Source of the DNA: Sphingobium sp. HWE2-09
GTDB taxonomy: Bacteria; Pseudomonadota; Alphaproteobacteria; Sphingomonadales; Sphingomonadaceae
Assembly: GCF_035989265.1 (NCBI RefSeq)
Contig: NZ_JAYKZX010000001.1
Coordinates: forward strand, 1-64,000
Length of the DNA stretch: 64,000 bases
Reading direction: 5' to 3'
A program made the translations under genes and the position numbers. The notes under the pieces were generated by a model. It worked only from the letters and a program-made list of their open reading frames with translations, was not told the DNA's origin and made no database searches. Numbering within the stretch: the first letter of the stretch is position 1; every line of letters begins with the position of its first letter. Positions 1 to 64,000 of this stretch are shown here, piece after piece.

Positions 1-52
1 GCTGTTCGGCGACGCCCCGCCACCCGCCGACCGCCCCCGGATCAGGGACTGA
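1..52 (+). CDS. 3' end of an upstream gene (partial, unidentified)
   Basis: An open frame enters the window and stops at TGA 50-52. The visible C-terminus reads LFGDAPPPADRPRIRD. It ends 2 bases before the ATG of the next gene, so the two are probably co-transcribed. Too little is present to name the product. Confidence 0.5.
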   Translation, partial: LFGDAPPPADRPRIRD

Positions 53-54
53 CG

Positions 55-579
55 ATGATCAGCAGACGCCATATCCTGACCAGCGCCGGTGCTTTGGTCG
101 CCACCGCCGGATTGCCGGTCACGACATGGGCAGCGACAACGGACATGCCGGGCCTGGCGTTCGTCTATGAAGCAATCGTCACGCTGGAGCCGACGCAGGA
201 GGTCGGCCCCACACCCCTTGGCACAAGACGCCGCGTGCCGATCACCGGCGGCACCTTCGCCGGACCGCGCATCCGCGGCACGGTACTGGCGGGCGGCGCG
301 GACTGGCAGCTGAAACGCGCCGATAACTGGACCGTGATCGAAGCGGACTATATGATGCGCGCCGATGACGGCACGCTGATTCATGTCCGCAATGTCGGCC
401 TGACCAACAGCAGGGTGCCCGGCGCGACCAGCCGCTATCTGCGCACTATCCCCAGTTTCGAAGCGCCCACCGGCCCGCACGACTGGCTCAACCAGGCGAT
501 CTTCATCGGCACCATCGGCCCGCCGCCCGACGACGCACCCAAGCCATCGGTGCGCATCCGCGTCTATCGCGTCACATGA
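55..579 (+). CDS. DUF3237 domain-containing exported protein
   Basis: A 174-residue protein with an N-terminal export signal: a twin-arginine-like SRRHIL stretch, then a hydrophobic run and a likely cleavage after TTWA near residue 26. The mature part matches the small beta-barrel DUF3237 family, with PLGTRRRVPITGG, GPRIRGTVLAGGADWQ and a RADDGTLIHV strand; family function is unknown. It starts 2 bases after the preceding stop and its own stop overlaps the next ATG (ATGA), so it belongs to a tightly packed operon. DUF3237 genes often accompany aromatic or polyol catabolic genes, which fits the quinate/shikimate genes downstream, but a specific role cannot be given. Family assignment is firm and function is open. 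Confidence 0.85.
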   Translation: MISRRHILTSAGALVATAGLPVTTWAATTDMPGLAFVYEAIVTLEPTQEVGPTPLGTRRRVPITGGTFAGPRIRGTVLAGGADWQLKRADNWTVIEADYMMRADDGTLIHVRNVGLTNSRVPGATSRYLRTIPSFEAPTGPHDWLNQAIFIGTIGPPPDDAPKPSVRIRVYRVT

Positions 580-1664
580 ATTGCGCACTGCTCCTCCTCT
601 GCGCGGTCATGATCGCTGGCGGCTGCACGACGACCAGCACATCGCAGGCGCCCACCAAAACCGTCGACAGCTGCACCCCGACCGCCCAGTTCGCCTTCGT
701 CTGCGGCGCGACCAAGCCCGAAGACCTCGCCCATATCCCCGATACGCCCTGGATCATCGCCAGCGGCTTTGCCACCGGCGCCGGGCTCAAGCTGATCGAC
801 AGCCGCACCCGCCGCGCCAGCCTCTGGTTCAACGGTGCGCACGACCAAGTCGCGCCCGATCCCCGCTATCGCGATTGCGCGACGCCGCCAGATCCGAAAC
901 TCTTCACCGCCCGCGGCCTCAGCCTGCGCATGACCGGGGCGGGGCAGGGGAGGCTGTTGGTCGTCAATCACGGCGGACGCGAAGCCATCGAAGTCTTCGC
1001 GATCGATGCGCGCGGCGGTGGCGTCCCCACGCTCCAATGGCAGGGCTGCCTCGCCATGCCCGACGGCCATGTCGCCAATGCCGTCGCCTCCTATAGCGAT
1101 GGCACCGTGATCGCGACCGTGCTGACGCGCCCAGGCACCAGCATCACCGATTTCGTCCTCGGCCGCGTCACCGGCGGCGTCTATGCGCGCGGCCCCGCCG
1201 ATCGCGCCTTCCACCTGCTGCCCGGCACGGAGCTACCGGGCAATAACGGGCTGGAAACCGCGCGGGACGATAGCGGCTTCTACGTCATCGCCTTCGGCCT
1301 GCGCGAGGTGGTTGCCTATGCGCGCCAGGACACGCGCCAGCCGTTGTGGCGCGCGCAGGCGCCCGAATTTATGCCAGACAATATCCATTGGGACGGCGAC
1401 CGACTGCTGCTGGCGGGCATGGTGCGCGACGAACCGGCCTGTGGGGGATTGCGCAAGATCGTCGATGGCGTCGCCGACGGCATGACCTGCCATCGCGGCT
1501 ATGCCGTGGCCCAACTCGATCCGGCAACCCGGCGCTTTTCGCTGGTCGCTTATGGCCCGCCGGATCCAGCGTTCAACGGCGTATCGGCAGCGATCATCCT
1601 GGGTAACGATCTGTGGCTCGGCTCCTATCAGGCAGACCGGATCGCCATTCGTCGCCTGCCATAA
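576..1664 (+). CDS. SMP-30/gluconolactonase-like beta-propeller lipoprotein
   Basis: A 362-residue protein starting in the ATGA overlap with the preceding gene. The N-terminus is a lipoprotein signal with a lipobox (IAGGC, Cys near residue 17), so it should be membrane-anchored. The rest has repeated short beta-strand segments with turns such as PDGHVANAVASYSDG, NNGLETARDDSGFY and DNIHWDGDRLLLAG, resembling the SMP-30/arylesterase-like propeller family, which includes lactonases. Several cysteines lie in the mature part, suggesting disulfides and a periplasmic location. A lactonase role in opening a sugar-acid or quinide-type lactone before uptake is only an inference. A near-palindromic operator begins 2 bases after the stop. 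Confidence 0.7.
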   Translation: MNCALLLLCAVMIAGGCTTTSTSQAPTKTVDSCTPTAQFAFVCGATKPEDLAHIPDTPWIIASGFATGAGLKLIDSRTRRASLWFNGAHDQVAPDPRYRDCATPPDPKLFTARGLSLRMTGAGQGRLLVVNHGGREAIEVFAIDARGGGVPTLQWQGCLAMPDGHVANAVASYSDGTVIATVLTRPGTSITDFVLGRVTGGVYARGPADRAFHLLPGTELPGNNGLETARDDSGFYVIAFGLREVVAYARQDTRQPLWRAQAPEFMPDNIHWDGDRLLLAGMVRDEPACGGLRKIVDGVADGMTCHRGYAVAQLDPATRRFSLVAYGPPDPAFNGVSAAIILGNDLWLGSYQADRIAIRRLP

Positions 1665-1666
1665 TT

Positions 1667-1686
1667 TGTATGAACTAGTTCGTACA
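1667..1686. promoter_or_regulatory. 20-bp near-palindromic operator candidate upstream of the MFS gene
   Basis: TGTATGAACTAGTTCGTACA is self-complementary at 18 of 20 positions and centred on AACTAGTT. A closely related copy lies just upstream of the TonB-receptor gene at 3180-3199. Two copies before two genes of one pathway suggest a common dimeric repressor, such as a TetR or GntR-type protein, whose gene is not in the window. Confidence 0.6.
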
Positions 1687-1845
1687 TTTTTCTTGCCGAA
1701 ATATTATGTTGCGCGTAGAAGCGAGTCTGCAAGATCGGGACATATATTCCGACGCAGCGGGGAGGATCGGGCCAGTCATGGGCCAGCTTAGTCACATATC
1801 GACCCAACGCCATCCCGCCTCCGTTGGCGCGCGGCGGATCGCGGC

Positions 1846-3147
1846 ATGAGAGCGACCGCAGAACAAGGCGCGATGCTCCGGCCAACCCGCGCACGGATCG
1901 GCATATTGGCGCTCATCAGCGTCGCTACGCTGCTCAACTATATGGATCGCGCCGTCATGGGCGTGGCCGCTCCTTCCCTGACCGCCGAACTCAAGATTTC
2001 GCCGGAGATGATGGGCTTCATCTTTTCCGCCTTCTCCTGGACCTATGCCGCGGCGCAAATTCCCGGCGGCCTGCTGCTCGATCGCCTCGGCACGCGCATC
2101 ACCTATGCCGGGTCGCTGATCCTCTGGTCCTTCTTCACCCTCCTCCACGGCTTGGCCAGCAATGTGGCGATGTTGTTCGGCTTCCGTCTGGCGCTGGGCA
2201 TGGCGGAGGCGCCTTGCTACCCGTGCAACAGCCGTATCTTGAGCAGTTGGTTCCCGCAGGATGAACGGGCGCGCGCCAATTCGGTCTATGCCGTGGGGCA
2301 ATATGCGGGCCTGGCCTTTTTCAGCCCCGTCCTCTTCTGGGTGGTGGGCAGCTTCGGCTGGCGCGCCCTGTTCTTGATCGCAGGGGCGTTGGGCATGGCG
2401 TTCGGCCTGCTCATGTATGCCCGTTACCGCGATCCGGCCGACAGCCGCCGCGTCAACGCCGCCGAACTTGCCTATATCGAAGCGGGCGGCGGCGTCGCCA
2501 TCGCCAAGGGTGATGAAAAAATCCCCTTCTCTTGGGCCAATGTCCGCAAGCTGATGGGCAAGCGCCAGATATTGGGCGCGTCGATCGGCCAGTTCTGCGG
2601 CAATTCGACGCTGGTCTTCTTCCTCACCTGGTTCCCGACCTATTTGGCGACCGAGCGCGGCATGGACTGGCTCAAATCCGGCACCTTCGCCGTGCTGCCC
2701 TATATCGCTGCGTCCGCTGGCGTATTGCTGGGCGGGCAGGTGTCCGACATGCTGATCCGCCGCACCGGCTCTGCCAATATCGGCCGTAAACTGCCGATCG
2801 TCGCGGGCCTGCTGCTCGCCTCCACCATCGTCGCGGCCAATTTCGTGCAGAGCAACACGCTGGTCATTGCCATCATGTCGATCGCCTTTTTCGGCCAGGG
2901 CATGGTCAATCTGGGCTGGACCCTGATTTCCGACGTCGCCCCGCGCCAATATATCGGCCTGACCGGCGGCGTCTTCAACCTGTGCGCCAACCTGGCGGGC
3001 ATCGTCACGCCGATCGTCGTCGGCATCATCGTGGGGCAGACCGGTTCCTTCTACGGCGCGCTCGCCTTCATCGGCGTCCTCGCACTGGTCGGCGCCGCCG
3101 CCTATATTTTCATCGTGGGGGATGTGCGCCGGGTGGAACTGGATTGA
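1846..3147 (+). CDS. MFS transporter, anion:cation symporter (ACS) type
   Basis: A 433-residue inner-membrane carrier with twelve predicted membrane segments. It shows the ACS-family signature near the N-terminus (LLNYMDRAVMGVAAPSL), the loop-2 motif GGLLLDRLGTR, and FRLALGMAEAPCYP in helix 4, as in galactonate, hexuronate, phthalate and related organic-acid carriers. The likely substrate is an organic acid; the downstream shikimate/quinate-type dehydrogenase and dehydroshikimate dehydratase make quinate, shikimate or a related acid plausible. About 180 bases separate it from the lipoprotein gene, and that gap holds the palindrome at 1667-1686, so it probably has its own regulated promoter. 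The TonB receptor gene follows. Confidence 0.85.
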   Translation: MRATAEQGAMLRPTRARIGILALISVATLLNYMDRAVMGVAAPSLTAELKISPEMMGFIFSAFSWTYAAAQIPGGLLLDRLGTRITYAGSLILWSFFTLLHGLASNVAMLFGFRLALGMAEAPCYPCNSRILSSWFPQDERARANSVYAVGQYAGLAFFSPVLFWVVGSFGWRALFLIAGALGMAFGLLMYARYRDPADSRRVNAAELAYIEAGGGVAIAKGDEKIPFSWANVRKLMGKRQILGASIGQFCGNSTLVFFLTWFPTYLATERGMDWLKSGTFAVLPYIAASAGVLLGGQVSDMLIRRTGSANIGRKLPIVAGLLLASTIVAANFVQSNTLVIAIMSIAFFGQGMVNLGWTLISDVAPRQYIGLTGGVFNLCANLAGIVTPIVVGIIVGQTGSFYGALAFIGVLALVGAAAYIFIVGDVRRVELD

Positions 3148-3179
3148 GCCTGCAAACAGGCCAGTCATGCGTTTCGAAA

Positions 3180-3199
3180 TGTACGAACTAGTTAGTAAT
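3180..3199. promoter_or_regulatory. Second copy of the AACTAGTT operator, upstream of the TonB receptor
   Basis: TGTACGAACTAGTTAGTAAT shares TGTA-GAACTAGTT-GTA with the site at 1667-1686; the left half is better conserved than the right. It ends 15 bases before the receptor ATG and just before its ribosome binding site (AAGGGAGGA, 3202-3210), a position where a bound repressor would block transcription. Confidence 0.6.
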
Positions 3200-3214
3200 A
3201 AAAGGGAGGATCAT

Positions 3215-6172
3215 ATGACATCAGCTTTCACCAAGCAGTTGCGACTGGGCGGTTCGGTGGCGACGCTCGCGCTATGCACGCTCACCGCGCCGACCTTCGC
3301 GCAGGATCAGGCCGCCCCGGCTGAGGAAGCCGCCACCGCGCTGGCCCCACCGGCCGCCGACGCATCCGCGCAACAGACAGCCGACATCGTCGTCACCGGA
3401 TCGCTGATCGCCCGCCCCAATAATGTCGCCGTCAGCCCGATCGTCACCGTCTCGGATGAACTGGTCCAGCAGAGCGGCCAGATCACGCTGGAAGATTCGC
3501 TCAATCAGCTGCCCGGCTTCACCCCCTCGGGCAACGCAGGCACCGGCGGCCAGGGGGCGGGCGGTCGCGCCACGCTCAACCTGCGCGGTCTCGGCTCCAA
3601 CCGCAATCTCGTCCTGCTCGACGGCCGTCGCCTGCCGCTGTCGGATATCAACGGCAATGTCGACATCAACATCCTGCCGGAATCGATCATCGGCTCGGTC
3701 GACGTCATCACCGGCGGCGCATCGGCCATCTACGGGTCGGACGCGATGTCCGGCGTCGTCAATTTCAAGACCGACAAATATTTCGACGGCATCCGCGGCG
3801 ACATCCAGAACGGCAACAGCTTCCGCGGCGATTATGGCAAGTTCAACGCCTCGCTCGCGCTTGGCACCAAATTCGCCGACGACCGCGGCCGCCTGATGCT
3901 GGCCTTGAGCTACGGCCAGCGCGATCCGCTCTCCGGCTCGCAGCGCGGCTTCTTCTCGGACAAGGTGCCCTCGTCCTTCATCGGCACCGGCGCCTTCGTT
4001 CCTAACGCGCTCAACCTGCCGAACCAGGCGGTGTTGAACGGCCTGTTCGCCAGCTATGGCGTCAACCGCACGATCAACCCCACGCTGAACCTGGGCTTCA
4101 ACAATGACGGATCGTTGTTCGTCCAAACGGGTGCCGTCAATTATAAGGGGCCGACGACCGGCGCCTATGCCGTCGTCGGCGGCAATGTCCGTATGCCGGT
4201 CGGCCCGCAGTTGCAGATTTTGAACGCCTTCGAACGCAAATCCGCCTTTGCCAAGGGCGAGTTCGACCTGACTGAAGCGCTGACCGCCTATGGCCAGTTC
4301 CTCTATGTCGATTCCACCGTCACCACCGAAAGCGGCGGCAGCCTGACGCAGTTCGCGCCCTTCACCACCATTCCGGTCAGCAATCCGTTCATCCCCAACG
4401 ACCTGCGCACCCTGCTGGCGTCGCGCGCGAACCCCGGCGATCCCTTCCGCTGGAGCGCCCGCTATGTCGGCATCGGCGACAAGGGCTGGGACGAAAATTA
4501 CCGGGTCCAGCAATATCTGGGCGGGCTGAAGGGCACGATCGGCGGATCGTGGAAGTTCGACGCCTTCGCCGCCTATGACGAAACCGTCCATAACCAGTCA
4601 ATGTTCAACGCCGTCCTGAAAACGCGCGTGCAAACCCTGCTCAACGCCCCCGATGGCGGCGCGTCGCTGTGCGCGGGTGGCTTCAACCCCTTCGGCATCG
4701 CCAACGCGACCAGCCTGTCGCGCGAATGCCAGCAATATATGACCGCAACGATCAACAGTCGCGAACGGCTGACCCAGACGCAGGTCCAGGGCCAGGTCAA
4801 CGGCCCGCTGTTCAACCTGCCCGCCGGGCCGGTCCAACTGGCATTGCTCGCCGGCTATCGCAAGAACACCTATAAATACGACCCCAGTTCCGATCTCGTC
4901 ACCAACAATGTCGAAGGCGTCGTCGGATCGAACCCCGCCCGTGGCGAGATCAGCGTCAAGGAGTTTGCGGCACAGATCGACGTGCCCTTGCTGTCCGAAA
5001 CCCCCTTCTTCCACGAACTGGGTGTCGGCGCGGCCTTCCGCTATTCTGACTATAAACCCAGCGGCAGCGTGAAGAGCTATGAATTCGACGCCCGCTGGCA
5101 ACCGGTCCAGTCGCTGCTGATCCGCGGCAGCTACCAACGGGCTGTGCGCGCGCCCAATATCGGCGAACTCTTCTCGCCGGTCACCGGCTCGCAACTCGCC
5201 ATCGGCACCCCGCCGCTCGCGATCGGCGATCCGTGCGACGTACGCTCGGCCGCCCGCACCGGCGCCAATGGCGCGCAGGTCCGCGGCCTCTGCCTGGCGC
5301 AGGGCATTCCCGCGGCCGCCATCGACGCCTATCAATTCGCCACCACCGCGACCGGCGGCAACATTCAGGGCAACGGCGCCCTGACCCCGGAAAAGGCGAA
5401 CACCTTCAACGTGGGTTTCGTCTATAATCCCAAATTCTCGTCGCCCTGGCTGTCGGGCTTCTCCTTTTCGGTCGACTATTACAACATCAAGATCCGCAAC
5501 GTCATATCGACCATCAACGGCCTGACCGTGCTCGCCAAATGCTATAATCTGGATGGATCGAACAGCAGCTACGCCAACAGCAACGAATTTTGCCGATTGG
5601 TCGAACGCGACCCCACCGGCCAGCTCGTCGCCATCGCCCAGCCTTATCTCAACCTCGGCGCACTCGACACCGACGGCGTCGATGTGCAGGTCAACTGGTC
5701 GCTTCGCCTGTCGGAAGCCGGCATCGGCGATGGCTCTGGCAAAATCTACGCCTCGTCCGCCATTGGCTGGCTGAACCATTATAAAGTCCAGACCCTGCCC
5801 GGTTCGGCGTCGCAGGATTTCGTCGGCACCAGCACGCCGGGCCGCCCGCTGCCCAAGTGGAAGGCGCTGACGACCCTGGGCTACAGCTCCGACGTCTTCG
5901 GCATCGGCCTGCGCTGGCGCTATCAGGGCAAGTTGCGTGACATCAGCGCCATCACCTCGCCCGCGGCCGAACAGGTGGGGGTGAAGCCCTATAATCTGTT
6001 CGATGTCTTCTCCACCGTCGACATCAACGACAATCTGCAACTGCGCGGCGGGGTCACCAATCTGTTCGACAAGGGCATTCCCTTCGTAGCCAGTTCGCAG
6101 AACGGCACGGATGCCGGCACCTACGACATGGTCGGCCGCTCCTTCTATGTCGGTGCGAAGTTCAAATTCTGA
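3215..6172 (+). CDS. TonB-dependent outer-membrane receptor
   Basis: A 985-residue receptor. The start chosen is ATG 3215, preceded by a strong AAGGGAGGA and followed by a signal peptide (hydrophobic VATLALCTLTAPTFA, cleavage near residue 28); an upstream in-frame ATG at 3122 would run through the operator. The plug domain shows ADIVVTGSLI, then NLRGLGSNRNLVLLDGRRLP and the GGASAIYGSDAMSGVVNFKT segment. The C-terminal barrel ends in SFYVGAKFKF with the terminal Phe expected for barrel insertion. It follows the MFS carrier and precedes the dehydrogenase, so it is probably the outer-membrane entry for the same aromatic or alicyclic acid. Control by the palindrome at 3180-3199 is likely. Confidence 0.93.
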   Translation: MTSAFTKQLRLGGSVATLALCTLTAPTFAQDQAAPAEEAATALAPPAADASAQQTADIVVTGSLIARPNNVAVSPIVTVSDELVQQSGQITLEDSLNQLPGFTPSGNAGTGGQGAGGRATLNLRGLGSNRNLVLLDGRRLPLSDINGNVDINILPESIIGSVDVITGGASAIYGSDAMSGVVNFKTDKYFDGIRGDIQNGNSFRGDYGKFNASLALGTKFADDRGRLMLALSYGQRDPLSGSQRGFFSDKVPSSFIGTGAFVPNALNLPNQAVLNGLFASYGVNRTINPTLNLGFNNDGSLFVQTGAVNYKGPTTGAYAVVGGNVRMPVGPQLQILNAFERKSAFAKGEFDLTEALTAYGQFLYVDSTVTTESGGSLTQFAPFTTIPVSNPFIPNDLRTLLASRANPGDPFRWSARYVGIGDKGWDENYRVQQYLGGLKGTIGGSWKFDAFAAYDETVHNQSMFNAVLKTRVQTLLNAPDGGASLCAGGFNPFGIANATSLSRECQQYMTATINSRERLTQTQVQGQVNGPLFNLPAGPVQLALLAGYRKNTYKYDPSSDLVTNNVEGVVGSNPARGEISVKEFAAQIDVPLLSETPFFHELGVGAAFRYSDYKPSGSVKSYEFDARWQPVQSLLIRGSYQRAVRAPNIGELFSPVTGSQLAIGTPPLAIGDPCDVRSAARTGANGAQVRGLCLAQGIPAAAIDAYQFATTATGGNIQGNGALTPEKANTFNVGFVYNPKFSSPWLSGFSFSVDYYNIKIRNVISTINGLTVLAKCYNLDGSNSSYANSNEFCRLVERDPTGQLVAIAQPYLNLGALDTDGVDVQVNWSLRLSEAGIGDGSGKIYASSAIGWLNHYKVQTLPGSASQDFVGTSTPGRPLPKWKALTTLGYSSDVFGIGLRWRYQGKLRDISAITSPAAEQVGVKPYNLFDVFSTVDINDNLQLRGGVTNLFDKGIPFVASSQNGTDAGTYDMVGRSFYVGAKFKF

Positions 6173-6183
6173 CCTCCCCCGTT

Positions 6184-6208
6184 CCCCGCCGCCGCCCCGG
6201 CGGCGGGG
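6184..6208 (+). terminator. Perfect 10-bp GC hairpin between the receptor and aroE
   Basis: The arms CCCCGCCGCC (6184-6193) and GGCGGCGGGG (6199-6208) pair perfectly around the loop GCCCC, 12 bases after the receptor stop. No T-run follows, so it may act as an attenuating or mRNA-stabilising structure rather than a full intrinsic terminator. Its right arm overlaps the GGGGA that would serve as ribosome binding site for the TTG start at 6217. Confidence 0.6.
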
Positions 6209-6216
6209 AACACCCC

Positions 6217-7107
6217 TTGCTATCGGATCGCCCTCTTTTGACCCAGTCCCGCTCCGTTCCCCGCTACCTCACCGGCCTCATCGGCCGCGATATTCAGGCC
6301 TCGCTCTCGCCGCGCCTGCACGAAAGCGAAGCCGATGCGCAGGGCGTCCGCCTCATCTATCGCCTATTCGATTTCGCGGCGGACGGACGGGACGGATCGG
6401 ACCTGCCGCGCCTGCTCGACGCGCTGCAGCTGGCCGGTTTCGCGGGCGTCAACATCACCCATCCTTATAAGCAGGCGGTGATCGCCCATCTCGATGATCT
6501 CTCGCCCCAGTCCGCGCAGATCGGTTCGGTCAACACCGTCGTCTTTCGCGACGGACGGCGGCTGGGCTTCAACACCGACGTCACCGGTTTTACCGAAAAT
6601 CTCCGCACCGGCCTGCCGCCCCATGCCGCCTTCGATCATGTGGTTCAAATGGGCGCGGGCGGGGCAGGGGCGGCCACTGCCCATGCGCTGATGGACCTGG
6701 GCGTCCAGCATCTCACCCTGTTCGATTCCGACACGGCCCGCGCCGAAAACCTCTGCGCCGCCCTCTGCGCCATCCATGGCGCGGGGCGGGCGGACGTAGG
6801 GCATGACCTGCCCGCCGCGATCGCGCAGGCCGACGGTATCGTCAATGCGACCCCCATGGGCATGGCGGTCCATCCCGGATCGGCTATTCCCCGCGACCTG
6901 CTCGACCCGCGCCTGTGGGTTACCGACATCGTCTATTTCCCGCTCGAAACTCAATTGCTGCGCGACGCGCGAGAAGTGGGCTGCGCCACGCTCGACGGCG
7001 GCGGCATGACCATCTTTCAGGCGGTCGGCGCCTTCCATCATTTTACCGGCCTGGCCGCCGATCCGGTGCGCATGGGCGCCAATTTCCGCGCGGCGTTGCA
7101 GGGCTGA
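6217..7107 (+). CDS. aroE: Shikimate dehydrogenase, quinate/shikimate (catabolic) type
   Basis: A 296-residue member of the shikimate dehydrogenase family. The N-terminal substrate domain has LIGRDIQASLSPRLHE and the catalytic Lys in GVNITHPYKQAV. SVNTVV, NTDVTGF and the nucleotide-binding MGAGGAGAATAHAL follow, then an acidic residue after the second strand (LTLFDSD) that favours NAD+ over NADP+, as in catabolic quinate/shikimate dehydrogenases. The opening GxxIQASLSP and position beside a QuiC-type dehydratase also support a catabolic enzyme converting shikimate or quinate to the 3-dehydro compounds. There is no ATG at the front: TTG 6217 has a GGGGA 7 bases upstream, and TTG 6238 is an alternative. 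The upstream hairpin could mask initiation. An anabolic AroE is possible but less likely. Confidence 0.85.
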   Translation: MLSDRPLLTQSRSVPRYLTGLIGRDIQASLSPRLHESEADAQGVRLIYRLFDFAADGRDGSDLPRLLDALQLAGFAGVNITHPYKQAVIAHLDDLSPQSAQIGSVNTVVFRDGRRLGFNTDVTGFTENLRTGLPPHAAFDHVVQMGAGGAGAATAHALMDLGVQHLTLFDSDTARAENLCAALCAIHGAGRADVGHDLPAAIAQADGIVNATPMGMAVHPGSAIPRDLLDPRLWVTDIVYFPLETQLLRDAREVGCATLDGGGMTIFQAVGAFHHFTGLAADPVRMGANFRAALQG

Positions 7108-7194
7108 CCGCCATGATCGACTGGCCGCATCCTTCTTGCCGTTCATGAACGATCCAGTACGTTATCGAAGCGTCGCGACGGAGGACTGACAAGC

Positions 7195-9062
7195 ATGAGC
7201 CTGCAATTCGGCATCGCCACCGTATCGCTCAGCGGCACGCTGGAGGAAAAACTCCGCGCCGCCGCCACCGCCGGGTTCGATGGCGTGGAGATTTTCGAAA
7301 ACGACCTGATCGCTTCGCCGCTGCGCCCGCGCGAAGTCCGCGCGATGCTCGATGATCTCGGCCTGTCCTGTATGCTCTACCAGCCGTTCCGTGATTTCGA
7401 AGGGATGCCCGGTGCCATGCGCCAACGCGCCTTCGATCGGGCGGAGGCCAAGTTCGACCTGATGGGCGAACTCGGTACGCGCCATATCCTGGTCTGCTCC
7501 AACTGTTCCCCCACGCGCTGGGCGAACGCAACCGCATCGTCGCCGACTTTCAGCAACTGGGCGAACTCGCCGCCAGCCGCGACATTATCGTCGGCTATGA
7601 AGCACTCGCCTGGGGCCGCCATGTCTTCGACCATCGGGACGCCTGGGCGATCGTGGAGGCGGTCGATCATCCCAATGTCGGCATCATCCTCGACAGTTTT
7701 CATTCCCTCTCCCGCGGCATTCCCAGCGACAGCATCCGCGCTATCCCCGCCGACAAGATCGCCTTCGTCCAATTGGCCGACGCGCCGAAACTGGATATGG
7801 ACCTGCTCTACTGGAGCCGCCATTTCCGCAACTTTCCAGGGCAAGGCGGCCTCCCGGTCGAAGCCTATGTCGCGGAGATATTGGCGACCGGCTATACCGG
7901 CCCGCTCAGCCTCGAAATCTTCAACGACCGCTTTCGCGGCTGGTCCGCTGATCTGATTGCCGCCGATGGCCTGCGATCGCTGCGCCACGTCGAGGATGCA
8001 GCGCTGCGTCTGCTTGATCGGCCGACCGCCGCGCCACCACCGCCGCCCCATGTCCACCCCGAATTTGTCGAATTTGCCGTCGGCGACGCGGATGTCCCTG
8101 CGCTTGAAGCGATGTTCGGATCGCTCGGCTTCGTACGGACCGGCATCCATCCGACGAAGGCGGTCAGCCGCTGGCAGGCAGGCGCTGTCAATCTCGTCAT
8201 CAACGCCGAACCGCACGGTTTCGGCCACGACTTCCACCAGACCCACGGACCATCCATCTGCGCCGTCGGCCTTGTCGTGCCGGATCGTGACGCCGTCGCC
8301 GCCCGCGCCGCGCATCTGGGTATCCGCGCGGTCGATGATCATGACGCGCCGGGCAATTTGGCGTTCCCCGCCCTGCGCGGCATCGGCGGCAGCCTTGTCT
8401 ATCTCGTCGGCGCGAACGAGGTCGGCGCGATGTGGGACGCCGAATTTACCCCAACAGGCGGGGTCCATGACGATGCGCCGCTCGCCATCGATCATCTGGC
8501 CGCCGTGGTGCGGATCGAGGAATATCTGTCCTGGCAACTCTATTGGCGCGCACTCTTCGGCCTTCAGCAAAGTTTCCAGGCCGACGTCATCGATCCTTCG
8601 GGCCTGGTCTTGAGTCAGCCGCTACAGTCGTCCGATGGCGCCTTGCGTATTACTCTCAATGCATCCGAAGCGCTCGGCACGCTCTCGTCGCGCTTCGTCG
8701 AACATAATCTGGGCGGCGGCTATCAGCATATCGCCCTGGCGACGCCGGACCTGTTGGCAACGGCCGATCGCATGGTCGCGAAGGCCGCCGACATCCTGCC
8801 GATCCCGGCCAACTATTATGACGATATCGCGGCGCGCTTTGGCCTGGACGATACCCGCCGCGATGCTTTGGCGCAGGCGGACATTCTCTATGATGCTGAC
8901 GGCGTTGGCGATTATCTCCAACTCTACAGCCGCGCCTTCCGCAAGCGCTTCTTCTTCGAATTTGTCGAGCGCCACGAGTATCAGGGCTATGGTGCCCCCA
9001 ATGCCAGCATCCGGCTCGCATCGCAGGAACGCTATAAATATGCGGCGACGGTGATGGATTGA
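7195..9062 (+). pseudogene. quiC: QuiC-type 3-dehydroshikimate dehydratase / HPPD-like fusion, frameshifted
   Basis: The product has an N-terminal TIM-barrel sugar-isomerase-like domain (3-dehydroshikimate dehydratase; DGVEIFEND, NVGIILDSFHSLSRG, PLSLEIFNDRF) and a C-terminal 4-hydroxyphenylpyruvate-dioxygenase-like domain (HLAAVVR, YQHIALATPD, FFFEFVERH). This is the architecture of Pseudomonas QuiC1, which makes protocatechuate from 3-dehydroshikimate. The frame breaks at a C5 tract, 7508-7512. Before it the frame reads ILVCSNC; after it the other frame reads ALGERNRIVADFQQLGE. Adding one C gives a continuous 622-residue protein. The start has GGAGGA at 7180-7185. With aroE just upstream it completes shikimate to protocatechuate. 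Because four other genes break in the same sequence context, a consensus error is more likely than true loss. Confidence 0.8.
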
Positions 9063-9095
9063 ACCTTGAAGCAGGATGTCTTTGTTTCGACCCGT

Positions 9096-9193
9096 CGGTT
9101 CGAGCGCAGTCGAGCAGCTGGCACCGCCATACCCAGCTCTACTAGCACCGCCAGGCTCAGCTTTGCCTCATGTCTCGGCTTCGCTCAAAACGG
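9096..9193. repeat. REP-like imperfect inverted repeat
   Basis: Left arm CGGTTCGAGCGCAGTCGAG (9096-9114) and right arm CTCGGCTTCGCTCAAAACGG (9174-9193) are imperfect reverse complements across a spacer of about 60 bases. The TTCGAGCGnAGTCGAG core resembles dispersed repeats of sphingomonad intergenic regions. It sits between two convergent genes and no gene is visible in the 239-base gap. Confidence 0.45.
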
Positions 9194-9301
9194 ACCCCAC
9201 ATGATGTCCCAACATTAATCCATCCTGCGCCATGGGCGCGGTGGGACAACAGCGCGGGCGGTATTGGCCGCGCCACCCGGCAGGATGGCGCGATATCGGC
9301 G

Positions 9302-10003
9302 TCACGCCTCCGTGTCGGCCTTGCTCGCCTTGATGCCCAACTTCCTGCGCGGCGACTTGGCCGGGCTTTTCGCCTTGGCCGGTTCCGCCGCCGACATATC
9401 CGCTGCAACCTTAGCCTTACGCCCGCGCTTGGCCGCAGGCCCGCTGGTCGCCACAGTCTCGTCCGACGTCTTGGCCTTGCTATCCGCTACGCTGGCGGGT
9501 GCTGCCGTCTTTCGGCGACCGGCCTTCGGCTTGGCCGCGTTGGCTTGCGTCGGGCTTTGTTCGACCGATGGCGCGGCCCCCGCCGCCGCTGCCGCCCGCG
9601 CCTGCGTGCCACGCTGGCCCAGCCCCAGCTTCTGCGCCACGGCACGACGCTGCTCGGAATAGGCCTGCGCCACTATGGGGTAGGATTCGGGCAATCCGTA
9701 CCGTTGGCGATATTCCGCAGGCGTCAGGCCATGGGTCGCCAGATGCCGCTTGAGCGTCTTGTACGGCCGCCCGTCGATCAGGCTCAATATATGATCGCGC
9801 GACGCGATGCTCTTGCGCACGCTCACCGCCGGCACATGCTCGACCGTCTCGTCGGGAGCGGGAACAGTCTCCGCAATCAGCGCAGCGCGCGTCGACTGGA
9901 TCAACCCTGCCAGGTCTTCGCTCGCGACTATATTATTAGCGACATAAGCGCTCAGCAACTGAACCGTCAGGCTGATGTAATCGGGCTGCTCGATGTCGGC
10001 CAT
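9302..10003 (-). CDS. MucR/Ros-family transcriptional regulator with a long basic tail
   Basis: A 233-residue protein. Residues 1-130 match the MucR/Ros family: LTVQLLSAYVANN, PAVSVRKSI, then GRPYKTLKRHLATHG and GLTPAEYRQRYGLP, ending ALAQ-like (VAQKLGLGQRG). The usual first zinc ligand, a Cys just before the x-D-G segment, is replaced by Ser (HILSLIDG), so the zinc-free mode described for some rhizobial Ros homologues is likely. Residues 140-233 form an Ala/Lys/Pro-rich low-complexity tail with KRGRKAK, AT-hook-like, as in histone-like tails. MucR proteins bind AT-rich promoter DNA and commonly control exopolysaccharide, motility and cell-cycle genes; the AT-rich hub of the polysaccharide locus at 36.2 kb would be a natural target, which is inference. 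The gene stands alone. Confidence 0.88.
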   Translation of the reverse strand: MADIEQPDYISLTVQLLSAYVANNIVASEDLAGLIQSTRAALIAETVPAPDETVEHVPAVSVRKSIASRDHILSLIDGRPYKTLKRHLATHGLTPAEYRQRYGLPESYPIVAQAYSEQRRAVAQKLGLGQRGTQARAAAAAGAAPSVEQSPTQANAAKPKAGRRKTAAPASVADSKAKTSDETVATSGPAAKRGRKAKVAADMSAAEPAKAKSPAKSPRRKLGIKASKADTEA

Positions 10004-10260
10004 GCAATATATCCTATCCAGATTGACCGGGCCTTCGGCTATGGGTCGTCATTGGGTGGCCCGGATGACCTTGTGCCGTCCTGCAGCGCATTTGTCAAAA
10101 ACTGTTCGGCCTTGAAAAGCAAATCCTATTATGGCGTCAGGCACGAAGACTGATCCATGTCATTGCCCGATTGGTCGGCGGCTACGCTATACTCATCATC
10201 ATTGCGTGGGATGCTGGCATGATATTCACCGGATCATGCCATCTCCACAGAGCGTAAAAT

Positions 10261-11673
10261 TCACGCCTCGCCCGCCGATCCGCCCAACGCCTTGACCAGC
10301 GCAATGCTTGCACGCATCCGCGCGATCTCCGCGCTCAGCAGCGCATTTTGCGCATCGAGCGCGTCGGTCTGGGCCGTGACGACCTCCAGATAGTCGGACG
10401 CCCCGTCGCGATAGCGGGTGAAGGCCAGATCGCTGGTCCGCTGCGCCGCGTGCGCCGCATCGCGCTGATCGACCAGCTGCACCGACAGGTGCCGCAACGC
10501 CGCGATGCCATCCTCCACCTGCCGGAACGCGCCCAGCACGGTGTCGCGGTAGAGCGCGGCCTGCTCGTCATATTCGGCCCGCGACAATTGCACCTGCGCC
10601 CGTCGCCGCCCGCCATCGAACAGCGTCAGCGCCGCGGCCAGCGGTCCCAGCCCCCACACGCTGTTGGGCGTCGTCAGCAATTCGCCATGCGTCGTCTGCC
10701 ATCCACCGCTCAGCCCCAGCGTCAGCGACGGAAAAAACGCCGCCCGCGCCACGCCGATACGCGCATTGTTGGCGAACATCCGCCGCTCCGCCGCCGCGAT
10801 ATCGGGCCGCCGTTGCAGCAATGTCGACGGCGCGCCTGTCGGCACGTCCGGCGCAGTCAGCGTCTGCACTTGCGGCGCAATCGAAAAATCGGATGCCACC
10901 GCCCCCACCAGCGCCGCCAGTTCATGCTCGGTCGCGGCGCGATCGTTCGCCACTGCCGAAATACGCGCCTTTGCATTGCTCAGCGTCGTGCGTGCCCGAT
11001 TGACGTCGATGCCCGATGCGATCCCGCCCTCATGCCGCGTGTCGGTCAACCGATAGGCGCGGTCGAACGCCTCCACCGACCGGTGCAGCAGGTCCGCCTG
11101 CGCATCCAGCCCGCGCAGCCGCGCATAGGCGTCGGCGACTGCCGCCTGGAGGCTGAGGCGCGCGGCCGCCAGGTCGGCCTGGCTCGCCTCCGCGTCCGCC
11201 CGCGTCGCCTTCACGCTGTTGCGGATGCGCCCCCACAGGTCCAATTCATAGTCCAGCGTCGCGCCGATCGAATAATCATTATAGGTCGGCGCGGTGCCGT
11301 TGCCCTGAAAGCGATTGCCCGACAGACGCTGGCGTGCCGCGTCAGCACCCACGCCCACGGTCGGCACCAGGTCGGACGCCTCGACCCGCGCCACCGCCCG
11401 CGCTTGGTCATAGCGCGCCAGCGCCGCCGCGAGCGTCGGGCTGGCCGCCTCGGCCCGCACTTCCAGTTCGTTCAGCACCGGATCGCCGAACCGCTCCCAC
11501 CACGGTCCACGCGGCGCCATGTCCATCGGCGTCGCCTGCGTCCAGCCCGCCATTTCCTTATAGGCCTGGGGCGCGGCAATCTGCGGTGGCTGATAGGCTG
11601 GCGCCATCGAACAGGCGCCCAGCAGGCCAAGCCCCAAAGACCCAGCCATGCGGCTCAAAGACCTAGCCCGCAC
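10261..11673 (-). CDS. RND efflux outer-membrane lipoprotein, NodT/OprM family
   Basis: The outer-membrane channel of a tripartite efflux pump. A lipobox (LLGAC) follows a short hydrophobic signal. The mature protein shows the duplicated outer-membrane-factor pattern: WWERFGDPVLNELEVRA, ATLDYELDLWGRIRNSV, RRPDIAAAERRMFANNARIGVARAAFFPSLTL, and the C-terminal SRAEYDEQAALYRDTVLGAFRQVEDGIAAL. The start chosen is GTG 11673, with AAGGG 8 bases upstream and an 11-base overlap with the adaptor gene; it gives 470 residues and a basic n-region (RARSLSR). ATG 11649 is an alternative with a poorer ribosome site. It is the last gene of the permease-adaptor-channel operon. Substrate unknown. Confidence 0.9.
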   Translation of the reverse strand: MRARSLSRMAGSLGLGLLGACSMAPAYQPPQIAAPQAYKEMAGWTQATPMDMAPRGPWWERFGDPVLNELEVRAEAASPTLAAALARYDQARAVARVEASDLVPTVGVGADAARQRLSGNRFQGNGTAPTYNDYSIGATLDYELDLWGRIRNSVKATRADAEASQADLAAARLSLQAAVADAYARLRGLDAQADLLHRSVEAFDRAYRLTDTRHEGGIASGIDVNRARTTLSNAKARISAVANDRAATEHELAALVGAVASDFSIAPQVQTLTAPDVPTGAPSTLLQRRPDIAAAERRMFANNARIGVARAAFFPSLTLGLSGGWQTTHGELLTTPNSVWGLGPLAAALTLFDGGRRRAQVQLSRAEYDEQAALYRDTVLGAFRQVEDGIAALRHLSVQLVDQRDAAHAAQRTSDLAFTRYRDGASDYLEVVTAQTDALDAQNALLSAEIARMRASIALVKALGGSAGEA

Positions 11674-12862
11674 GACCCGCGCCCTTGCCACCCGATGCCG
11701 CCTGCACATTCACCCGGTCGCCCGACTGGATAGAATCGGGCGGCGAATCGATCACCCGATCGCCCGCCTTAACCCCGCTCGCCACCAGCACCGTCGCGCC
11801 TTCATCGCGGGCGATGCTGATCGGCCGCACGCTCACGCGGCTGTCGCGACCGACCACGGCGACGGTAGGACCGCTATTGCCGTAAAGGATGGCGCTGCCC
11901 GGCAGGCTGAGGCCATTGCCGCCCCCTTGTCCGACATCGAAATCGACCTGCGCAAAGGCGCCCGGCTTCAACGCCCGATCCGGATTGGCCGCCTGCAATT
12001 CGACCAGCACCGCGCCCGATTGCGTATCCACGGCCCCCGCACTGCGCGTCAGCGTCGCGGCAAAGCTGCGCCCGGGATATTCCGGCAGGATCAGCTTGGC
12101 GGGCATGCCTACCTTCAACTGCGCCGAATAGCCCTGCGGCACGCGCACATAAATGCGCATCCGGTGCACGTCGGACACGGTGAACAAAGGCTGCGACGCG
12201 GCATTGCCCGCCACCACCAGCGCGCCGATCTGCGCCGCCCGGCTCGTCACCACCCCGTCGAACGGCGCCGCCAGCCGGGTAAAGCCCTGCATCGCGCGCA
12301 GCCGTTTCACATTCGCCATCGCCGCGTTGGACAGCGCGGACTTGGCGGCCAGGTCGCCCGCCTTCTCGTCCGATTCCTGCTGCGACACCGCGTCCTTCGC
12401 CAGCATCACGCTCCACCGCTTCGCCGTCGTCCCCGCCAGCCGCTGATTGGCGAGCGCGGTCTGGTAATCGGCCTGCGCCTGCGCCAGCTGCTGGTCGATT
12501 TCGGGCGCATCCAGCACCGCCAGCGCCTGGCCCGCCCGCACGGTGTCGCCGATATCCGCCAGCCAGCGGCGTACATAGCCATTGGTCCGCGCATAGATGG
12601 CCGCGCTGTTATAGGCCTGCACATTGCCCGGCAGCACCAGCGATCCACTGCTCGCGCCACCCTTGGGCGATATGACCGCCACGCTCGGGATCGCGGCTTG
12701 CGAAGCGGTATCGCGCAGCTCGTTGGTCGCGCTGATCCGCGTAGCGACCCCCACCCCGACGACCAGCAGGGCGACGATCCCCGCGCCAATGCCCACGCGC
12801 TTCAGCGTCCGGCTGTCGGGACCGGTCTCGGCCGGATGTTCGGGGTGCGATGGTTCATGCAT
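11663..12862 (-). CDS. RND efflux periplasmic adaptor (membrane fusion protein)
   Basis: A 399-residue adaptor. A single N-terminal membrane anchor (IGAGIVALLVVGVGVA, about residues 24-42) is followed by a lipoyl-type domain (SLVLPGNVQAYNSAAIYARTNG, GDTVRAGQALAVLDAPEI), an alpha-hairpin of coiled coil (about 130-200), a second lipoyl half (TRLAAPFDGVVTSRAAQIG) and beta-barrel and proximal domains (VGMPAKLILPEYPGRSF, LKPGAFAQVDF). It bridges the inner-membrane permease and the outer-membrane channel. The ATG overlaps the last 8 bases of the permease gene, so translation is coupled. It probably exports small hydrophobic compounds; the substrate cannot be read from sequence. Confidence 0.92.
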   Translation of the reverse strand: MHEPSHPEHPAETGPDSRTLKRVGIGAGIVALLVVGVGVATRISATNELRDTASQAAIPSVAVISPKGGASSGSLVLPGNVQAYNSAAIYARTNGYVRRWLADIGDTVRAGQALAVLDAPEIDQQLAQAQADYQTALANQRLAGTTAKRWSVMLAKDAVSQQESDEKAGDLAAKSALSNAAMANVKRLRAMQGFTRLAAPFDGVVTSRAAQIGALVVAGNAASQPLFTVSDVHRMRIYVRVPQGYSAQLKVGMPAKLILPEYPGRSFAATLTRSAGAVDTQSGAVLVELQAANPDRALKPGAFAQVDFDVGQGGGNGLSLPGSAILYGNSGPTVAVVGRDSRVSVRPISIARDEGATVLVASGVKAGDRVIDSPPDSIQSGDRVNVQAASGGKGAGRAG

Positions 12863-15800
12863 GGCTGGGCTGATATTCCATTTGGGGATCGATGGCCTTG
12901 GTACGACGATGGACGAAGGCGAAGATCACGGGCACGAAAAAGAGCGTGGCGACAGTGGCGCAGATCAACCCGCCGATCACGGCTCGGCCCAGCGGCGCAT
13001 TCTGCTCGCCCCCTTCGCCCAGGCCCAGCGCCATCGGACCCATGCCGATGATCATGGCGAGCGCGGTCATCAGCACCGGGCGGAACCGCACCAGGCCCGC
13101 CTCCATCGCCGCCTTGGTCGCATCGCCCAGTTCGGCCAGCTTCTCCCGCGCGAAACTGACGACCAGGATGGAGTTCGCGGTGGCGACCCCCATGCACATG
13201 ATCGCACCCGTCAGCGCCGGGACGGACAGGGTGGTGCCGGTAATGAACAGCATCCACACGATGCCGGCGAGCGCGGCGGGCAGGGCGGTGATGATGACGA
13301 AGGGATCGACCCAGCTCTGGAAGTTGACCACGATCAGCAGGTAGATCAGCACGATCGCCCCCGCCAGACCAAAGCCAAGCCCCGAAAAGGCGGTGTTCAT
13401 CGTCGCATATTGGCCGCGCATCGTGACGGTCGCGCCTTTGGGCGCCTCCGCTTCCAGCGATTTGATCGCGGCGTTGATGTCGCCCGCCACCGCACCCAGG
13501 TCACGCCCCTGCACGGTGGCATAGATGTCCAGCACCGGCGCGATATTATAATGCGACACCACCGGCACCGTGCTCGACCGTTCGATCGTGGCAAGGCCGC
13601 CCAGTTGCTGGACCGCGCCATTGCTGCTGCTTGCGGCGGATACGGGCAGGTTGGCCAGATCGCTGATCGACCCTACCAAATATTCGGGCGCTTGCGCCAC
13701 CACCGGATAGGACACCCCGCTCTTGGGATCGACGAAGAAGACCGGTGCGGTCTGCGCCGTCCCTGCCAGCGAACTGGCGATGCTGGTGGTCACGTCCCGC
13801 TCGGTCAGCCCATATTGCCCCGCGCGCGATCGATCCACATCGACATTGAGTTGCGGCGAGCGCCCCGGCTGCTGGATACGCGCATCGGCCAGGCCCGGGA
13901 TAGTCGCGACCTTCGCCAGCAGCTTCTGCGCATAGGCGCGGTTGCCCGCCGCATCCTTGCCCGCAATCTGGATGTCGATCGGGGCAGGGGCGCCGAAATT
14001 CAGGATCTGGCTGGTAATGTCGGCTGGCAGGAAGGCGAAGTTGGTGCCGGGGAAGCGGCGCGGCAATTCCCGCCGCAGCGTCGCCACGATATCGTCGGTC
14101 GGGCGATGGCCCTTTTTCAACGACACCAGCATGTCGCCATCCTGCGGGCCGATCGTCCCGCTATTATTATAGACGGTGTTGATCGAACTGACCGGCAGGC
14201 CGATATTGTCGGTGATCGCGCCCAATTCGGCCGCGGGCACAAGTCCCTCGACCGCCTGGGCGATCCGCTCGAACCGCGCGGCCGTATCCTCGATCCGGCT
14301 GCCCACCGGCACGCGGATATGCATGGCGATCTGCCCGCTATCGACCGCCGGAAAGAAATTGCTGCCCAGCATCGGCAGCAACGCAAAGGACAGGATCACC
14401 ACGCCCATGAAGCCCAGCAGGAACGGCTTGCGCGCATTGAGCGCCCGACGCAGCAACCCGACATAGCCATGGCGGATCGTTTCGAACTTCTTCTCGAACC
14501 CGCGTTGAAACCGCACAAGCACATTGCGCGACTGTTCGCTCCCGGCCAAATGCCCGTCGCCATGCTCAACATGGGGCTTCAAGAGATACATCGCCATCGT
14601 CGGCACCAAGGTGCGCGACAGGATGAAGGACGCGATCATCGCGAACACCACCGCCAGCGCCATCGGCACAAACAGGAAACCTGCGACCCCCGGCAGGAAG
14701 AACATCGGCACGAACACGATACAGATGCACAGCAGGGATACGAAGGCCGGGGTCACGATCTGCGCCGCGCCGTCCAAAATGGACTCCACGACGCCCTTGC
14801 CCTGTTCCAGATGCCAGTTGATATTCTCGATCGTCACCGTGGCGTCGTCCACCAATATGCCGACCGCCAGCGCCAGCCCGCCCAGCGTCATGACATTCAG
14901 CGTCTGGCCGAACAGTGCCAGCGCCGCGACCGCCGCCAGAATCGCCAGCGGGATCGACAGCGCGATGATCACGGTCGATCGCCACGATCCCAAAAACAGC
15001 AGGATCATCAGCGACGTCAGCGCCGCGGCCAGCGCGCCTTCATGAATCACGCCCTCGACCGCCGCCTTCACGAATACGGACTGGTCGCCGATCACCAATA
15101 TCTTCAGGCTCTCGGGCAGCGTTTCGCTGACCTTGGGCAGCGCTTCCTTCACGCCATCCACGATCGCCAAAGTCGATGTCGCCCCGTTTTTCAGCGCGGT
15201 CAGCAGCACCGACCGACGCCCCTCGACATGCACGACATTGGTCTGCGGGCCATTGCCGTCACGGACATAGGCGATGTCGCGCATATAGATGGTCGCGCCA
15301 TTGACCACCTTGACCGGCAGGTTGTTGAGCGCTTCGATCGTGCCGGGCGCATTGTTCAGCCGCACGCTATATTGGGTCGCGCCGATCTTGACGAAGCCCG
15401 CCGGATTGATCTGGTTCTGCGCGGCGATCGCATTGCCGACATCCTGTGCGGTCAGCCCCTTGGACTGCAACGCCACGGGATTAAGGTCGATCTGGATCTG
15501 CCGCTGCTTGCCGCCCGAAGGGAAGGGCATGGCAAGGCCGGGAATAGTGATCAGCGGCGGACGGATCTGGTTCTGGCCCAGGTCGAACAATTGCTGTTCC
15601 GACAATCCCTTGCCCGACAACGCCAGTTGCAGGATCGGCACGGTCGACGCGCTATAATTCAGGATCAGCGGCGGCGTGATCCCCGGTGGCATCTGGCGCA
15701 GCACCGTCTGCGATACCGACGTCACCTGCGCCGTCGCCGTGCGGATGTCTGCGCCCGGCTGGAAATAGATTTTGACGATGCCGATGCCTTGCATCGACTG

Positions 15801-16052
15801 GCTCTCGATATGCTCGATATCGTTAACCGTCGTGGTCAGCACTCGCTCATAGGGGCCGATGATCCGGTTGCTCATATCTTCGGGCGGCAGGCCGGAATAT
15901 TGCCACGCCACCGCGATCACCGGAATGCGAATATTGGGAAAGATGTCGACAGGCGTACGGATCGCCGCCAACAAGCCGACGATCGCGATCAATATCGCCA
16001 TGACGATGAAGGTCAGCGGCCGATGCAGCGCAACCTTGACGATACCGATCAA
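12855..16052 (-). CDS. RND efflux permease, AcrB/MdtB-like superfamily
   Basis: A 1065-residue inner-membrane proton-driven pump. The start chosen is TTG 16052, preceded by GGGAG and giving the usual opening IGIVKVALHRPLTFIVMAIL; a longer frame upstream lacks family similarity. It shows the RND pattern: TM1, RTPVDIFPNI, a large periplasmic porter domain, then the first TM bundle with LALAVGILVDDATVTIENI carrying the paired Asp of the proton relay in TM4, a second periplasmic domain, and the second bundle ending GEGGEQNAPLGRAVIGGLICAT. The sequence is of the multidrug-type HAE branch rather than the metal (CusA) branch. It heads the operon with adaptor and outer-membrane factor and faces a LysR gene across about 246 bases, the likely control region. 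Confidence 0.93.
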   Translation of the reverse strand: MIGIVKVALHRPLTFIVMAILIAIVGLLAAIRTPVDIFPNIRIPVIAVAWQYSGLPPEDMSNRIIGPYERVLTTTVNDIEHIESQSMQGIGIVKIYFQPGADIRTATAQVTSVSQTVLRQMPPGITPPLILNYSASTVPILQLALSGKGLSEQQLFDLGQNQIRPPLITIPGLAMPFPSGGKQRQIQIDLNPVALQSKGLTAQDVGNAIAAQNQINPAGFVKIGATQYSVRLNNAPGTIEALNNLPVKVVNGATIYMRDIAYVRDGNGPQTNVVHVEGRRSVLLTALKNGATSTLAIVDGVKEALPKVSETLPESLKILVIGDQSVFVKAAVEGVIHEGALAAALTSLMILLFLGSWRSTVIIALSIPLAILAAVAALALFGQTLNVMTLGGLALAVGILVDDATVTIENINWHLEQGKGVVESILDGAAQIVTPAFVSLLCICIVFVPMFFLPGVAGFLFVPMALAVVFAMIASFILSRTLVPTMAMYLLKPHVEHGDGHLAGSEQSRNVLVRFQRGFEKKFETIRHGYVGLLRRALNARKPFLLGFMGVVILSFALLPMLGSNFFPAVDSGQIAMHIRVPVGSRIEDTAARFERIAQAVEGLVPAAELGAITDNIGLPVSSINTVYNNSGTIGPQDGDMLVSLKKGHRPTDDIVATLRRELPRRFPGTNFAFLPADITSQILNFGAPAPIDIQIAGKDAAGNRAYAQKLLAKVATIPGLADARIQQPGRSPQLNVDVDRSRAGQYGLTERDVTTSIASSLAGTAQTAPVFFVDPKSGVSYPVVAQAPEYLVGSISDLANLPVSAASSSNGAVQQLGGLATIERSSTVPVVSHYNIAPVLDIYATVQGRDLGAVAGDINAAIKSLEAEAPKGATVTMRGQYATMNTAFSGLGFGLAGAIVLIYLLIVVNFQSWVDPFVIITALPAALAGIVWMLFITGTTLSVPALTGAIMCMGVATANSILVVSFAREKLAELGDATKAAMEAGLVRFRPVLMTALAMIIGMGPMALGLGEGGEQNAPLGRAVIGGLICATVATLFFVPVIFAFVHRRTKAIDPQMEYQPSHA

Positions 16053-16298
16053 CCCGTGACTCCCGCCTTCGCAGCGCCGACGACCACCGCCACACGCCCG
16101 ATGCCTACCCCTCCGCCAGAATTGCCTGCCGATAACAACGGGACCGGACGCAAAAACCGCCATGCCGCCGCTGCGCCGTGCGCAGGGTCATCGCTTTTTT
16201 AGTTTCGAAACGCTACTCTTGGCTGGCCTATGCGAACTTGTCTCGTTCGTGTCCAATATATAATGAAGCATGATCGATATGCAGGACGACTTGATTAC

Positions 16299-17201
16299 AT
16301 GGACTTAAGGCACCTTCGCTACTTCCTTTGCGTTGCCGAAGAGATGCATTTCGGCCGCGCCGCGCAACGCCTCGGCATGTCGCAACCGCCGCTCAGCCAG
16401 CAGATTAGGGCGTTGGAACTGGAACTGGGCGCACGCCTGTTCGACCGCACCAGTCGCCGCGTCGCTCTGACCGAAGCAGGCCGCATGTTCCTGCCCGAAG
16501 CGCGCAAGACGCTGGCGCAGGCGGATCACGCCGTCCATGTCGCCCGCCAGACCCAAAGCGGCCATCGCGGCCGGCTGGCGCTGGGCTTCACCGCGTCGGC
16601 GCCCTTCGTTCCCCAGATCGCCGACGCGCTCTACGATTTCCGCCAGGCCTATCCGCAGGTCGATCTCAAGCTGCACGAGCGCGGTCGCGACGATCAGGTC
16701 GCGATGATAGAGCGCGGCGATCTCGACATCGGCATCATCCGCGGCGTCGAACCACCATCCTTGCCCCGCGCCCTGCACGCCACTTGGCTGCTGGAGGAAG
16801 ACATGCTGCTGGCGCTGCGTCAGGATCACGCCCTGGCGCAGCGTGAGGCCGATCCGTCGATCGCCGATCTCGCAGGCGTGCCCTTCGTCCTCTACGCGAC
16901 GACGAGCAGCGCCGACTTCAACGATCATTTCTTCGCCCTGTGCGCCCAGGCGGGATTCAAACCTGACGTGACGCTGGAAGTGGGTAGCTTCGCCACCTTG
17001 CTGGGGCTGGTCGCCGCCGGGTGCGGCGCGACCATCCTGGCGCGGTCCCTATCGCGCCTGCATGTCGAAAAGCTGGTCCTTCGCCCGCTATCCCCGCAGG
17101 TCACGACCCGCTTGTGGATGATCCACAAACAGGATCTGTCATCGACTGCCAACGCCTTTCAGGATGCGATCATGCGGGCGGCGACCAATGCGGCGACCTG
17201 A
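16299..17201 (+). CDS. LysR-family transcriptional regulator
   Basis: A 300-residue regulator. The start at ATG 16299 gives the standard opening MDLRHLRYFLCVAEEMHFGR; upstream in-frame ATG codons add an unrelated leader. The winged helix-turn-helix spans about residues 1-60 (AAQRLGMSQPPLSQQIRALE, LFDRTSRRVALTEAG). The effector domain follows (LALGFTASAPF, IERGDLDIGIIRG, GLVAAGCGATILARSL) and resembles the BenM/CatR-like subgroup. It is divergent from the RND operon, so it probably controls that pump in response to an aromatic or other small ligand; that link rests on position alone. Confidence 0.92.
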   Translation: MDLRHLRYFLCVAEEMHFGRAAQRLGMSQPPLSQQIRALELELGARLFDRTSRRVALTEAGRMFLPEARKTLAQADHAVHVARQTQSGHRGRLALGFTASAPFVPQIADALYDFRQAYPQVDLKLHERGRDDQVAMIERGDLDIGIIRGVEPPSLPRALHATWLLEEDMLLALRQDHALAQREADPSIADLAGVPFVLYATTSSADFNDHFFALCAQAGFKPDVTLEVGSFATLLGLVAAGCGATILARSLSRLHVEKLVLRPLSPQVTTRLWMIHKQDLSSTANAFQDAIMRAATNAAT

Positions 17202-17286
17202 CGAGAATAATATCTTATAAAATACTGATAATAAACGATATAATCCGATATTCATCAGACGGAACAGTCGCCGTGATTTGCGCTAC

Positions 17287-17310
17287 AACTGTCCAACTCG
17301 CTGTCGCACA
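17287..17310 (+). repeat. Dispersed repeat, copy 1 (AACTGTCCAACTCGCTGTCG family)
   Basis: A 24-base element beginning AACTGTCCAACTCGCTGTCG, identical over its full length to 44623-44646 and matching 47372-47392 except for one base. This copy lies between convergent lysR and folB, in a locally AT-rich gap, and has no obvious partner arm nearby. Confidence 0.7.
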
Positions 17311-17326
17311 AAGCCCTGCATCGCAT

Positions 17327-17680
17327 TCAATCCGACCGGACGATAACCTCGACCCCCGCCAGTCCCCGCGTCAACGCGAAGGGCTTATCGACATTGACGC
17401 AAGCCTCGACCACCCCCGGCCAACTCAGGCACTCCGCGCCCAGCCGATGCGCGAACGTCTCGATCAGCGGGATATGCACTTCGGACAGCGTTTCGGCCGC
17501 CCGCACGATCCGCCGATAATCGATCGTCTCGCCAATCCCCTCGACCGCGCCGCTATCGAGCAGCAACTGCACCGTGATGACCAGCGGCTGGCGGCGGCCG
17601 ATCTCGTCCGGGTTGATGCCGATGTCCGCCAGCAGCGGCAGCTCCTTTACCCGCACCTTGGTGGCGATAGACGACGGCAT
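17327..17680 (-). CDS. folB: Dihydroneopterin aldolase (FolB)
   Basis: A 117-residue protein of the compact FolB/FolX tunnel-fold family. It has VRVKELPLLADIGINPDE (the substrate-anchoring segment), a TIDYRRIVRAAETL helix and CVNVDKPFAL with the conserved Lys. It converts dihydroneopterin to 6-hydroxymethyl-dihydropterin in folate synthesis, in the cytoplasm as an oligomer. Its ATG lies 1 base after the folD stop, so it is the last gene of metF-purU-folD-folB. That setting makes sense if the operon enlarges and recycles the tetrahydrofolate pool. FolX-type epimerase activity cannot be excluded from sequence. Confidence 0.9.
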   Translation of the reverse strand: MPSSIATKVRVKELPLLADIGINPDEIGRRQPLVITVQLLLDSGAVEGIGETIDYRRIVRAAETLSEVHIPLIETFAHRLGAECLSWPGVVEACVNVDKPFALTRGLAGVEVIVRSD

Positions 17681-17681
17681 A

Positions 17682-18539
17682 TCAGCAGACTCCCCTTTGC
17701 GCGGCGGCGACCGTGTTGCTCAGCAGGCAGGCGATGGTCATCGGGCCGACCCCGCCCGGCACCGGCGTCACCGCCTTGGCATGATCCAGTTCATGGGTGG
17801 CGCAATCCCCCACGATCCGGCTGTTCCCGTCATGATCCACCACCCGGCTGATGCCGACATCGATGACCACCGCGCCGGGCTTCACCCAATAGCCGCGCAC
17901 CAGATGCGGCGCCCCCGCCGCCGCCACGATCACATCGGCGGCGCGAGCGATATCGGGCAGGTTGATCGTCTCGATATGTGTAACGGTCACCGTCGCCTCC
18001 CGCTCCAGCAACAGCATCGCCACCGGCTTGCCGACGATATTGGACTTGCCGATCACCACGACGTTCAGGCCGCGATAATCGTCGATCACGCTGTCGAGCA
18101 GCATCATGATGCCCAGCGGCGTGCACGGCACCAACCCCTGTGTCCCGGTCGATAGCCGCCCGACATTGACGGGGTGGAAGCCATCCACATCCTTGCCCGG
18201 CGCGATGCGATCCAGCACCCGCGCGCTATCGATCCCGGGCGGCAGCGGCAATTGCACCAATATGCCGTGCACCGCCGGATCGCCATTCAACCCATCGATG
18301 ATATCGAGCAGCGCCTGCTCGCCGCAATCGGCTGGCAGCCGTCGTTCGATCGACCCGATGCCGACCCGGCGACATTCGCTGATCTTGCGACGGACATAGA
18401 TGTCGCTGGCTGGGTCGCTGCCGACCAGCACGACCGCCAGCGTCGGATCGATGCCGTCCGCCTTCAACCGCTCGACATCCGCGGCCGTCCGGTCCGACAG
18501 CGCGCGCGCCATCGCCCGGCCGTCGATAAGGGCGCTCAC
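17682..18539 (-). CDS. folD: Methylenetetrahydrofolate dehydrogenase / methenyl-THF cyclohydrolase (FolD)
   Basis: A 285-residue bifunctional enzyme that oxidises 5,10-methylene-THF to methenyl-THF and hydrolyses it to 10-formyl-THF. The catalytic Tyr and Lys are in SDIYVRRK, the folate-site motif is PGKDVDGFHPVNVG, the nucleotide-binding segment is VVVIGKSNIVGKPVA, and the C-terminal signature is PVPGGVGPMTIACLLSNT. The start codon is GTG 18539, 3 bases after the purU stop. Next to metF and purU it forms the middle step of a methyl-THF to formate oxidation route. Confidence 0.95.
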   Translation of the reverse strand: MSALIDGRAMARALSDRTAADVERLKADGIDPTLAVVLVGSDPASDIYVRRKISECRRVGIGSIERRLPADCGEQALLDIIDGLNGDPAVHGILVQLPLPPGIDSARVLDRIAPGKDVDGFHPVNVGRLSTGTQGLVPCTPLGIMMLLDSVIDDYRGLNVVVIGKSNIVGKPVAMLLLEREATVTVTHIETINLPDIARAADVIVAAAGAPHLVRGYWVKPGAVVIDVGISRVVDHDGNSRIVGDCATHELDHAKAVTPVPGGVGPMTIACLLSNTVAAAQRGVC

Positions 18540-18542
18540 GGA

Positions 18543-19400
18543 TCAGCCCCGAAAGACGACGGTGCGCGACTCGTTCATGAAGACGCGATCCTGCAAATGC
18601 AGCCGCACCGCCTCCGACAGCACCCGCCGCTCGATATCGCGGCCACGGCGCACCAGTTCATCGGGCACGTCGGCATGGCCGATCATTTCGACATCCTGAT
18701 GAATGATCGGGCCTTCATCCAGGTCGGCGGTGACATAATGGGCGGTCGCCCCGATCATCTTGACCCCGCGCTCATAGGCCTGGTGATAGGGCTTGGCGCC
18801 CTTGAAGCCGGGCAGGAAGCTGTGATGGATGTTGATGCAGCGCCCCGACAGGAAACCGGCCAGATCGTCGCTCAATATCTGCATGTATCGCGCCAGCACG
18901 ACCAGGTCCGCGCCGCTATCCGTGACGACCTGCTTGATCTGCGCTTCCTGCGCCGCCTTGCTGTCCTTGGTCACCGGGAAATGGTGAAAGGGCATGTCCC
19001 CGATCAGCGACGTGTGCAGCACGGCGCGCGGATGGTTGGAGATGATCCCCACCACATCCATCGGCAATTCGCCGATCCGCTGGCGATAGAGCAGGTCGCC
19101 CAGGCAATGATCCCATTTGGACACCATCAGCACGACCTTCTTAGGCTGCGCCTGATCCGCCATCGCCCAGTCCATGTTCGCGTCCGCCGCGATCGGCGCA
19201 AAACCCTCGCGCAACCCGTCCAGCGTCTCGCCCGCGCCCGGCTTGAACGCGACGCGCATGAAGAAGGTGTTGTTCATCGCATCGTCGAACTGCTGCGCAT
19301 CGACGATGTTGCAGCCGTGCGCCGCCAGATAGCCTGCGACCTTGGCCACCAGGCCGGGCTTGTCGTCGCACTGCAACCGCAGGGTATAGATAGTCGTCAC
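18543..19400 (-). CDS. purU: Formyltetrahydrofolate deformylase (PurU)
   Basis: A 285-residue enzyme that releases formate and THF from 10-formyl-THF. GTG 19400 is chosen as the start because GGGAGGA lies 7 bases upstream and the product begins at the ACT domain (TTIYTLRLQCDDKPGLVAKV); the frame stays open upstream but without family similarity. The catalytic formyltransferase-like domain has HPRAVLHTSLIG, NIHHSFLPGFKGA with the active-site Asn and His, and GATAHYVTADLDEGPIIHQD with the conserved Asp. It sits between metF and folD. With them it would convert methyl groups captured on THF to formate, a route documented in Sphingobium sp. SYK-6 for lignin-derived methoxyl groups. Confidence 0.94.
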   Translation of the reverse strand: MTTIYTLRLQCDDKPGLVAKVAGYLAAHGCNIVDAQQFDDAMNNTFFMRVAFKPGAGETLDGLREGFAPIAADANMDWAMADQAQPKKVVLMVSKWDHCLGDLLYRQRIGELPMDVVGIISNHPRAVLHTSLIGDMPFHHFPVTKDSKAAQEAQIKQVVTDSGADLVVLARYMQILSDDLAGFLSGRCINIHHSFLPGFKGAKPYHQAYERGVKMIGATAHYVTADLDEGPIIHQDVEMIGHADVPDELVRRGRDIERRVLSEAVRLHLQDRVFMNESRTVVFRG

Positions 19401-19429
19401 GTCAGCGTCCTCCCACTCGTCCGTCTGCG

Positions 19430-20293
19430 TCAATGCGCGCGGGCATAGTCGTTGATCCAGGCAACCGTTTTTCCCAGGCCGCCAAAGGGGTAGAAATGCA
19501 ATCGCACGCGGCCATGCTCTTCGCCCAGCGATCGTTCGAATGTCTCTACCAGCTTGTCGGGGCCGGCGGTGCCGAGCAGCTTCGTAATGGAAATGCCGTA
19601 TTTTGCCAGCACCGACGCGGAAGCGCCCACGCCGCATCGGGCGGCAAAGCGCATCAGCGTCTTGATACCGGCCGGGCCAGGCACGCCGATGCGCACCGGC
19701 GCATCGATCCCCTTGGCGCGCAGTTCGGTCAGCCAGGTCAGCACAGCGTCCGCATCGAACACGAACTGCGTCACGATCAGCGGCGCCATACCGCGCCGTT
19801 CGATTTCCGCGCATTTGTCCAGCAGCACCGACCAGCATTGATCCGGCGTCATATTGGGATGGCCTTCGGGATGGCCGCCAATGCCGATCGCGCGGATGCC
19901 TGCTCGTTCGAACGCACCGCTCGCGATCAAGGCGCTGCTGTCGGCATAGGGGCCTTCGGGTTCGGACGGATCGCCCGCGATCACGAAGCAGCGCCTGACA
20001 TCCGCCTCCGCAACCGCCGCGGCCAGATAATCCTCAAACTCGCTGGTCGATGTAATCCGCCGCGCGGAAAAATGCGGCATCGGCTCGAACCCCAGACTGC
20101 GCACCAGCTTCGTCGCAGCGATGCGGGCGGCGAAGTCCTCGCCGGGCAGGAAAGTGACGGCGACAGGCGTCTCAAGCGCAATGGACGGGGCGGCCTCCTG
20201 CAGCGACTCCACGTCCTTTGCCGTCATTTCCAGGGAATAGCCATCGACCATGTTGACGGGTGGCCGCTCCCAGTTCGGATGAATGACTGGCAT
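19430..20293 (-). CDS. metF: Methylenetetrahydrofolate reductase family protein (MetF-like)
   Basis: A 287-residue TIM-barrel protein of the MTHFR family. It has VAVTFLPGEDF, EPMPHFSARRI (family H-x-S-A-R segment), RRCFVIAGDPSEPEGPY, IGIGGHPEGHPN and LIVTQFVFD with RIGVPGPAG. These are the conserved FAD/folate-site segments, although the protein is a divergent branch rather than canonical E. coli MetF. It interconverts methyl-THF and methylene-THF. Similar proteins pair with THF-dependent O-demethylase genes such as ligM in Sphingobium, where the enzyme runs in the oxidative direction. No demethylase gene lies in this window. The ATG has AAGGGATAGGAA directly upstream, and a 31-bp palindrome lies 55 bases further up. 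Confidence 0.88.
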   Translation of the reverse strand: MPVIHPNWERPPVNMVDGYSLEMTAKDVESLQEAAPSIALETPVAVTFLPGEDFAARIAATKLVRSLGFEPMPHFSARRITSTSEFEDYLAAAVAEADVRRCFVIAGDPSEPEGPYADSSALIASGAFERAGIRAIGIGGHPEGHPNMTPDQCWSVLLDKCAEIERRGMAPLIVTQFVFDADAVLTWLTELRAKGIDAPVRIGVPGPAGIKTLMRFAARCGVGASASVLAKYGISITKLLGTAGPDKLVETFERSLGEEHGRVRLHFYPFGGLGKTVAWINDYARAH

Positions 20294-20348
20294 TTCCTAT
20301 CCCTTTCAACCTTGCCTCTCCCGACCTTCCCTAAAGCATCCGAGTAAA

Positions 20349-20379
20349 TTCGCATAGATGAAATATTCATAGATACGAA
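20349..20379. promoter_or_regulatory. 31-bp near-palindrome upstream of metF
   Basis: The + strand has a left half TTCGCATAGATGAA and a right half ending TTCATAGATACGAA around an A/T centre near 20364; 12 of 15 arm positions are complementary. The stretch is AT-rich relative to its surroundings and lies 55-86 bases upstream of the metF ATG, in the only sizeable gap before this operon, which fits an operator. The regulator is unknown. Confidence 0.55.
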
Positions 20380-20414
20380 ATTATACGAAGACAGGCTGTC
20401 GGCAAGGGGTAAAG

Positions 20415-20885
20415 TCACAAAGGGATTGCCGTGGTATATTTCGTCATGGAAAGGGCAAAGTGGGACGCTGCTCCTGCGACCGACGGATGCCCCAGCAATG
20501 TCTGCATCAGGAAACGGTTATAATCCGCTACATCCGCGACGACGACCCGGATCAGATAGTCCCACTCCCCCGACATCGAAAAACATTCGACGATTTCGGG
20601 CCGGTCATCCACGAAATGCTCGAAAGCGGCCCGCGCATCGCGGGCGTGACTGCGCATGCGGATGTTGCACAACACATTGACCCCGCGCCCGACCTGCGCC
20701 GGGTCCACCAGCCTGATCGTGCGGGTCAGAATGCCCGCTGTCTCCAGCGCCTTGATCCGTCGCCAGCATGACGCACTGGATGCACCGACCCGGTCGGCCA
20801 AATCCTGATGACTGATTCCGGCATCTGCCTGGAGTGCGCCAAGGATCTTGCGATCTACGGCATCGATCTGACCATCTTGTTTCAT
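20415..20885 (-). CDS. Lrp/AsnC-family transcriptional regulator
   Basis: A 156-residue regulator starting at ATG 20885; an alternative ATG at 20915 adds ten residues. The winged helix (IDAVDRKILGALQADAGISH, ASSASCWRRIKALETAGILT) is followed by the RAM/ACT-like ligand domain with VECFSMSGEWDYLIRVVVAD. It is divergent from phhA-hppD-hmgA-fahA with 94 bases between the starts, so it most likely controls phenylalanine and tyrosine breakdown and senses one of those amino acids. Control of the codirectional metF operon is less likely. Confidence 0.92.
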   Translation of the reverse strand: MKQDGQIDAVDRKILGALQADAGISHQDLADRVGASSASCWRRIKALETAGILTRTIRLVDPAQVGRGVNVLCNIRMRSHARDARAAFEHFVDDRPEIVECFSMSGEWDYLIRVVVADVADYNRFLMQTLLGHPSVAGAASHFALSMTKYTTAIPL

Positions 20886-20979
20886 ATATAGCCATATTGT
20901 GATTGGATGATACATATCCTACGCGGAAAAGCGATAAAACTGAAACCGTTTTTCCGTTCTTCCATGGCATGATGATGCC

Positions 20980-21852
20980 ATGGCCCAGACCGATCTTCTC
21001 ATCCCCGAACAGGCGGCCCCGGACTGGACCGTCCCGCAAGACTGGGCATCCTATACGGCGCAGGACCATGCGATGTGGGATCGGCTTTTCGCGCGTCAGG
21101 CCCAGATGCTGCCAGGCCGCGTCGTGCCGGAATTTTTGGAGGGGCTGGACATATTGCGGATGACGAAGCCGGGCATCCCCGACTTTGCCGAATTGTCCGA
21201 CCGATTGATGCAGCGCACCGGCTGGCAGGTCGTCGCCGTGCCGGGCCTTGTGCCCGACAAGGTCTTTTTCGACCACCTCGCCAACCGCCGCTTCGTTGCG
21301 GGCCGCTTCATCCGTCGGCCCGACCAGATCGACTATCTGCAAGAGCCGGATATCTTCCACGACGTGTTCGGCCATGTGCCGCTGCTCGCCAACCCGGTCT
21401 TCGCCGACTATATGCAAGCCTATGGCGAAGGCGGCCTGCGCGCGGATGCGCTGGGGTCGATCGAGCGGCTGGCGCGACTCTATTGGTACACCGTTGAATT
21501 CGGCCTGATCCAGCAGGCTGACGGCCTCAAACTCTATGGCGCCGGGATCGTATCGTCGCATGGCGAGTCCGAATTTGCGCTGGACGATCCATCACCCAAC
21601 CGCCTCGGCTTCGATCTCCAGCGGCTAATGCGCACCCGTTACCGCATCGACGATTATCAGCAGAGCTATTTCGTGATCGACAGTTTCGAACAGCTGTTGC
21701 GCATGACCGCCGAAACCGATTTCGCGCCGCTTTACGCGCAGTTGGGTGACATGCCCGATCTTGAGACCGACACTATCCTGCCGACCGACCGCGTCTTCAA
21801 CCGCGGCACCCAGGCCTATGTCCATAAGAAAAAGGAAGAGGACGCCCTATGA
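20980..21852 (+). CDS. phhA: Phenylalanine 4-monooxygenase
   Basis: A 290-residue bacterial pterin-dependent aromatic amino acid hydroxylase converting phenylalanine to tyrosine. The iron-binding facial triad is visible: two His in EPDIFHDVFGHVPLL and the Glu in RLYWYTVEFGL. Conserved GAGIVSSHGE and SYFVIDSFEQLL segments are present, and the length fits the single-domain bacterial form without a regulatory ACT domain. It is the first gene of a four-gene operon; its stop overlaps the start of hppD (ATGA). The pterin cofactor needs a carbinolamine dehydratase, not seen here. Confidence 0.96.
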   Translation: MAQTDLLIPEQAAPDWTVPQDWASYTAQDHAMWDRLFARQAQMLPGRVVPEFLEGLDILRMTKPGIPDFAELSDRLMQRTGWQVVAVPGLVPDKVFFDHLANRRFVAGRFIRRPDQIDYLQEPDIFHDVFGHVPLLANPVFADYMQAYGEGGLRADALGSIERLARLYWYTVEFGLIQQADGLKLYGAGIVSSHGESEFALDDPSPNRLGFDLQRLMRTRYRIDDYQQSYFVIDSFEQLLRMTAETDFAPLYAQLGDMPDLETDTILPTDRVFNRGTQAYVHKKKEEDAL

Positions 21853-22886
21853 CCGCCGACAACAATCCCTTGGGCCTCAACGGCTTCGAATTCGTGGAAT
21901 TCACCTCGCCCGATCCCGAAGCGATGGCCGCGCAATTCGAACAACTGGGCTTCGTCGCCAGCCATCGCCACCCGCGCAAGAATATCACCCGCTATCGTCA
22001 GGGGCGCATCAACCTGATGCTGAACCGCGACGATGCCGGACGCGTGGCGGAGTTTCGCGGCGTCCATGGCCCGTCCGCCAGCGCCATGGCCTTCCGCGTC
22101 GCCGACCCCAAGGCGGCGCTCGACTGGGCGCTTGCCAATGGCGGCAAGGCGACGGTGGAGGACGACACGGTGATCGAAGGGATTGGCGGCGCCTATCTCT
22201 ATTTCATGCCCGCGACCGGTGATCCTTATGCCGACTGGGCCGAATGTCCCGGCTGGCGGGAAAAGGCGGCGGCGAACAATGTCGGCCTCGATCTGCTCGA
22301 TCACCTCACCCACAATGTCCGGCGCGGGCAGATGCGGGTGTGGAGCGAATTTTACCGAACGCTCTTCGGTTTCGAGGAACAGAAATTCTTCGATATCAAG
22401 GGGAAGGCGACCGGCCTTACCAGCCAGGCGATGATCGCGCCGGACCGGGCGATCCGTATTCCGCTCAATGAAAGCCAGGACGACAAGAGCCAGATCGAGG
22501 AGTTCATCCGCGATTATCACGGTGAGGGAATCCAGCATCTGGCGCTCACCACCGACAATATCTACGACACGGTCGAAAAATTGCGCGCGCGGGGCGTGCG
22601 GTTGCAGGACACGATTGAGACCTATTATGAACTGGTCGACAAACGCGTGCCCGGCCATGGCGAAGATTTGGAACGGCTGCGCAAGAACCGCATCCTGATC
22701 GACGGCGATGTCGAAAGCGAAGGCATATTACTCCAGATTTTTACCGAAAATATGTTCGGCCCGATCTTCTTCGAAATCATCCAGCGCAAGGGCAATGAAG
22801 GGTTCGGCAACGGCAATTTCCAGGCTTTGTTCGAAAGCATCGAACTGGACCAGATCAGGCGCGGCGTCGTCAGCGTCGAGGCGTGA
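21849..22886 (+). CDS. hppD: 4-hydroxyphenylpyruvate dioxygenase
   Basis: A 345-residue non-haem iron enzyme converting 4-hydroxyphenylpyruvate to homogentisate. It has two vicinal-oxygen-chelate domains with metal ligands His in LLDHLTHNV, His in GIQHLALTT and Glu in [15 protein letters not shown]. The C-terminal [20 protein letters not shown] is the usual lid helix, absent from the QuiC-type fusion at 7.2-9.1 kb, so this is the true HPPD. It is translationally coupled to phhA and lies 7 bases before hmgA. Confidence 0.96.
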
Positions 22887-22893
22887 GGCAACG

Positions 22894-24213
22894 ATGGACA
22901 AGACAATCGAGCCGTCGATGCTGAGCGGTTTTGGCAATCATCATGCGAGCGAGGCAATCGCAGGTGCGCTGCCGGTTGGCCGTAATTCGCCGCAGCGCGT
23001 GCCCTATAGCCTCTACGCCGAACAATTATCGGCCACCGCCTTCACCGCGCCGCGGCATGAGAACCGACGTAGCTGGCTCTATCGAATGAGGCCCAGCGCG
23101 ATGCATCCGCCCTTCGCGCTTTTGGAAGGCGCGCGCCTGCTGAGTAGCGCGCCCTCGGCCGACGCTATGGCTTCGCCCAAACGCCTGCGCTGGAACCCGC
23201 TCGATATGCCGAACGGTGAGGTCGATTTCATCGACGGCCTCATCACCTATGCCGTCAATGGCGACGTCACCCAAGGCGTCGGTGCCAGCATCCACCTCTA
23301 CGCCGCCAACCGCTCGATGATCGATCGCGCATTCTTCTGCGCAGACGGCGAATGGCTGATCGTCCCGCAGCAGGGGCGGCTGCGGATCGTCACGGAAATG
23401 GGTATCCTGACCGTCGCCCCGCTCCAGATCGCCCTCATCCCCCGCGGGATGCGCTTTCGCGTGGACCTGCTCGACGGCATGGCGCGCGGCTATGTCTGCG
23501 AAAATCACGGCGCACTCTTTCGCCTGCCGGACCTTGGACCGATCGGCTCCAACGGCCTCGCCAATGTCCGCGATTTCGAAGCGCCCGTCGCCGCCTTCGA
23601 GGATGTCGATCGCGCTTGCGAACTGGTGCAGAAATATCAGGGTCAACTCTGGTCAACCATGCTGGACCACAGCCCATTCGATATCGTCGCATGGCATGGC
23701 AATGTTGTGCCCTATCGCTATGATCTGACGCGCTTCAATACGATCGGGACGGTCAGCTACGATCATCCCGACCCATCGATCTTCACCGTGCTGACATCGC
23801 CCAGCGACAGCGTTGGCACCGCCAATATCGACTTCGTGATCTTCCCTCCGCGCTGGATGGTGGCGGAAGACACCTTCCGTCCGCCCTGGTTCCACCGCAA
23901 CATCATGAGCGAGTTTATGGGCCTGATCACCGGTGAATATGATGCCAAGGCCGGTGGCTTCGAGCCGGGCGGCGCGAGTCTCCACAATATGATGTCCGCC
24001 CACGGGCCGGACCTCGCGAGCCACGACCAGGCCGTCGCCGCTACCTTGGCGCCGCAGAAGATCGAGGACATGATGGCCTTCATGTTCGAAAGCCGCCTGC
24101 CGTTCGCACCTACGCGCTGGGCGATGGAAACGCCCCTGCTTCAAAGCGATTACGACGCATGTTGGTCAGGGTTTCGCAAGGCAGATGTGCCGACAGATGG
24201 GAATGACGCATGA
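22894..24213 (+). CDS. hmgA: Homogentisate 1,2-dioxygenase
   Basis: A 439-residue ring-cleavage enzyme converting homogentisate to maleylacetoacetate. ATG 22894 is the start because the product then begins with the typical [12 protein letters not shown] segment; the frame is open further upstream only through hppD. Fe(II) ligands are visible as His and Glu in [14 protein letters not shown] and His in [14 protein letters not shown]. The stop overlaps the fahA start. It acts in the cytoplasm as a hexamer in characterised homologues. Confidence 0.96.
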
Positions 24214-25502
24214 GCTGGTGGACGACCGACGAAACCCATGATCCCACCCGCACCAGTTGGGTGGACAGCGCCCATGGTCATGGCGACTTCCCGATCCAGA
24301 ACCTGCCCTTCGGCGTCTTTTCGCCGCCGGATGGACAGGCCAGGATCGGCGTTGCCATCGGCGACCATATTCTCGACCTGTCCGGCCTAGATGCGATGCT
24401 GCCGATGGCGGGCGACACCTTGCAGGATAAGGATTTGAATACGCTGTTCGCCTTGCCCGCAACCCAGCGGCAAAGCCTGCGGCGCGCCATCAGCGCCTTG
24501 CTCAGCGACCCAGTGATGGAAGCGACAGTGCAGCCGCATCTGCATGAAGCGGCAGGGTGCGACATGCATCTGCCCGCGCGCATCGGCGACTATACGGACT
24601 TCTATGTCGGCATCCACCACGCCAATAATATCGGGCGGCAATTCCGTCCGGGCAATCCATTACTGCCCAATTATAAATATGTGCCGATCGGTTATCACGG
24701 CCGCGCTTCGTCGATCCGCCCGTCCGGCGAACCGATGCGCCGCCCTTCGGGTCAACGCAAACCGCCAGAGGCTGATGCGCCGCTGTTTGGTCCTTCGACC
24801 CGGCTCGACTATGAACTGGAACTGGGCGTCTGGATCGGCCCCGGCAACGCCTTGGGCACGCCCATCCCGATCGCACAGGCGGCCGACCATATTGCAGGCT
24901 TCTGCCTGCTCAACGACTGGTCGGCACGCGATTTCCAGGCATGGGAATATCAACCGCTCGGCCCCTTCCTGGCGAAGAATTTCCAAACCACCATCTCCCC
25001 TTGGGTCGTGACCGCCGAAGCCATGGCGCCCTTCCGCATCGCCCAATCGCCCCGGCCGCAGGACGATCCCGACCCCTTGCCCTATCTGTCCGACGCTGCG
25101 GACCAGGCGCATGGCGCGCTCGGCCTCACGCTCGAAGTGTTGATCCAGACGGCAGCCATGCGCACACGCGGCGACGCACCCATGCCGCTCAGCCACGGCC
25201 CGGCCAGCAACATGTATTGGACCGTACAGCAAATCCTGGCGCATCACGCATCGAACGGCTGCAACCTCAATCCCGGCGATCTGCTCGGCACCGGCACCAT
25301 TTCCGCGCCGGATGCGTCGGGCTATGGCAGCCTGATGGAATTGTCGATGGGCGGCAAGCAACCGATAGCGCTCCCCGGCGGCGAAACCCGCACTTTCCTG
25401 GAGGATGGCGACGAGATCATTCTGCGGGCGACGGCGTCGGCATCCGGTTTCGTCCCGATCGGCTTTGGCGAATGTCGCGCCATGGTGACACCGGCGCTTT
25501 GA
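24210..25502 (+). CDS. fahA: Fumarylacetoacetase
   Basis: A 430-residue hydrolase splitting fumarylacetoacetate into fumarate and acetoacetate. The N-terminal SH3-like domain ([12 protein letters not shown]) precedes the FAH barrel: [17 protein letters not shown] with the metal Asp and catalytic His, [11 protein letters not shown] with two metal Glu, [21 protein letters not shown] with the metal Asp, and the GTISAP, GSLMELS segments. It ends the phhA-hppD-hmgA-fahA operon. A maleylacetoacetate isomerase is not found beside it and must lie elsewhere or be replaced. Its last 86 bases overlap the 3' end of the convergent glycosyltransferase gene. Confidence 0.96.
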
Positions 25503-26640
25503 GCGCCGCGTCATAAGCGGCGACCAGCCGCGCGAAATGCGCATCTTCGTTGAAACGCGCCACGACATCGGCATGACCCGCTGCCCCCAGCCTGCGACAG
25601 AGCGCCGGATCATCCCACATCCGGCGCATCTGCCGGGCAAGGTCTTCCGCGTCGCCGGGCACGAAATGCAGACCCGTCCGATCCTCGCGCACCGTATCGT
25701 TCAGCGCGCCGATGCGCGATGCGATCACCGGCACCCCATGCGCCATGGCTTCGGCCGCGACGATGGCAAAGGTTTCGAACCACAGGCTCGGCACCACCAA
25801 TGCCCGCGCCCCGCGATAAAAGCGCGCAAGCAATTCCGGGCCATCGGTGATCGTCACCGCCACGCCCTGCGCCCGTAACGGCGCCGGGTCGTTGCCCTTC
25901 GGCCCGGCGACATGGACCGGCAGCCCACTGATGCGCGCTGCCTCGATCAGCACCGCCAGCCCCTTTTCCGGCACGAAGCGCCCGGCAAAGGCGAAATAGC
26001 CACCCTGTGCCGGATCGACCGGGTCGGGCGCAGCGGGAATGGCGCATTCATTGACGCTGATCCGCTCGATCGGGATACCCGCCTGGCGATGCAGCCAGCC
26101 GCGGCTGAAATCGGTCAACACGATGAAGCGGCTGACATGACGATAAAGACCGCGCCCATCCGCCACCGCATGACGCAGCGCAAAGGCCGCGTTTTCCGGC
26201 AAACTGCCGCGGCAATTGCGCCGCAAAGCCTGTTGCGCACCCTGGTCGATGCAGCGCGTGCAGACGCCGACGCCATCATGATGCGTGGCGATGGGGCAGG
26301 TGATACGGAAATCATAGCAGCTATGCACCACCGGAACCCCCGCCCGTGCGCAGAGCGTGAGCAGCCAGGGGGTCAGCAGAGGGTAGAGTTCATGGCTATG
26401 GACGATGTCGGGCCGCTCCTGCGCCAGCCGCCGGGCAAAGGCGCGCAGCGTATCGACCGGGTAAAGCCCATGGGCAAAAGCGCTGACCTTCCCCGCCAGA
26501 CCCGGCGCCAGATGGCGGCTATCCCGTTCGAAGATCGCCACGTCCAACCCCCGACGCCGTGACAGCGCGATCGTCGCGTCCCACGCATTGTCCGCCCCGC
26601 CACCGCCGCGATGCCGGTTGAAGACGTGCAGGATCTTCAT
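25417..26640 (-). CDS. Glycosyltransferase family 4, exopolysaccharide locus
   Basis: A 407-residue GT-B glycosyltransferase. N-terminal Rossmann half: MKILHVFNRHRGGGGADNA, RPDIVHSHELYPLLTPW. A cysteine-rich insert (HSCYDFRITCP, GVCTRCIDQG) is typical of a subset of GT4 enzymes. The C-terminal nucleotide-sugar half has FAFAGRFVPEKGLAVLIEA and PSLWFETFAIVAAEAMAHGVPVIAS with the E-x7-E motif. It is the last gene of the leftward polysaccharide operon; its start overlaps the previous stop. The final 25-30 residues are low-complexity and lie antisense to the end of fahA, so the native stop may have been lost. Donor and acceptor unknown. Confidence 0.88.
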   Translation of the reverse strand: MKILHVFNRHRGGGGADNAWDATIALSRRRGLDVAIFERDSRHLAPGLAGKVSAFAHGLYPVDTLRAFARRLAQERPDIVHSHELYPLLTPWLLTLCARAGVPVVHSCYDFRITCPIATHHDGVGVCTRCIDQGAQQALRRNCRGSLPENAAFALRHAVADGRGLYRHVSRFIVLTDFSRGWLHRQAGIPIERISVNECAIPAAPDPVDPAQGGYFAFAGRFVPEKGLAVLIEAARISGLPVHVAGPKGNDPAPLRAQGVAVTITDGPELLARFYRGARALVVPSLWFETFAIVAAEAMAHGVPVIASRIGALNDTVREDRTGLHFVPGDAEDLARQMRRMWDDPALCRRLGAAGHADVVARFNEDAHFARLVAAYDAALKAPVSPWRDIRQSRSGRNRMPTPSPAE

Positions 26641-27839
26641 GCCACCTTCGCGGGCGACGAACGATCCGGTGCATATGTCTCACCGATCAGCGCACTGGAC
26701 GGCCGCTGCCCCGCCGCCTTCAGCGCGATCAGCCGCTCAAACAGCGCGGCATAGGCGTCGATCACCGCATCCCAGCGAAAGGTGGCCGCGGCGTGCGCCT
26801 GCGCCGCCCGACCGAGTGACACGCGGCGCGCCGGATTGGCGTCCAGATCGCACAAAATCGCCGCGAGATGGCCCGCATCCTTGCGGAAATAGGGATTATC
26901 CGGCCCCACATTCTCCCGGTGGAAGATCACGTCGATCGGCACGCATGGTGCCCCCCAATGCATCGCCCGCAACAGGCTCGGGTTGGTCCCGCCCACCTCA
27001 TGCCCGTGCAGATAGGCGGCGCAATGGCGATAGAGCGCGTTCAGGGCCGCGGACTCGAACACCCCGCCGACGCAGCGCACCTGCCCGTCATCCTCGGCCG
27101 CGACGGCGCGGGCATAGGCGCTGTCATAGGGCACCGATCCGACAACGATCAGCGGCTTGGCGAGCCCCGATGCGCGATATTCGCGGATGATATGGTCGAC
27201 ATTATTCTCTGGCTCCATCCGCGCGACGACCAGATAATAGTCGCCCGACGTAACGCCATAACGGGCCAGCGCCGCATCGTCCGGCAGATCGCCCACCGCG
27301 CCGCCATAGGGGATATAGGTCGATCCCGCGCCATATTCGCGCGCATAATAATCCTGCATCGCGCGCGAATCCGTGACCAGCCAGTTGGCGAGGCGCGCGC
27401 TGACCCATTCGGACCACTTATAATAGCGCCGCTGGACTGCATTCCATTTGCGCCGTTGCCATCCCAGCCCGTCGGTATGGATCACCACCGGCACGCCCCG
27501 TGCGCGCAGCGGCAGAATGAAAGGGCCATTGCCCGGATCGACCAGGAAGACGAGGTCGAAATCCCGGCAAGCCGCGTCCAGCACGGCCAGGTTGCTATGC
27601 ACGATGCTCTCGAAACTCTTGCCGCCCGGCGCTGGCAGGTAACGGCATCGCACCCCCTGCCAAACGGGTGGATGCGCCACATAATATTGGCTGCGGCAAT
27701 AGACGGTCACGTCCATGCCATGGTCGCGCACCAGCCCCACCGCCAGTTCCTCCACCAGCGTGGAAAAGCCGCTATAGCGGGCGGGGATGCCGCGATCGCC
27801 GATGATCGCGATGCGCAAGGGGCGGGCGGGATCAGCCAT
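26637..27839 (-). CDS. DUF1972-type glycosyltransferase (rhamnosyltransferase-like)
   Basis: A 400-residue glycosyltransferase with the N-terminal DUF1972 domain (LRIAIIGDRGIPARYSGFSTLVEELAVGLV, residues 6-35) followed by a GT4-like C-terminal half (YLVVARMEPENNVDHII, HEVGGTNPSLLRAMHWGAP). Proteins of this type include rhamnosyltransferases of capsule and exopolysaccharide assembly. The start is ATG 27839, overlapping the upstream stop by 8 bases (ATGGCTGA), and its stop overlaps the next gene. It probably adds a sugar to the lipid-linked repeat unit on the cytoplasmic face. The donor sugar is not certain. Confidence 0.88.
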   Translation of the reverse strand: MADPARPLRIAIIGDRGIPARYSGFSTLVEELAVGLVRDHGMDVTVYCRSQYYVAHPPVWQGVRCRYLPAPGGKSFESIVHSNLAVLDAACRDFDLVFLVDPGNGPFILPLRARGVPVVIHTDGLGWQRRKWNAVQRRYYKWSEWVSARLANWLVTDSRAMQDYYAREYGAGSTYIPYGGAVGDLPDDAALARYGVTSGDYYLVVARMEPENNVDHIIREYRASGLAKPLIVVGSVPYDSAYARAVAAEDDGQVRCVGGVFESAALNALYRHCAAYLHGHEVGGTNPSLLRAMHWGAPCVPIDVIFHRENVGPDNPYFRKDAGHLAAILCDLDANPARRVSLGRAAQAHAAATFRWDAVIDAYAALFERLIALKAAGQRPSSALIGETYAPDRSSPAKVA

Positions 27840-30285
27840 GGGGCTTGAACCCCAGCCAGACATCCTGCGTCATGCGCGCGTCGAGACCGGGCCGGACCTG
27901 CTCGACCCGCTCGAACGCAGCGAGCAGATGGCTGCGGACCCAGGCCGGGGGATGGATGGCGAAATACCATTTCTTGCCCTCGGCAAACCGGCTCTGGGTG
28001 ACGATCTCGCCGCGGTCATAGGCTTCCGCCTCGCGCCTCTGGGTCAGCAGATAGCGATAATGATCGCCATGGGTGGTCGCGATCATCAACCCGCCGGGCC
28101 GCAACACCCGGTGGAGTTCGGCGGTCCAATCCCGATGCATGTCCTGCGACAAATGGGTGAAGACCGAAAAATTATAGACCGCATCGAAACTGCCGTCGGG
28201 GAAGGGCAGGGGCGGCGCCAGCCCATTGAGCGCGAAGGCGATGCCGGGCAGATGATCGCGGCACCAGTCTATCGTCGCGGGATTATAGTCGCTGCCGGTC
28301 AGTTCGGGCGACCGCCCGGCCAACAGCGCAGGCATATGCCGGATCAACCGCCCCGGCCCACAACCCCATTCCAGCACGCGCAGGGACGGCGCATCTGGCA
28401 GATGGGTGCGGATCAACCGTGCGAACAATGCCGCATGGGCCAGCCCCATGTCATGATAATCCACCCAATCGACTTTGTTATAGGCGTCGAAAGCCAGGTC
28501 TTCGGGAGGCACTGCGAAATCGGGATGCCGCACGCGAAAGGCGCGATTGCCACGCGCCGCCCGCGCCCGCTTGCGCAGGAACGCCATGCGATCGAACATG
28601 GGCAGCAGGCCTAGGGATCGGGTGGCGCTCAATATGTGATATTTCATGGATCTACGCCTTCTCATGCGGGTGGGGGAGGGCAGGTCGAATAGGCGGCGGA
28701 CATAGGCCGGATCCTGTCCGACGACGGCGATCAGCGGAAACGGCGCGTCCGGCTGGCTCAGGCGGAACCGGTTGGCGCGATCCTGGACGATGTCGACCAG
28801 CACCGCCGCGACGACGCCTGCGCCTAGGCCCATGATGATCGCGGCGATCAGCAGCATTTTGGTCTGCGGCGCATCCGGCTTGTCGGGCAGGGCCGCGCCT
28901 TCCACGATCTGAATGGCCGACGGCGCCGACTGGGCGGTGGCGGCCGTGACCGCCGCGGTCATCAACTTGTCCTGCAACGCCAGATAGGTCTTTTCCAGCA
29001 CATCATGGGTCCGGCCCAGATCATGGCTGTCCTTCATCTTCTGCGGAATGCGGTCGATCACGCCGCGCCGCGCCGCGCCCTCCGCCGACAGCGCGATCAG
29101 GCTCGCGCGATCGCCCGCCAACTGCGCTTCCAGCGCCGCCCTGCGCGCGCGCAGCGCGTCATAGCCGCCATTGCGCGCGATGCTGCTCTGCTGCACCCCG
29201 CGCCTGGGCTGGCCCGCCAGTTGCCGTCCGATCGCCGCAATCTGCGCATCCATGTCGCGCACGTCGGGGGATTCCGGGCGATAATGCACCAGCAGCGCGT
29301 CACGCGCGGCGACCAGCTTGGCCTGCTCCTGTTTCAGTTGGGCCGTCACCGGATTATCTTGGACCAGTTGGCTCGCCACTATATCCTTCGGCTCCCGCGC
29401 CAGCTGCGCGGTGACGGTCGCCAGTTCGCTCTGCCCCGCTGCGATCGCCGTGCGCTTGGCGTCCAGTTCGCCTTGCTGACTCAGATATTGGCCGATCTCG
29501 ACCTTGTCCTTTTCGAACATCAGCAGCATGTCGTTCTGCGTGTAATAGCGCTCCATCCGCGTTTCGAGCGCGCGCAGGTCGGCACGGGCACGGTCCGCCT
29601 CGGTCTGGAGCGACGCATAAGCCTGCCGCGCTTCGCTGGCGAAGCGGGCGCGGCGTTGCGCGATATAGGTGGCGGCGACCCTGTCGGCGATCTGCGCCAC
29701 GCGCGGGCTTGGGCCGCGCACGGTCAGCAGGCCGATATGGCTGTCGGGCAGCTGCGTCATCGCCACCCCGGTGCGGAAATCATCCAGCGTCCGGGCGCGC
29801 TCCACCTCCCTTTCCGTCGCGACATAGGGCGATGGCGCAGTCGGAAACAGCGCCGCCTTCGTTCCCCGCCAAGCGCGCCCGGGCCAGCTTTGCGTCCACA
29901 GCCCCGTCATATATCGCAGCGGCGGATGATAGACGTCGCCATAGCCCAGATTAAGATCGGCGATCACCTGCTTCAAAACCGGGCCGGACGTCGCCAGAAT
30001 CATTTCGTCTTTCAGCGCAATGTGGCGAAACACGGCCCAGTCGTCATAGAAGCTCTCCCGCTGGCGATCGTCGTCCGATACCGCCGACAGGGTGACGCTG
30101 GCCGAATAGACCGGCGGCCAGACGATGATATAGAGGCTCACCAGCGCCAGCGTCAGCAAGGTCACGGCCAGGATCAGGCGACGATGCCCTGCAACCGCAA
30201 AGGCGACGATATGGCCCGCCCGGCGGAAATCGAAGCTGTCGGCCTCCGGGCGGTAAGGCACGGCTTCGGGTGCAGGGGGCGTCAT
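27832..30285 (-). CDS. Wzz-like chain-length protein read through into a SAM methyltransferase
   Basis: As written, one frame encodes 817 residues. Residues 1-546 are a polysaccharide co-polymerase: TM1 at about 35-55, periplasmic coiled coil at about 200-420 (EARQAYASLQTEADRARADL), TM2 at about 478-500 (MLLIAAIIMGLGAGVVAAVL), no kinase domain. Residues 547-817 are a class I methyltransferase (VLEWGCGPGRLIRHMP; HRVLRPGGLMIATTHG). The join falls at a G5 tract, + strand 28672-28676. One more base would end the first protein at TAG 28652-28654 after 544 residues and leave the methyltransferase to start at ATG 28647 behind AGAAGG. Two separate genes are therefore likelier than a true fusion. The first sets chain length with Wzy; the second probably methylates a sugar. 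Confidence 0.8.
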   Translation of the reverse strand: MTPPAPEAVPYRPEADSFDFRRAGHIVAFAVAGHRRLILAVTLLTLALVSLYIIVWPPVYSASVTLSAVSDDDRQRESFYDDWAVFRHIALKDEMILATSGPVLKQVIADLNLGYGDVYHPPLRYMTGLWTQSWPGRAWRGTKAALFPTAPSPYVATEREVERARTLDDFRTGVAMTQLPDSHIGLLTVRGPSPRVAQIADRVAATYIAQRRARFASEARQAYASLQTEADRARADLRALETRMERYYTQNDMLLMFEKDKVEIGQYLSQQGELDAKRTAIAAGQSELATVTAQLAREPKDIVASQLVQDNPVTAQLKQEQAKLVAARDALLVHYRPESPDVRDMDAQIAAIGRQLAGQPRRGVQQSSIARNGGYDALRARRAALEAQLAGDRASLIALSAEGAARRGVIDRIPQKMKDSHDLGRTHDVLEKTYLALQDKLMTAAVTAATAQSAPSAIQIVEGAALPDKPDAPQTKMLLIAAIIMGLGAGVVAAVLVDIVQDRANRFRLSQPDAPFPLIAVVGQDPAYVRRLFDLPSPTRMRRRRSMKYHILSATRSLGLLPMFDRMAFLRKRARAARGNRAFRVRHPDFAVPPEDLAFDAYNKVDWVDYHDMGLAHAALFARLIRTHLPDAPSLRVLEWGCGPGRLIRHMPALLAGRSPELTGSDYNPATIDWCRDHLPGIAFALNGLAPPLPFPDGSFDAVYNFSVFTHLSQDMHRDWTAELHRVLRPGGLMIATTHGDHYRYLLTQRREAEAYDRGEIVTQSRFAEGKKWYFAIHPPAWVRSHLLAAFERVEQVRPGLDARMTQDVWLGFKPHG

Positions 30286-31034
30286 CGGTCGATCTCCTGC
30301 AACAGGCGCAACTGGACATAAGGCGCCATCAGCGCGGTCAGGCCGCCCAGCGGTGCGTTGACATAGGTCTGGAGAAAGCGAGCGAACCGCGCGCCGCTGC
30401 TTTCCTGCACGACGATGATGTCGCCGGGACGCAGCGGCACATTCTGCAACGCCAGCATCATGCCCGCATGGCCACGCCCACCACTGCGCAGGATATGGGC
30501 GGTCAGATGGCCGCTCTCATCCAGCCGGATCAGCGCCACATTGGACAGCGCCGCCCCCTTGCCCGCATCCCCCGCCAGGATCAGCGCCTGTGCGGCGGTT
30601 GGCGCGTCGCGCAGCGCCACCGCGCCGGGCCGGTTCACCTCGCCCGCGACGAAGACCTTGGCCTCGCGCGGATTGGCAACGGCAATGCTCACCTGCGGAT
30701 CGCGCACCCGCGCCAGCAGCCTCTCCCGCACCACGTCCGCCGCCGCCATCGGGGTGAGACCTGCGACCGCGATGTCGCCCGATCGGGGCAACGTCACCAT
30801 GCCATCGACGCGCACGGTCGCGCTGCGCGACAATTCGGGCATATGGTCGACCATGATGTCCAACTGGTCGCCGGGACCGAGCAGATAGGCCGCTTCATAG
30901 CGCGCCGTGGACCGGATCACCTCCGGCGCGGCGACGATGCTCTGCGGCGTGCGCAGGCTTGGCGAACAGGCGCCCAGCAGGATGGAGATCGGCAGCAACG
31001 CCGTAAACAGGCTGATGCGCGGCGCAAGGCTCAT
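30282..31034 (-). CDS. Polysaccharide export outer-membrane lipoprotein (Wza/GumB-like)
   Basis: A 250-residue protein beginning at ATG 31034, which overlaps the upstream stop (ATGA) and gives a lipoprotein signal with lipobox LLGAC. The mature part has the Poly_export domain (YLLGPGDQLDIMV, VRVDGMVTLPRSGDIAVAGLT) and a SLBB-type domain (KVFVAGEVNRPGAV, VPLRPGDIIVVQES). It should form the outer-membrane channel through which the polymer leaves, with the Wzz-like protein encoded directly after it. The length is short for Wza and nearer to GumB/ExoF-type proteins. Confidence 0.92.
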   Translation of the reverse strand: MSLAPRISLFTALLPISILLGACSPSLRTPQSIVAAPEVIRSTARYEAAYLLGPGDQLDIMVDHMPELSRSATVRVDGMVTLPRSGDIAVAGLTPMAAADVVRERLLARVRDPQVSIAVANPREAKVFVAGEVNRPGAVALRDAPTAAQALILAGDAGKGAALSNVALIRLDESGHLTAHILRSGGRGHAGMMLALQNVPLRPGDIIVVQESSGARFARFLQTYVNAPLGGLTALMAPYVQLRLLQEIDR

Positions 31035-31957
31035 GTCCGTCCTCCCGTCAGCAATAATCGCGCCCGCATCGTCCAGGCGCGCGGCGAAAGCGGGTTGGCG
31101 GCGCAAGCCGCGCCCAGCGCAGCGCGCGCGGCGATGGGATTTCCCTGATCCACCGCCATCTGCGCCCGCGCGCGATGCAGCCGGGCGACGATCGCCCGCC
31201 GCCGCCGTTCCGGCGCGCCGCTGTAACGACGCCGCTCCAGGATCCGCAGCATCGTCTCGACCACCTGGGGATTACCCATCAAACCCAGCGTGTTGCGCAA
31301 CTGCCCGGCATGATAGCGAAAGCCCAGCAAAGTATCGGGATCGAACCAGCCGACCGCGCCCATATCACCCAGTCGCGTAAAGATATTCAGCTCGAACGGG
31401 AAATTGCCGGAACAGTCGTCATCGACAAAGCCCGATCGACGCAGCGCATCGGTACGGAAGACCGTGCCGGAAATGGGCGTAAAACCACTGCCCATATGCG
31501 TCTCCAAAACCGGAAAGCGGCCAGCCCGCCGGTTACGCCGATGGTCACGCACATACGCCCGCGTCCGATCATGCGATGGCCGACCCGCCGCATCCATCAG
31601 CCACGGATTGGCGACGAACAGCGTCGCATCGCGCGCGCCATCCAGCGCCACGACCGCCCGCTCAAGATAGTGAGGAGACAAGACGTCATCGTCATGCAGG
31701 ATGCAGAAATATTCTGCGTCGCCCGCTTCCCCGAACAAATAGCGACCCTGCCCATATTCGCCGTCATTCCGCGCCTGCTGGACGAAGCGGAACCGCGGGT
31801 CGCCCAGCCCCTCCACATAGGCGCGTACGGCGGCCCCCACGCCGTCGGGCGACGCATTGTCGCTCACCACCACGCGGAAATCGCGGAAGCTCTGCGCGCG
31901 CAGGCTCTCCACCGCCTCCTGCACATAGTCGGGGCGGTTATAGGTGGGCACCCCCAC
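31031..31957 (-). CDS. Glycosyltransferase family 2
   Basis: A GT-A fold glycosyltransferase with PTYNRPDYVQEAVESL, VVVSDNASPDG, and the DxD-type metal site in YFCILHDDDVLSPHYL, then a short C-terminal helical region. No in-frame ATG exists near the proper beginning. GTG 31957 is chosen (308 residues), 10 bases after the rfbG stop; an ATT about 20 bases further up would restore the full first strand (ERILVGVPTYN). The start is therefore uncertain. It probably transfers a sugar in repeat-unit assembly; specificity unknown. Confidence 0.82.
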   Translation of the reverse strand: MGVPTYNRPDYVQEAVESLRAQSFRDFRVVVSDNASPDGVGAAVRAYVEGLGDPRFRFVQQARNDGEYGQGRYLFGEAGDAEYFCILHDDDVLSPHYLERAVVALDGARDATLFVANPWLMDAAGRPSHDRTRAYVRDHRRNRRAGRFPVLETHMGSGFTPISGTVFRTDALRRSGFVDDDCSGNFPFELNIFTRLGDMGAVGWFDPDTLLGFRYHAGQLRNTLGLMGNPQVVETMLRILERRRYSGAPERRRRAIVARLHRARAQMAVDQGNPIAARAALGAACAANPLSPRAWTMRARLLLTGGRT

Positions 31958-31967
31958 TAAGATGCGC

Positions 31968-32945
31968 TCAGAAGAAATGGCGGTGCGCCTTGTACCAGAG
32001 GAAGGTCTGTCCCAGCCGCTCGTCCAACCCCGCGCCCGGCGACCAGCCCAGCTTCTGCGCCGCCAAGGCAGACGACAGATATTGCGCCTGGATTTCGCCA
32101 TGGGCATGATTGCGCACATCGGGTTCCAGGTCGGTACGCCCGGCTGCCAGCAGCGTGCGGCGGGTAAGGTCCAGCACGCTTACCGGTTCGCCCGTCCCGA
32201 AATTGAAGGCGCGACCCACCACGCCCTCGTCACCCATATGCTGGGCCAATAACAGGTAGCCGCGCACGATATCCTCGACGAACACATAGTCGCGCACCGG
32301 CGACCCATCCGACCGGATGACCGGCCGCGCCCCGTCGATCGCGGCGATGCAGGTGCCCGGCACGATGCGATTGCTGTTAAGATCGCCCGGCCCGAACAGA
32401 TTGCCGCAGCGGGTGATGGCGATGGGCAGGCGATAGGTCTGCGCATAGCTGAGTGCGATCAGGTCGGCGCAGCTTTTCGACACGTCATAGGGATGGCGCC
32501 CCTGCAACGCGAAATCCTCTTGATAGGGCAGGCTGTCATGCTCCCCATAGGCCTTGTCGGACGAGGCAATGACGATCCGCTCGACCGTCGCCACCCGGCG
32601 ACACGCCTCCAGCAGCACCCATGTGCCCTTGATATTCGCTTCGAAGGTGGAGAGCGGATTGCGATTGGCGACGCCGACGATCGCCTGCGCGCCCAAGTGA
32701 AACACGCTATCGACCGCATATTCGTTCAACGCCCGTTCGATGACGTCATAATCCTCCAGCGCGCCACGCACCACCTTGGCGCGGGTTGCCAGGCCATCGG
32801 CCTGGAAGCGCGACTGCGGCACCATGTCGCGCACCAGCGCCACGACTTCGGCCCCCTGCGCCAGCAATTCCGCGACCAGGCTTCCGCCCAGAAATCCCGT
32901 CGCGCCGGTGACCAGGCAGGTCTTGCCTTTCCAGAAGCCGCTCAT
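31968..32945 (-). CDS. rfbG: NAD-dependent sugar dehydratase, CDP-glucose 4,6-dehydratase-like
   Basis: A 325-residue extended short-chain dehydrogenase: CLVTGATGFLGGSLVAELL (NAD-binding Gly motif), VFHLGAQAIVGVA, SSDKAYGEH in place of the usual catalytic Ser/Thr stretch, and the Tyr-Lys pair in HPYDVSKSCADL. The SSDKAYG segment and the adjacent cytidylyltransferase-like gene indicate CDP-glucose 4,6-dehydratase, producing CDP-4-keto-6-deoxyglucose. The ATG overlaps the upstream stop. No CDP-sugar epimerase or 3-deoxygenase follows, so the end product is unknown. A GDP- or UDP-sugar enzyme cannot be fully excluded. Confidence 0.8.
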   Translation of the reverse strand: MSGFWKGKTCLVTGATGFLGGSLVAELLAQGAEVVALVRDMVPQSRFQADGLATRAKVVRGALEDYDVIERALNEYAVDSVFHLGAQAIVGVANRNPLSTFEANIKGTWVLLEACRRVATVERIVIASSDKAYGEHDSLPYQEDFALQGRHPYDVSKSCADLIALSYAQTYRLPIAITRCGNLFGPGDLNSNRIVPGTCIAAIDGARPVIRSDGSPVRDYVFVEDIVRGYLLLAQHMGDEGVVGRAFNFGTGEPVSVLDLTRRTLLAAGRTDLEPDVRNHAHGEIQAQYLSSALAAQKLGWSPGAGLDERLGQTFLWYKAHRHFF

Positions 32946-33663
32946 GCCGCGCGCTCCTCTGGTTTCTGATGGCCGATCCAGGGCGGCGGCATGCCCCCTG
33001 CCAGCAGTTCGTCCGCTTCGATCACATCCTTGTAGCTGTCGAACGACTTGAAAAAGCCGTCATGGCGATAGGTGAAGGCGTCCCCCGCGCGATCAGCGGC
33101 GGGATGATATCGCGCTCCAGATTGTCGCCCTGCCAGTCACTGAAGATGGCCGGGTCCATCACCATGAAACCCGCATTGATCCAATAATCGGCGATCAGCG
33201 GCTTCTCCGCGAACCGCGCGATCGCGCCGTCATCTTCGACCGACAACACCCCATATTGCGACACCATCGGCACCGACGTGATCGTCAGCCGCGCATTATG
33301 ACCGTGATGAAACGCTACGACATCGGCCAACGGCACGTCCGACAGCCCATCGCCATAGGTCGCGATAAAGGGGCCGTCGATCAGATGACGACAATTCCAG
33401 ATGCGCCGCCCCGTATCGGCATTCTCCCCGGTATCGACGATCTTGACGCTGGCGCCGATATCCTTCCCCTCGAAATAATCGTGGAGAACATCCTGCCTAT
33501 ATCCTGCCGCCAGGATGAATTCATGAAAGCCCTGGCGAATGAAATTCTTGATCACATGGACCAGCACCGGCGTGCCGCCCAATGGCAGCATCGGCTTGGG
33601 CAGATAGGTGGTGAAGGGAAAGGCGCGGATGCCCTGCCCGCCGCATAATATGACGACTTTCAT
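32942..33663 (-). pseudogene. rfbF: Glucose-1-phosphate cytidylyltransferase-like, frameshifted
   Basis: A nucleotidyltransferase with MKVVILCGGQGIRAF, YLPKPMLPLGGTPVLVHV, VDTGENADTGRRI and TYGDGLSDV, the last two characteristic of RfbF (CTP:glucose-1-phosphate). ATG 33663 overlaps the preceding stop. The frame breaks at a C5 tract on the + strand, 33082-33086: as written the protein ends early in LIARGTPSPIAM. One more base gives ARGDAFTYRHDGFFKSFDSY, matching the family, and a 240-residue protein whose stop overlaps the rfbG ATG. The clean operon overlap supports a sequence error over true decay. It would supply CDP-glucose to RfbG. Confidence 0.78.
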
Positions 33664-34757
33664 CTGTCGGTTCCTTTCGTCTTGGTTGGCATGAACTGGT
33701 CGAGGGGAAGGGTGGCGAGGCCGATGCCGAATTCCGGCCCGGCCACGCCGCGCTGGATCAGCGGGCCAAGCCGGGACCGGGCGACATGCCCCCCGAACCA
33801 GAGCTTGATCCGATCGCTGTCCCGCAAGGGACCGGGGGCCAATATCTCGCCATCGGTCCACTGCGTGCTGGCGCGCGTCAGCAGCGGCGCAGGGTCTTCC
33901 TGGAAATGCACGCCATCGGCGGACCGCGCATGGTGGATCGCCACCTGCTGCCAGGCCGGGTCCGCGCCTTTCTGCTCATGCGCCACCGAGTAGAAAAGAT
34001 CGACGCCATCCGCCTCGGCCAGTGCAGCAGGCGACGCATAACCGGCATAGCCCTGCGCGGCCGGATAAAGCGGTCCCTGCGTCAGCACCTGCGTCGGCGG
34101 ACTGAAGGTCACGCCATCGCGCGACCGGACCAGCCCAATCGATTGCAGCGGCGGCCCGCCGCCCTCCCGCGCGCCCACGGCGGAGAAATAAAGCAACATC
34201 TCGTCGCCCCGCACCGCCAGCCCCGGCTCCGCCACCAGATAGCCGTTCCAGTCGCGCGCCCCACCGGTCGCCTTGAGCAAAGTCCAGCGGGCTATTCGCC
34301 AGTCGATACCGTCGACGGAAACCGCCAGACCGATCGCCATCGGCGACGGATCGGGGTCGGCATAGACCCCGGTAAAGGCCATCCAGTACCGCCCCGCAAA
34401 GCGTGCGACGCTGGGCGTCTCGATACTGGCATAAGGGCCGCCCGCGGGCGAAAGCAGCGGCGTGTCAGGAGACAAAGTCCAATGCGCGCCATCGCGCGAC
34501 ACGGCGCGGAACGGCAGCACTGGCGGCGCGAACGGCGCGCCGGTGCTGGTCGTCATATAGAGCACATAGCCATCCGCCGTGCGCAGCAGGCTGGGGTCGT
34601 TCCACAGCCCCATTGCACGCAGCGATCCCGCGGCAATCACCGGCGCATCGCGGCTGACCGTCCAGCCCGGCATGGCACGCGGCAAATCCGGCGGCGGTGC
34701 GGGATCGGCACAGGCGGTCAGCCAGGCCAGCGCGAAAGAGGATGTGACGCCCCGCAT
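33660..34757 (-). CDS. Five-bladed beta-propeller lipoprotein (GH43/GH32-like fold)
   Basis: A 365-residue lipoprotein. ATG 34757 gives a short signal with lipobox LTAC. The mature protein has propeller blades typical of glycosidase-like families: GLWNDPSLLRTADGYVLYMT, IETPSVARFAGRYWMAFTG, VAEPGLAVRGDEMLLYFSAVG, and the late QWTDGEILAPGPLRDS. Asp and Glu at blade starts (NDPS, ETPS, AEPG, DGEI) fit the GH43/GH32/GH117-like fold, but no classical active-site set is certain. Located just after the initiating transferase gene and overlapping both neighbours, it probably acts on or binds the exported polymer in the periplasm or outer membrane. Confidence 0.75.
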   Translation of the reverse strand: MRGVTSSFALAWLTACADPAPPPDLPRAMPGWTVSRDAPVIAAGSLRAMGLWNDPSLLRTADGYVLYMTTSTGAPFAPPVLPFRAVSRDGAHWTLSPDTPLLSPAGGPYASIETPSVARFAGRYWMAFTGVYADPDPSPMAIGLAVSVDGIDWRIARWTLLKATGGARDWNGYLVAEPGLAVRGDEMLLYFSAVGAREGGGPPLQSIGLVRSRDGVTFSPPTQVLTQGPLYPAAQGYAGYASPAALAEADGVDLFYSVAHEQKGADPAWQQVAIHHARSADGVHFQEDPAPLLTRASTQWTDGEILAPGPLRDSDRIKLWFGGHVARSRLGPLIQRGVAGPEFGIGLATLPLDQFMPTKTKGTDR

Positions 34758-36190
34758 CAAAACGCATTCCGCTGCACGAACGGCACCAGCACCGTGCGCG
34801 CCAATATCTGCAAATCCAGCCACAGCGACCAGCGGCGCAGATAGTCGATATCGTGGACCACCCGCTGCTCCATCTTATCGTGGGTGTCCGTCTCGCCGCG
34901 CCAGCCGCTGACCTGCGCCAGGCCAGTGATGCCGGGCTTGATCTTGTGCCGCACCGCATAGCGACGGATGATCGGGCGAAAGGCGTCATCCAGCGCGACC
35001 GGATGCGGCCGCGGCCCGACCACCGACATGGTCCCCAACGCCACGTTGATGAACTGCGGCAGCTCGTCGATCGACGTCCGCCGCAAGACGGCGCCCACGC
35101 GCGTCACGCGATCGTCGCCCCGCCGCGCCTGGACGAAGCCCTCATCCTGCGCCACGCGCATCGACCGGAATTTCCAGATACGAAAGGGCCGACCGTCCAG
35201 CCCATAGCGGGTCTGGGAAAAGAAGACCGGGCCGCGCGTATCGATCTTGATCGCGATCGCGGCCAGCAACGCGATCGGCAGGATCAGCGGCAGGGCGATC
35301 AGCGTCAGGACCATATCCTCGGCCCGCTTGATCAGCCGGGAATAGCCTTCGAACGGCGATTCCACGATGCTGACGACCGGCTGGCCATAGACATCGTCCC
35401 ACCGCGCGCCGACCAGATCCAGCCGGAAGAGCGGCGGACAATAATAGAGCGATGCCGTGGTGTCGCCGAACCGGTCCAGGATCGCCTTGATCCGCTGCTC
35501 CGCCGCCATCGGCAGCGTTACATAGATGCGGCTGACCGCACCCGATCGCGCCAGTTCATACAGCCGGTCGACGGACCCGTGAAAATCATGGCCGGGCAGG
35601 GCGACGGTGCGATCGTTCGTCGGGCGGCGATCGTCGAACACGCCCATCGACCGGATGCCCATCCAGCGCTGCCGCGCGAACACATCGCCCAGCCGCCGCG
35701 CGGTTTCGGTCGCCCCGATAAACGCGGCGCTGCGCTGGTCATGGCCCACGCTGCGCCACACCCGCAGGGCCAGACGCACGCCGATGCGAAATAGAATGAT
35801 GGCGATCAGCGATCCGCCATACCATAAGGCCGCGGCGGGCGCCCATGACGCCGTCCGCGCCATCGGCAAATCGCCCAGCATCGCGAACAACAGCATCACG
35901 CCCAGGAAGCTGATCGTCCAATGCGCCGTCAGATCGGCCAATTCATGGCGCAGGCGCACGATCCGCCACGACCGGCTGAGGTGAAAGAAGGACGCCGTCA
36001 GTTCCAGCACCGCGACGCACAGCAGCGCATCGATGATCGCCGATCGCATCGACAAAGGCCCGGCCGTCAAAGCCATGCAGAGCAGGATCAGCGCGGTATC
36101 GATCAACCGGCACAGGCGCACGAACAGCGCACCGAACTGCTGGAATCGCCCGTTCATCCTGAAATCGGCATCCCATTGGGAAATCGACAT
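34757..36190 (-). CDS. Undecaprenyl-phosphate sugar phosphotransferase (WcaJ-like)
   Basis: A 477-residue polyprenyl-phosphate hexose-1-phosphate transferase that begins repeat-unit assembly. It has four N-terminal membrane segments (about residues 25-150), a CoA-binding-like soluble domain (SAAFIGATETARRLGDVF, RIYVTLPMAAEQRI), and the C-terminal catalytic domain (IKRAEDMVLTLIALPLILP, KIDTRGPVFFSQTRYG, KFRSMRV, RRTSIDELPQFINVALGTMSVVGPRPHP, RHKIKPGITGLAQVSGWRGET). The whole WcaJ/PssY-type pattern is complete. First gene of the leftward operon; its start lies at the edge of the AT-rich hub. It probably transfers glucose- or galactose-1-phosphate. Confidence 0.93.
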   Translation of the reverse strand: MSISQWDADFRMNGRFQQFGALFVRLCRLIDTALILLCMALTAGPLSMRSAIIDALLCVAVLELTASFFHLSRSWRIVRLRHELADLTAHWTISFLGVMLLFAMLGDLPMARTASWAPAAALWYGGSLIAIILFRIGVRLALRVWRSVGHDQRSAAFIGATETARRLGDVFARQRWMGIRSMGVFDDRRPTNDRTVALPGHDFHGSVDRLYELARSGAVSRIYVTLPMAAEQRIKAILDRFGDTTASLYYCPPLFRLDLVGARWDDVYGQPVVSIVESPFEGYSRLIKRAEDMVLTLIALPLILPIALLAAIAIKIDTRGPVFFSQTRYGLDGRPFRIWKFRSMRVAQDEGFVQARRGDDRVTRVGAVLRRTSIDELPQFINVALGTMSVVGPRPHPVALDDAFRPIIRRYAVRHKIKPGITGLAQVSGWRGETDTHDKMEQRVVHDIDYLRRWSLWLDLQILARTVLVPFVQRNAF

Positions 36191-36511
36191 ACCCTGACGC
36201 TCCCATCACAAGTTAATATCGAAATAAATGATGTAAAATACGAAAAACTATAATATAGAAAATTGCATTTTCCGTATTAATTGCGATCATTCTCCGAATC
36301 ACTTGTCAATCAAACCAAAGAAAACGACACGTCGATAGATGAGTTAACCAAGTTAATATTAGGTGTGCCAATTTGCGACAGGCGCAATATCGCGGATTGC
36401 GAAGCGATGACGCAGTTATATTATTTTACGTATCTCCGTTATTTCGATTCGGTCCGGTCAGCGGATCAGTCGTCCTGTGCGGACCATGTAAAAGAGGGGG
36501 CGGTCACGCCG
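36191..36511. promoter_or_regulatory. AT-rich divergent control region of the polysaccharide locus
   Basis: About 320 bases between the leftward operon and the rightward genes, markedly richer in A/T than any other part of the window up to about 36,470. It contains a perfect inverted repeat GAAAATTGCATTTTC (36258-36272) and several TTAATA/TATAAT-like hexamers on both strands. A frame open from 36281 crosses it, but its codons are AT-rich and unlike the rest. The likely content is two divergent promoters and binding sites for an AT-preferring regulator such as MucR. Confidence 0.6.
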
Positions 36512-37381
36512 ATGCTGTGCATATTGGGTCATCACCGGGCCGATCCGGCGGCTGCCTGGAATGACGGCATCGGCTTTTCCCGTTGCCTGGGCTGCAACGC
36601 GTCGCTGGTGCAGCGGCCCGGCGCAGGCTGGACCCGGGTGCCGCGCGGCTATGCCGTAGTCTGGCGTCCCGTTGCTGATCGCCCGGCCCTAGGGAGCCAG
36701 GCAACGCCCACGTCGCTCGCCCGGCTCTCGCTAGGTGCGCGTCGCATCGGCGCAGCCGCAACACGGGCGTTGGACAGGGGGCAGCCGCCCGTCGAACCTG
36801 CATCGCGCAGCTATCGCTATCTGGCGCGCCGGATCGGCAGTGCGCGCACCGTCCTGCTCAGCCCCCTGTGCAACACCGACGTCGCCAACGACACGCTGCT
36901 GCTGCTGGCGGCCATGTTGCAAGATGAGCGGGGCGGGCGCCTGCTGCTGATCGACGCGACGCTGGGCGGCGATGGTATCGGCAGCCTGCTCGGCGCGCAT
37001 GGCAAGCCCGGCCTGTCGGACATCCGACCGCGCGATCCCTGGTCAGCGGTCGAAACGATGCGACTGCTGGCCCGACCGAACATGATCCTGCTGGGCGCGG
37101 GCCAGCATCCCGCCACCGGTCGGCCGGACCATCTCGCCGCGATGCTGCCGTTTCTGGCCGAACGGTTCGACCATATCCTGATCCAGCAGCGGGGCATCAT
37201 GGCCGACAGCCGCAATCTGGCGCTGGCGGCGCGCGCCGAGCTTGTCTGGACGCTGGCGGAGGAAGGGCGCTCGCCCATGCCCCGCCTGGCCCAGGCGCGC
37301 GATGCATTTCGCGCCAACGGCCTGCCCGATGTCGGCCTGATCCTGACCGTGCCCATGCCGCGATCGGCCCATGGCGGCTGA
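36512..37381 (+). CDS. Degenerate BY-kinase-like (CpsD/Wzc cytoplasmic domain) protein
   Basis: A protein of about 289 residues. ATG 36512 (behind AGAGGGGG) is chosen because the G+C-rich coding pattern begins there; ATG 36281 and 36407 give AT-rich extensions. An N-terminal segment has two Cys (RCLGCNASLV). Residues about 110-289 follow the bacterial tyrosine-kinase/MinD fold: RTVLLSPLCNTDVANDTLLLLAAML, the Walker A'-like LLLIDATLG, PGLSDIR, NMILLGAGQ and FDHILIQQRG. The expected Gly-rich Walker A is replaced by SPLCNTDVAND and there is no Tyr-rich tail, so it is probably not an active kinase. It overlaps the Wzy gene by 11 bases and may act with the kinase-less Wzz-like protein. Confidence 0.65.
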   Translation: MLCILGHHRADPAAAWNDGIGFSRCLGCNASLVQRPGAGWTRVPRGYAVVWRPVADRPALGSQATPTSLARLSLGARRIGAAATRALDRGQPPVEPASRSYRYLARRIGSARTVLLSPLCNTDVANDTLLLLAAMLQDERGGRLLLIDATLGGDGIGSLLGAHGKPGLSDIRPRDPWSAVETMRLLARPNMILLGAGQHPATGRPDHLAAMLPFLAERFDHILIQQRGIMADSRNLALAARAELVWTLAEEGRSPMPRLAQARDAFRANGLPDVGLILTVPMPRSAHGG

Positions 37382-38872
37382 GGTCGCCCGTCCTTCTGCG
37401 CTGCCCGGCGGACGCATCCTGCTGACGGCGGGCGCGGGCGGGGCGGCGGCGCTGGTCGTAGCCGCAGGCTTCGCCGCCGCGCGCGGCCCCGCGCTGGCGG
37501 CGGTCGGCATGATCGCGCTCGGCGGAGCGCTCTGGGCCAGCGGCAATCCCCAACTCGCCTGCCTGTGGGGCGTCGGCCTGACGGCACCCTTGGGCGTCGC
37601 CAAGCGATTCCACCCCATGCCGCATATGGGCGGGGCGGGCGCCTATAGCATCGAAGCGGTCGATCTGTTCCTGCTGGCGTTGTTCCTGTTCCAGTGGCGC
37701 GACCGGGCGCGGGGGAGGGCGCACTGCCCATGCCCACCGTGGCGCTGTGCTGGATGGCGATGATCCTGCTTGGCCTGATCGACGCCATCACCGGTCCCTA
37801 TCGCCAACTGGCGCTGGTCGAAGCGGTGCAGATGACGAAGTCGCTGGCGCTGTTCCTGCTGCTGCTGGGCGAACTCACCCGCGTGCCCCGTTTCCTCCAC
37901 CTCTTCGCATCGCTCGCCTGCGGTCTGCTGCTGCAGGCAGGCGTCGGCCTCCTGCAATATGCGAAAAAGGGCGATATCGGCCTGCAATTTCTGGGCGAGG
38001 CGACGATGACCACGCTCGAATATGCCAATCGCGCAACCTATATGGATGGCGGCGCGACCTTTCGCATCGGCGGCTTGCTGGGCCATCCCAACATCCTGGC
38101 CGGGTTCATCGCCATGCTGGCCCCCATGTTGTTGGCGATGCTGCTAACGCGCCTGCCGTTCCTTAAGAAACTGGCGATCAGTGCTGTGCTGGCGATCGCG
38201 CTGCTGGCGCTGTTGCTGACCTTGTCGCGATCGGGCTGGCTGGCCTTCGCGCTGGCCGTGCCGATCGTCATCGCCCTGATGCTGCGCGATCGACGCTCGC
38301 GGCGCAGGGCGCTGGTCGGCATCGCCCTGGCCTTGCCGGTCATTCTGCTTGGCGCCATGGCCGCCGCGCCCGCGATTCTGCGCCGCTTCGCCCAAAGCGA
38401 TCCGGGGGCGACCGACTTCCGCTGGGACTGGATGGGCGTCGCCTGGGCCATGGTGCGCGACCATCCGCTCCTGGGCGTCGGCCTCAACAGCTTCGTCCAA
38501 CATCTCCCCGGCCGCACCATCCATGGCGGCGTCGAAGGCCTCAATCGCAGCTTCGGCGCGAACTGGCCGGTGGTGCACGACATCTATCTGCTGATCTGGG
38601 CCGAACAGGGCACGATCGGCCTGGCGATCTTCCTGCTCTCGCTGCTGATCCTGCTGCGCACTGCCTGGCGCAACGCGCGATGCTGCGCCAATCCGCTGCT
38701 GCACGCCCTCAATGTCGGCGCATTGGCAGGACTATGCGCCAATCTGCTCGATGGGTTCGGCAGCTTCTTTCTACGCCAGATGCCCGGCGCGCGCCTATTC
38801 TGGATTATCGCCGCGATCATCGTTGCAACCGCCGTCTGGCAACGGCGCAATAGCGGCATGAAACCGGCATGA
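37371..38872 (+). pseudogene. O-antigen ligase/polymerase-like membrane protein (Wzy), frameshifted
   Basis: Two frames together encode one polytopic protein of about 500 residues. The first carries ILLTAGAGGAAALVVAAGFA through LFLLALFLFQWRDRAR; the second continues GEGALPMPTVALCWMAM and ten or so further membrane segments, with the Wzy/WaaL-domain signature RIGGLLGHPNILAGF, LTLSRSGWLAF and HPLLGVGLNSF. The break is at the G5 tract 37711-37715, and one extra G restores the frame exactly. It begins in an 11-base overlap with the preceding gene and ends in an ATGA overlap with wzx. The protein should polymerise lipid-linked repeat units on the periplasmic face. Confidence 0.8.
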
Positions 38873-40269
38873 GCGCGCTACTCCATAGCAGCGTCAGCCT
38901 GGTCGTCGGGCGGGTCGCGCTGTCGGCCTTCCGGATGCTCGCCGCACTCGCCGTCGCGCGGCTGGCCGGACCAGACATGTTCGGTGCCTATGCGCTACTG
39001 CTCAGCCTCATCGGCCTGGCCGAATGGCTGGTCGATTTCGGCCAGACCGACATGGCGGTGCGCGATGGCGCCCGGCGACCCCGGCGTCGCGCGATGATAT
39101 TAAACGCCTTGGCGCGAGCCAAACGCGTCCAGGGACCAGCCGTCGCCATCGCCCTGCCGACCATCCTGTGGTTGGCCGGGCAGGGCCGCGAGATCATCCT
39201 AGCGGGTTGCGCCGGGAGCATCGCGGTGCTGGCGACGGCCTGGCTGCAACCCGCGCGCGCGACGCTGCGCCTCACATTGCGGATGGACAAGGACATCGGC
39301 GCGGAACTGGCAGGCGTCGCGTTGATGCTGCCCCTACTGGCGCTCGCCAGCCTCCATCGCGCGTCGCTGGCTCTACTGGTGGCAACCTTCGCCATCGCGC
39401 GCCTTACGCAAGCGGCGCTGGTCGCGCATTGGTCTGGGCCGATCCGGCAAACCCGCGACATGCGTTGCCCCGCCACCCGGCTGGCGCGTCAGGCCGTGCC
39501 GCTGGGTTGCGCCGGGATGATGGTCCTGCTCTACGATGCGCTCGCGCCGTTGCTGCTGGCCCAACTCATGGATATGCGCGCGGTGGCGCTCTATGCCGCC
39601 GCCGCCCGCTTCATCATGCCGGTATTGGTCGCGGTGCAGGCGATCGCCAGCGCCGCCTTCCCCCTGATCGCGCGCGACTGGCGGCGCGATCCTGCCGCCT
39701 GCGCCCGCACGCAACAGGCCACGCTGCTGGCCTCCACAGCTCTGGCGGCGCTGATGTTCACCGGCATCCACGGCGGCGCGGCCTTCTTGATGGCGCTGAT
39801 GGGGCCGGATTTCGCCCGCGGCGCGCCGCTGCTGCAACTCATGGCCTGGACGTTGCTGGCCCGCGCGATCACCACCGCCATGGCCCCGCTGATCGTCATC
39901 GCCGGGCGGCAGGGGCGGGCGATGCTGCTGACCCTGGCCTCGCTCGTTGGACAATGCGCCGCCTTGTTCATCCTCGTGCCCCGGCTTGGCGTGATGGGCG
40001 CCGCCTGGGGATGCCTGCTGGTCGAACTATCGCTCGGCACGGTGGCGGTCAGCGCGATCGCGCAGCGCGCGACCGGCATCGCGATCGATTGGCGACCGGT
40101 CGTCGGTCTCGTCGGCAGCGCCATCGCCATAGCCTTGCTCATCGCCGCCAGCCCCATCGCGGGCAGCTTCGCAGGCGGCGCAACAGCGGGCCTCGTCCTG
40201 CTGGCGCTACTGCTGCTGCTGGGCAGGACCATCCCACGCTGGCGCCCCATGGCCGGAGGCACGACATGA
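38869..40269 (+). CDS. Polysaccharide flippase (Wzx/MATE-like)
   Basis: A 466-residue membrane protein with about twelve to fourteen predicted segments, of the polysaccharide-biosynthesis flippase family. It opens SSVSLVVGRVALSAFRMLAA, then ARLAGPDMFGAYALLLSLIG (the usual short motif after TM1), and later segments PLGCAGMMVLLYDALAPLLL and LGVMGAAWGCLLVELS. It moves undecaprenyl-linked repeat units across the inner membrane for Wzy. Start and stop overlap both neighbours, indicating coupled translation. Confidence 0.87.
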   Translation: MSALLHSSVSLVVGRVALSAFRMLAALAVARLAGPDMFGAYALLLSLIGLAEWLVDFGQTDMAVRDGARRPRRRAMILNALARAKRVQGPAVAIALPTILWLAGQGREIILAGCAGSIAVLATAWLQPARATLRLTLRMDKDIGAELAGVALMLPLLALASLHRASLALLVATFAIARLTQAALVAHWSGPIRQTRDMRCPATRLARQAVPLGCAGMMVLLYDALAPLLLAQLMDMRAVALYAAAARFIMPVLVAVQAIASAAFPLIARDWRRDPAACARTQQATLLASTALAALMFTGIHGGAAFLMALMGPDFARGAPLLQLMAWTLLARAITTAMAPLIVIAGRQGRAMLLTLASLVGQCAALFILVPRLGVMGAAWGCLLVELSLGTVAVSAIAQRATGIAIDWRPVVGLVGSAIAIALLIAASPIAGSFAGGATAGLVLLALLLLLGRTIPRWRPMAGGTT

Positions 40270-41363
40270 CCCCGCGCATCGCCATTGCCTGCCCCGGCGT
40301 GGGCCTGGTCCAGCGCGGCTTCGAACGGCTGTTCTGTGATCTGTTCGATGAAATGCGCGGCGACTTTCCCATGACCCTGTTCAAGGGCGGCGGCCCGCGC
40401 CATGCCGATGAAATCGTCTTGCCCTTCCTGTCGCGCGGTGGCCGGGCAATCCGCTACCTGCCGCTGCACCGGCTGATGGGTCGCACGCCGATGCACGCCG
40501 AATGCCTCACCTTCGCGCTGGCGCTGCTCCCGCACCTGATCGGCGGCCGCTACGATATCGTCCATGTCATCGACCCGCCGCTGGCGCGCCTGCTGTTCCA
40601 CCTGCGCCGCGCCCTGCGTCTCGAATTCCGCCTTCTCTATACGGAGGGCACCGCCATGCCCCCGCGCGATTACCCTCCTTGCGACCGGCTGCATCAGATA
40701 TCGGCAGCGACACTAGCCGATGCCGTGATGCAGGGTATCGCGACGCCCATGACGCTGGTCCCTTGCGGCTACCGGCCCGATCGCTTCATCCCCGGCGCCG
40801 ATCGCACCACGCTACGCGCCCGGCATGGCATCGCGCCCAATCGCTTCGTCATCCTGTCGGTCGCCGCGCTCAATCGCGGGCATAAGCGCACCCATCATCT
40901 GATCGATGAAGTCGCGCGCATGGCGGGCGACCCTTTGCTCTGGCTCGACGGCAGCCTCGATCATGGCGACCCGGACCTGCCTGCCTATGCCCGCGCACGC
41001 CTGGGCGACCGGATGCGCGTCACCCATGTCCCGACCGGCGAAGTGGCCGATCTGTTCGCGCTGGCCGACGTCATGCCCCATGCCGCCACGTTCGAAGCCT
41101 TCGGCCTCGCCATCGTGGAAGCCGCGGCATCCGGCCTGCCCGTCATCACCCATGACGCCCCCCATTTCCGCTGGCTAATCCCCAATCCCGCCTGCTGGAT
41201 CGACATGGAAGCGCCCGGCGCGCTGGCAGCGCTCCTAACCCGCATGGCCGCCGATCCCGCCGAGCGCACGCGTCGCGTCATGCAGGATCACGCCCGCGCG
41301 ACTTACGACTGGGCGGCGCTCCGCCCGGCCTATGCCACCCTCTATCGGAGCCTGATGACATGA
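40266..41363 (+). CDS. Glycosyltransferase family 4
   Basis: A 365-residue GT-B enzyme: IAIACPGVGLVQRGFERLFCDLF at the N-terminus, YDIVHVIDPPLARLLFHL, VPCGYRPDRFIPG, ILSVAALNRGHKRTHHLIDEV and the E-x7-E motif in TFEAFGLAIVEAAASGLPVITHDAP. It starts at ATG 40266 inside the wzx stop (ATGA) and is coupled to the next gene. One of at least five transferases of the locus; sugar specificity unknown. Confidence 0.88.
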   Translation: MTPRIAIACPGVGLVQRGFERLFCDLFDEMRGDFPMTLFKGGGPRHADEIVLPFLSRGGRAIRYLPLHRLMGRTPMHAECLTFALALLPHLIGGRYDIVHVIDPPLARLLFHLRRALRLEFRLLYTEGTAMPPRDYPPCDRLHQISAATLADAVMQGIATPMTLVPCGYRPDRFIPGADRTTLRARHGIAPNRFVILSVAALNRGHKRTHHLIDEVARMAGDPLLWLDGSLDHGDPDLPAYARARLGDRMRVTHVPTGEVADLFALADVMPHAATFEAFGLAIVEAAASGLPVITHDAPHFRWLIPNPACWIDMEAPGALAALLTRMAADPAERTRRVMQDHARATYDWAALRPAYATLYRSLMT

Positions 41364-42340
41364 GCCAGCCAACGCTCGCCATCCTGATCGTCAACTGGAA
41401 TGTCCGCGACCTGCTGCGCGATTGTCTGGCAGCGATCGCCGCCAGCACCGGCCTGCCCGACGAGAGCGTCGAAACGATCGTCATCGACAATGCATCTGCC
41501 GACGGCAGCGCCGCGATGGTCCGCACTCAATTTCCCTGGGTCCGGCTGATCGAAAGCGGCGCCAACCACGGCTTCGCCAAAGGATGTCAGATCGGTTATG
41601 AATTGACCGACGCGCCCTTCGTCATGCTGCTCAATCCCGATACGGTGGTCGATCCCGATGCCATCGCCTCCTTGCTCGCGCAGATCGAAGGCGACCCCCG
41701 CATCGGCATCCTCGGCTCCCGCCTGCGCAATAGCGACGGCAGTTTCCAGCGCGCATCGGGCGGCGCTTTCCCCACGCTCACCAACCTCGCCTGGAACTAT
41801 CTGTTCCTGGGCGCCATCCTCCCGCGCCACTGGGCGCCGCCTGCCGTCTATCTGGCCGACGATCCGCCCGGCGTCCGCCCAATCGACTGGGTATCGGGCG
41901 CCTCGCTCACCTTCCGCCGCGCCGCCGTCGGCCCCACCATCTTCCACCCCGCCTATTTCATGTTCGGCGAGGATATGGAGCTATGCCATCGCGTCGCGCA
42001 GGCTGGCTGGCGCATCCGCTATTCCGCGCGCCAGAGCATCACCCATCATCATGGCGCCAGCTTCGCGCGCCAATCCTCGATGGAAGTGCTGGCCAGCGTC
42101 TATAAGGGGCCACGCGTCTTCTTCCGTCAGGGGCGCGGCCCCATCGCGCGGATCGCCTACGACGCCATCCTCTTCACCGGCTACGCCAGCCGCTGGCTGC
42201 TCTTCAGCCTGCTCGGTCGGCTGCGCCCCGACCGCGACTATCGCGCGATGGCGCGGTTCAGCCGCCGCTATCTGGGCGTGATGGCGGCCACCATCTTCAC
42301 GCGCACATCCACCATGCAGGGACAGGAGCAACAGTCATGA
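41360..42340 (+). CDS. Glycosyltransferase family 2 (WbbL/rhamnosyltransferase-like)
   Basis: A 326-residue GT2 enzyme with [48 protein letters not shown] (metal-binding loop), [13 protein letters not shown] and the acceptor-side [30 protein letters not shown] motifs typical of the rhamnosyltransferase-like WbbL branch. The C-terminal part is basic and hydrophobic and may associate with the membrane. It overlaps neighbours by ATGA on both sides. Confidence 0.88.
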
Positions 42341-43368
42341 ACAGGGGCATCAAACGGATATTGGTGACCGGCGGCGCCGGATTCCTCGGATCGCATCTGT
42401 GCGACCGTCTGGTGGCGCAGGGGCATGACGTGCTGTGCGTCGACAATCTCTTCACCGGGTCGAAAAGCAATCTGACGCAACTTTTGGGGCGGCCCAATTT
42501 CGAATATATGCGCCATGACGTGACCTTCCCCCTTTATGTCGAGGTGGACGAAATCTACAATCTCGCCTGCCCGGCATCCCCGCTGCAATATAGCATCAAC
42601 CCGGTGCAGACGACCAAGACCAGCGTCCATGGCGCGATCAACATGCTGGGCCTTGCCAAGCGCACCGGCGCAAAGATCCTGCAAGCCTCCACCAGCGAAG
42701 TCTATGGCGACCCGGCGATCCACCCCCAGCCGGAGGACTATTGGGGCCATGTGAACCCTATCGGCCCACGCGCCTGTTATGACGAAGGAAAGCGCTGCGC
42801 CGAAACCCTGTTCTTCGACTATCATCGCGAAGGACGGGTGCGGATCAAGGTCGCGCGCATCTTCAACACCTACGGTCCGCGCATGGACCCGGCGGACGGG
42901 CGCGTCGTTTCCAACTTCATCTGCCAGGCGCTGCTGGGCCAGCCCATCACCCTTTATGGCGACGGATCGCAGACCCGCTCCTTCTGCTATGTCGATGATC
43001 TGATCGACGGCCTGCTCCGTCTGATGGGCAGCGACGACATGACGACCGGCCCGATCAATATCGGCAATCCCGACGAATTTACCATGGTCGAACTGGCGGA
43101 GATGATCCTGGCGCTCACCGGGTCGGACTCGCCGCTCATCATGCGGCCGCTACCCGCCGACGACCCGCGTCAGCGCCGCCCGGACATCAGCCGCGCCCGC
43201 GACGCGCTGGGCTGGGAACCCACGGTGCGCCTGCGCGAAGGGCTGAGCCGCACCATCGGCTATTTCGACGCCTTGCTCAGCGGCGCGGTCAGCCCCAGCC
43301 TGCCACCCGCCATGCCGGGCGACATCATTTTGCCAATCGTCCATCCGGTCAATCGGCTGGGGGCGTGA
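42337..43368 (+). CDS. UDP-glucuronate decarboxylase (UDP-xylose synthase)
   Basis: A 343-residue extended SDR. It has the NAD-binding [19 protein letters not shown], the substrate/active-site [20 protein letters not shown], and [16 protein letters not shown] with Tyr and Lys, all diagnostic of UXS. It converts UDP-glucuronate to UDP-xylose, implying pentose or a derivative in the polymer. It is the last gene of the rightward operon and its 3' end overlaps the convergent ThuA-like gene by 20 bases. No UDP-glucose dehydrogenase is present here. Confidence 0.93.
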
Positions 43369-44464
43369 CCGGCGGGCAGGCAGACCGGCGCGACGCCGCC
43401 CAGGCCACAGCGTTTTCGAGCATGGTGACATAATGGGGATCGGCATAGGTTTGCGGGCGATGACCGATGCCGGAATAAAAGACCCGGCCCTTGCCCACGC
43501 AGCGGGTCCAGGCGATCGGATGGTCCCCACCCATCGCCAGCGCGCCCGGCTTGTAACTGGCTTCGTCCAGCGTCGCGACGATGGTGGAGCCGTTGGCGCG
43601 CGGATTGGTGGTGAAGCTATACCATTCGTCGTTCATCATCCAATCGCCCGGCAGGCCCGCCGCGATCGGGTTGCCGCGCCCTTCGATCACGACCTTGGCA
43701 TCCTGAAATTGCGGATTTATCGGGTGTCCGGCAAAGGTCGTGCCGACCAACATATCGGTATACCAGGGCCAGAAGGTAGCCGGATCGCCTGACGATCCAT
43801 GCACCGCGACATAGCCGCCGCCCCGCTCGACATAGGATTTGAACGCCGCCCGCTGGGCCAGCGTCAGCACGTCGCCGCTGACATTATTCCACACGACCGC
43901 ATCGAACTGGCGCAGGATCGACGGCGTCATCACGCCCCCTTTGTCGCTCACCACCACGGCCCACCCCTTGCGCTGCGCCATCGCCTGAAAAGCGGCGCGC
44001 GCGGCATCGACAGAGGGGCCGTCGCGATAGCCATTGATCTTCTCGAAGATCAGCAGGCGCGGCTTGCCGCTTGGCAGGGTGAAGTCGGGCCGGTCGTCAT
44101 CATAACGGACGCAGCGGGCCACCTTGTCTGCCGGCGTCACCGGCAGGGCGCGCAGCGCCTTGTCGAGCGCCGCCAGCCGATCGGCGGGCAGCGCCTTCAT
44201 TTTGGCAAGCGCGTTGAGCGTCAAAATGGCCGCGAAACTTGGTGCTTCGGTGGAAAAGAAGCGGGGTGGAAGGACGGTGAGGAGTTTGGGTGCTGCCGCT
44301 TCCAGCGCGGCCTTCGCGGGCGGGCTTAGCAATATGTCTATCACCGGCGATTCGGCGGAAAAGGGCGCGTCGCGCAACGGACAGTCGGTCACGGGCTTCG
44401 CCATCGCCCCCACCGGCAGCATCGCCATCAACAGCGCAGCGGCCGCGGCATAACAGCTTTTCAT
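43349..44464 (-). CDS. ThuA-like domain secreted protein
   Basis: A 371-residue protein with a Sec signal peptide ([22 protein letters not shown]). Residues about 130-360 form a ThuA-like, glutamine-amidotransferase-fold domain: [81 protein letters not shown]. ThuA domains occur in sugar-utilisation genes and in secreted glycan-degrading systems; biochemical function is not settled. It is convergent with UXS and divergent from the GH2 gene, whose substrate processing it may support. Confidence 0.85.
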
Positions 44465-44615
44465 GTCTCTCTCCCATGCTTATCCCGTGCCTTCTAACCT
44501 GCCTGGCCTCGCGCGGAAAGCGGATCTGGTTTCCACTTCGCGACTTGCCAAATGCATCGCTATCGCTCAGAGTAATGATAACGCTACCATATGCGGAACC
44601 CTGGAGAGAGAAAAG

Positions 44616-47327
44616 GTGATTCAACTGTCCAACTCGCTGTCGCACAGACGATCCAGACGCGGACGGTCGCTCGCCATGACGGCCTTGTTCGTGATCGCCA
44701 TGACCGCTTTGTCGACCCCGCTCCATGCTGCCGACAGTATATCCATCAGCAAGGATTGGCGCTTTACCAAGGGCGACCCGGCGGGCCTCACCACCGATCT
44801 ACGCTATGACGTCCGCCCGCCGATCGAGGATGCAGGCGACGGCAAGCTGGCCGACGCCCGCCCCGACGCAGCGGTGAAGGTGGACGACAGCGGCGCTAAC
44901 GTCCTCAAGCCCTGGATATTGCCCAGTGCCAACCCCTTCATCAAGGATCCTGCCAAACATCATGTCCGCCCGGCGGGCAATCCCGGCAGTGACGTCACCT
45001 ATGTTCAGCCCGGTTTCGACGACAGCGGCTGGACCAGGGTCGACCTGCCCCACGACTGGGCGATCGCCGGTCCCTTCATCAAGGACGGTCCCTATGGCGG
45101 CATGGGTCGCCTGCCCAGTTGGGGCATAGGCTGGTATCGCAAGACGCTCGACATTCCTGCCCGTGACAAAGGGAAATCCATCTTCCTCGATGTCGAAGGG
45201 GCGATGTCCTACGCCACCGTCTGGCTCAACGGTAAACTGGTGGGCGGCTGGCCCTATGGCTATAACAGCTTCCGCCTCGACCTCACCCCTTATGCCGCAC
45301 CGGGCGGCACGAACCATCTCGCCATCCGCCTCGACAATCCGGCCGCTTCCGCCCGCTGGTATCCTGGCGGCGGCCTCTATCGCGACATCTACCTCACCAC
45401 CGCGAACAAGGTCCATGTCGGCCAGTGGGGCGGCACCGTCCGCACGCCGCAGGTCGGCAAGGACCAAGCGACCGTCAATCTCAGCCTGGCGCTCGACAAT
45501 GACGGCGACAAGCCCGCGCAAGTCGAAGTCGCCACCGCTCTATATGCTCTCGACACCAACGGCCAGCGCACCGGTCGCCCCGTTGCCAGCATCCCGCGCC
45601 AATCCACCAATGTCGCCCCCGGCGCCAAAGCCGTGCTGAACGGCAGCACGATTCTCACCAACCCGCGCCTCTGGGGCCCGCCGCCCACGCAGCAGCCCAA
45701 CCGCTATGTCGCCGTCTCGACCGTCCGTCAGAGCGGCAAGACGATCGACACTTACGAAACCCGCTTCGGCGTGCGCGACATCCGGTTCGATCCCGACAAG
45801 GGCGTGATCGTCAATGGCGAACATATCCCCCTGCGCGGCGTCAACAATCATCATGACCTGGGCGCGATCGGCGCGGCCTTCAACCGCCGCGCAGCCCAGC
45901 GCCAGCTCGAAATCCTGCGCGACATGGGCACCAATGCCGTGCGTATGAGCCATAACCCGCCCGCGCCCGAACTGCTGGAACTCACCGACCAGATGGGCTT
46001 CCTGGTCATGGACGAAGTCTTCGACAGTTGGGAAAAGAAGAAGACCCCGCACGATTTCCACCTGATCTTCCCCGACTGGCATGAAGCGGACCTGCGCGCC
46101 ATGCTGCGCCGCGACCGCAACCACCCGTCCATCATCCTCTGGAGTGTCGGCAACGAAGTCGGCGAACAATATGACGGCGAAGCAGGCGCCAAGATCGGCC
46201 GCGAACTGGTCGCCATTGCGCATGAAGAAGACCCGACCCGCCCTGCCACCGGCGCGATGAATTTCGCCAAGGCGGACATGCTGCTGCCCACCACGGTGGA
46301 CGTCATCAGCCTCAACTATCAGGGCGCGGGTATCCGCGGCATCGTCGGTCAATATCCCGCTTTCCGGGCGAAATTTCCGGACAAGATGATCCTGTCCACC
46401 GAAAGCGCGTCGGCCCTGTCCAGCCGCGGCGAATATATGTTCCCCGTCGCAGGTGCGATCAGCGGACCGGTACGCCCCTGGTCCGGCGGCAATCCCGACA
46501 CGCATCAGGTCAGCGCTTACGAACTTCATGCCGCCGACTTCGGCTCCTCGCCCGACCGCGTCTGGGCCGCGGACGACCAGAACCCCTATGTCGCGGGCGA
46601 ATTTGTGTGGACGGGCTTTGATTATCTGGGCGAACCGACGCCCTACTACACATCACGCAGCAGCTATTCGGGCATCCTCGACCTCGCCGGTTTCCCCAAG
46701 GATCGCTTCTGGCTCTACCAGGCGCGCTGGCGGCCTGACCTCAAATTCGCGCATATCCTGCCGCACTGGACCTGGCCCGACCGCGTGGGTCAGATCACGC
46801 CGGTCCACGTCTTCTCCTCGGCGGACGAAGCGGAACTGTTCGTCAACGGCCAATCCCAAGGCAAGATCAAGAAGCGCGACTATGAATATCGCTTCCGCTG
46901 GGACTATGTCACCTATGAACCCGGCGAGGTGAAGGTCGTCACCTGGAAAGGCGGCCAGCCCTGGGCGACCGAGACGATCCGCACCGTGGGCGAGGCTGCC
47001 AAACTATCTCTCACCGCCGACCGTTTGTCCATCGCCAGCGACAACCGCGACCTCAGCTTCGTAACGGTGAAGGTGCTGGACAAGGACGGCAATATCGTCC
47101 CCGCCGCCAAGCAGGCGATCAGCTTCTCGATCGAAGGACCGGGCCAGATCGTCGCCACCGACAATGGCGACCCGACCGATCTCACCGCCTTCCCATCGGC
47201 CCACCGCAACGCCTTCAACGGCCTGGCGTTGGCGATCGTGAAGGCGGACCGCCCCGGTCGCATCATCCTGCGCGCAAAGGGCGAAGGGCTGGGCGAAAAC
47301 CAGATAGAGATTAGCGCGAAACGCTGA
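44616..47327 (+). CDS. Glycoside hydrolase family 2 beta-galactosidase
   Basis: A 903-residue exported glycosidase. GTG 44616 is chosen: GGAGAG lies upstream and the product begins with a basic n-region then a signal (ALFVIAMTALSTPLHA). Domains: sugar-binding jelly roll (about 120-280; GIGWYRKTLDIP, YNSFRLDLTPY), immunoglobulin-like domain, and TIM barrel (IPLRGVNNHHDLG, AVRMSHNPPAPELLEL) with acid/base Glu in ILWSVGNEVGEQ and nucleophile Glu in MILSTESASA. C-terminal beta domains follow (AELFVNGQSQGKI). It probably acts in the periplasm on galactosides or related glycosides. The first codons coincide with a copy of the dispersed repeat (44623-44646), so the N-terminus may be partly repeat-derived. 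Confidence 0.88.
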   Translation: MIQLSNSLSHRRSRRGRSLAMTALFVIAMTALSTPLHAADSISISKDWRFTKGDPAGLTTDLRYDVRPPIEDAGDGKLADARPDAAVKVDDSGANVLKPWILPSANPFIKDPAKHHVRPAGNPGSDVTYVQPGFDDSGWTRVDLPHDWAIAGPFIKDGPYGGMGRLPSWGIGWYRKTLDIPARDKGKSIFLDVEGAMSYATVWLNGKLVGGWPYGYNSFRLDLTPYAAPGGTNHLAIRLDNPAASARWYPGGGLYRDIYLTTANKVHVGQWGGTVRTPQVGKDQATVNLSLALDNDGDKPAQVEVATALYALDTNGQRTGRPVASIPRQSTNVAPGAKAVLNGSTILTNPRLWGPPPTQQPNRYVAVSTVRQSGKTIDTYETRFGVRDIRFDPDKGVIVNGEHIPLRGVNNHHDLGAIGAAFNRRAAQRQLEILRDMGTNAVRMSHNPPAPELLELTDQMGFLVMDEVFDSWEKKKTPHDFHLIFPDWHEADLRAMLRRDRNHPSIILWSVGNEVGEQYDGEAGAKIGRELVAIAHEEDPTRPATGAMNFAKADMLLPTTVDVISLNYQGAGIRGIVGQYPAFRAKFPDKMILSTESASALSSRGEYMFPVAGAISGPVRPWSGGNPDTHQVSAYELHAADFGSSPDRVWAADDQNPYVAGEFVWTGFDYLGEPTPYYTSRSSYSGILDLAGFPKDRFWLYQARWRPDLKFAHILPHWTWPDRVGQITPVHVFSSADEAELFVNGQSQGKIKKRDYEYRFRWDYVTYEPGEVKVVTWKGGQPWATETIRTVGEAAKLSLTADRLSIASDNRDLSFVTVKVLDKDGNIVPAAKQAISFSIEGPGQIVATDNGDPTDLTAFPSAHRNAFNGLALAIVKADRPGRIILRAKGEGLGENQIEISAKR
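44623..44646 (+). repeat. Dispersed repeat, copy 2, inside the GH2 start region
   Basis: Identical over 24 bases to 17287-17310. It starts 4 bases after the end of the GTG start codon and is read as QLSNSLSH in the GH2 protein. Confidence 0.7.
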
Positions 47328-47333
47328 GTTTGC

Positions 47334-47392
47334 GTTAGACAGTTCGTAGTGGCCTTCGAAAAACCGCTGCGAACTGTCCAACTCCCTGTCGC
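47334..47392. repeat. Repeat copy 3 as a long hairpin, probable bidirectional terminator
   Basis: Arms GTTAGACAGTTCGTAGTGG (47334-47352) and CCGCTGCGAACTGTCCAAC (47364-47382) pair with one mismatch and two G-U pairs around an 11-base loop. The right arm continues into the repeat sequence CTCCCTGTCGC and ends directly at the katG stop codon. GH2 stops 6 bases to the left, so the element separates two convergent genes. Confidence 0.7.
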
Positions 47393-49615
<2,223 letters not shown>

Positions 49616-49869
49616 TTACATCCCTGCGACAGTGGTAATAGTGGTCGGAGCCGGAACAAAGCCGGGATTCTTGCTCTGTCTGATCGATAATATCGGTCGA
49701 AGGCAAGGTGATGACGAGAATCCGTCTGGAATCGCAAGCGACGCGAATGGGCATGGCGAAGCGGTTTCCGTCAATCACATCCGCGTCAATGCAAAGCCGC
49801 TGATGCCGTTCCCCTGGCAACAAGGAACTTCCGCCTACGCGGGGCGCTGATGCGACCGGAGGTGTTTTC

Positions 49870-50730
49870 ATGGCGGCACGTGCATATTGGCAGGGTCAGA
49901 TACGACTGGCGCTGGTTTCGATCCCGGTGGAGATCTACCCGGCGACGCGGTCAGGCGCGGCGATATCCTTCCGCCAGATTCACGAACCGACCGGCAAGCC
50001 GATCAACTATGAAAAGGTGGTGCAGGGCGTCGGCCCGGTGGATCGAGAGGAAATCCTCAAAGGCTTCGAAATCTCCAAGGGCAATTACGTTCTGCTGGAG
50101 GAGGAAGAGATTGAAGCGGTCAAGATCGAAAGCCGCAAGACTCTGGAACTGGTCCAGTTCGTCGAGTCCGATGCGATCGACGTTCTCTATTATGAAAAGC
50201 CCTATTTCGTAGTTCCTGCCGACGATCTGGCGGAGGAAGCCTATGCCGTGCTGCGCGACGCGCTGCGCCAGACAAAGAAGGTGGGACTGGGCCAATTGTC
50301 TGTGCGCGGCCGCGAGCAGCTCGTGTCGTTAAAGCCCTGCGGTCGCGGCCTCGTGCTCGAAGTGTTGCGCTACGCCGACGAAGTGACCCGCGCCCAGACC
50401 TATTTCCGCGACATCCCCGATGACAAGGCCGATCCCGATCTGCTCGACCTCGCCACCACGATCATCGATAAGAAGACCGGCCCGTTCAAGCCGGAGGAAT
50501 TTCACGACCGCTATGTCGATGCGCTCCAGCGGCTGATCGAGAAAAAGAAGAAGGCGAAGGGCAAGCGGATCATCGAGGATGTCGAGGAACCGACCGGCGG
50601 CAAGGGCGGCAATGTCATCGACCTGATGGCTGCGCTCAAGAAATCGGTCGGCGATGGCGCGAAAAAGGCGCCTGCAAAGAAACCCGCATCGCCCAAGACC
50701 CGCGCCCCGGCCAAGCGCAAAAGCGCCTGA
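49870..50730 (+). CDS. ku: Non-homologous end-joining protein Ku
   Basis: A 286-residue bacterial Ku homodimer subunit that binds DNA double-strand ends and recruits LigD. It starts YWQGQIRLALVSIPVEIYPATR, with the core beta-barrel IHEPTGKPINYEKVV, FEISKGNYVLLEEEEI and YYEKPYFVVPADDLAEEAYAVLRDAL. The C-terminal arm is Lys-rich (KKAPAKKPASPKTRAPAKRK) like other extended bacterial Ku proteins. The ligD start follows after 3 bases. Confidence 0.97.
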   Translation: MAARAYWQGQIRLALVSIPVEIYPATRSGAAISFRQIHEPTGKPINYEKVVQGVGPVDREEILKGFEISKGNYVLLEEEEIEAVKIESRKTLELVQFVESDAIDVLYYEKPYFVVPADDLAEEAYAVLRDALRQTKKVGLGQLSVRGREQLVSLKPCGRGLVLEVLRYADEVTRAQTYFRDIPDDKADPDLLDLATTIIDKKTGPFKPEEFHDRYVDALQRLIEKKKKAKGKRIIEDVEEPTGGKGGNVIDLMAALKKSVGDGAKKAPAKKPASPKTRAPAKRKSA

Positions 50731-50733
50731 TCC

Positions 50734-53235
50734 ATGGCGCGCGATCCGCTTGCTACCTATAACGCCAAGCGTGATTTCGCGCGCACCAAAGAGCCGAAGG
50801 GCGCAGTCGCCAAGCCCGGCGGCAACAGCTTCGTCGTCCAGAAACATGACGCCACCCGGCTGCACTGGGACTTCCGCCTGGAGATCGACGGTGTGCTCAA
50901 AAGCTGGGCCGTGACCAAGGGGCCAAGCATCGACCCGGCGGACAAGCGCCTAGCGGTGCGGACGGAGGACCACCCTTTAAGCTATGGCGACTTCGAGGGA
51001 CTGATACCCGCAGGCGAATATGGCGGCGGCACGGTCATGCTGTGGGATCGCGGCACCTGGCAACCGATAGAGGGCAAGAGCGCAAAGGATCTGGACAAGG
51101 GCCACCTCCATTTCACGCTCGATGGCGAACGGATGAAGGGCGAATGGCTGCTCGTCCGGATGAAGGGGAGACCGAACGAAAAGCGCGAAAACTGGCTGCT
51201 GCGCAAGATCGAGGATGCCGATGCGGGCGAAGGCGATCAATTGGTCGAACGCGCCCTGACCAGCGTTCTCACCGGACGCGCCATGGCGGAGATCGCCGCA
51301 GACAAGGCAGGCGCCCAATCGCTTGCAGGCGTGAAGGGGAAGGCATTTGCAGGCAAGATGCAGGCGGCGCGCGACCATAATGAAAAGGTCGCGGCCAAGC
51401 CCCGCAAGAGCCGGGGAAAGACGCCCGCCTTCGTCAAGCCGCAACTGGCGACATTGGTCGACAGCGTTCCGGTCAGCAACGATTGGCTGCACGAAATCAA
51501 GTTCGATGGCTATCGTGCGCTGGTGGCGGTCGATGGGGAGAAGGTCCGCGTCTTTACCCGCAATGGTCTCGACTGGACTGACAAGTTCCAGCCGCTCACC
51601 GCATCCATCGCCGCGCTGGACCTGCCACCGGCGCTGATCGACGGGGAAATCGTCGCCTTCGGACCCGACGGCAACCCCAGCTTCTCCGCGCTTCAGTCGG
51701 TTCTCAAACGCGGCAACGGCGCGCAGCGGGAAGATACGCCGTTTCAGTTCTTTGCCTTCGACCTGCTGTCTCTGGCGGGGAAGGACATGAAGGCTCAGCC
51801 GCAGATCGAGCGGAAGGAAAGGCTCGAAGCACTGCTGAAGGAAGCGCTTCCGCCCATCCATGTCGCCGATCATGTCATCGGTGCAGGAGAGGCGCTCTAT
51901 CGCTCGTTATGCGACGCGGGTCAGGAAGGGATTATTTCGAAGCGCATCGACGCGCCCTATCGCTCCTCCCGCACCAAAAGCTGGGTAAAGGTCAAATGCA
52001 CGCGTCGGCAGGAATTTGTCATCATCGGCCGAAGCGCCAGCACCGCACGCGGCCGCCCCTTCGCATCGCTGCTGCTCGCCCAGCATGAGGGCAAGACGCT
52101 GGTCTACAAAGGGAAGGTCGGCACCGGGTTCGATGCCGACATGATGGCGGCCCTGGACGAGACAATGACGCCGCTCAAGACCGATACTTCACCGGCCGAA
52201 GTCCCGAAAGCCGAAGCGCGGGGCGCGACCTGGATTAAGCCCAAGCTGGTCGCCGAAATCGCCTTCGCTGAATTTACCGCCGACGGGCGCGTTCGCCACG
52301 CCAGCTTTCTGGGCCTGCGCGCCGACAAGAAGGCAAAAGCGGTCGCCCCTGAAAAAGCGGCGCCGCCCCCCAAAGTAACGCCTACCATCGAAATCACCAA
52401 CCCCGACCGCGTCATCTTCCCCGAAAGCGGCCAGACCAAGGGCGAACTGGCCGACTATTATGCGATGGTCGCCCCGCTGATGCTGCCCTTCGCCGCACGC
52501 CGACCGATCAGCCTGGTCCGCTGTCCGCAGGGGCGAGCGAAGAAATGTTTCTTCCAGAAGCATGACAGCGGCGCCTTCGGCAAATCGGTGCGCCAGGTGC
52601 CGATCCGCGAAAAGGACGGCGGCAGCGAGGATTATATCTATGTCGAGGATGCCGAAGGGCTGATCGCCTGCGTCCAGATGGGGACGATCGAATTTCACGG
52701 CTGGGCCAGTCGCACCGACGCAGTGGAGCAGCCCGACCGCATGATCTTCGACCTGGATCCGGACGAGGGCATGGATTTCGATCGCGTAAAGAGTGCCGCG
52801 CAGGATATACGCGCGCGCCTGTCCGACATCGGCCTCGTGTCCTTCGCGATGCTGTCAGGCGGGAAGGGCGTGCATGTCGTCGTGCCGCTGACGCCGGGCC
52901 ATAATTGGGACACGCACAAGGATTTCGCCTCTCGCTTCGCCCAGGCGCTCAGCGCCGCCGAGCCTGACCGCTTCGTCGCGACGATGAGCAAGGCCAAGCG
53001 CAAGGACCGCATCTTCATCGACTGGCTGCGCAACCAGCGCGGCAGCACGGCGGTGTTGCCCTATTCCGCCCGCGCCCGCCCAGATGCACCGGTCGCGGTG
53101 CCGATCGACTGGGACGAACTGGACGGCATGAAGGACGCCCATCCTTTTTCGATCCGTGACGGGGCCAAGTTGGTCGATCGCGCCGCGACCCTCAAAGGCT
53201 GGGGCTTCGCCGCGCAGGCATTGCCCGACCTTTAA
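50734..53235 (+). CDS. ligD: Multifunctional DNA ligase LigD (phosphoesterase-ligase-polymerase)
   Basis: An 833-residue repair enzyme with domains ordered as in Pseudomonas LigD. Residues about 25-150 are the 3'-phosphoesterase (HDATRLHWDFRLEIDGVLKSWAV-type, TEDHPLSYGDFEG, GGGTVMLWDRG). About 220-530 are the ATP-dependent ligase, with the adenylated Lys in EIKFDGYRALVAVDG, then LIDGEIVAFG and the OB fold. About 550-825 are the primase-type polymerase (NPDRVIFPESG, FFQKHD, FDLDPDEGMDF with catalytic Asp residues, LSGGKGVHVVVPL). It processes and seals breaks held by Ku. It forms a two-gene operon with ku. Confidence 0.97.
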   Translation: MARDPLATYNAKRDFARTKEPKGAVAKPGGNSFVVQKHDATRLHWDFRLEIDGVLKSWAVTKGPSIDPADKRLAVRTEDHPLSYGDFEGLIPAGEYGGGTVMLWDRGTWQPIEGKSAKDLDKGHLHFTLDGERMKGEWLLVRMKGRPNEKRENWLLRKIEDADAGEGDQLVERALTSVLTGRAMAEIAADKAGAQSLAGVKGKAFAGKMQAARDHNEKVAAKPRKSRGKTPAFVKPQLATLVDSVPVSNDWLHEIKFDGYRALVAVDGEKVRVFTRNGLDWTDKFQPLTASIAALDLPPALIDGEIVAFGPDGNPSFSALQSVLKRGNGAQREDTPFQFFAFDLLSLAGKDMKAQPQIERKERLEALLKEALPPIHVADHVIGAGEALYRSLCDAGQEGIISKRIDAPYRSSRTKSWVKVKCTRRQEFVIIGRSASTARGRPFASLLLAQHEGKTLVYKGKVGTGFDADMMAALDETMTPLKTDTSPAEVPKAEARGATWIKPKLVAEIAFAEFTADGRVRHASFLGLRADKKAKAVAPEKAAPPPKVTPTIEITNPDRVIFPESGQTKGELADYYAMVAPLMLPFAARRPISLVRCPQGRAKKCFFQKHDSGAFGKSVRQVPIREKDGGSEDYIYVEDAEGLIACVQMGTIEFHGWASRTDAVEQPDRMIFDLDPDEGMDFDRVKSAAQDIRARLSDIGLVSFAMLSGGKGVHVVVPLTPGHNWDTHKDFASRFAQALSAAEPDRFVATMSKAKRKDRIFIDWLRNQRGSTAVLPYSARARPDAPVAVPIDWDELDGMKDAHPFSIRDGAKLVDRAATLKGWGFAAQALPDL

Positions 53236-53249
53236 CAATATCACGACGT

Positions 53250-53325
53250 GTTCGCCCTGGACCTGTCGAAGGGCTTTTCTTTCAACGCCGACGACAAGAG
53301 GGGCTTCGACAAGCTCAGCCCGAAC
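53250..53325. repeat. REP-like inverted repeat between ligD and tetR
   Basis: The left arm (53250-53274) starts GTTCGCCCTGGACCTGTCGA and the right arm (53301-53325) contains GGGCTTCGACAAGCTCAGCC; 18 of 25 positions are complementary. The GACAAGCTCAG...CGAAC core is a widely dispersed bacterial repeat type. It lies between convergent genes and may stop transcription from both. Confidence 0.6.
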
Positions 53326-53349
53326 GGATACGGAGGCTGATATGAATTT

Positions 53350-54027
53350 TCAGCCGCGCGGCGTCAGGCCACCCAGCGCAATATCCACCAGCTTTTCCGC
53401 CACCTCCAGCGATGTCATCGGCCCGGCCGGATCATGCCAGCGTGCCGGCCAGTTGAGCGCGCCTGCCAATGCGAAGGAAGCGAAACGCACGTCCACCGGC
53501 GCGATCGATCCGTCGGCGATCCCTTCCTCGATCATCCCGCGCACAGCGTCGTCAATCTCCCGCTTGCGCGCCCGAAAGCGGATGGCACTGTCCATCGACA
53601 GCACTTCGTCATTGGTGCGGATCACGCAGCGACCGAAATCGTCCATGTTGATGCAGGCATAGCGGACCAGAAAGTCGCGCAACCGGTCATGGCCGCTGCC
53701 CGCCCGGCCCGCGGCCACATCCGCAGCGTCCCGCAACATGGACAGGCCACGATTGACGCATTCGACCAGTACCTGCTCCTTATTGCCCAGATAATGATAG
53801 ATGGTGGGCTTGCTGACGCCCAAGCTGGCCGCGACATCGTCCAGCGAGGTGGCGTGATAGCCGCGCGCATTGAACATCCGCACCGCCGCCAGCAATACGG
53901 CTTCACGCTTCTCTTCGCGTTCCCGCTCTCGGTCCGCCTTGTTGCGGAAGGGCGAAAGCGCGCTGGCGCTCGAAAGCTGAGTGGCGGCCGAATTGGGCAA
54001 TGCAATCTCCCTTGTCGTGGACAGCAT
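53350..54027 (-). CDS. TetR-family transcriptional regulator
   Basis: A 225-residue regulator from ATG 54027 (a TTG two codons upstream is also possible). The N-terminal helix-turn-helix is clear: REEKREAVLLAAVRMFNARGYHATSLDDVAASLGVSKPTIYHYLGNKEQVLVE-type arrangement, here at about residues 35-88. The C-terminal ligand domain ends in EVAEKLVDIALGGL, as in the acyl-CoA-responsive branch. It is divergent from the acyl-CoA dehydrogenase gene with 60 bases between starts, and an inverted repeat lies in the gap, so it probably represses the downstream beta-oxidation genes until an acyl-CoA binds. Confidence 0.9.
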   Translation of the reverse strand: MLSTTREIALPNSAATQLSSASALSPFRNKADREREREEKREAVLLAAVRMFNARGYHATSLDDVAASLGVSKPTIYHYLGNKEQVLVECVNRGLSMLRDAADVAAGRAGSGHDRLRDFLVRYACINMDDFGRCVIRTNDEVLSMDSAIRFRARKREIDDAVRGMIEEGIADGSIAPVDVRFASFALAGALNWPARWHDPAGPMTSLEVAEKLVDIALGGLTPRG

Positions 54028-54052
54028 TGACAAGAAACCCGAGGATAATCAA

Positions 54053-54068
54053 TATACCCACCAGTATA
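54053..54068. promoter_or_regulatory. TATAC-N6-GTATA inverted repeat in the tetR/acyl-CoA dehydrogenase gap
   Basis: Perfect 5-bp arms, 26 bases from the tetR start and 20 bases from the dehydrogenase start. The position suits autorepression and control of the divergent operon; the site is short, so support is moderate. Confidence 0.4.
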
Positions 54069-54087
54069 GAATATGCGAGTGCGTTAA

Positions 54088-55212
54088 ATGCTGACCGAAA
54101 TTCAATCTGCCATTCGCGATACTGTACGTGATTTCGCGCAGGAAACCATCCGTCCGCATAGCGCGCGCTTCGAGTCGGAAGGTGGCTATCCGCCCGAACT
54201 GTTCCATGACATGGCGGCCCTTGGCCTATGGGGCATGACGGCACCCGAATCCTTCGGCGGGGCGGAGGCGGACGCGGTCTCCTATGCGCTCGCGCTTATG
54301 GAGATCGCGGCAGCGGACGGCGCGCTATCGACCATCGTCTCGATCCAGAACTCGATCCTCGTGTCGGGCCTGCTCAAGGATGGCAGCGACACGCAAAAGG
54401 CGCGATTCTTGCCGGACCTGATTGGCGGGCGCACGATCGGCGCTTTTGCGCTGACCGAGGCCGATGCGGGGTCCGACGCGTCGGCGGTGCGAACCCGCGC
54501 GACCAAAGTCGATGGTGGCTGGCGCATCACCGGGTCCAAGCAATTCATCACGTCGGGCAAGATCGCGGGGTTGGCGATGATCGTTGCCGTCACCGATCCG
54601 GACGCCGGCAAGAAGGGGCTGTCGGTCTTCATCGTGCCAACCGACCGGACCGGCTATGGCGTGGACAAGGTCGAACATAAGATGGGGCAGGGCGCTTCGG
54701 ACACCTGCGCCTTGCGCTTCGATGATATGTTCGTGGAAGACGATCTGCTGATCGGCCAACCGGGACAGGGCTACCGCATCGCCCTTGCTAATCTGGAAAC
54801 AGGCCGCATCGGCATTGCCGCCCAATGTGTCGGCATGGCGCAGGCGGCGCTCGATATTGCGGTCGCCTATGCCAAGGATCGCAAGAGTTTCGGGAAAGCG
54901 ATCATCGATCATCAGGCGGTGGGCTTTCGCCTGGCCGACCTAGCCACCCGGCTGGAGGCGGCGCGGCAGCTGGTCCTGCACGCCGCCCGGACCAAGGATG
55001 CGGGTCTACCTTGCCTGGCGGAAGCTTCCATGGCCAAGCTGTTCGCGTCGGAAGCGGCCGAAACGATCGTGTCCGGCGCGATGCAGACGCTGGGCGGCTA
55101 TGGTTATCTGGAAGATTATGGCGTCGCCAAAATCTATCGCGACGTGCGGGTGTGCCAGATTTACGAAGGCACGTCGGACATCCAGCGCATGGTCATCGCA
55201 CGCAGCCTTTAA
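54088..55212 (+). CDS. Acyl-CoA dehydrogenase
   Basis: A 374-residue FAD enzyme introducing the 2,3-double bond into an acyl-CoA. It has GLWGMTAPESFGGAEADAV, FALTEADAGSDASAVRTRA, the FAD-contact GWRITGSKQFIT, RKSFGKAIIDHQAV and the catalytic Glu in CQIYEGTSDIQRMVIARSL. With a thiolase and an HSD10-like dehydrogenase in the same operon it fits short or branched-chain acyl-CoA oxidation, for example 2-methylbutanoyl-CoA from isoleucine; the chain-length preference is inferred from the neighbours. Confidence 0.93.
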   Translation: MLTEIQSAIRDTVRDFAQETIRPHSARFESEGGYPPELFHDMAALGLWGMTAPESFGGAEADAVSYALALMEIAAADGALSTIVSIQNSILVSGLLKDGSDTQKARFLPDLIGGRTIGAFALTEADAGSDASAVRTRATKVDGGWRITGSKQFITSGKIAGLAMIVAVTDPDAGKKGLSVFIVPTDRTGYGVDKVEHKMGQGASDTCALRFDDMFVEDDLLIGQPGQGYRIALANLETGRIGIAAQCVGMAQAALDIAVAYAKDRKSFGKAIIDHQAVGFRLADLATRLEAARQLVLHAARTKDAGLPCLAEASMAKLFASEAAETIVSGAMQTLGGYGYLEDYGVAKIYRDVRVCQIYEGTSDIQRMVIARSL

Positions 55213-55226
55213 GCAGGAGTTATAAG

Positions 55227-56411
55227 ATGCAAGACGATCCCGTTGTCATCGCCAGCTATTCCCGCACCCCCATGGGCGGGTTTCAGGGTGCGCTGTCTTC
55301 CGTCAAAGCGACGGACCTTGGCGCGGCGGCGGTAAAGGCCGCGGTCGAGCGCGCGGGCGTGCAGGCCGATGCTGTCGATCGCATCTACATGGGCTGCGTG
55401 CTGCCTGCGGGCCTGGGGCAAGCGCCCGCGCGACAGGCGGCGCTGGCCGCTGGCCTTGGCCTCAATACGCAAGCGACGACCGTCAACAAGATGTGCGGAT
55501 CGGGGATGCAGGCCGCGATCATGGCGCATGAGGCGCTCGCCAGCGGCGCGGCCGATATCGTTATAGCCGGTGGCATGGAAAGCATGAGCAACGCGCCCTA
55601 TGCCTTGCCCAAGCATCGCTCCGGCGCGCGGATCGGCCATGACCGGATCGTGGACACGATGATGATGGATGGCCTGGAAGACGCTTATGAACCGGGCAAA
55701 GCCATGGGCGTGTTCGCCGAAGACGCCGTGCGCGAATATCAGTTCACGCGCGAAGATCAGGACGCCTTTGCGATCCGATCGCTCGACCGCGCCAACGCCG
55801 CGATCGGCAGCGGCGCCTTCGCGCGCGAGATCACGCCAGTGACGGTGAAGGGACGCGGTGGCGATACGATCGTCGATACCGATGAGCAGCCGGGCAAGGC
55901 CAAGCCGGACAAGATTCCGTTGCTCAAGCCCGCCTTCGTCAAAGACGGCACGATCACCGCAGCCAACGCCTCCTCCATTTCGGACGGCGCGGCGGCGGTG
56001 GTCATGACCCGCGCCAGCGTGGCGAAAAAACTCGGCCTCAAGATGGTGGCGAAGGTCGTAGCGACCGCCGCCCATGCCCATGAGCCGTCCAAATTCACCA
56101 CCGCACCCGTACCTGCCATGCGCAAGGTGCTGGACAAGGCGGGCTGGTCGGTCGCGGATGTCGATCTGTTCGAAGTCAACGAAGCCTTCGCCGTCGTCGC
56201 GATGATCGCGGCGCAGGAACTGGGCATCCCGGACGACAGGATCAACGTCAATGGCGGCGCGACCGCGCTTGGCCATCCGATCGGCGCGTCGGGCGCGCGC
56301 ATCCTGGCGACGCTGATCTCTGCCCTTGAGACGCGAGGGCTGAAGCGGGGCGTCGCCAGCCTGTGCATCGGCGGCGGCGAAGCCACCGCGATGGCCGTCG
56401 AATTGATCTGA
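55227..56411 (+). CDS. Acetyl-CoA acetyltransferase (thiolase)
   Basis: A 394-residue thiolase starting at ATG 55227 behind AGGAG; the frame is open upstream only through the dehydrogenase. The active-site nucleophile Cys is in VNKMCGSGMQAAIMAHEAL, the conserved NEAF in FEVNEAFAVVAMIA, the His in GGATALGHPIGASGAR, and the second Cys in LCIGGGEATAMAVEL. It cleaves a 3-ketoacyl-CoA to acetyl-CoA and a shorter acyl-CoA. It sits 14 bases after the dehydrogenase and 13 before the SDR. Degradative function is likelier than PHB synthesis from context. Confidence 0.93.
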   Translation: MQDDPVVIASYSRTPMGGFQGALSSVKATDLGAAAVKAAVERAGVQADAVDRIYMGCVLPAGLGQAPARQAALAAGLGLNTQATTVNKMCGSGMQAAIMAHEALASGAADIVIAGGMESMSNAPYALPKHRSGARIGHDRIVDTMMMDGLEDAYEPGKAMGVFAEDAVREYQFTREDQDAFAIRSLDRANAAIGSGAFAREITPVTVKGRGGDTIVDTDEQPGKAKPDKIPLLKPAFVKDGTITAANASSISDGAAAVVMTRASVAKKLGLKMVAKVVATAAHAHEPSKFTTAPVPAMRKVLDKAGWSVADVDLFEVNEAFAVVAMIAAQELGIPDDRINVNGGATALGHPIGASGARILATLISALETRGLKRGVASLCIGGGEATAMAVELI

Positions 56412-56424
56412 AGGAGACAGGGAC

Positions 56425-57186
56425 ATGGACATCAACAACGTGGCGGCGATCGTCACCGGCGGCGCTTCGGGCCTGGGCAAGGCGACCGCGACGATGCTGG
56501 CGGCGCAAGGGGCAAAGGTCGCGATCTTCGACCTGAACGAAGAGGCCGGACGGGCGACTGCGCAATCGCTGGGAGGTGTCTATGTCGCTGCCAACGTCGC
56601 GGACGACGCCAGCGTCACGGCGGGGCTGGACGGGGCCGAACAGGCCCATGGCGTCGCCCGCATCTTGGTCAATTGCGCGGGTATCGCGCCTGCAGTCAAG
56701 ACGGTGGGTAAGGAGAATGCGCCCCATCCGCTCGACACATTCGCCAAGACGGTGACGGTCAACCTGATCGGTACTTTCAACATGATCGCCAAATTTTCCG
56801 CCCGCCTTTCTGCGGCGGACGAAGTGAACGGCGAACGCGGTGTGATCGTCAACACGGCATCCGTCGCGGCCTATGACGGGCAGATCGGGCAGGCCGCTTA
56901 CGCCGCATCCAAGGGGGGCGTGGTCGGCATGACCCTGCCGATCGCCCGAGATCTGGCCCAACACAAGATCCGCGTCATGACGATCGCGCCCGGCATCTTC
57001 CTGACGCCGATGCTCGAAGCCTTCCCGCAAACGGTTCAGGATGCCCTGGGCGCGCAGGTGCCGCATCCCAGCCGTCTTGGCAAACCCGCCGAATACGCGC
57101 AGTTGGTGGAAAGCATCGTCCGCAATCCGATGCTGAACGGTGAAGTGATCCGTCTGGACGGCGCGATCCGCATGGCCCCGCGCTGA
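56425..57186 (+). CDS. 3-hydroxyacyl-CoA dehydrogenase, HSD10-like SDR
   Basis: A 253-residue classical SDR with AIVTGGASGLGKATATML, VNCAGIAPA, the catalytic Ser in NTASVAAYDGQIGQ, Tyr and Lys in AYAASKGG, and APGIFLTPML. The sequence resembles type-2 3-hydroxyacyl-CoA dehydrogenase (HSD17B10), which oxidises 2-methyl-3-hydroxybutanoyl-CoA and short straight 3-hydroxyacyl-CoAs. Between acyl-CoA dehydrogenase and thiolase chemistry it supplies the third step; an enoyl-CoA hydratase is not in the window. Confidence 0.9.
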   Translation: MDINNVAAIVTGGASGLGKATATMLAAQGAKVAIFDLNEEAGRATAQSLGGVYVAANVADDASVTAGLDGAEQAHGVARILVNCAGIAPAVKTVGKENAPHPLDTFAKTVTVNLIGTFNMIAKFSARLSAADEVNGERGVIVNTASVAAYDGQIGQAAYAASKGGVVGMTLPIARDLAQHKIRVMTIAPGIFLTPMLEAFPQTVQDALGAQVPHPSRLGKPAEYAQLVESIVRNPMLNGEVIRLDGAIRMAPR

Positions 57187-57196
57187 TGCGGACATG

Positions 57197-57225
57197 GGCA
57201 AGTTGACCTTATGGGTCGGCTTGCC
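57197..57225. terminator. Hairpin between convergent SDR and GH13 genes
   Basis: Arms GGCAAGTTGACC (57197-57208) and GGTCGGCTTGCC (57214-57225) pair with two wobble positions around TTATG. It begins 10 bases after the SDR stop and ends next to the GH13 stop, so it can serve both strands. Confidence 0.6.
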
Positions 57226-58833
57226 TCATTCCGCCATGACCAGCGCTCCGAAGGGCGGCAGCGTGCCAGGCGTCGCACCGTTCACCGCGGACAGCACGCG
57301 GCTTTCCAAAGGGACGTCTTCCGGCCAGACGGCCGCCTCGCGCGACAGGTTGAACAGGCAGAGCAGCGATTGGCCGTCGGCCTGGCGGCGGAATAGCAGG
57401 CGCTGCGCGTCCGCCATCAGTATGTCCAGACTGCCGTAACGCAGCGCCGCATTGTTCTTGCGCAACGCCAGCATCGCGCGCGTATGGTTGAGCAGCGATA
57501 CAGGATCGCTTTCCTGCACATCGACCGCCCGGCCGATATTGTCGTCGCCAACAGGGAGCCAAGGCTCGACTTCACTGAACCCTGCCTGCGCTGCGTCTGC
57601 CGACCATGGCAAAGGCGTGCGTGCGCCGTCCCGCGACAGGGTCAGGGGCCAATTTGCGATCGCCTCCGGATCTTGCAGCCGGTCGAACGGGATGTCGACC
57701 TGAGTGAGGCCCAGTTCCTCGCCCTGATACAGGATCGCATTGCCGCGCAGCGCCATCAGCAACATCCCCTTCAACCGCCCAAATGCCGGGCGATCGTCCG
57801 GCGCGCACCAGCGGGACAAAGCACGCGGCGCATCGTGATTTTCGAACGCCCAACTGGGCCAGCCGAGACCTGGCTCATCGGGCCAGCGCGAAACAGTCTC
57901 AGCCACCAACGCGGGGGTTAGCGCATCCGCATAAAGGAAGTTGAAGCCATAGGCGCTGTTGAGGTGGCTTTCGCCCGCCGTATAGGCCTTCATCTCTGTT
58001 TCGGCCAGATCGCCGCCGACCTCCGCGACGGTGAAGATCGATCCATATTCGTCGCACAGCGTGCGGATGCGTTCGATGAAATCGACCACGCCGGGATGCG
58101 ACTGGTTATATTTTCGGATCTGGAAATCGAAGGACCGGCTACGGGGCTTTCCGGTATCGGGCGCGGGCGGATTGTCGCGCAACTGCGGGTCATGCATGGC
58201 ATGGTTAAGCGCATCGAGCCGGAAGCCATCGACGCCCCGATTCAGCCAGAAACGCATGGCGGCCAGCAACGCGTCCTGCACCAGCGGATTATGCACATTG
58301 AGTTGCGGTTGGCTGCTTAAAAATTGATGCATATAATATTGGCGGCGTCGGCCGTCCCAGGTCCAGGCCGGGCCGCCGAAGACGGACTGCCAATTATTGG
58401 GGGGCGTGCCGTCCTGTTTGGGATCGACCCAGACGAACCAGTCGGCCTTGTCGCCCGTCCGGCTGGCGCGGCTTTGTGTGAACCAGTCGTGCAGGTCGGA
58501 CGTGTGCGCATAGACCTGATCGATCGTGACCTTGAGGCCCAATGTGTGGGCGCGGGTTACCAGCGCGTCGAAATCGGCCAGCGTTCCGAAAATCGGATCG
58601 ACGTCGCAATAGTCGGCGATGTCATAGCCGAAATCACGCATGGGGGAGGTGAAGAAAGGCGATATCCAGATCGCGTCCGCACCCAGTTTCGCGACATGCT
58701 CCAGCCGTGCGGTGATACCGTTGAGGTCGCCGATCCCGTCGCCATTGCTGTCCTGAAAGCTGAGCGGATAGATTTGGTAGATGACCGCGCCCTTCCACCA
58801 AGGCTGATCCGCTGACGGCGTTTCAGAGGTCAT
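57226..58833 (-). CDS. GH13 alpha-glucosidase
   Basis: A 535-residue enzyme of the oligo-1,6-glucosidase/alpha-glucosidase branch. ATG 58833 gives MTSETPSADQPWWKGAVIYQ; no signal peptide, so it is cytoplasmic. Signature regions: DSNGDGIGDLNG, ADAIWISPFFTSPMRDFGYD, DQVYAHTSDLHDWF, the nucleophile Asp in VDGFRLDALNH, the acid/base Glu in IFTVAEVGGD, and the transition-state Asp in WAFENHDAPRA. It releases glucose from maltose- or isomaltose-type oligosaccharides, or acts as a transglucosidase. It stands alone between convergent and codirectional genes. Confidence 0.92.
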   Translation of the reverse strand: MTSETPSADQPWWKGAVIYQIYPLSFQDSNGDGIGDLNGITARLEHVAKLGADAIWISPFFTSPMRDFGYDIADYCDVDPIFGTLADFDALVTRAHTLGLKVTIDQVYAHTSDLHDWFTQSRASRTGDKADWFVWVDPKQDGTPPNNWQSVFGGPAWTWDGRRRQYYMHQFLSSQPQLNVHNPLVQDALLAAMRFWLNRGVDGFRLDALNHAMHDPQLRDNPPAPDTGKPRSRSFDFQIRKYNQSHPGVVDFIERIRTLCDEYGSIFTVAEVGGDLAETEMKAYTAGESHLNSAYGFNFLYADALTPALVAETVSRWPDEPGLGWPSWAFENHDAPRALSRWCAPDDRPAFGRLKGMLLMALRGNAILYQGEELGLTQVDIPFDRLQDPEAIANWPLTLSRDGARTPLPWSADAAQAGFSEVEPWLPVGDDNIGRAVDVQESDPVSLLNHTRAMLALRKNNAALRYGSLDILMADAQRLLFRRQADGQSLLCLFNLSREAAVWPEDVPLESRVLSAVNGATPGTLPPFGALVMAE

Positions 58834-58964
58834 AGTCTGTCCCGTTACAAGAGGCGGTACAGATGACCTAACCCGAAAGGGACGGGGGCGGCAAGGCGGT
58901 GCGACGGCATAAGGCTGGCGAGCGGCACGACCTGCCACCCGCCAGCCTCTTCATATTGACCGTT

Positions 58965-60416
58965 TCAGCCGATCTTTGGCAGCAGGCTGTCGACGGCGAC
59001 CTTGGCGTCGCCGTAGAACATCCGCGTATTATCCTTGTAGAAGAGCGGATTTTCGATCCCGGAATAGCCGGTGCCCTGGCCGCGCTTCGACACGAAGACC
59101 TGCTTGGCTTTCCATACTTCCAGAACCGGCATGCCCGCGATCGGGGAGTTGGGATCGTCCTGCGCCGCCGGATTGACTATATCGTTGGACCCGATGACGA
59201 TCACGACGTCGGTCGAGGGGAAATCCTCGTTGATCTCGTCCATTTCCAGGACGATATCATAGGGTACCTTGGCTTCGGCCAGCAGCACGTTCATGTGCCC
59301 CGGCAGGCGGCCCGCGACGGGATGGATGGCGAAACGCACATTCTTGCCCGCGGCCCGCAGCTTGCGCGTAAGTTCGCTCACGCTCTGCTGCGCCTGCGCG
59401 ACCGCCATGCCATAGCCGGGCACGATGATGACGCTGTCCGCTTCATTGAGCGCGGCGGCGACGCCATCGGCGTCGATCGCGACCTGTTCGCCCTCAATCT
59501 CTGCCGCGGGGCCGGTCGTGCCGCCAAATCCGCCCAGGATGACCGACACGAACGACCGGTTCATCGCCTTGCACATGATATAACTCAGAATCGCACCCGA
59601 CGAGCCGACCAGCGCGCCTGTCACGATCAACAGGTCGTTGCCCAGCGTGAAGCCGATCGCGGCGGCCGCCCAGCCGGAATAGCTGTTGAGCATCGACACG
59701 ACCACCGGCATGTCCGCACCGCCGATGCCCATGACCAGGTGGACGCCGATGAACAGCGCCAGCACCGCCATGACGATCAGCACCGTCACTTCGCGGCCTT
59801 CGACCCCGATGTTGCCGACATACATGACCAGCAGGACCAATGATCCCAGCAGGGCTGACGCGTTGAGGACGTGACCGCCCGGCAGCTTCTTCGCCTTGCC
59901 GTCCAGCTTGCCCGCCAGCTTCCCAAATGCGACGATCGATCCGGTGAAGGTCACCGCGCCGATGAAGATGCCCAGAAACGCCTCGACCTTGAGGATGTTG
60001 ATTTCGACGGGACTTTTATGGGCCAGAACGGCGGCGAAGCCGGTCAGCGCTTCGCGCGCGGCGGGATCGAGCGCCCGTACCGTTTCCAGTTCGAAATGCG
60101 CGTTGAAACCAATGAAGACCGCCGCCAGCCCGACGAAGCTATGGAGCGCCGCCACAAGCTGCGGCATTTCGGTCATCTGCACCCGTACCGCCACCAGCCA
60201 GCCGATGACGGCGGCCACGGCGAAGGTGCCGATCACGATCGGCAGATTGGCTGCGCCCGGCCCAAAGAGTGTTGCCACCACGGCCAGCGCCATGCCGGCA
60301 ATGCCGTACCATACCGCGCGTTTGGCGCTTTCCTGGTTGGACAGGCCGCCGAGCGACAGAATGAAAAGGACCGCAGCGGCAATATAGGCTGCGGACACCA
60401 CACCGGTATCGAACAT
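58965..60416 (-). CDS. pntB: NAD(P) transhydrogenase subunit beta
   Basis: A 483-residue membrane protein: domain II with about nine membrane segments (residues 1-280), then the NADP(H)-binding domain III ([77 protein letters not shown]). It couples proton entry to hydride transfer from NADH to NADP+. It follows pntA by 12 bases in one operon. Confidence 0.95.
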
Positions 60417-60428
60417 GGACGTGCCCCC

Positions 60429-62002
60429 TTACGACCGCTGGAACATGGCGAGCATTCGGCGCGTGACCAGAAAGCCGCCAACGATATTGATCGATGCGAT
60501 CAGGATAGAAATCGTCGCCAGCACGAGTACCAGCGTGTTTGACGATCCGACCTGGAGCATCGCCCCCACCACGATGATGCCCGAAATCGCGTTGGTCACC
60601 GCCATCAGCGGCGTGTGCAGCGCATGGCTGACGTTCCAGATGACCTGAAAGCCGATGAAGCAGGCCAGCACAAAGACGATGAAATGCGCCATGAAGCTGG
60701 CGGGCGCTACTGCGCCGACCCCCATGAGCAAGACCGCCGCCACGACCAGCATCGTCACCTGCGACCGGGTTTGCGCCTTGAACGCAGCGGTTTCCTTCGC
60801 CCGCTTTTGTTCGGGCGTCAGTTCCTCGGCCTTGGGCTTGGGCTTTTGCGCCGCGATCGCCTTGATCTTGGGCGGGGGTGGGGGAAGCTCACCTGGCCTT
60901 CAAAGGCTATGGTCGCGCCACGAATGACGTCGTCATCCATATTATGGACCACCACGCCGTCCTTGCCCGGCGTCAGGTCGGCCAGCATGTGGCGGATATT
61001 GCTGGCATACAGCGTGCTGGACTGCGCGGCCATGCGGCTGGGGAAATCGGTATAGCCGATGATCGTCACGCCATTGGGCGACACGATCTTCTGATCGGCC
61101 ACGGTGAGAGCGCAATTGCCGCCACGCTCCGCCGCCAGATCGACGATGACAGATCCGGGACGCATCGCGGCGACCATATCGTCGGTCCACAGCACGGGCG
61201 CGTCCCGACCGGGAATGAGCGCCGTGCACACGACGATATCGACGCCGGGCGCCAGTTCGCGGAATTTCTTGAGCTGCGCCTCGCGAAATTCGGGACTGGA
61301 CGGCGCGGCATAACCACCGGTCGCGGCGCCATCCTGCTGCTCTTCGGAAAAGTCGAGATAGACGAACTGCGCGCCCATCGATTCAATCTGTTCGGCGACT
61401 TCGGGCCGCACGTCGAATGCCAGCGTAATGGCGCCCAGCGAAGTCGCCGCGCCGATCGCCGCCAGGCCCGCGACGCCTGCACCGATCACCAGCACCCTAG
61501 CCGGGGGCACCTTGCCTGCCGCCGTCACCTGACCGGTGAAGAAGCGCCCGAAATTGGCGCCTGCTTCGATCACCGCGCGATAACCGGCGATGTTCGCCAT
61601 GGACGACAAGGCGTCCATCTTCTGCGCGCGAGAGATGCGGGGGACCATGTCCATGGCGATGATATTGGCGCCGGTCGCATTGATCGCCGCCAATTCTTCG
61701 CTGCGCTGGCCGGGATAGAAGAAGGAAATGAGGGTCTTGCCGGGCTGGAGGCGCGCCGCTTCGTTCGCTTCGGGCGGCCGCACCTTCACGATGACGTCCG
61801 CTTGCGCCCACAGCTCGTCCGCCGTGGGAACGACGGTCACGCCTGCGGCGCGGTAAGCATCGTCATCGAAACCGGCTGCCGCCCCGGCGCCGCCTTCAAC
61901 AAGACAGGCATGGCCCAATTTTTGCAATTGCAGCGCGCTATCGGGCGTCAGCGCAACCCGCGCCTCGCCCCCCGCCACTTCCCTGGGCGCACCGATTTTC
62001 AC
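60429..62002 (-). pseudogene. pntA: NAD(P) transhydrogenase subunit alpha, frameshifted
   Basis: Two frames together form a 524-residue alpha subunit. The first encodes the NAD(H)-binding domain I from GTG 62002 (GGGGAGGAA upstream; PREVAGGEARVALTPDS, KVPPARVLVIGAGVAGLAAIG, SPNGVTIIGYTDFPSRMAAQ). The second encodes a linker and three to four membrane segments ending ITVGG-like ([17 protein letters not shown]). The break is at a G5 tract, + strand 60880-60884: as written the frame runs into [11 protein letters not shown]; one more base gives the linker [16 protein letters not shown] continuing into the membrane part. The repaired protein is a single chain like E. coli PntA rather than the split alpha-1/alpha-2 form. 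The next gene is pntB. Confidence 0.82.
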
Positions 62003-62206
62003 TCCGCATTCCTCCCCTAGTCTTTGCAAGGCGGTTTGGCCTAGCAAGCCTCTCTTGGTTGCGCCAGCGCCGTTCGTCTATCGCTAAAGATTTGCAGGCT
62101 TAAAAGATCAGCTTTGTCGATTAGCGCATTCATTCCGCAAAAATCGGCATTAATGAGCATTTATTGGGATATATCGTAGCAAAAAGAGAGATAAATTGCG
62201 GGATGT

Positions 62207-62932
62207 TCAGACCGCCATCACGTCGGCATCGATAAATAGATAGGCCGGGTCGAATTCACTGAGCCGGTAAAGGGCAGGGCGATCCAGAATGTCGATCATA
62301 TTGCCGCGCATGGCCAGGATGCCGCGCTCGCGCAATTCCCGCAACATACGGTTGACGTGAACCGGTGTCAGGCCGCAGGCTTCGGCCAGATCAGCCTGGG
62401 TCATGGGCAGGAGATAATGCTTCCCGTCGCTCTGACCGACGATGCGCAGCTTTATTTCCACTTCGCATAGAAAATGCCCGAGCCGCTGAACCGCGTCGAG
62501 ACGACCGAGCCGGAAAATCCATTCCCGATGCATCGCCGCATCCAGGAGCGTGCTGAACCACAGCAATTTGGACATGGCCGGGCGTTGCGCCATGATGTCA
62601 TCCAGGCGGCTATGGGGAATTTGGACGATGTGGCAGGCCGTCAGGGTGGCGACATCATGATCCAGCTTTTTAAGCGGATAAGCATGAAGATCAACAAAAT
62701 CGCCGGCGACATGAACGGCGACGAGTTGCCTCTGCCCCTCCCGATCATCCTTGTAACGGCACATGAACCCGTCGACCAGATAAGTGCTCTGGCTGACGGG
62801 ATCGCCTTCCCGTATCAACATGCTGCGTGGCCCCAGCGCGGATACCGGACCTGCCACCTGCTCCAGCGCCGTCAGGTCGCCATCGGTCAGTTGATCACGA
62901 CGTCGGCCAAGAAGAAATTTATCGAAAACCAC
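62207..62932 (-). CDS. Crp/Fnr-family transcriptional regulator
   Basis: A regulator of about 241 residues from GTG 62932; a second GTG at 62968 would add twelve residues. The N-terminal cyclic-nucleotide-binding-like beta roll (MLIREGDPVSQSTYLVDGFM, VAVHVAGDFVDLHAYPL) leads into a dimer helix and a winged helix (MTQADLAEACGLTPVHVNRMLRELRERGIL). The Fnr-type Cys cluster is absent, so it is not an oxygen-sensing iron-sulfur protein. It lies upstream of pntAB in the same direction, with a 204-base AT-rich gap, and may control redox genes; target unknown. Confidence 0.88.
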   Translation of the reverse strand: MVFDKFLLGRRRDQLTDGDLTALEQVAGPVSALGPRSMLIREGDPVSQSTYLVDGFMCRYKDDREGQRQLVAVHVAGDFVDLHAYPLKKLDHDVATLTACHIVQIPHSRLDDIMAQRPAMSKLLWFSTLLDAAMHREWIFRLGRLDAVQRLGHFLCEVEIKLRIVGQSDGKHYLLPMTQADLAEACGLTPVHVNRMLRELRERGILAMRGNMIDILDRPALYRLSEFDPAYLFIDADVMAV

Positions 62933-63340
62933 TGTGAAACCCCCAAGACGACGAGAGCAATATGGCACGCATCGGCGATCGATGGCTATGCTCCTCGTCG
63001 TCTGCCGTAGCTATATAGCAAAAATTCCGAATGTTGCTGATTTTCGGTAACGCCCGCACCAAGTACGGCCAACGCCATGTGGCTTCCGGGAAACCGGCAT
63101 CCCGTCTATGGCGGCATCTGGCGATCGTATATCTCCAAACAATCCATACCGCGCTACGTTGCTGAAGTCCGCTCAGCATGGCCCATGCCAATCAGATGCG
63201 CCTTCGACATGTCAGCATAGTAACAAATCATTGCTTAGGGCGCATGTCATCCTCCGTCGATTGACCAACCACCAAAGCCCACGCAGAGCGCGAGCATCTA
63301 ATGCGACTTATTCGCACTCTTAGTAACAGGGGGTTGTTCC
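62933..63340. promoter_or_regulatory. Intergenic region between crp-like and TonB-receptor genes
   Basis: About 400 bases without a supported gene. It holds a wide inverted repeat in the crp leader (AGACGACGAG at 62946-62955 and CTCGTCGTCT at 62994-63003, perfect over 10 bp, 38-base loop) and a Fur-box-like site at 63302-63316. The middle (63010-63290) has only short open frames without coding signs. Confidence 0.5.
63302..63316. promoter_or_regulatory. Fur-box-like palindrome upstream of a TonB receptor
   Basis: TGCGACTTATTCGCA has perfect arms TGCGA/TCGCA around CTTAT and matches the alphaproteobacterial iron-box form TGCGAATnATTCGCA at all but one fixed position. It lies 24 bases before the receptor ATG, where a repressor would block transcription under iron sufficiency. 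Confidence 0.6.
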
Positions 63341-64000
63341 ATGTTTTTCATCTCGCTTGCGGCCGCGCGTCGCTCTCTCCAGCGCGCCAGCATGGTCGCC
63401 CTCGCCACCGCCAGCATGGCCCCGGCCATGGCGGCGAACGCCCCCTTACCGGATGCCGATGATCAATCCGGCGCCATCGTCGTTACCGCTACGGGCTATG
63501 AGCAGAATATCATAGAGGCGCCTGCCAGCATTACCGTTCTGGGTCGTGAGGAATTGCAGGAGAAGCGGTTCGGCAGCCTGGCCGAGGCTTTGCAGGACGT
63601 GCAAGGTGTCGACGTCGGCGGCGAAGCGGGCAAGACTGGCGGCCTGAACATTTCAATCCGCGGCATGCCCAGCGACTATACGCTTGTCCTGATCGACGGG
63701 CGGCGACAAAATGCGCCGGGTGGGGTGACACCGAATGGCTTTGGCGAAACGTCCACTAGTTTCCTCCCGCCCTTTGCCGCGATCGATCGGATCGAGGTGG
63801 TGCGGGGTCCGATGTCCACGCTTTACGGGTCGGACGCGATGGGCGGCGTCGTCAACATCATCACGCGCAAGGTCGGCAATCGCTGGGTCGGCACCGCGAC
63901 GGCGGAAAGCACGATCCAGGGCGACGACCGGTTCGGCAATATCCAGTCGATCAACGGTTTCGCCCAAGGCCCGATCATCGAAAATCTGGTGGGATTGACC
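63341..64000 (+). CDS. TonB-dependent siderophore receptor (5' part)
   Basis: The first 220 residues of a receptor that continues past the window. A signal peptide (about residues 1-31, ending ATASMAPAMAA) is followed by a TonB-box-like SGAIVVTATGYEQ and a plug domain of the FepA/CirA type: ITVLGREELQEKRFGSLAEAL, LNISIRGMPSDYTLVLIDGR, AAIDRIEVVRGPMSTLYGSDAMGGVVNIIT. This plug resembles catecholate-siderophore and colicin-I receptors more than the organic-acid receptor at 3.2 kb. The Fur-box-like site supports an iron role. Confidence 0.88.
   Translation, partial: MFFISLAAARRSLQRASMVALATASMAPAMAANAPLPDADDQSGAIVVTATGYEQNIIEAPASITVLGREELQEKRFGSLAEALQDVQGVDVGGEAGKTGGLNISIRGMPSDYTLVLIDGRRQNAPGGVTPNGFGETSTSFLPPFAAIDRIEVVRGPMSTLYGSDAMGGVVNIITRKVGNRWVGTATAESTIQGDDRFGNIQSINGFAQGPIIENLVGLT

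Follow-up and report, generated by a model that had tools for sequence, protein, structure and literature searches.

Frame breaks at G5-A tracts at the start of the contig

In the first 64 kb of a 1.157-Mb contig of Sphingobium sp. HWE2-09 (hereafter the window, i.e. the whole stretch of 64,000 nucleotides analysed) several genes appear to be broken in frame at a run of five G followed by A, which raises the question whether bases have been lost from the DNA or from the consensus sequence. The first-pass annotation had listed five such tracts, each GGGGG followed by A on one strand, and all five are present (Table 1). Its counts of no GGGGGGA and seven GGGGGGC tracts on both strands were reproduced, but its tally of about fifteen coding tracts, ten of them in frame, proved too low: the window holds 19 G5-A runs, of which 18 are coding according to our scan, four of these at a break and 14 not. 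Taken alone, the missing GGGGGGA in 64 kb is weak evidence of loss (0 seen, 2.7 expected, P(0)=0.07). Three of the five tracts are contained in the exopolysaccharide locus.

Table 1. Tracts in the window and the frames that carry them (positions in the window).
Feature	Position	Strand	Remark
quiC-like gene	7195..9062	+	frame-broken at tract 1
Tract 1, GGGGG-A	7508..7512	-	host quiC-like gene on +
817-aa open frame, Wzz/GNVR-like + methyltransferase	27832..30285	-	uninterrupted; two genes in three of three same-genus relatives read
Tract 2, GGGGG-A	28672..28676	+	Wzz/methyltransferase junction
Nucleotidyltransferase gene (rfbF-like)	32945..33861	-	frame-broken at tract 3
Tract 3, GGGGG-A	33082..33086	-	within rfbF-like nucleotidyltransferase gene on -
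wzy gene, O-antigen-ligase family	37371..38872	+	frame-broken at tract 4
Tract 4, GGGGG-A	37711..37715	+	within wzy/O-antigen-ligase-family gene on +
pntA	60429..62047	-	frame-broken at tract 5, with AlaDh_PNT domains on its upstream and PNTB_4TM on its downstream side
Tract 5, GGGGG-A	60880..60884	+	host pntA on -

Of the five frame breaks originally proposed, those in the quiC-like, rfbF-like, wzy and pntA genes were borne out by orthologues. In tblastn searches with an orthologue each of these genes was matched in two frames, with junctions at 7509-7512 (quiC), 33082-33085 (rfbF-like), 37715-37730 (wzy) and 60848-60881 (pntA), that is at the tract or, for pntA, at most 33 bases off. The Pfam domain AP_endonuc_2 is spread over two frames of the quiC-like gene, with the HPPD-type domain in the second frame, while PF00483 is matched in the upstream piece of the rfbF-like gene and PF04932 in the downstream piece of wzy. 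One extra base was found at tract 1 in all five closest orthologue loci (L195-L199), the alignment with three more distant paralogue loci (L200-L202) having other gaps, and at tract 5 in 11 of 11 aligned loci from five genomes. Among the wzy homologues listed (at least 66% identity, own entry excluded) 31 of 38 are 460-524 aa long and seven are shorter.

A coding-frame Viterbi scan with gene overlaps placed frame shifts in the window at 7494, 33088, 37703 and 60878 only; the first, overlap-free version had given 14 events. Relatives were aligned over 53 kb of the window after removal of HSPs below 75% identity or shorter than 250 columns, of clusters with more than two gaps and of flanks below 70% identity. 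Most of the window was covered by G049 in combination with searches gene by gene. Within the aligned 53 kb the uncompensated frame differences common to at least two relatives' loci were the four tracts and 60421, which lies in the gap separating pntB from pntA. Eight further rows of frame differences came from one locus each; two of these, at 28660 and 28669, adjoin tract 2.

At site 28672 nothing is interrupted, because the DNA gives a single open frame of 817 aa, with a clear methyltransferase match and a Wzz/GNVR match below threshold. The frame adjoining this site has a stop that overlaps an ATG. In all three same-genus relatives read, Wzz and methyltransferase are two distinct overlapping genes, and a break at 28672 is therefore likely, though unproven, the Wzz tail being too divergent for alignment to prove it.

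One-way losses, mostly before A, in 864 kb of the genome

Scanning 864 kb of this genome yielded 15 missing-base and six extra-base events (events <150 bases from the end of a stretch were excluded, as were events close to N in the final control scans). Ten of the missing-base events and none of the six extra-base events fell at G/C runs of at least five, and nine of these ten losses preceded an A. The bias holds outside the window in unrelated genes, where five of six losses were A-flanked whereas such runs make up 24% (P=0.0035). The tracts outside the window include those at L008:11211, L013:2355, L013:10762, L204:13139 and L220:4939. Set against the intact coding runs of at least six in the 864 kb, the breaks amount to 9/27 for A-flanked and 1/66 for C-flanked runs (P=4e-5), and outside the window to 5/23 and 1/59 (P=0.006); one break lies in a C-flanked run at 127924. 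The distribution is patchy, with four broken and no intact runs in the window and five broken and 18 intact outside (P=0.007).

The claim that loss is specific to the A-flanked context thus stands as a bias only: GGGGGGA occurs 186 times genome-wide, and the 864-kb sample has 18 intact coding copies. Such in-frame tracts had been named beforehand as evidence against the effect, and its all-or-none form is refuted by them.

Matches to orthologues switched frame at the tract or at most 33 bases off at all eight sites compared (four in the window, four outside), and the broken genes were otherwise conserved, 12 of their 16 pieces being 83-97% identical and the rest 73-81% identical to the first orthologue used. 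The broken genes share no common function and include pntA and genes for Hsp33, a uracil-glycosylase-superfamily protein and a TRCF-domain protein. The breaks at L204:13139 and L004:3924 were judged from frames only. An event at L013:14035 found no support from relatives, so the scan contains false positives; one at L009:17878, away from any G5 run, was supported by G049.

That the missing base is a G is suggested by two of the outside sites, where some relatives keep a six-G run (2/5 loci at L008:11211, 95% DNA identity; 3/7 loci at L013:2355, 81-87% identity). At sites 1, 3 and 5 the run in orthologues is interrupted by a different base and never reaches six G, and for this reason a six-G contraction at these sites is something we infer. 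The tracts of relatives at sites 1 and 3 prompted the idea that an interrupting C (GGGGCGA) and not a G is lost. As a general rule this was rejected: GGGGCGA shows no shortage, with 1347 copies genome-wide and 146 in a 464-kb sample for which about 152 would be expected, and the true six-G run in some relatives at the two outside sites also opposes it. At sites 1, 3 and 5 the lost base may nevertheless be other than a G.

Comparison with same-genus relatives

In seven relatives (about 1.09 Mb) none of 271 A-flanked coding runs of five to seven was broken, compared to 9/184 here (P=3e-4); the A bias is absent from these seven of the eight relatives sampled. The eighth, G001 (three contigs), has 2/76 A-flanked runs broken. 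With it included the comparison becomes 2/347 against 9/184 (P=0.002), and the excess outside the window is modest (5/166 here against 2/347, P=0.04). In 340 kb of G001 the scan gave one C-flanked event and two A-flanked ones, of which one lies in topoisomerase I and the other is a candidate at L132:19397. The DNA topoisomerase I gene of G001 is broken into two pieces that match successive parts of one model, and because this gene is usually essential, error is the likelier cause there. No events were found in the 160 kb scanned of G007. In G049 (L238) an 11-G run before A is broken, which lies outside the table of runs of five to seven and is not among the 0/271. This assembly, and perhaps that of G001, thus shows a partial loss of bases in the A context.

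Genome-wide, GGGGGGA was not significantly depleted relative to 60 relatives (Fisher P=0.22, 61 genomes). The ratio of GGGGGGA to the reversed pattern is 1.03 here against a median of 1.17 (rank 11/61 from the bottom). Few-contig (20) and many-contig (40) assemblies did not differ in this ratio (P=0.47), and the three lowest ratios belong to the few-contig assemblies G001, G007 and G067.

Consensus error and its alternatives

The best supported reading, already preferred in the first-pass annotation, is that the frame breaks are systematic errors of the consensus sequence and that the DNA is intact, to which we assign a probability of about 0.86. The one-way loss, the scatter over conserved genes, the open MutS frame and the patchiness all argue for consensus error in G-runs of at least six. 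The assembly looks like a long-read one (three contigs), and the fault would arise in base calling or consensus building: G-runs truly at least six long would sometimes be called one base short, mainly with A next, and a gene with such a shortened run would appear frame-broken. Base calling or polishing would then be the cause, the broken runs would have been at least six long and the lost base presumably G everywhere. Against this stand the many intact GGGGGGA tracts and their genome-wide number, which is not significantly low. The observation first made in the window is confirmed, and its interpretation partly supported.

In three strains, G/C runs of 4-10 are reported to lack one base in PacBio-derived assemblies compared with those derived from nanopore data (PMC11649196). 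In nanopore data C and G runs are described as called worst, and neighbouring bases as shaping the signal of runs up to 5 and far less that of longer runs (PMC8486125). Our case resembles long-read homopolymer deletion errors as described (PMC11649196, PMC8486125, PMC12007338): single bases are missing from moderate G/C runs, and genes that are otherwise intact seem shifted in frame, probably falsely. It differs in that the neighbour effects reported are general, whereas losses here are concentrated before A. In openly licensed literature we found neither an explanation for the A-flank effect nor a report of a deletion rule for G-runs before A.

Real single-base losses in the strain, through a mutator or through polymerase slippage biased towards shortening G-runs that precede A, are improbable. 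Of the genomes sampled this one has the strongest excess, and the excess depends on context, which favours real losses, but MutS has an open frame of 899 aa without a stop and the commoner C-flanked runs are nearly untouched. Mutagenesis by DinB or through loss of mismatch repair, which likewise shifts frames in homopolymers, is not expected to spare these. Moreover, pntA, Hsp33 and the TRCF-domain gene would all have vanished at once without other decay, and topoisomerase I shows a similar break in another few-contig assembly (G001). DinB polymerases are reported to shift frame in runs, but mycobacterial DinB1 gives both -1 and +1 shifts (PMC10159617), while here nine A-flanked losses and one C-flanked loss were accompanied by no gains, none of the six extra-base events falling at a run. 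We would put the odds just as low for a contraction of the DNA itself, in which G-runs of at least six before A shorten by one, perhaps through a polymerase or a modification of the adjoining base.

Unrelated genuine pseudogenes plus a genuine Wzz-methyltransferase fusion, with the tract common by chance, are less probable still: the open 817-aa frame at 28672 and the five of 15 missing-base events away from G/C runs of at least five would fit, but nine of the ten losses at runs precede an A, far more than the 24% share of such runs. Phase variation, in which short G tracts switch genes including those for surface polysaccharides, is scarcely credible despite the three window tracts within the exopolysaccharide locus and the homopolymer frame changes that recall slipped-strand contingency loci, given that the runs have just 5-7 G, are interrupted in relatives at sites 1, 3 and 5, show no gains and break the housekeeping gene pntA and the Hsp33, uracil-glycosylase-superfamily and TRCF-domain genes equally. 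Neither phase variation, raised in the first-pass annotation, nor a mutator is supported.

Implications for the genome of this Sphingobium strain

Were the contraction real, this Sphingobium strain would carry recent frame-shift alleles, both in housekeeping genes and in genes for polysaccharides, and a context-specific mutator, of a kind for which we found no description in openly licensed literature. If the breaks are consensus errors, the reading we prefer, an A-flank rule would make it possible to flag similar errors in other assemblies even where reads are lacking, and in this strain some dozens of genes would be wrongly read as broken (an estimated 28 to 46 or so breaks in 4.4 Mb, from 5/800 kb outside the window and 9/864 kb overall), among them pntA and the polysaccharide polymerase.

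Frame breaks in the window

The window sequence confirmed five tracts, each GGGGG-A on one strand, and counting reproduced the absence of GGGGGGA and the presence of seven GGGGGGC tracts, all as described in the first-pass annotation. Frames were followed with a home-made Viterbi scan using a three-periodic coding model, in which one-base frame shifts are penalised and gene overlaps of ≤90 bases permitted; its four calls, listed in the table, are the sole frame shifts that it detects in the window (an earlier version without overlaps gave 14 events). At these four genes the orthologue of a close relative matches in two frames, and because the pieces agree with it in 75 to 93% of residues, the genes are free of further visible decay. 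For pntA the closest named records are from Sphingobium (88–89% protein identity), on which basis the genome is assigned to that genus. At tract 2 a single open 817-aa frame comprises a Wzz/GNVR-like part, with Pfam matches slightly under cut-off, and a methyltransferase; these are two overlapping genes in the three same-genus relatives compared, and the adjacent frame here has a stop overlapping an ATG. This site differs from the other four: a frame change at 28672 is likely but unproven.

Frame breaks and related sites (L, sampled stretches; C, contigs; G001 and G049, relatives' genomes)
Gene or site	Position	Flank	Scan call	Orthologue junction or basis
quiC (1)	7508-7512	A	7494	7509-7512
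Wzz/methyltransferase (2)	28672-28676	A
rfbF-like nucleotidyltransferase (3)	33082-33086	A	33088	33082-33085
wzy (4)	37711-37715	A	37703	37715-37730
pntA (5)	60880-60884	A	60878	60848-60881
DEAD-helicase + TRCF domain gene	outside window	A		at run
Uracil-glycosylase-superfamily gene	outside window	A		at run
Cytidylyltransferase gene	outside window	A		at run
Hsp33 gene	outside window	A		at run
McrB-like gene	outside window	A		frames only
Alpha/beta hydrolase gene	outside window	C		frames only
Frame difference to G049	L009:17878 (C1, about 617,878)
G001 topoisomerase I	L306, about 17954 (G001:C2, about 1,717,954)	A
G001 second pntA copy	L133, about 12899 (G001:C1, about 562,899)	C
G049 11-G run	L238:12215 (G049:C1, about 1,012,215)	A

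The genome comprises 4.44 Mb in three contigs (1,156,749, 42,414 and 3,238,357 bases), with the window at C1:1-64000. Neither tRNAs nor Rfam families at gathering score were found within the window. Parts of its polysaccharide locus (about 25502-43000) match plasmid p02 of Sphingomonas sp. FARSPH; the match spans 34% of a 25-kb query, with 76% identity. In a 464-kb sample of the genome GCCGGC occurs 400 times where the relatives' stretches lead one to expect 1291, a threefold shortage, and CTGCAG, TGATCA and CCCGGG are commoner, perhaps the trace of a different restriction-modification set.

Breaks across the genome

With 40 sampled stretches of 20 kb, 864 kb was scanned in total, 694 kb of it coding. 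Away from stretch ends this gave 21 events, 15 with a missing and 6 with an extra base; 10 of the 15 missing-base events, and none of the six extra-base events, lay near (for the former, ≤25 bases from) a G/C run at least five bases long. Of the ten broken runs, nine stand before A (seven are 5 bases long, one 6 and one 7) and one before C; a T-flanked neighbour of tract 5 belongs to the same event, counted once. Orthologues placed the junction at the run in all four outside A-flanked sites checked, and the fifth gene, named from its motif, is presumably McrB-like. Where five Gs stand here, a six-G run is found in two of five relatives' loci for L008 (95% DNA identity) and three of seven for L013:2355 (81–87%), the others being interrupted. 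The one-base frame difference in L009 lies at no G5 run, so other small errors or pseudogenes also exist.

The A-flank bias in this assembly is real but partial. On the assumption that the broken runs were originally six or more bases long, 9/27 A-flanked and 1/66 C-flanked runs are broken (P=4e-5), or 5/23 and 1/59 with the window left out (P=0.006). Outside the window A-flanked runs make up 24% of coding runs of five or more and 5/6 of the breaks (P=0.0035). Seven relatives were sampled (G014, G015, G002 and G013, together 347 kb; G049, 540 kb; G007, 160 kb; G054, 40 kb), with no break in 271 A-flanked runs of 5–7 compared to 9/184 here (P=3e-4). Adding G001 gives 2/347 in relatives (P=0.002), or P=0.04 against the 5/166 outside the window.

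GGGGGGA has not vanished from the genome as a whole, which holds 186, and genome-wide depletion was not significant (the ratio to the reversed pattern is 1.03, whereas 60 relatives have a median of 1.17; this is the 11th lowest of 61 values, P=0.22). The loss is patchy, since all four A-flanked runs presumed to be at least six bases long are broken in the window vs 5/23 outside (P=0.007). C1:1-181,995, an interval picked after the fact, has no GGGGGGA (about 7.6 expected) vs 20 GGGGGGC, and may be a poorer-consensus stretch or after-the-fact chance.

Sequencing error or biology

The breaks are very probably consensus errors (roughly 0.86), the reading also favoured in the first-pass annotation; the choice against real loss is made on sequence patterns: loss is one-way, patchy, rare in sampled relatives and affects genes of no common function. 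Similar errors at G/C runs are documented in published comparisons. PacBio-derived assemblies had runs of 4–10 bases that fell one base short of their nanopore-derived counterparts (PMC11649196); G and C runs are poorly called in nanopore data, where neighbouring bases are said to matter for runs of up to 5 but far less beyond that length (PMC8486125); and in one nanopore assembly the errors were largely false deletions, the majority of them following runs of four to five (PMC12007338).

A mismatch-repair mutator, which would be a real source of such losses, is unlikely, as the MutS frame is open, runs show no gains, and those flanked by C are spared. Phase variation at the tracts is likewise unlikely given the short runs, the interrupted tracts of relatives at sites 1, 3 and 5, and the broken housekeeping genes. 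Error is further favoured by a similar break in topoisomerase I, a usually essential gene, of another few-contig assembly, G001 (three contigs, 340 kb sampled). In G001 2/76 A-flanked runs and one C-flanked run are at a break. The topoisomerase I gene is split at a GGGGGG-A run into two frames that overlap there; a single DNA topoisomerase I model is matched by the upstream frame at positions 4-575 and by the downstream frame at 636-806. The same A-flank bias may therefore exist in G001's assembly as well. G001 also carries the pntA region in two copies on one contig, the second with its own frame break near a C-flanked G run. In G049 a frame is broken at an 11-G run before A, outside the 5–7 range tabulated, and as a real variable tract this run is a stronger candidate than any in the window.
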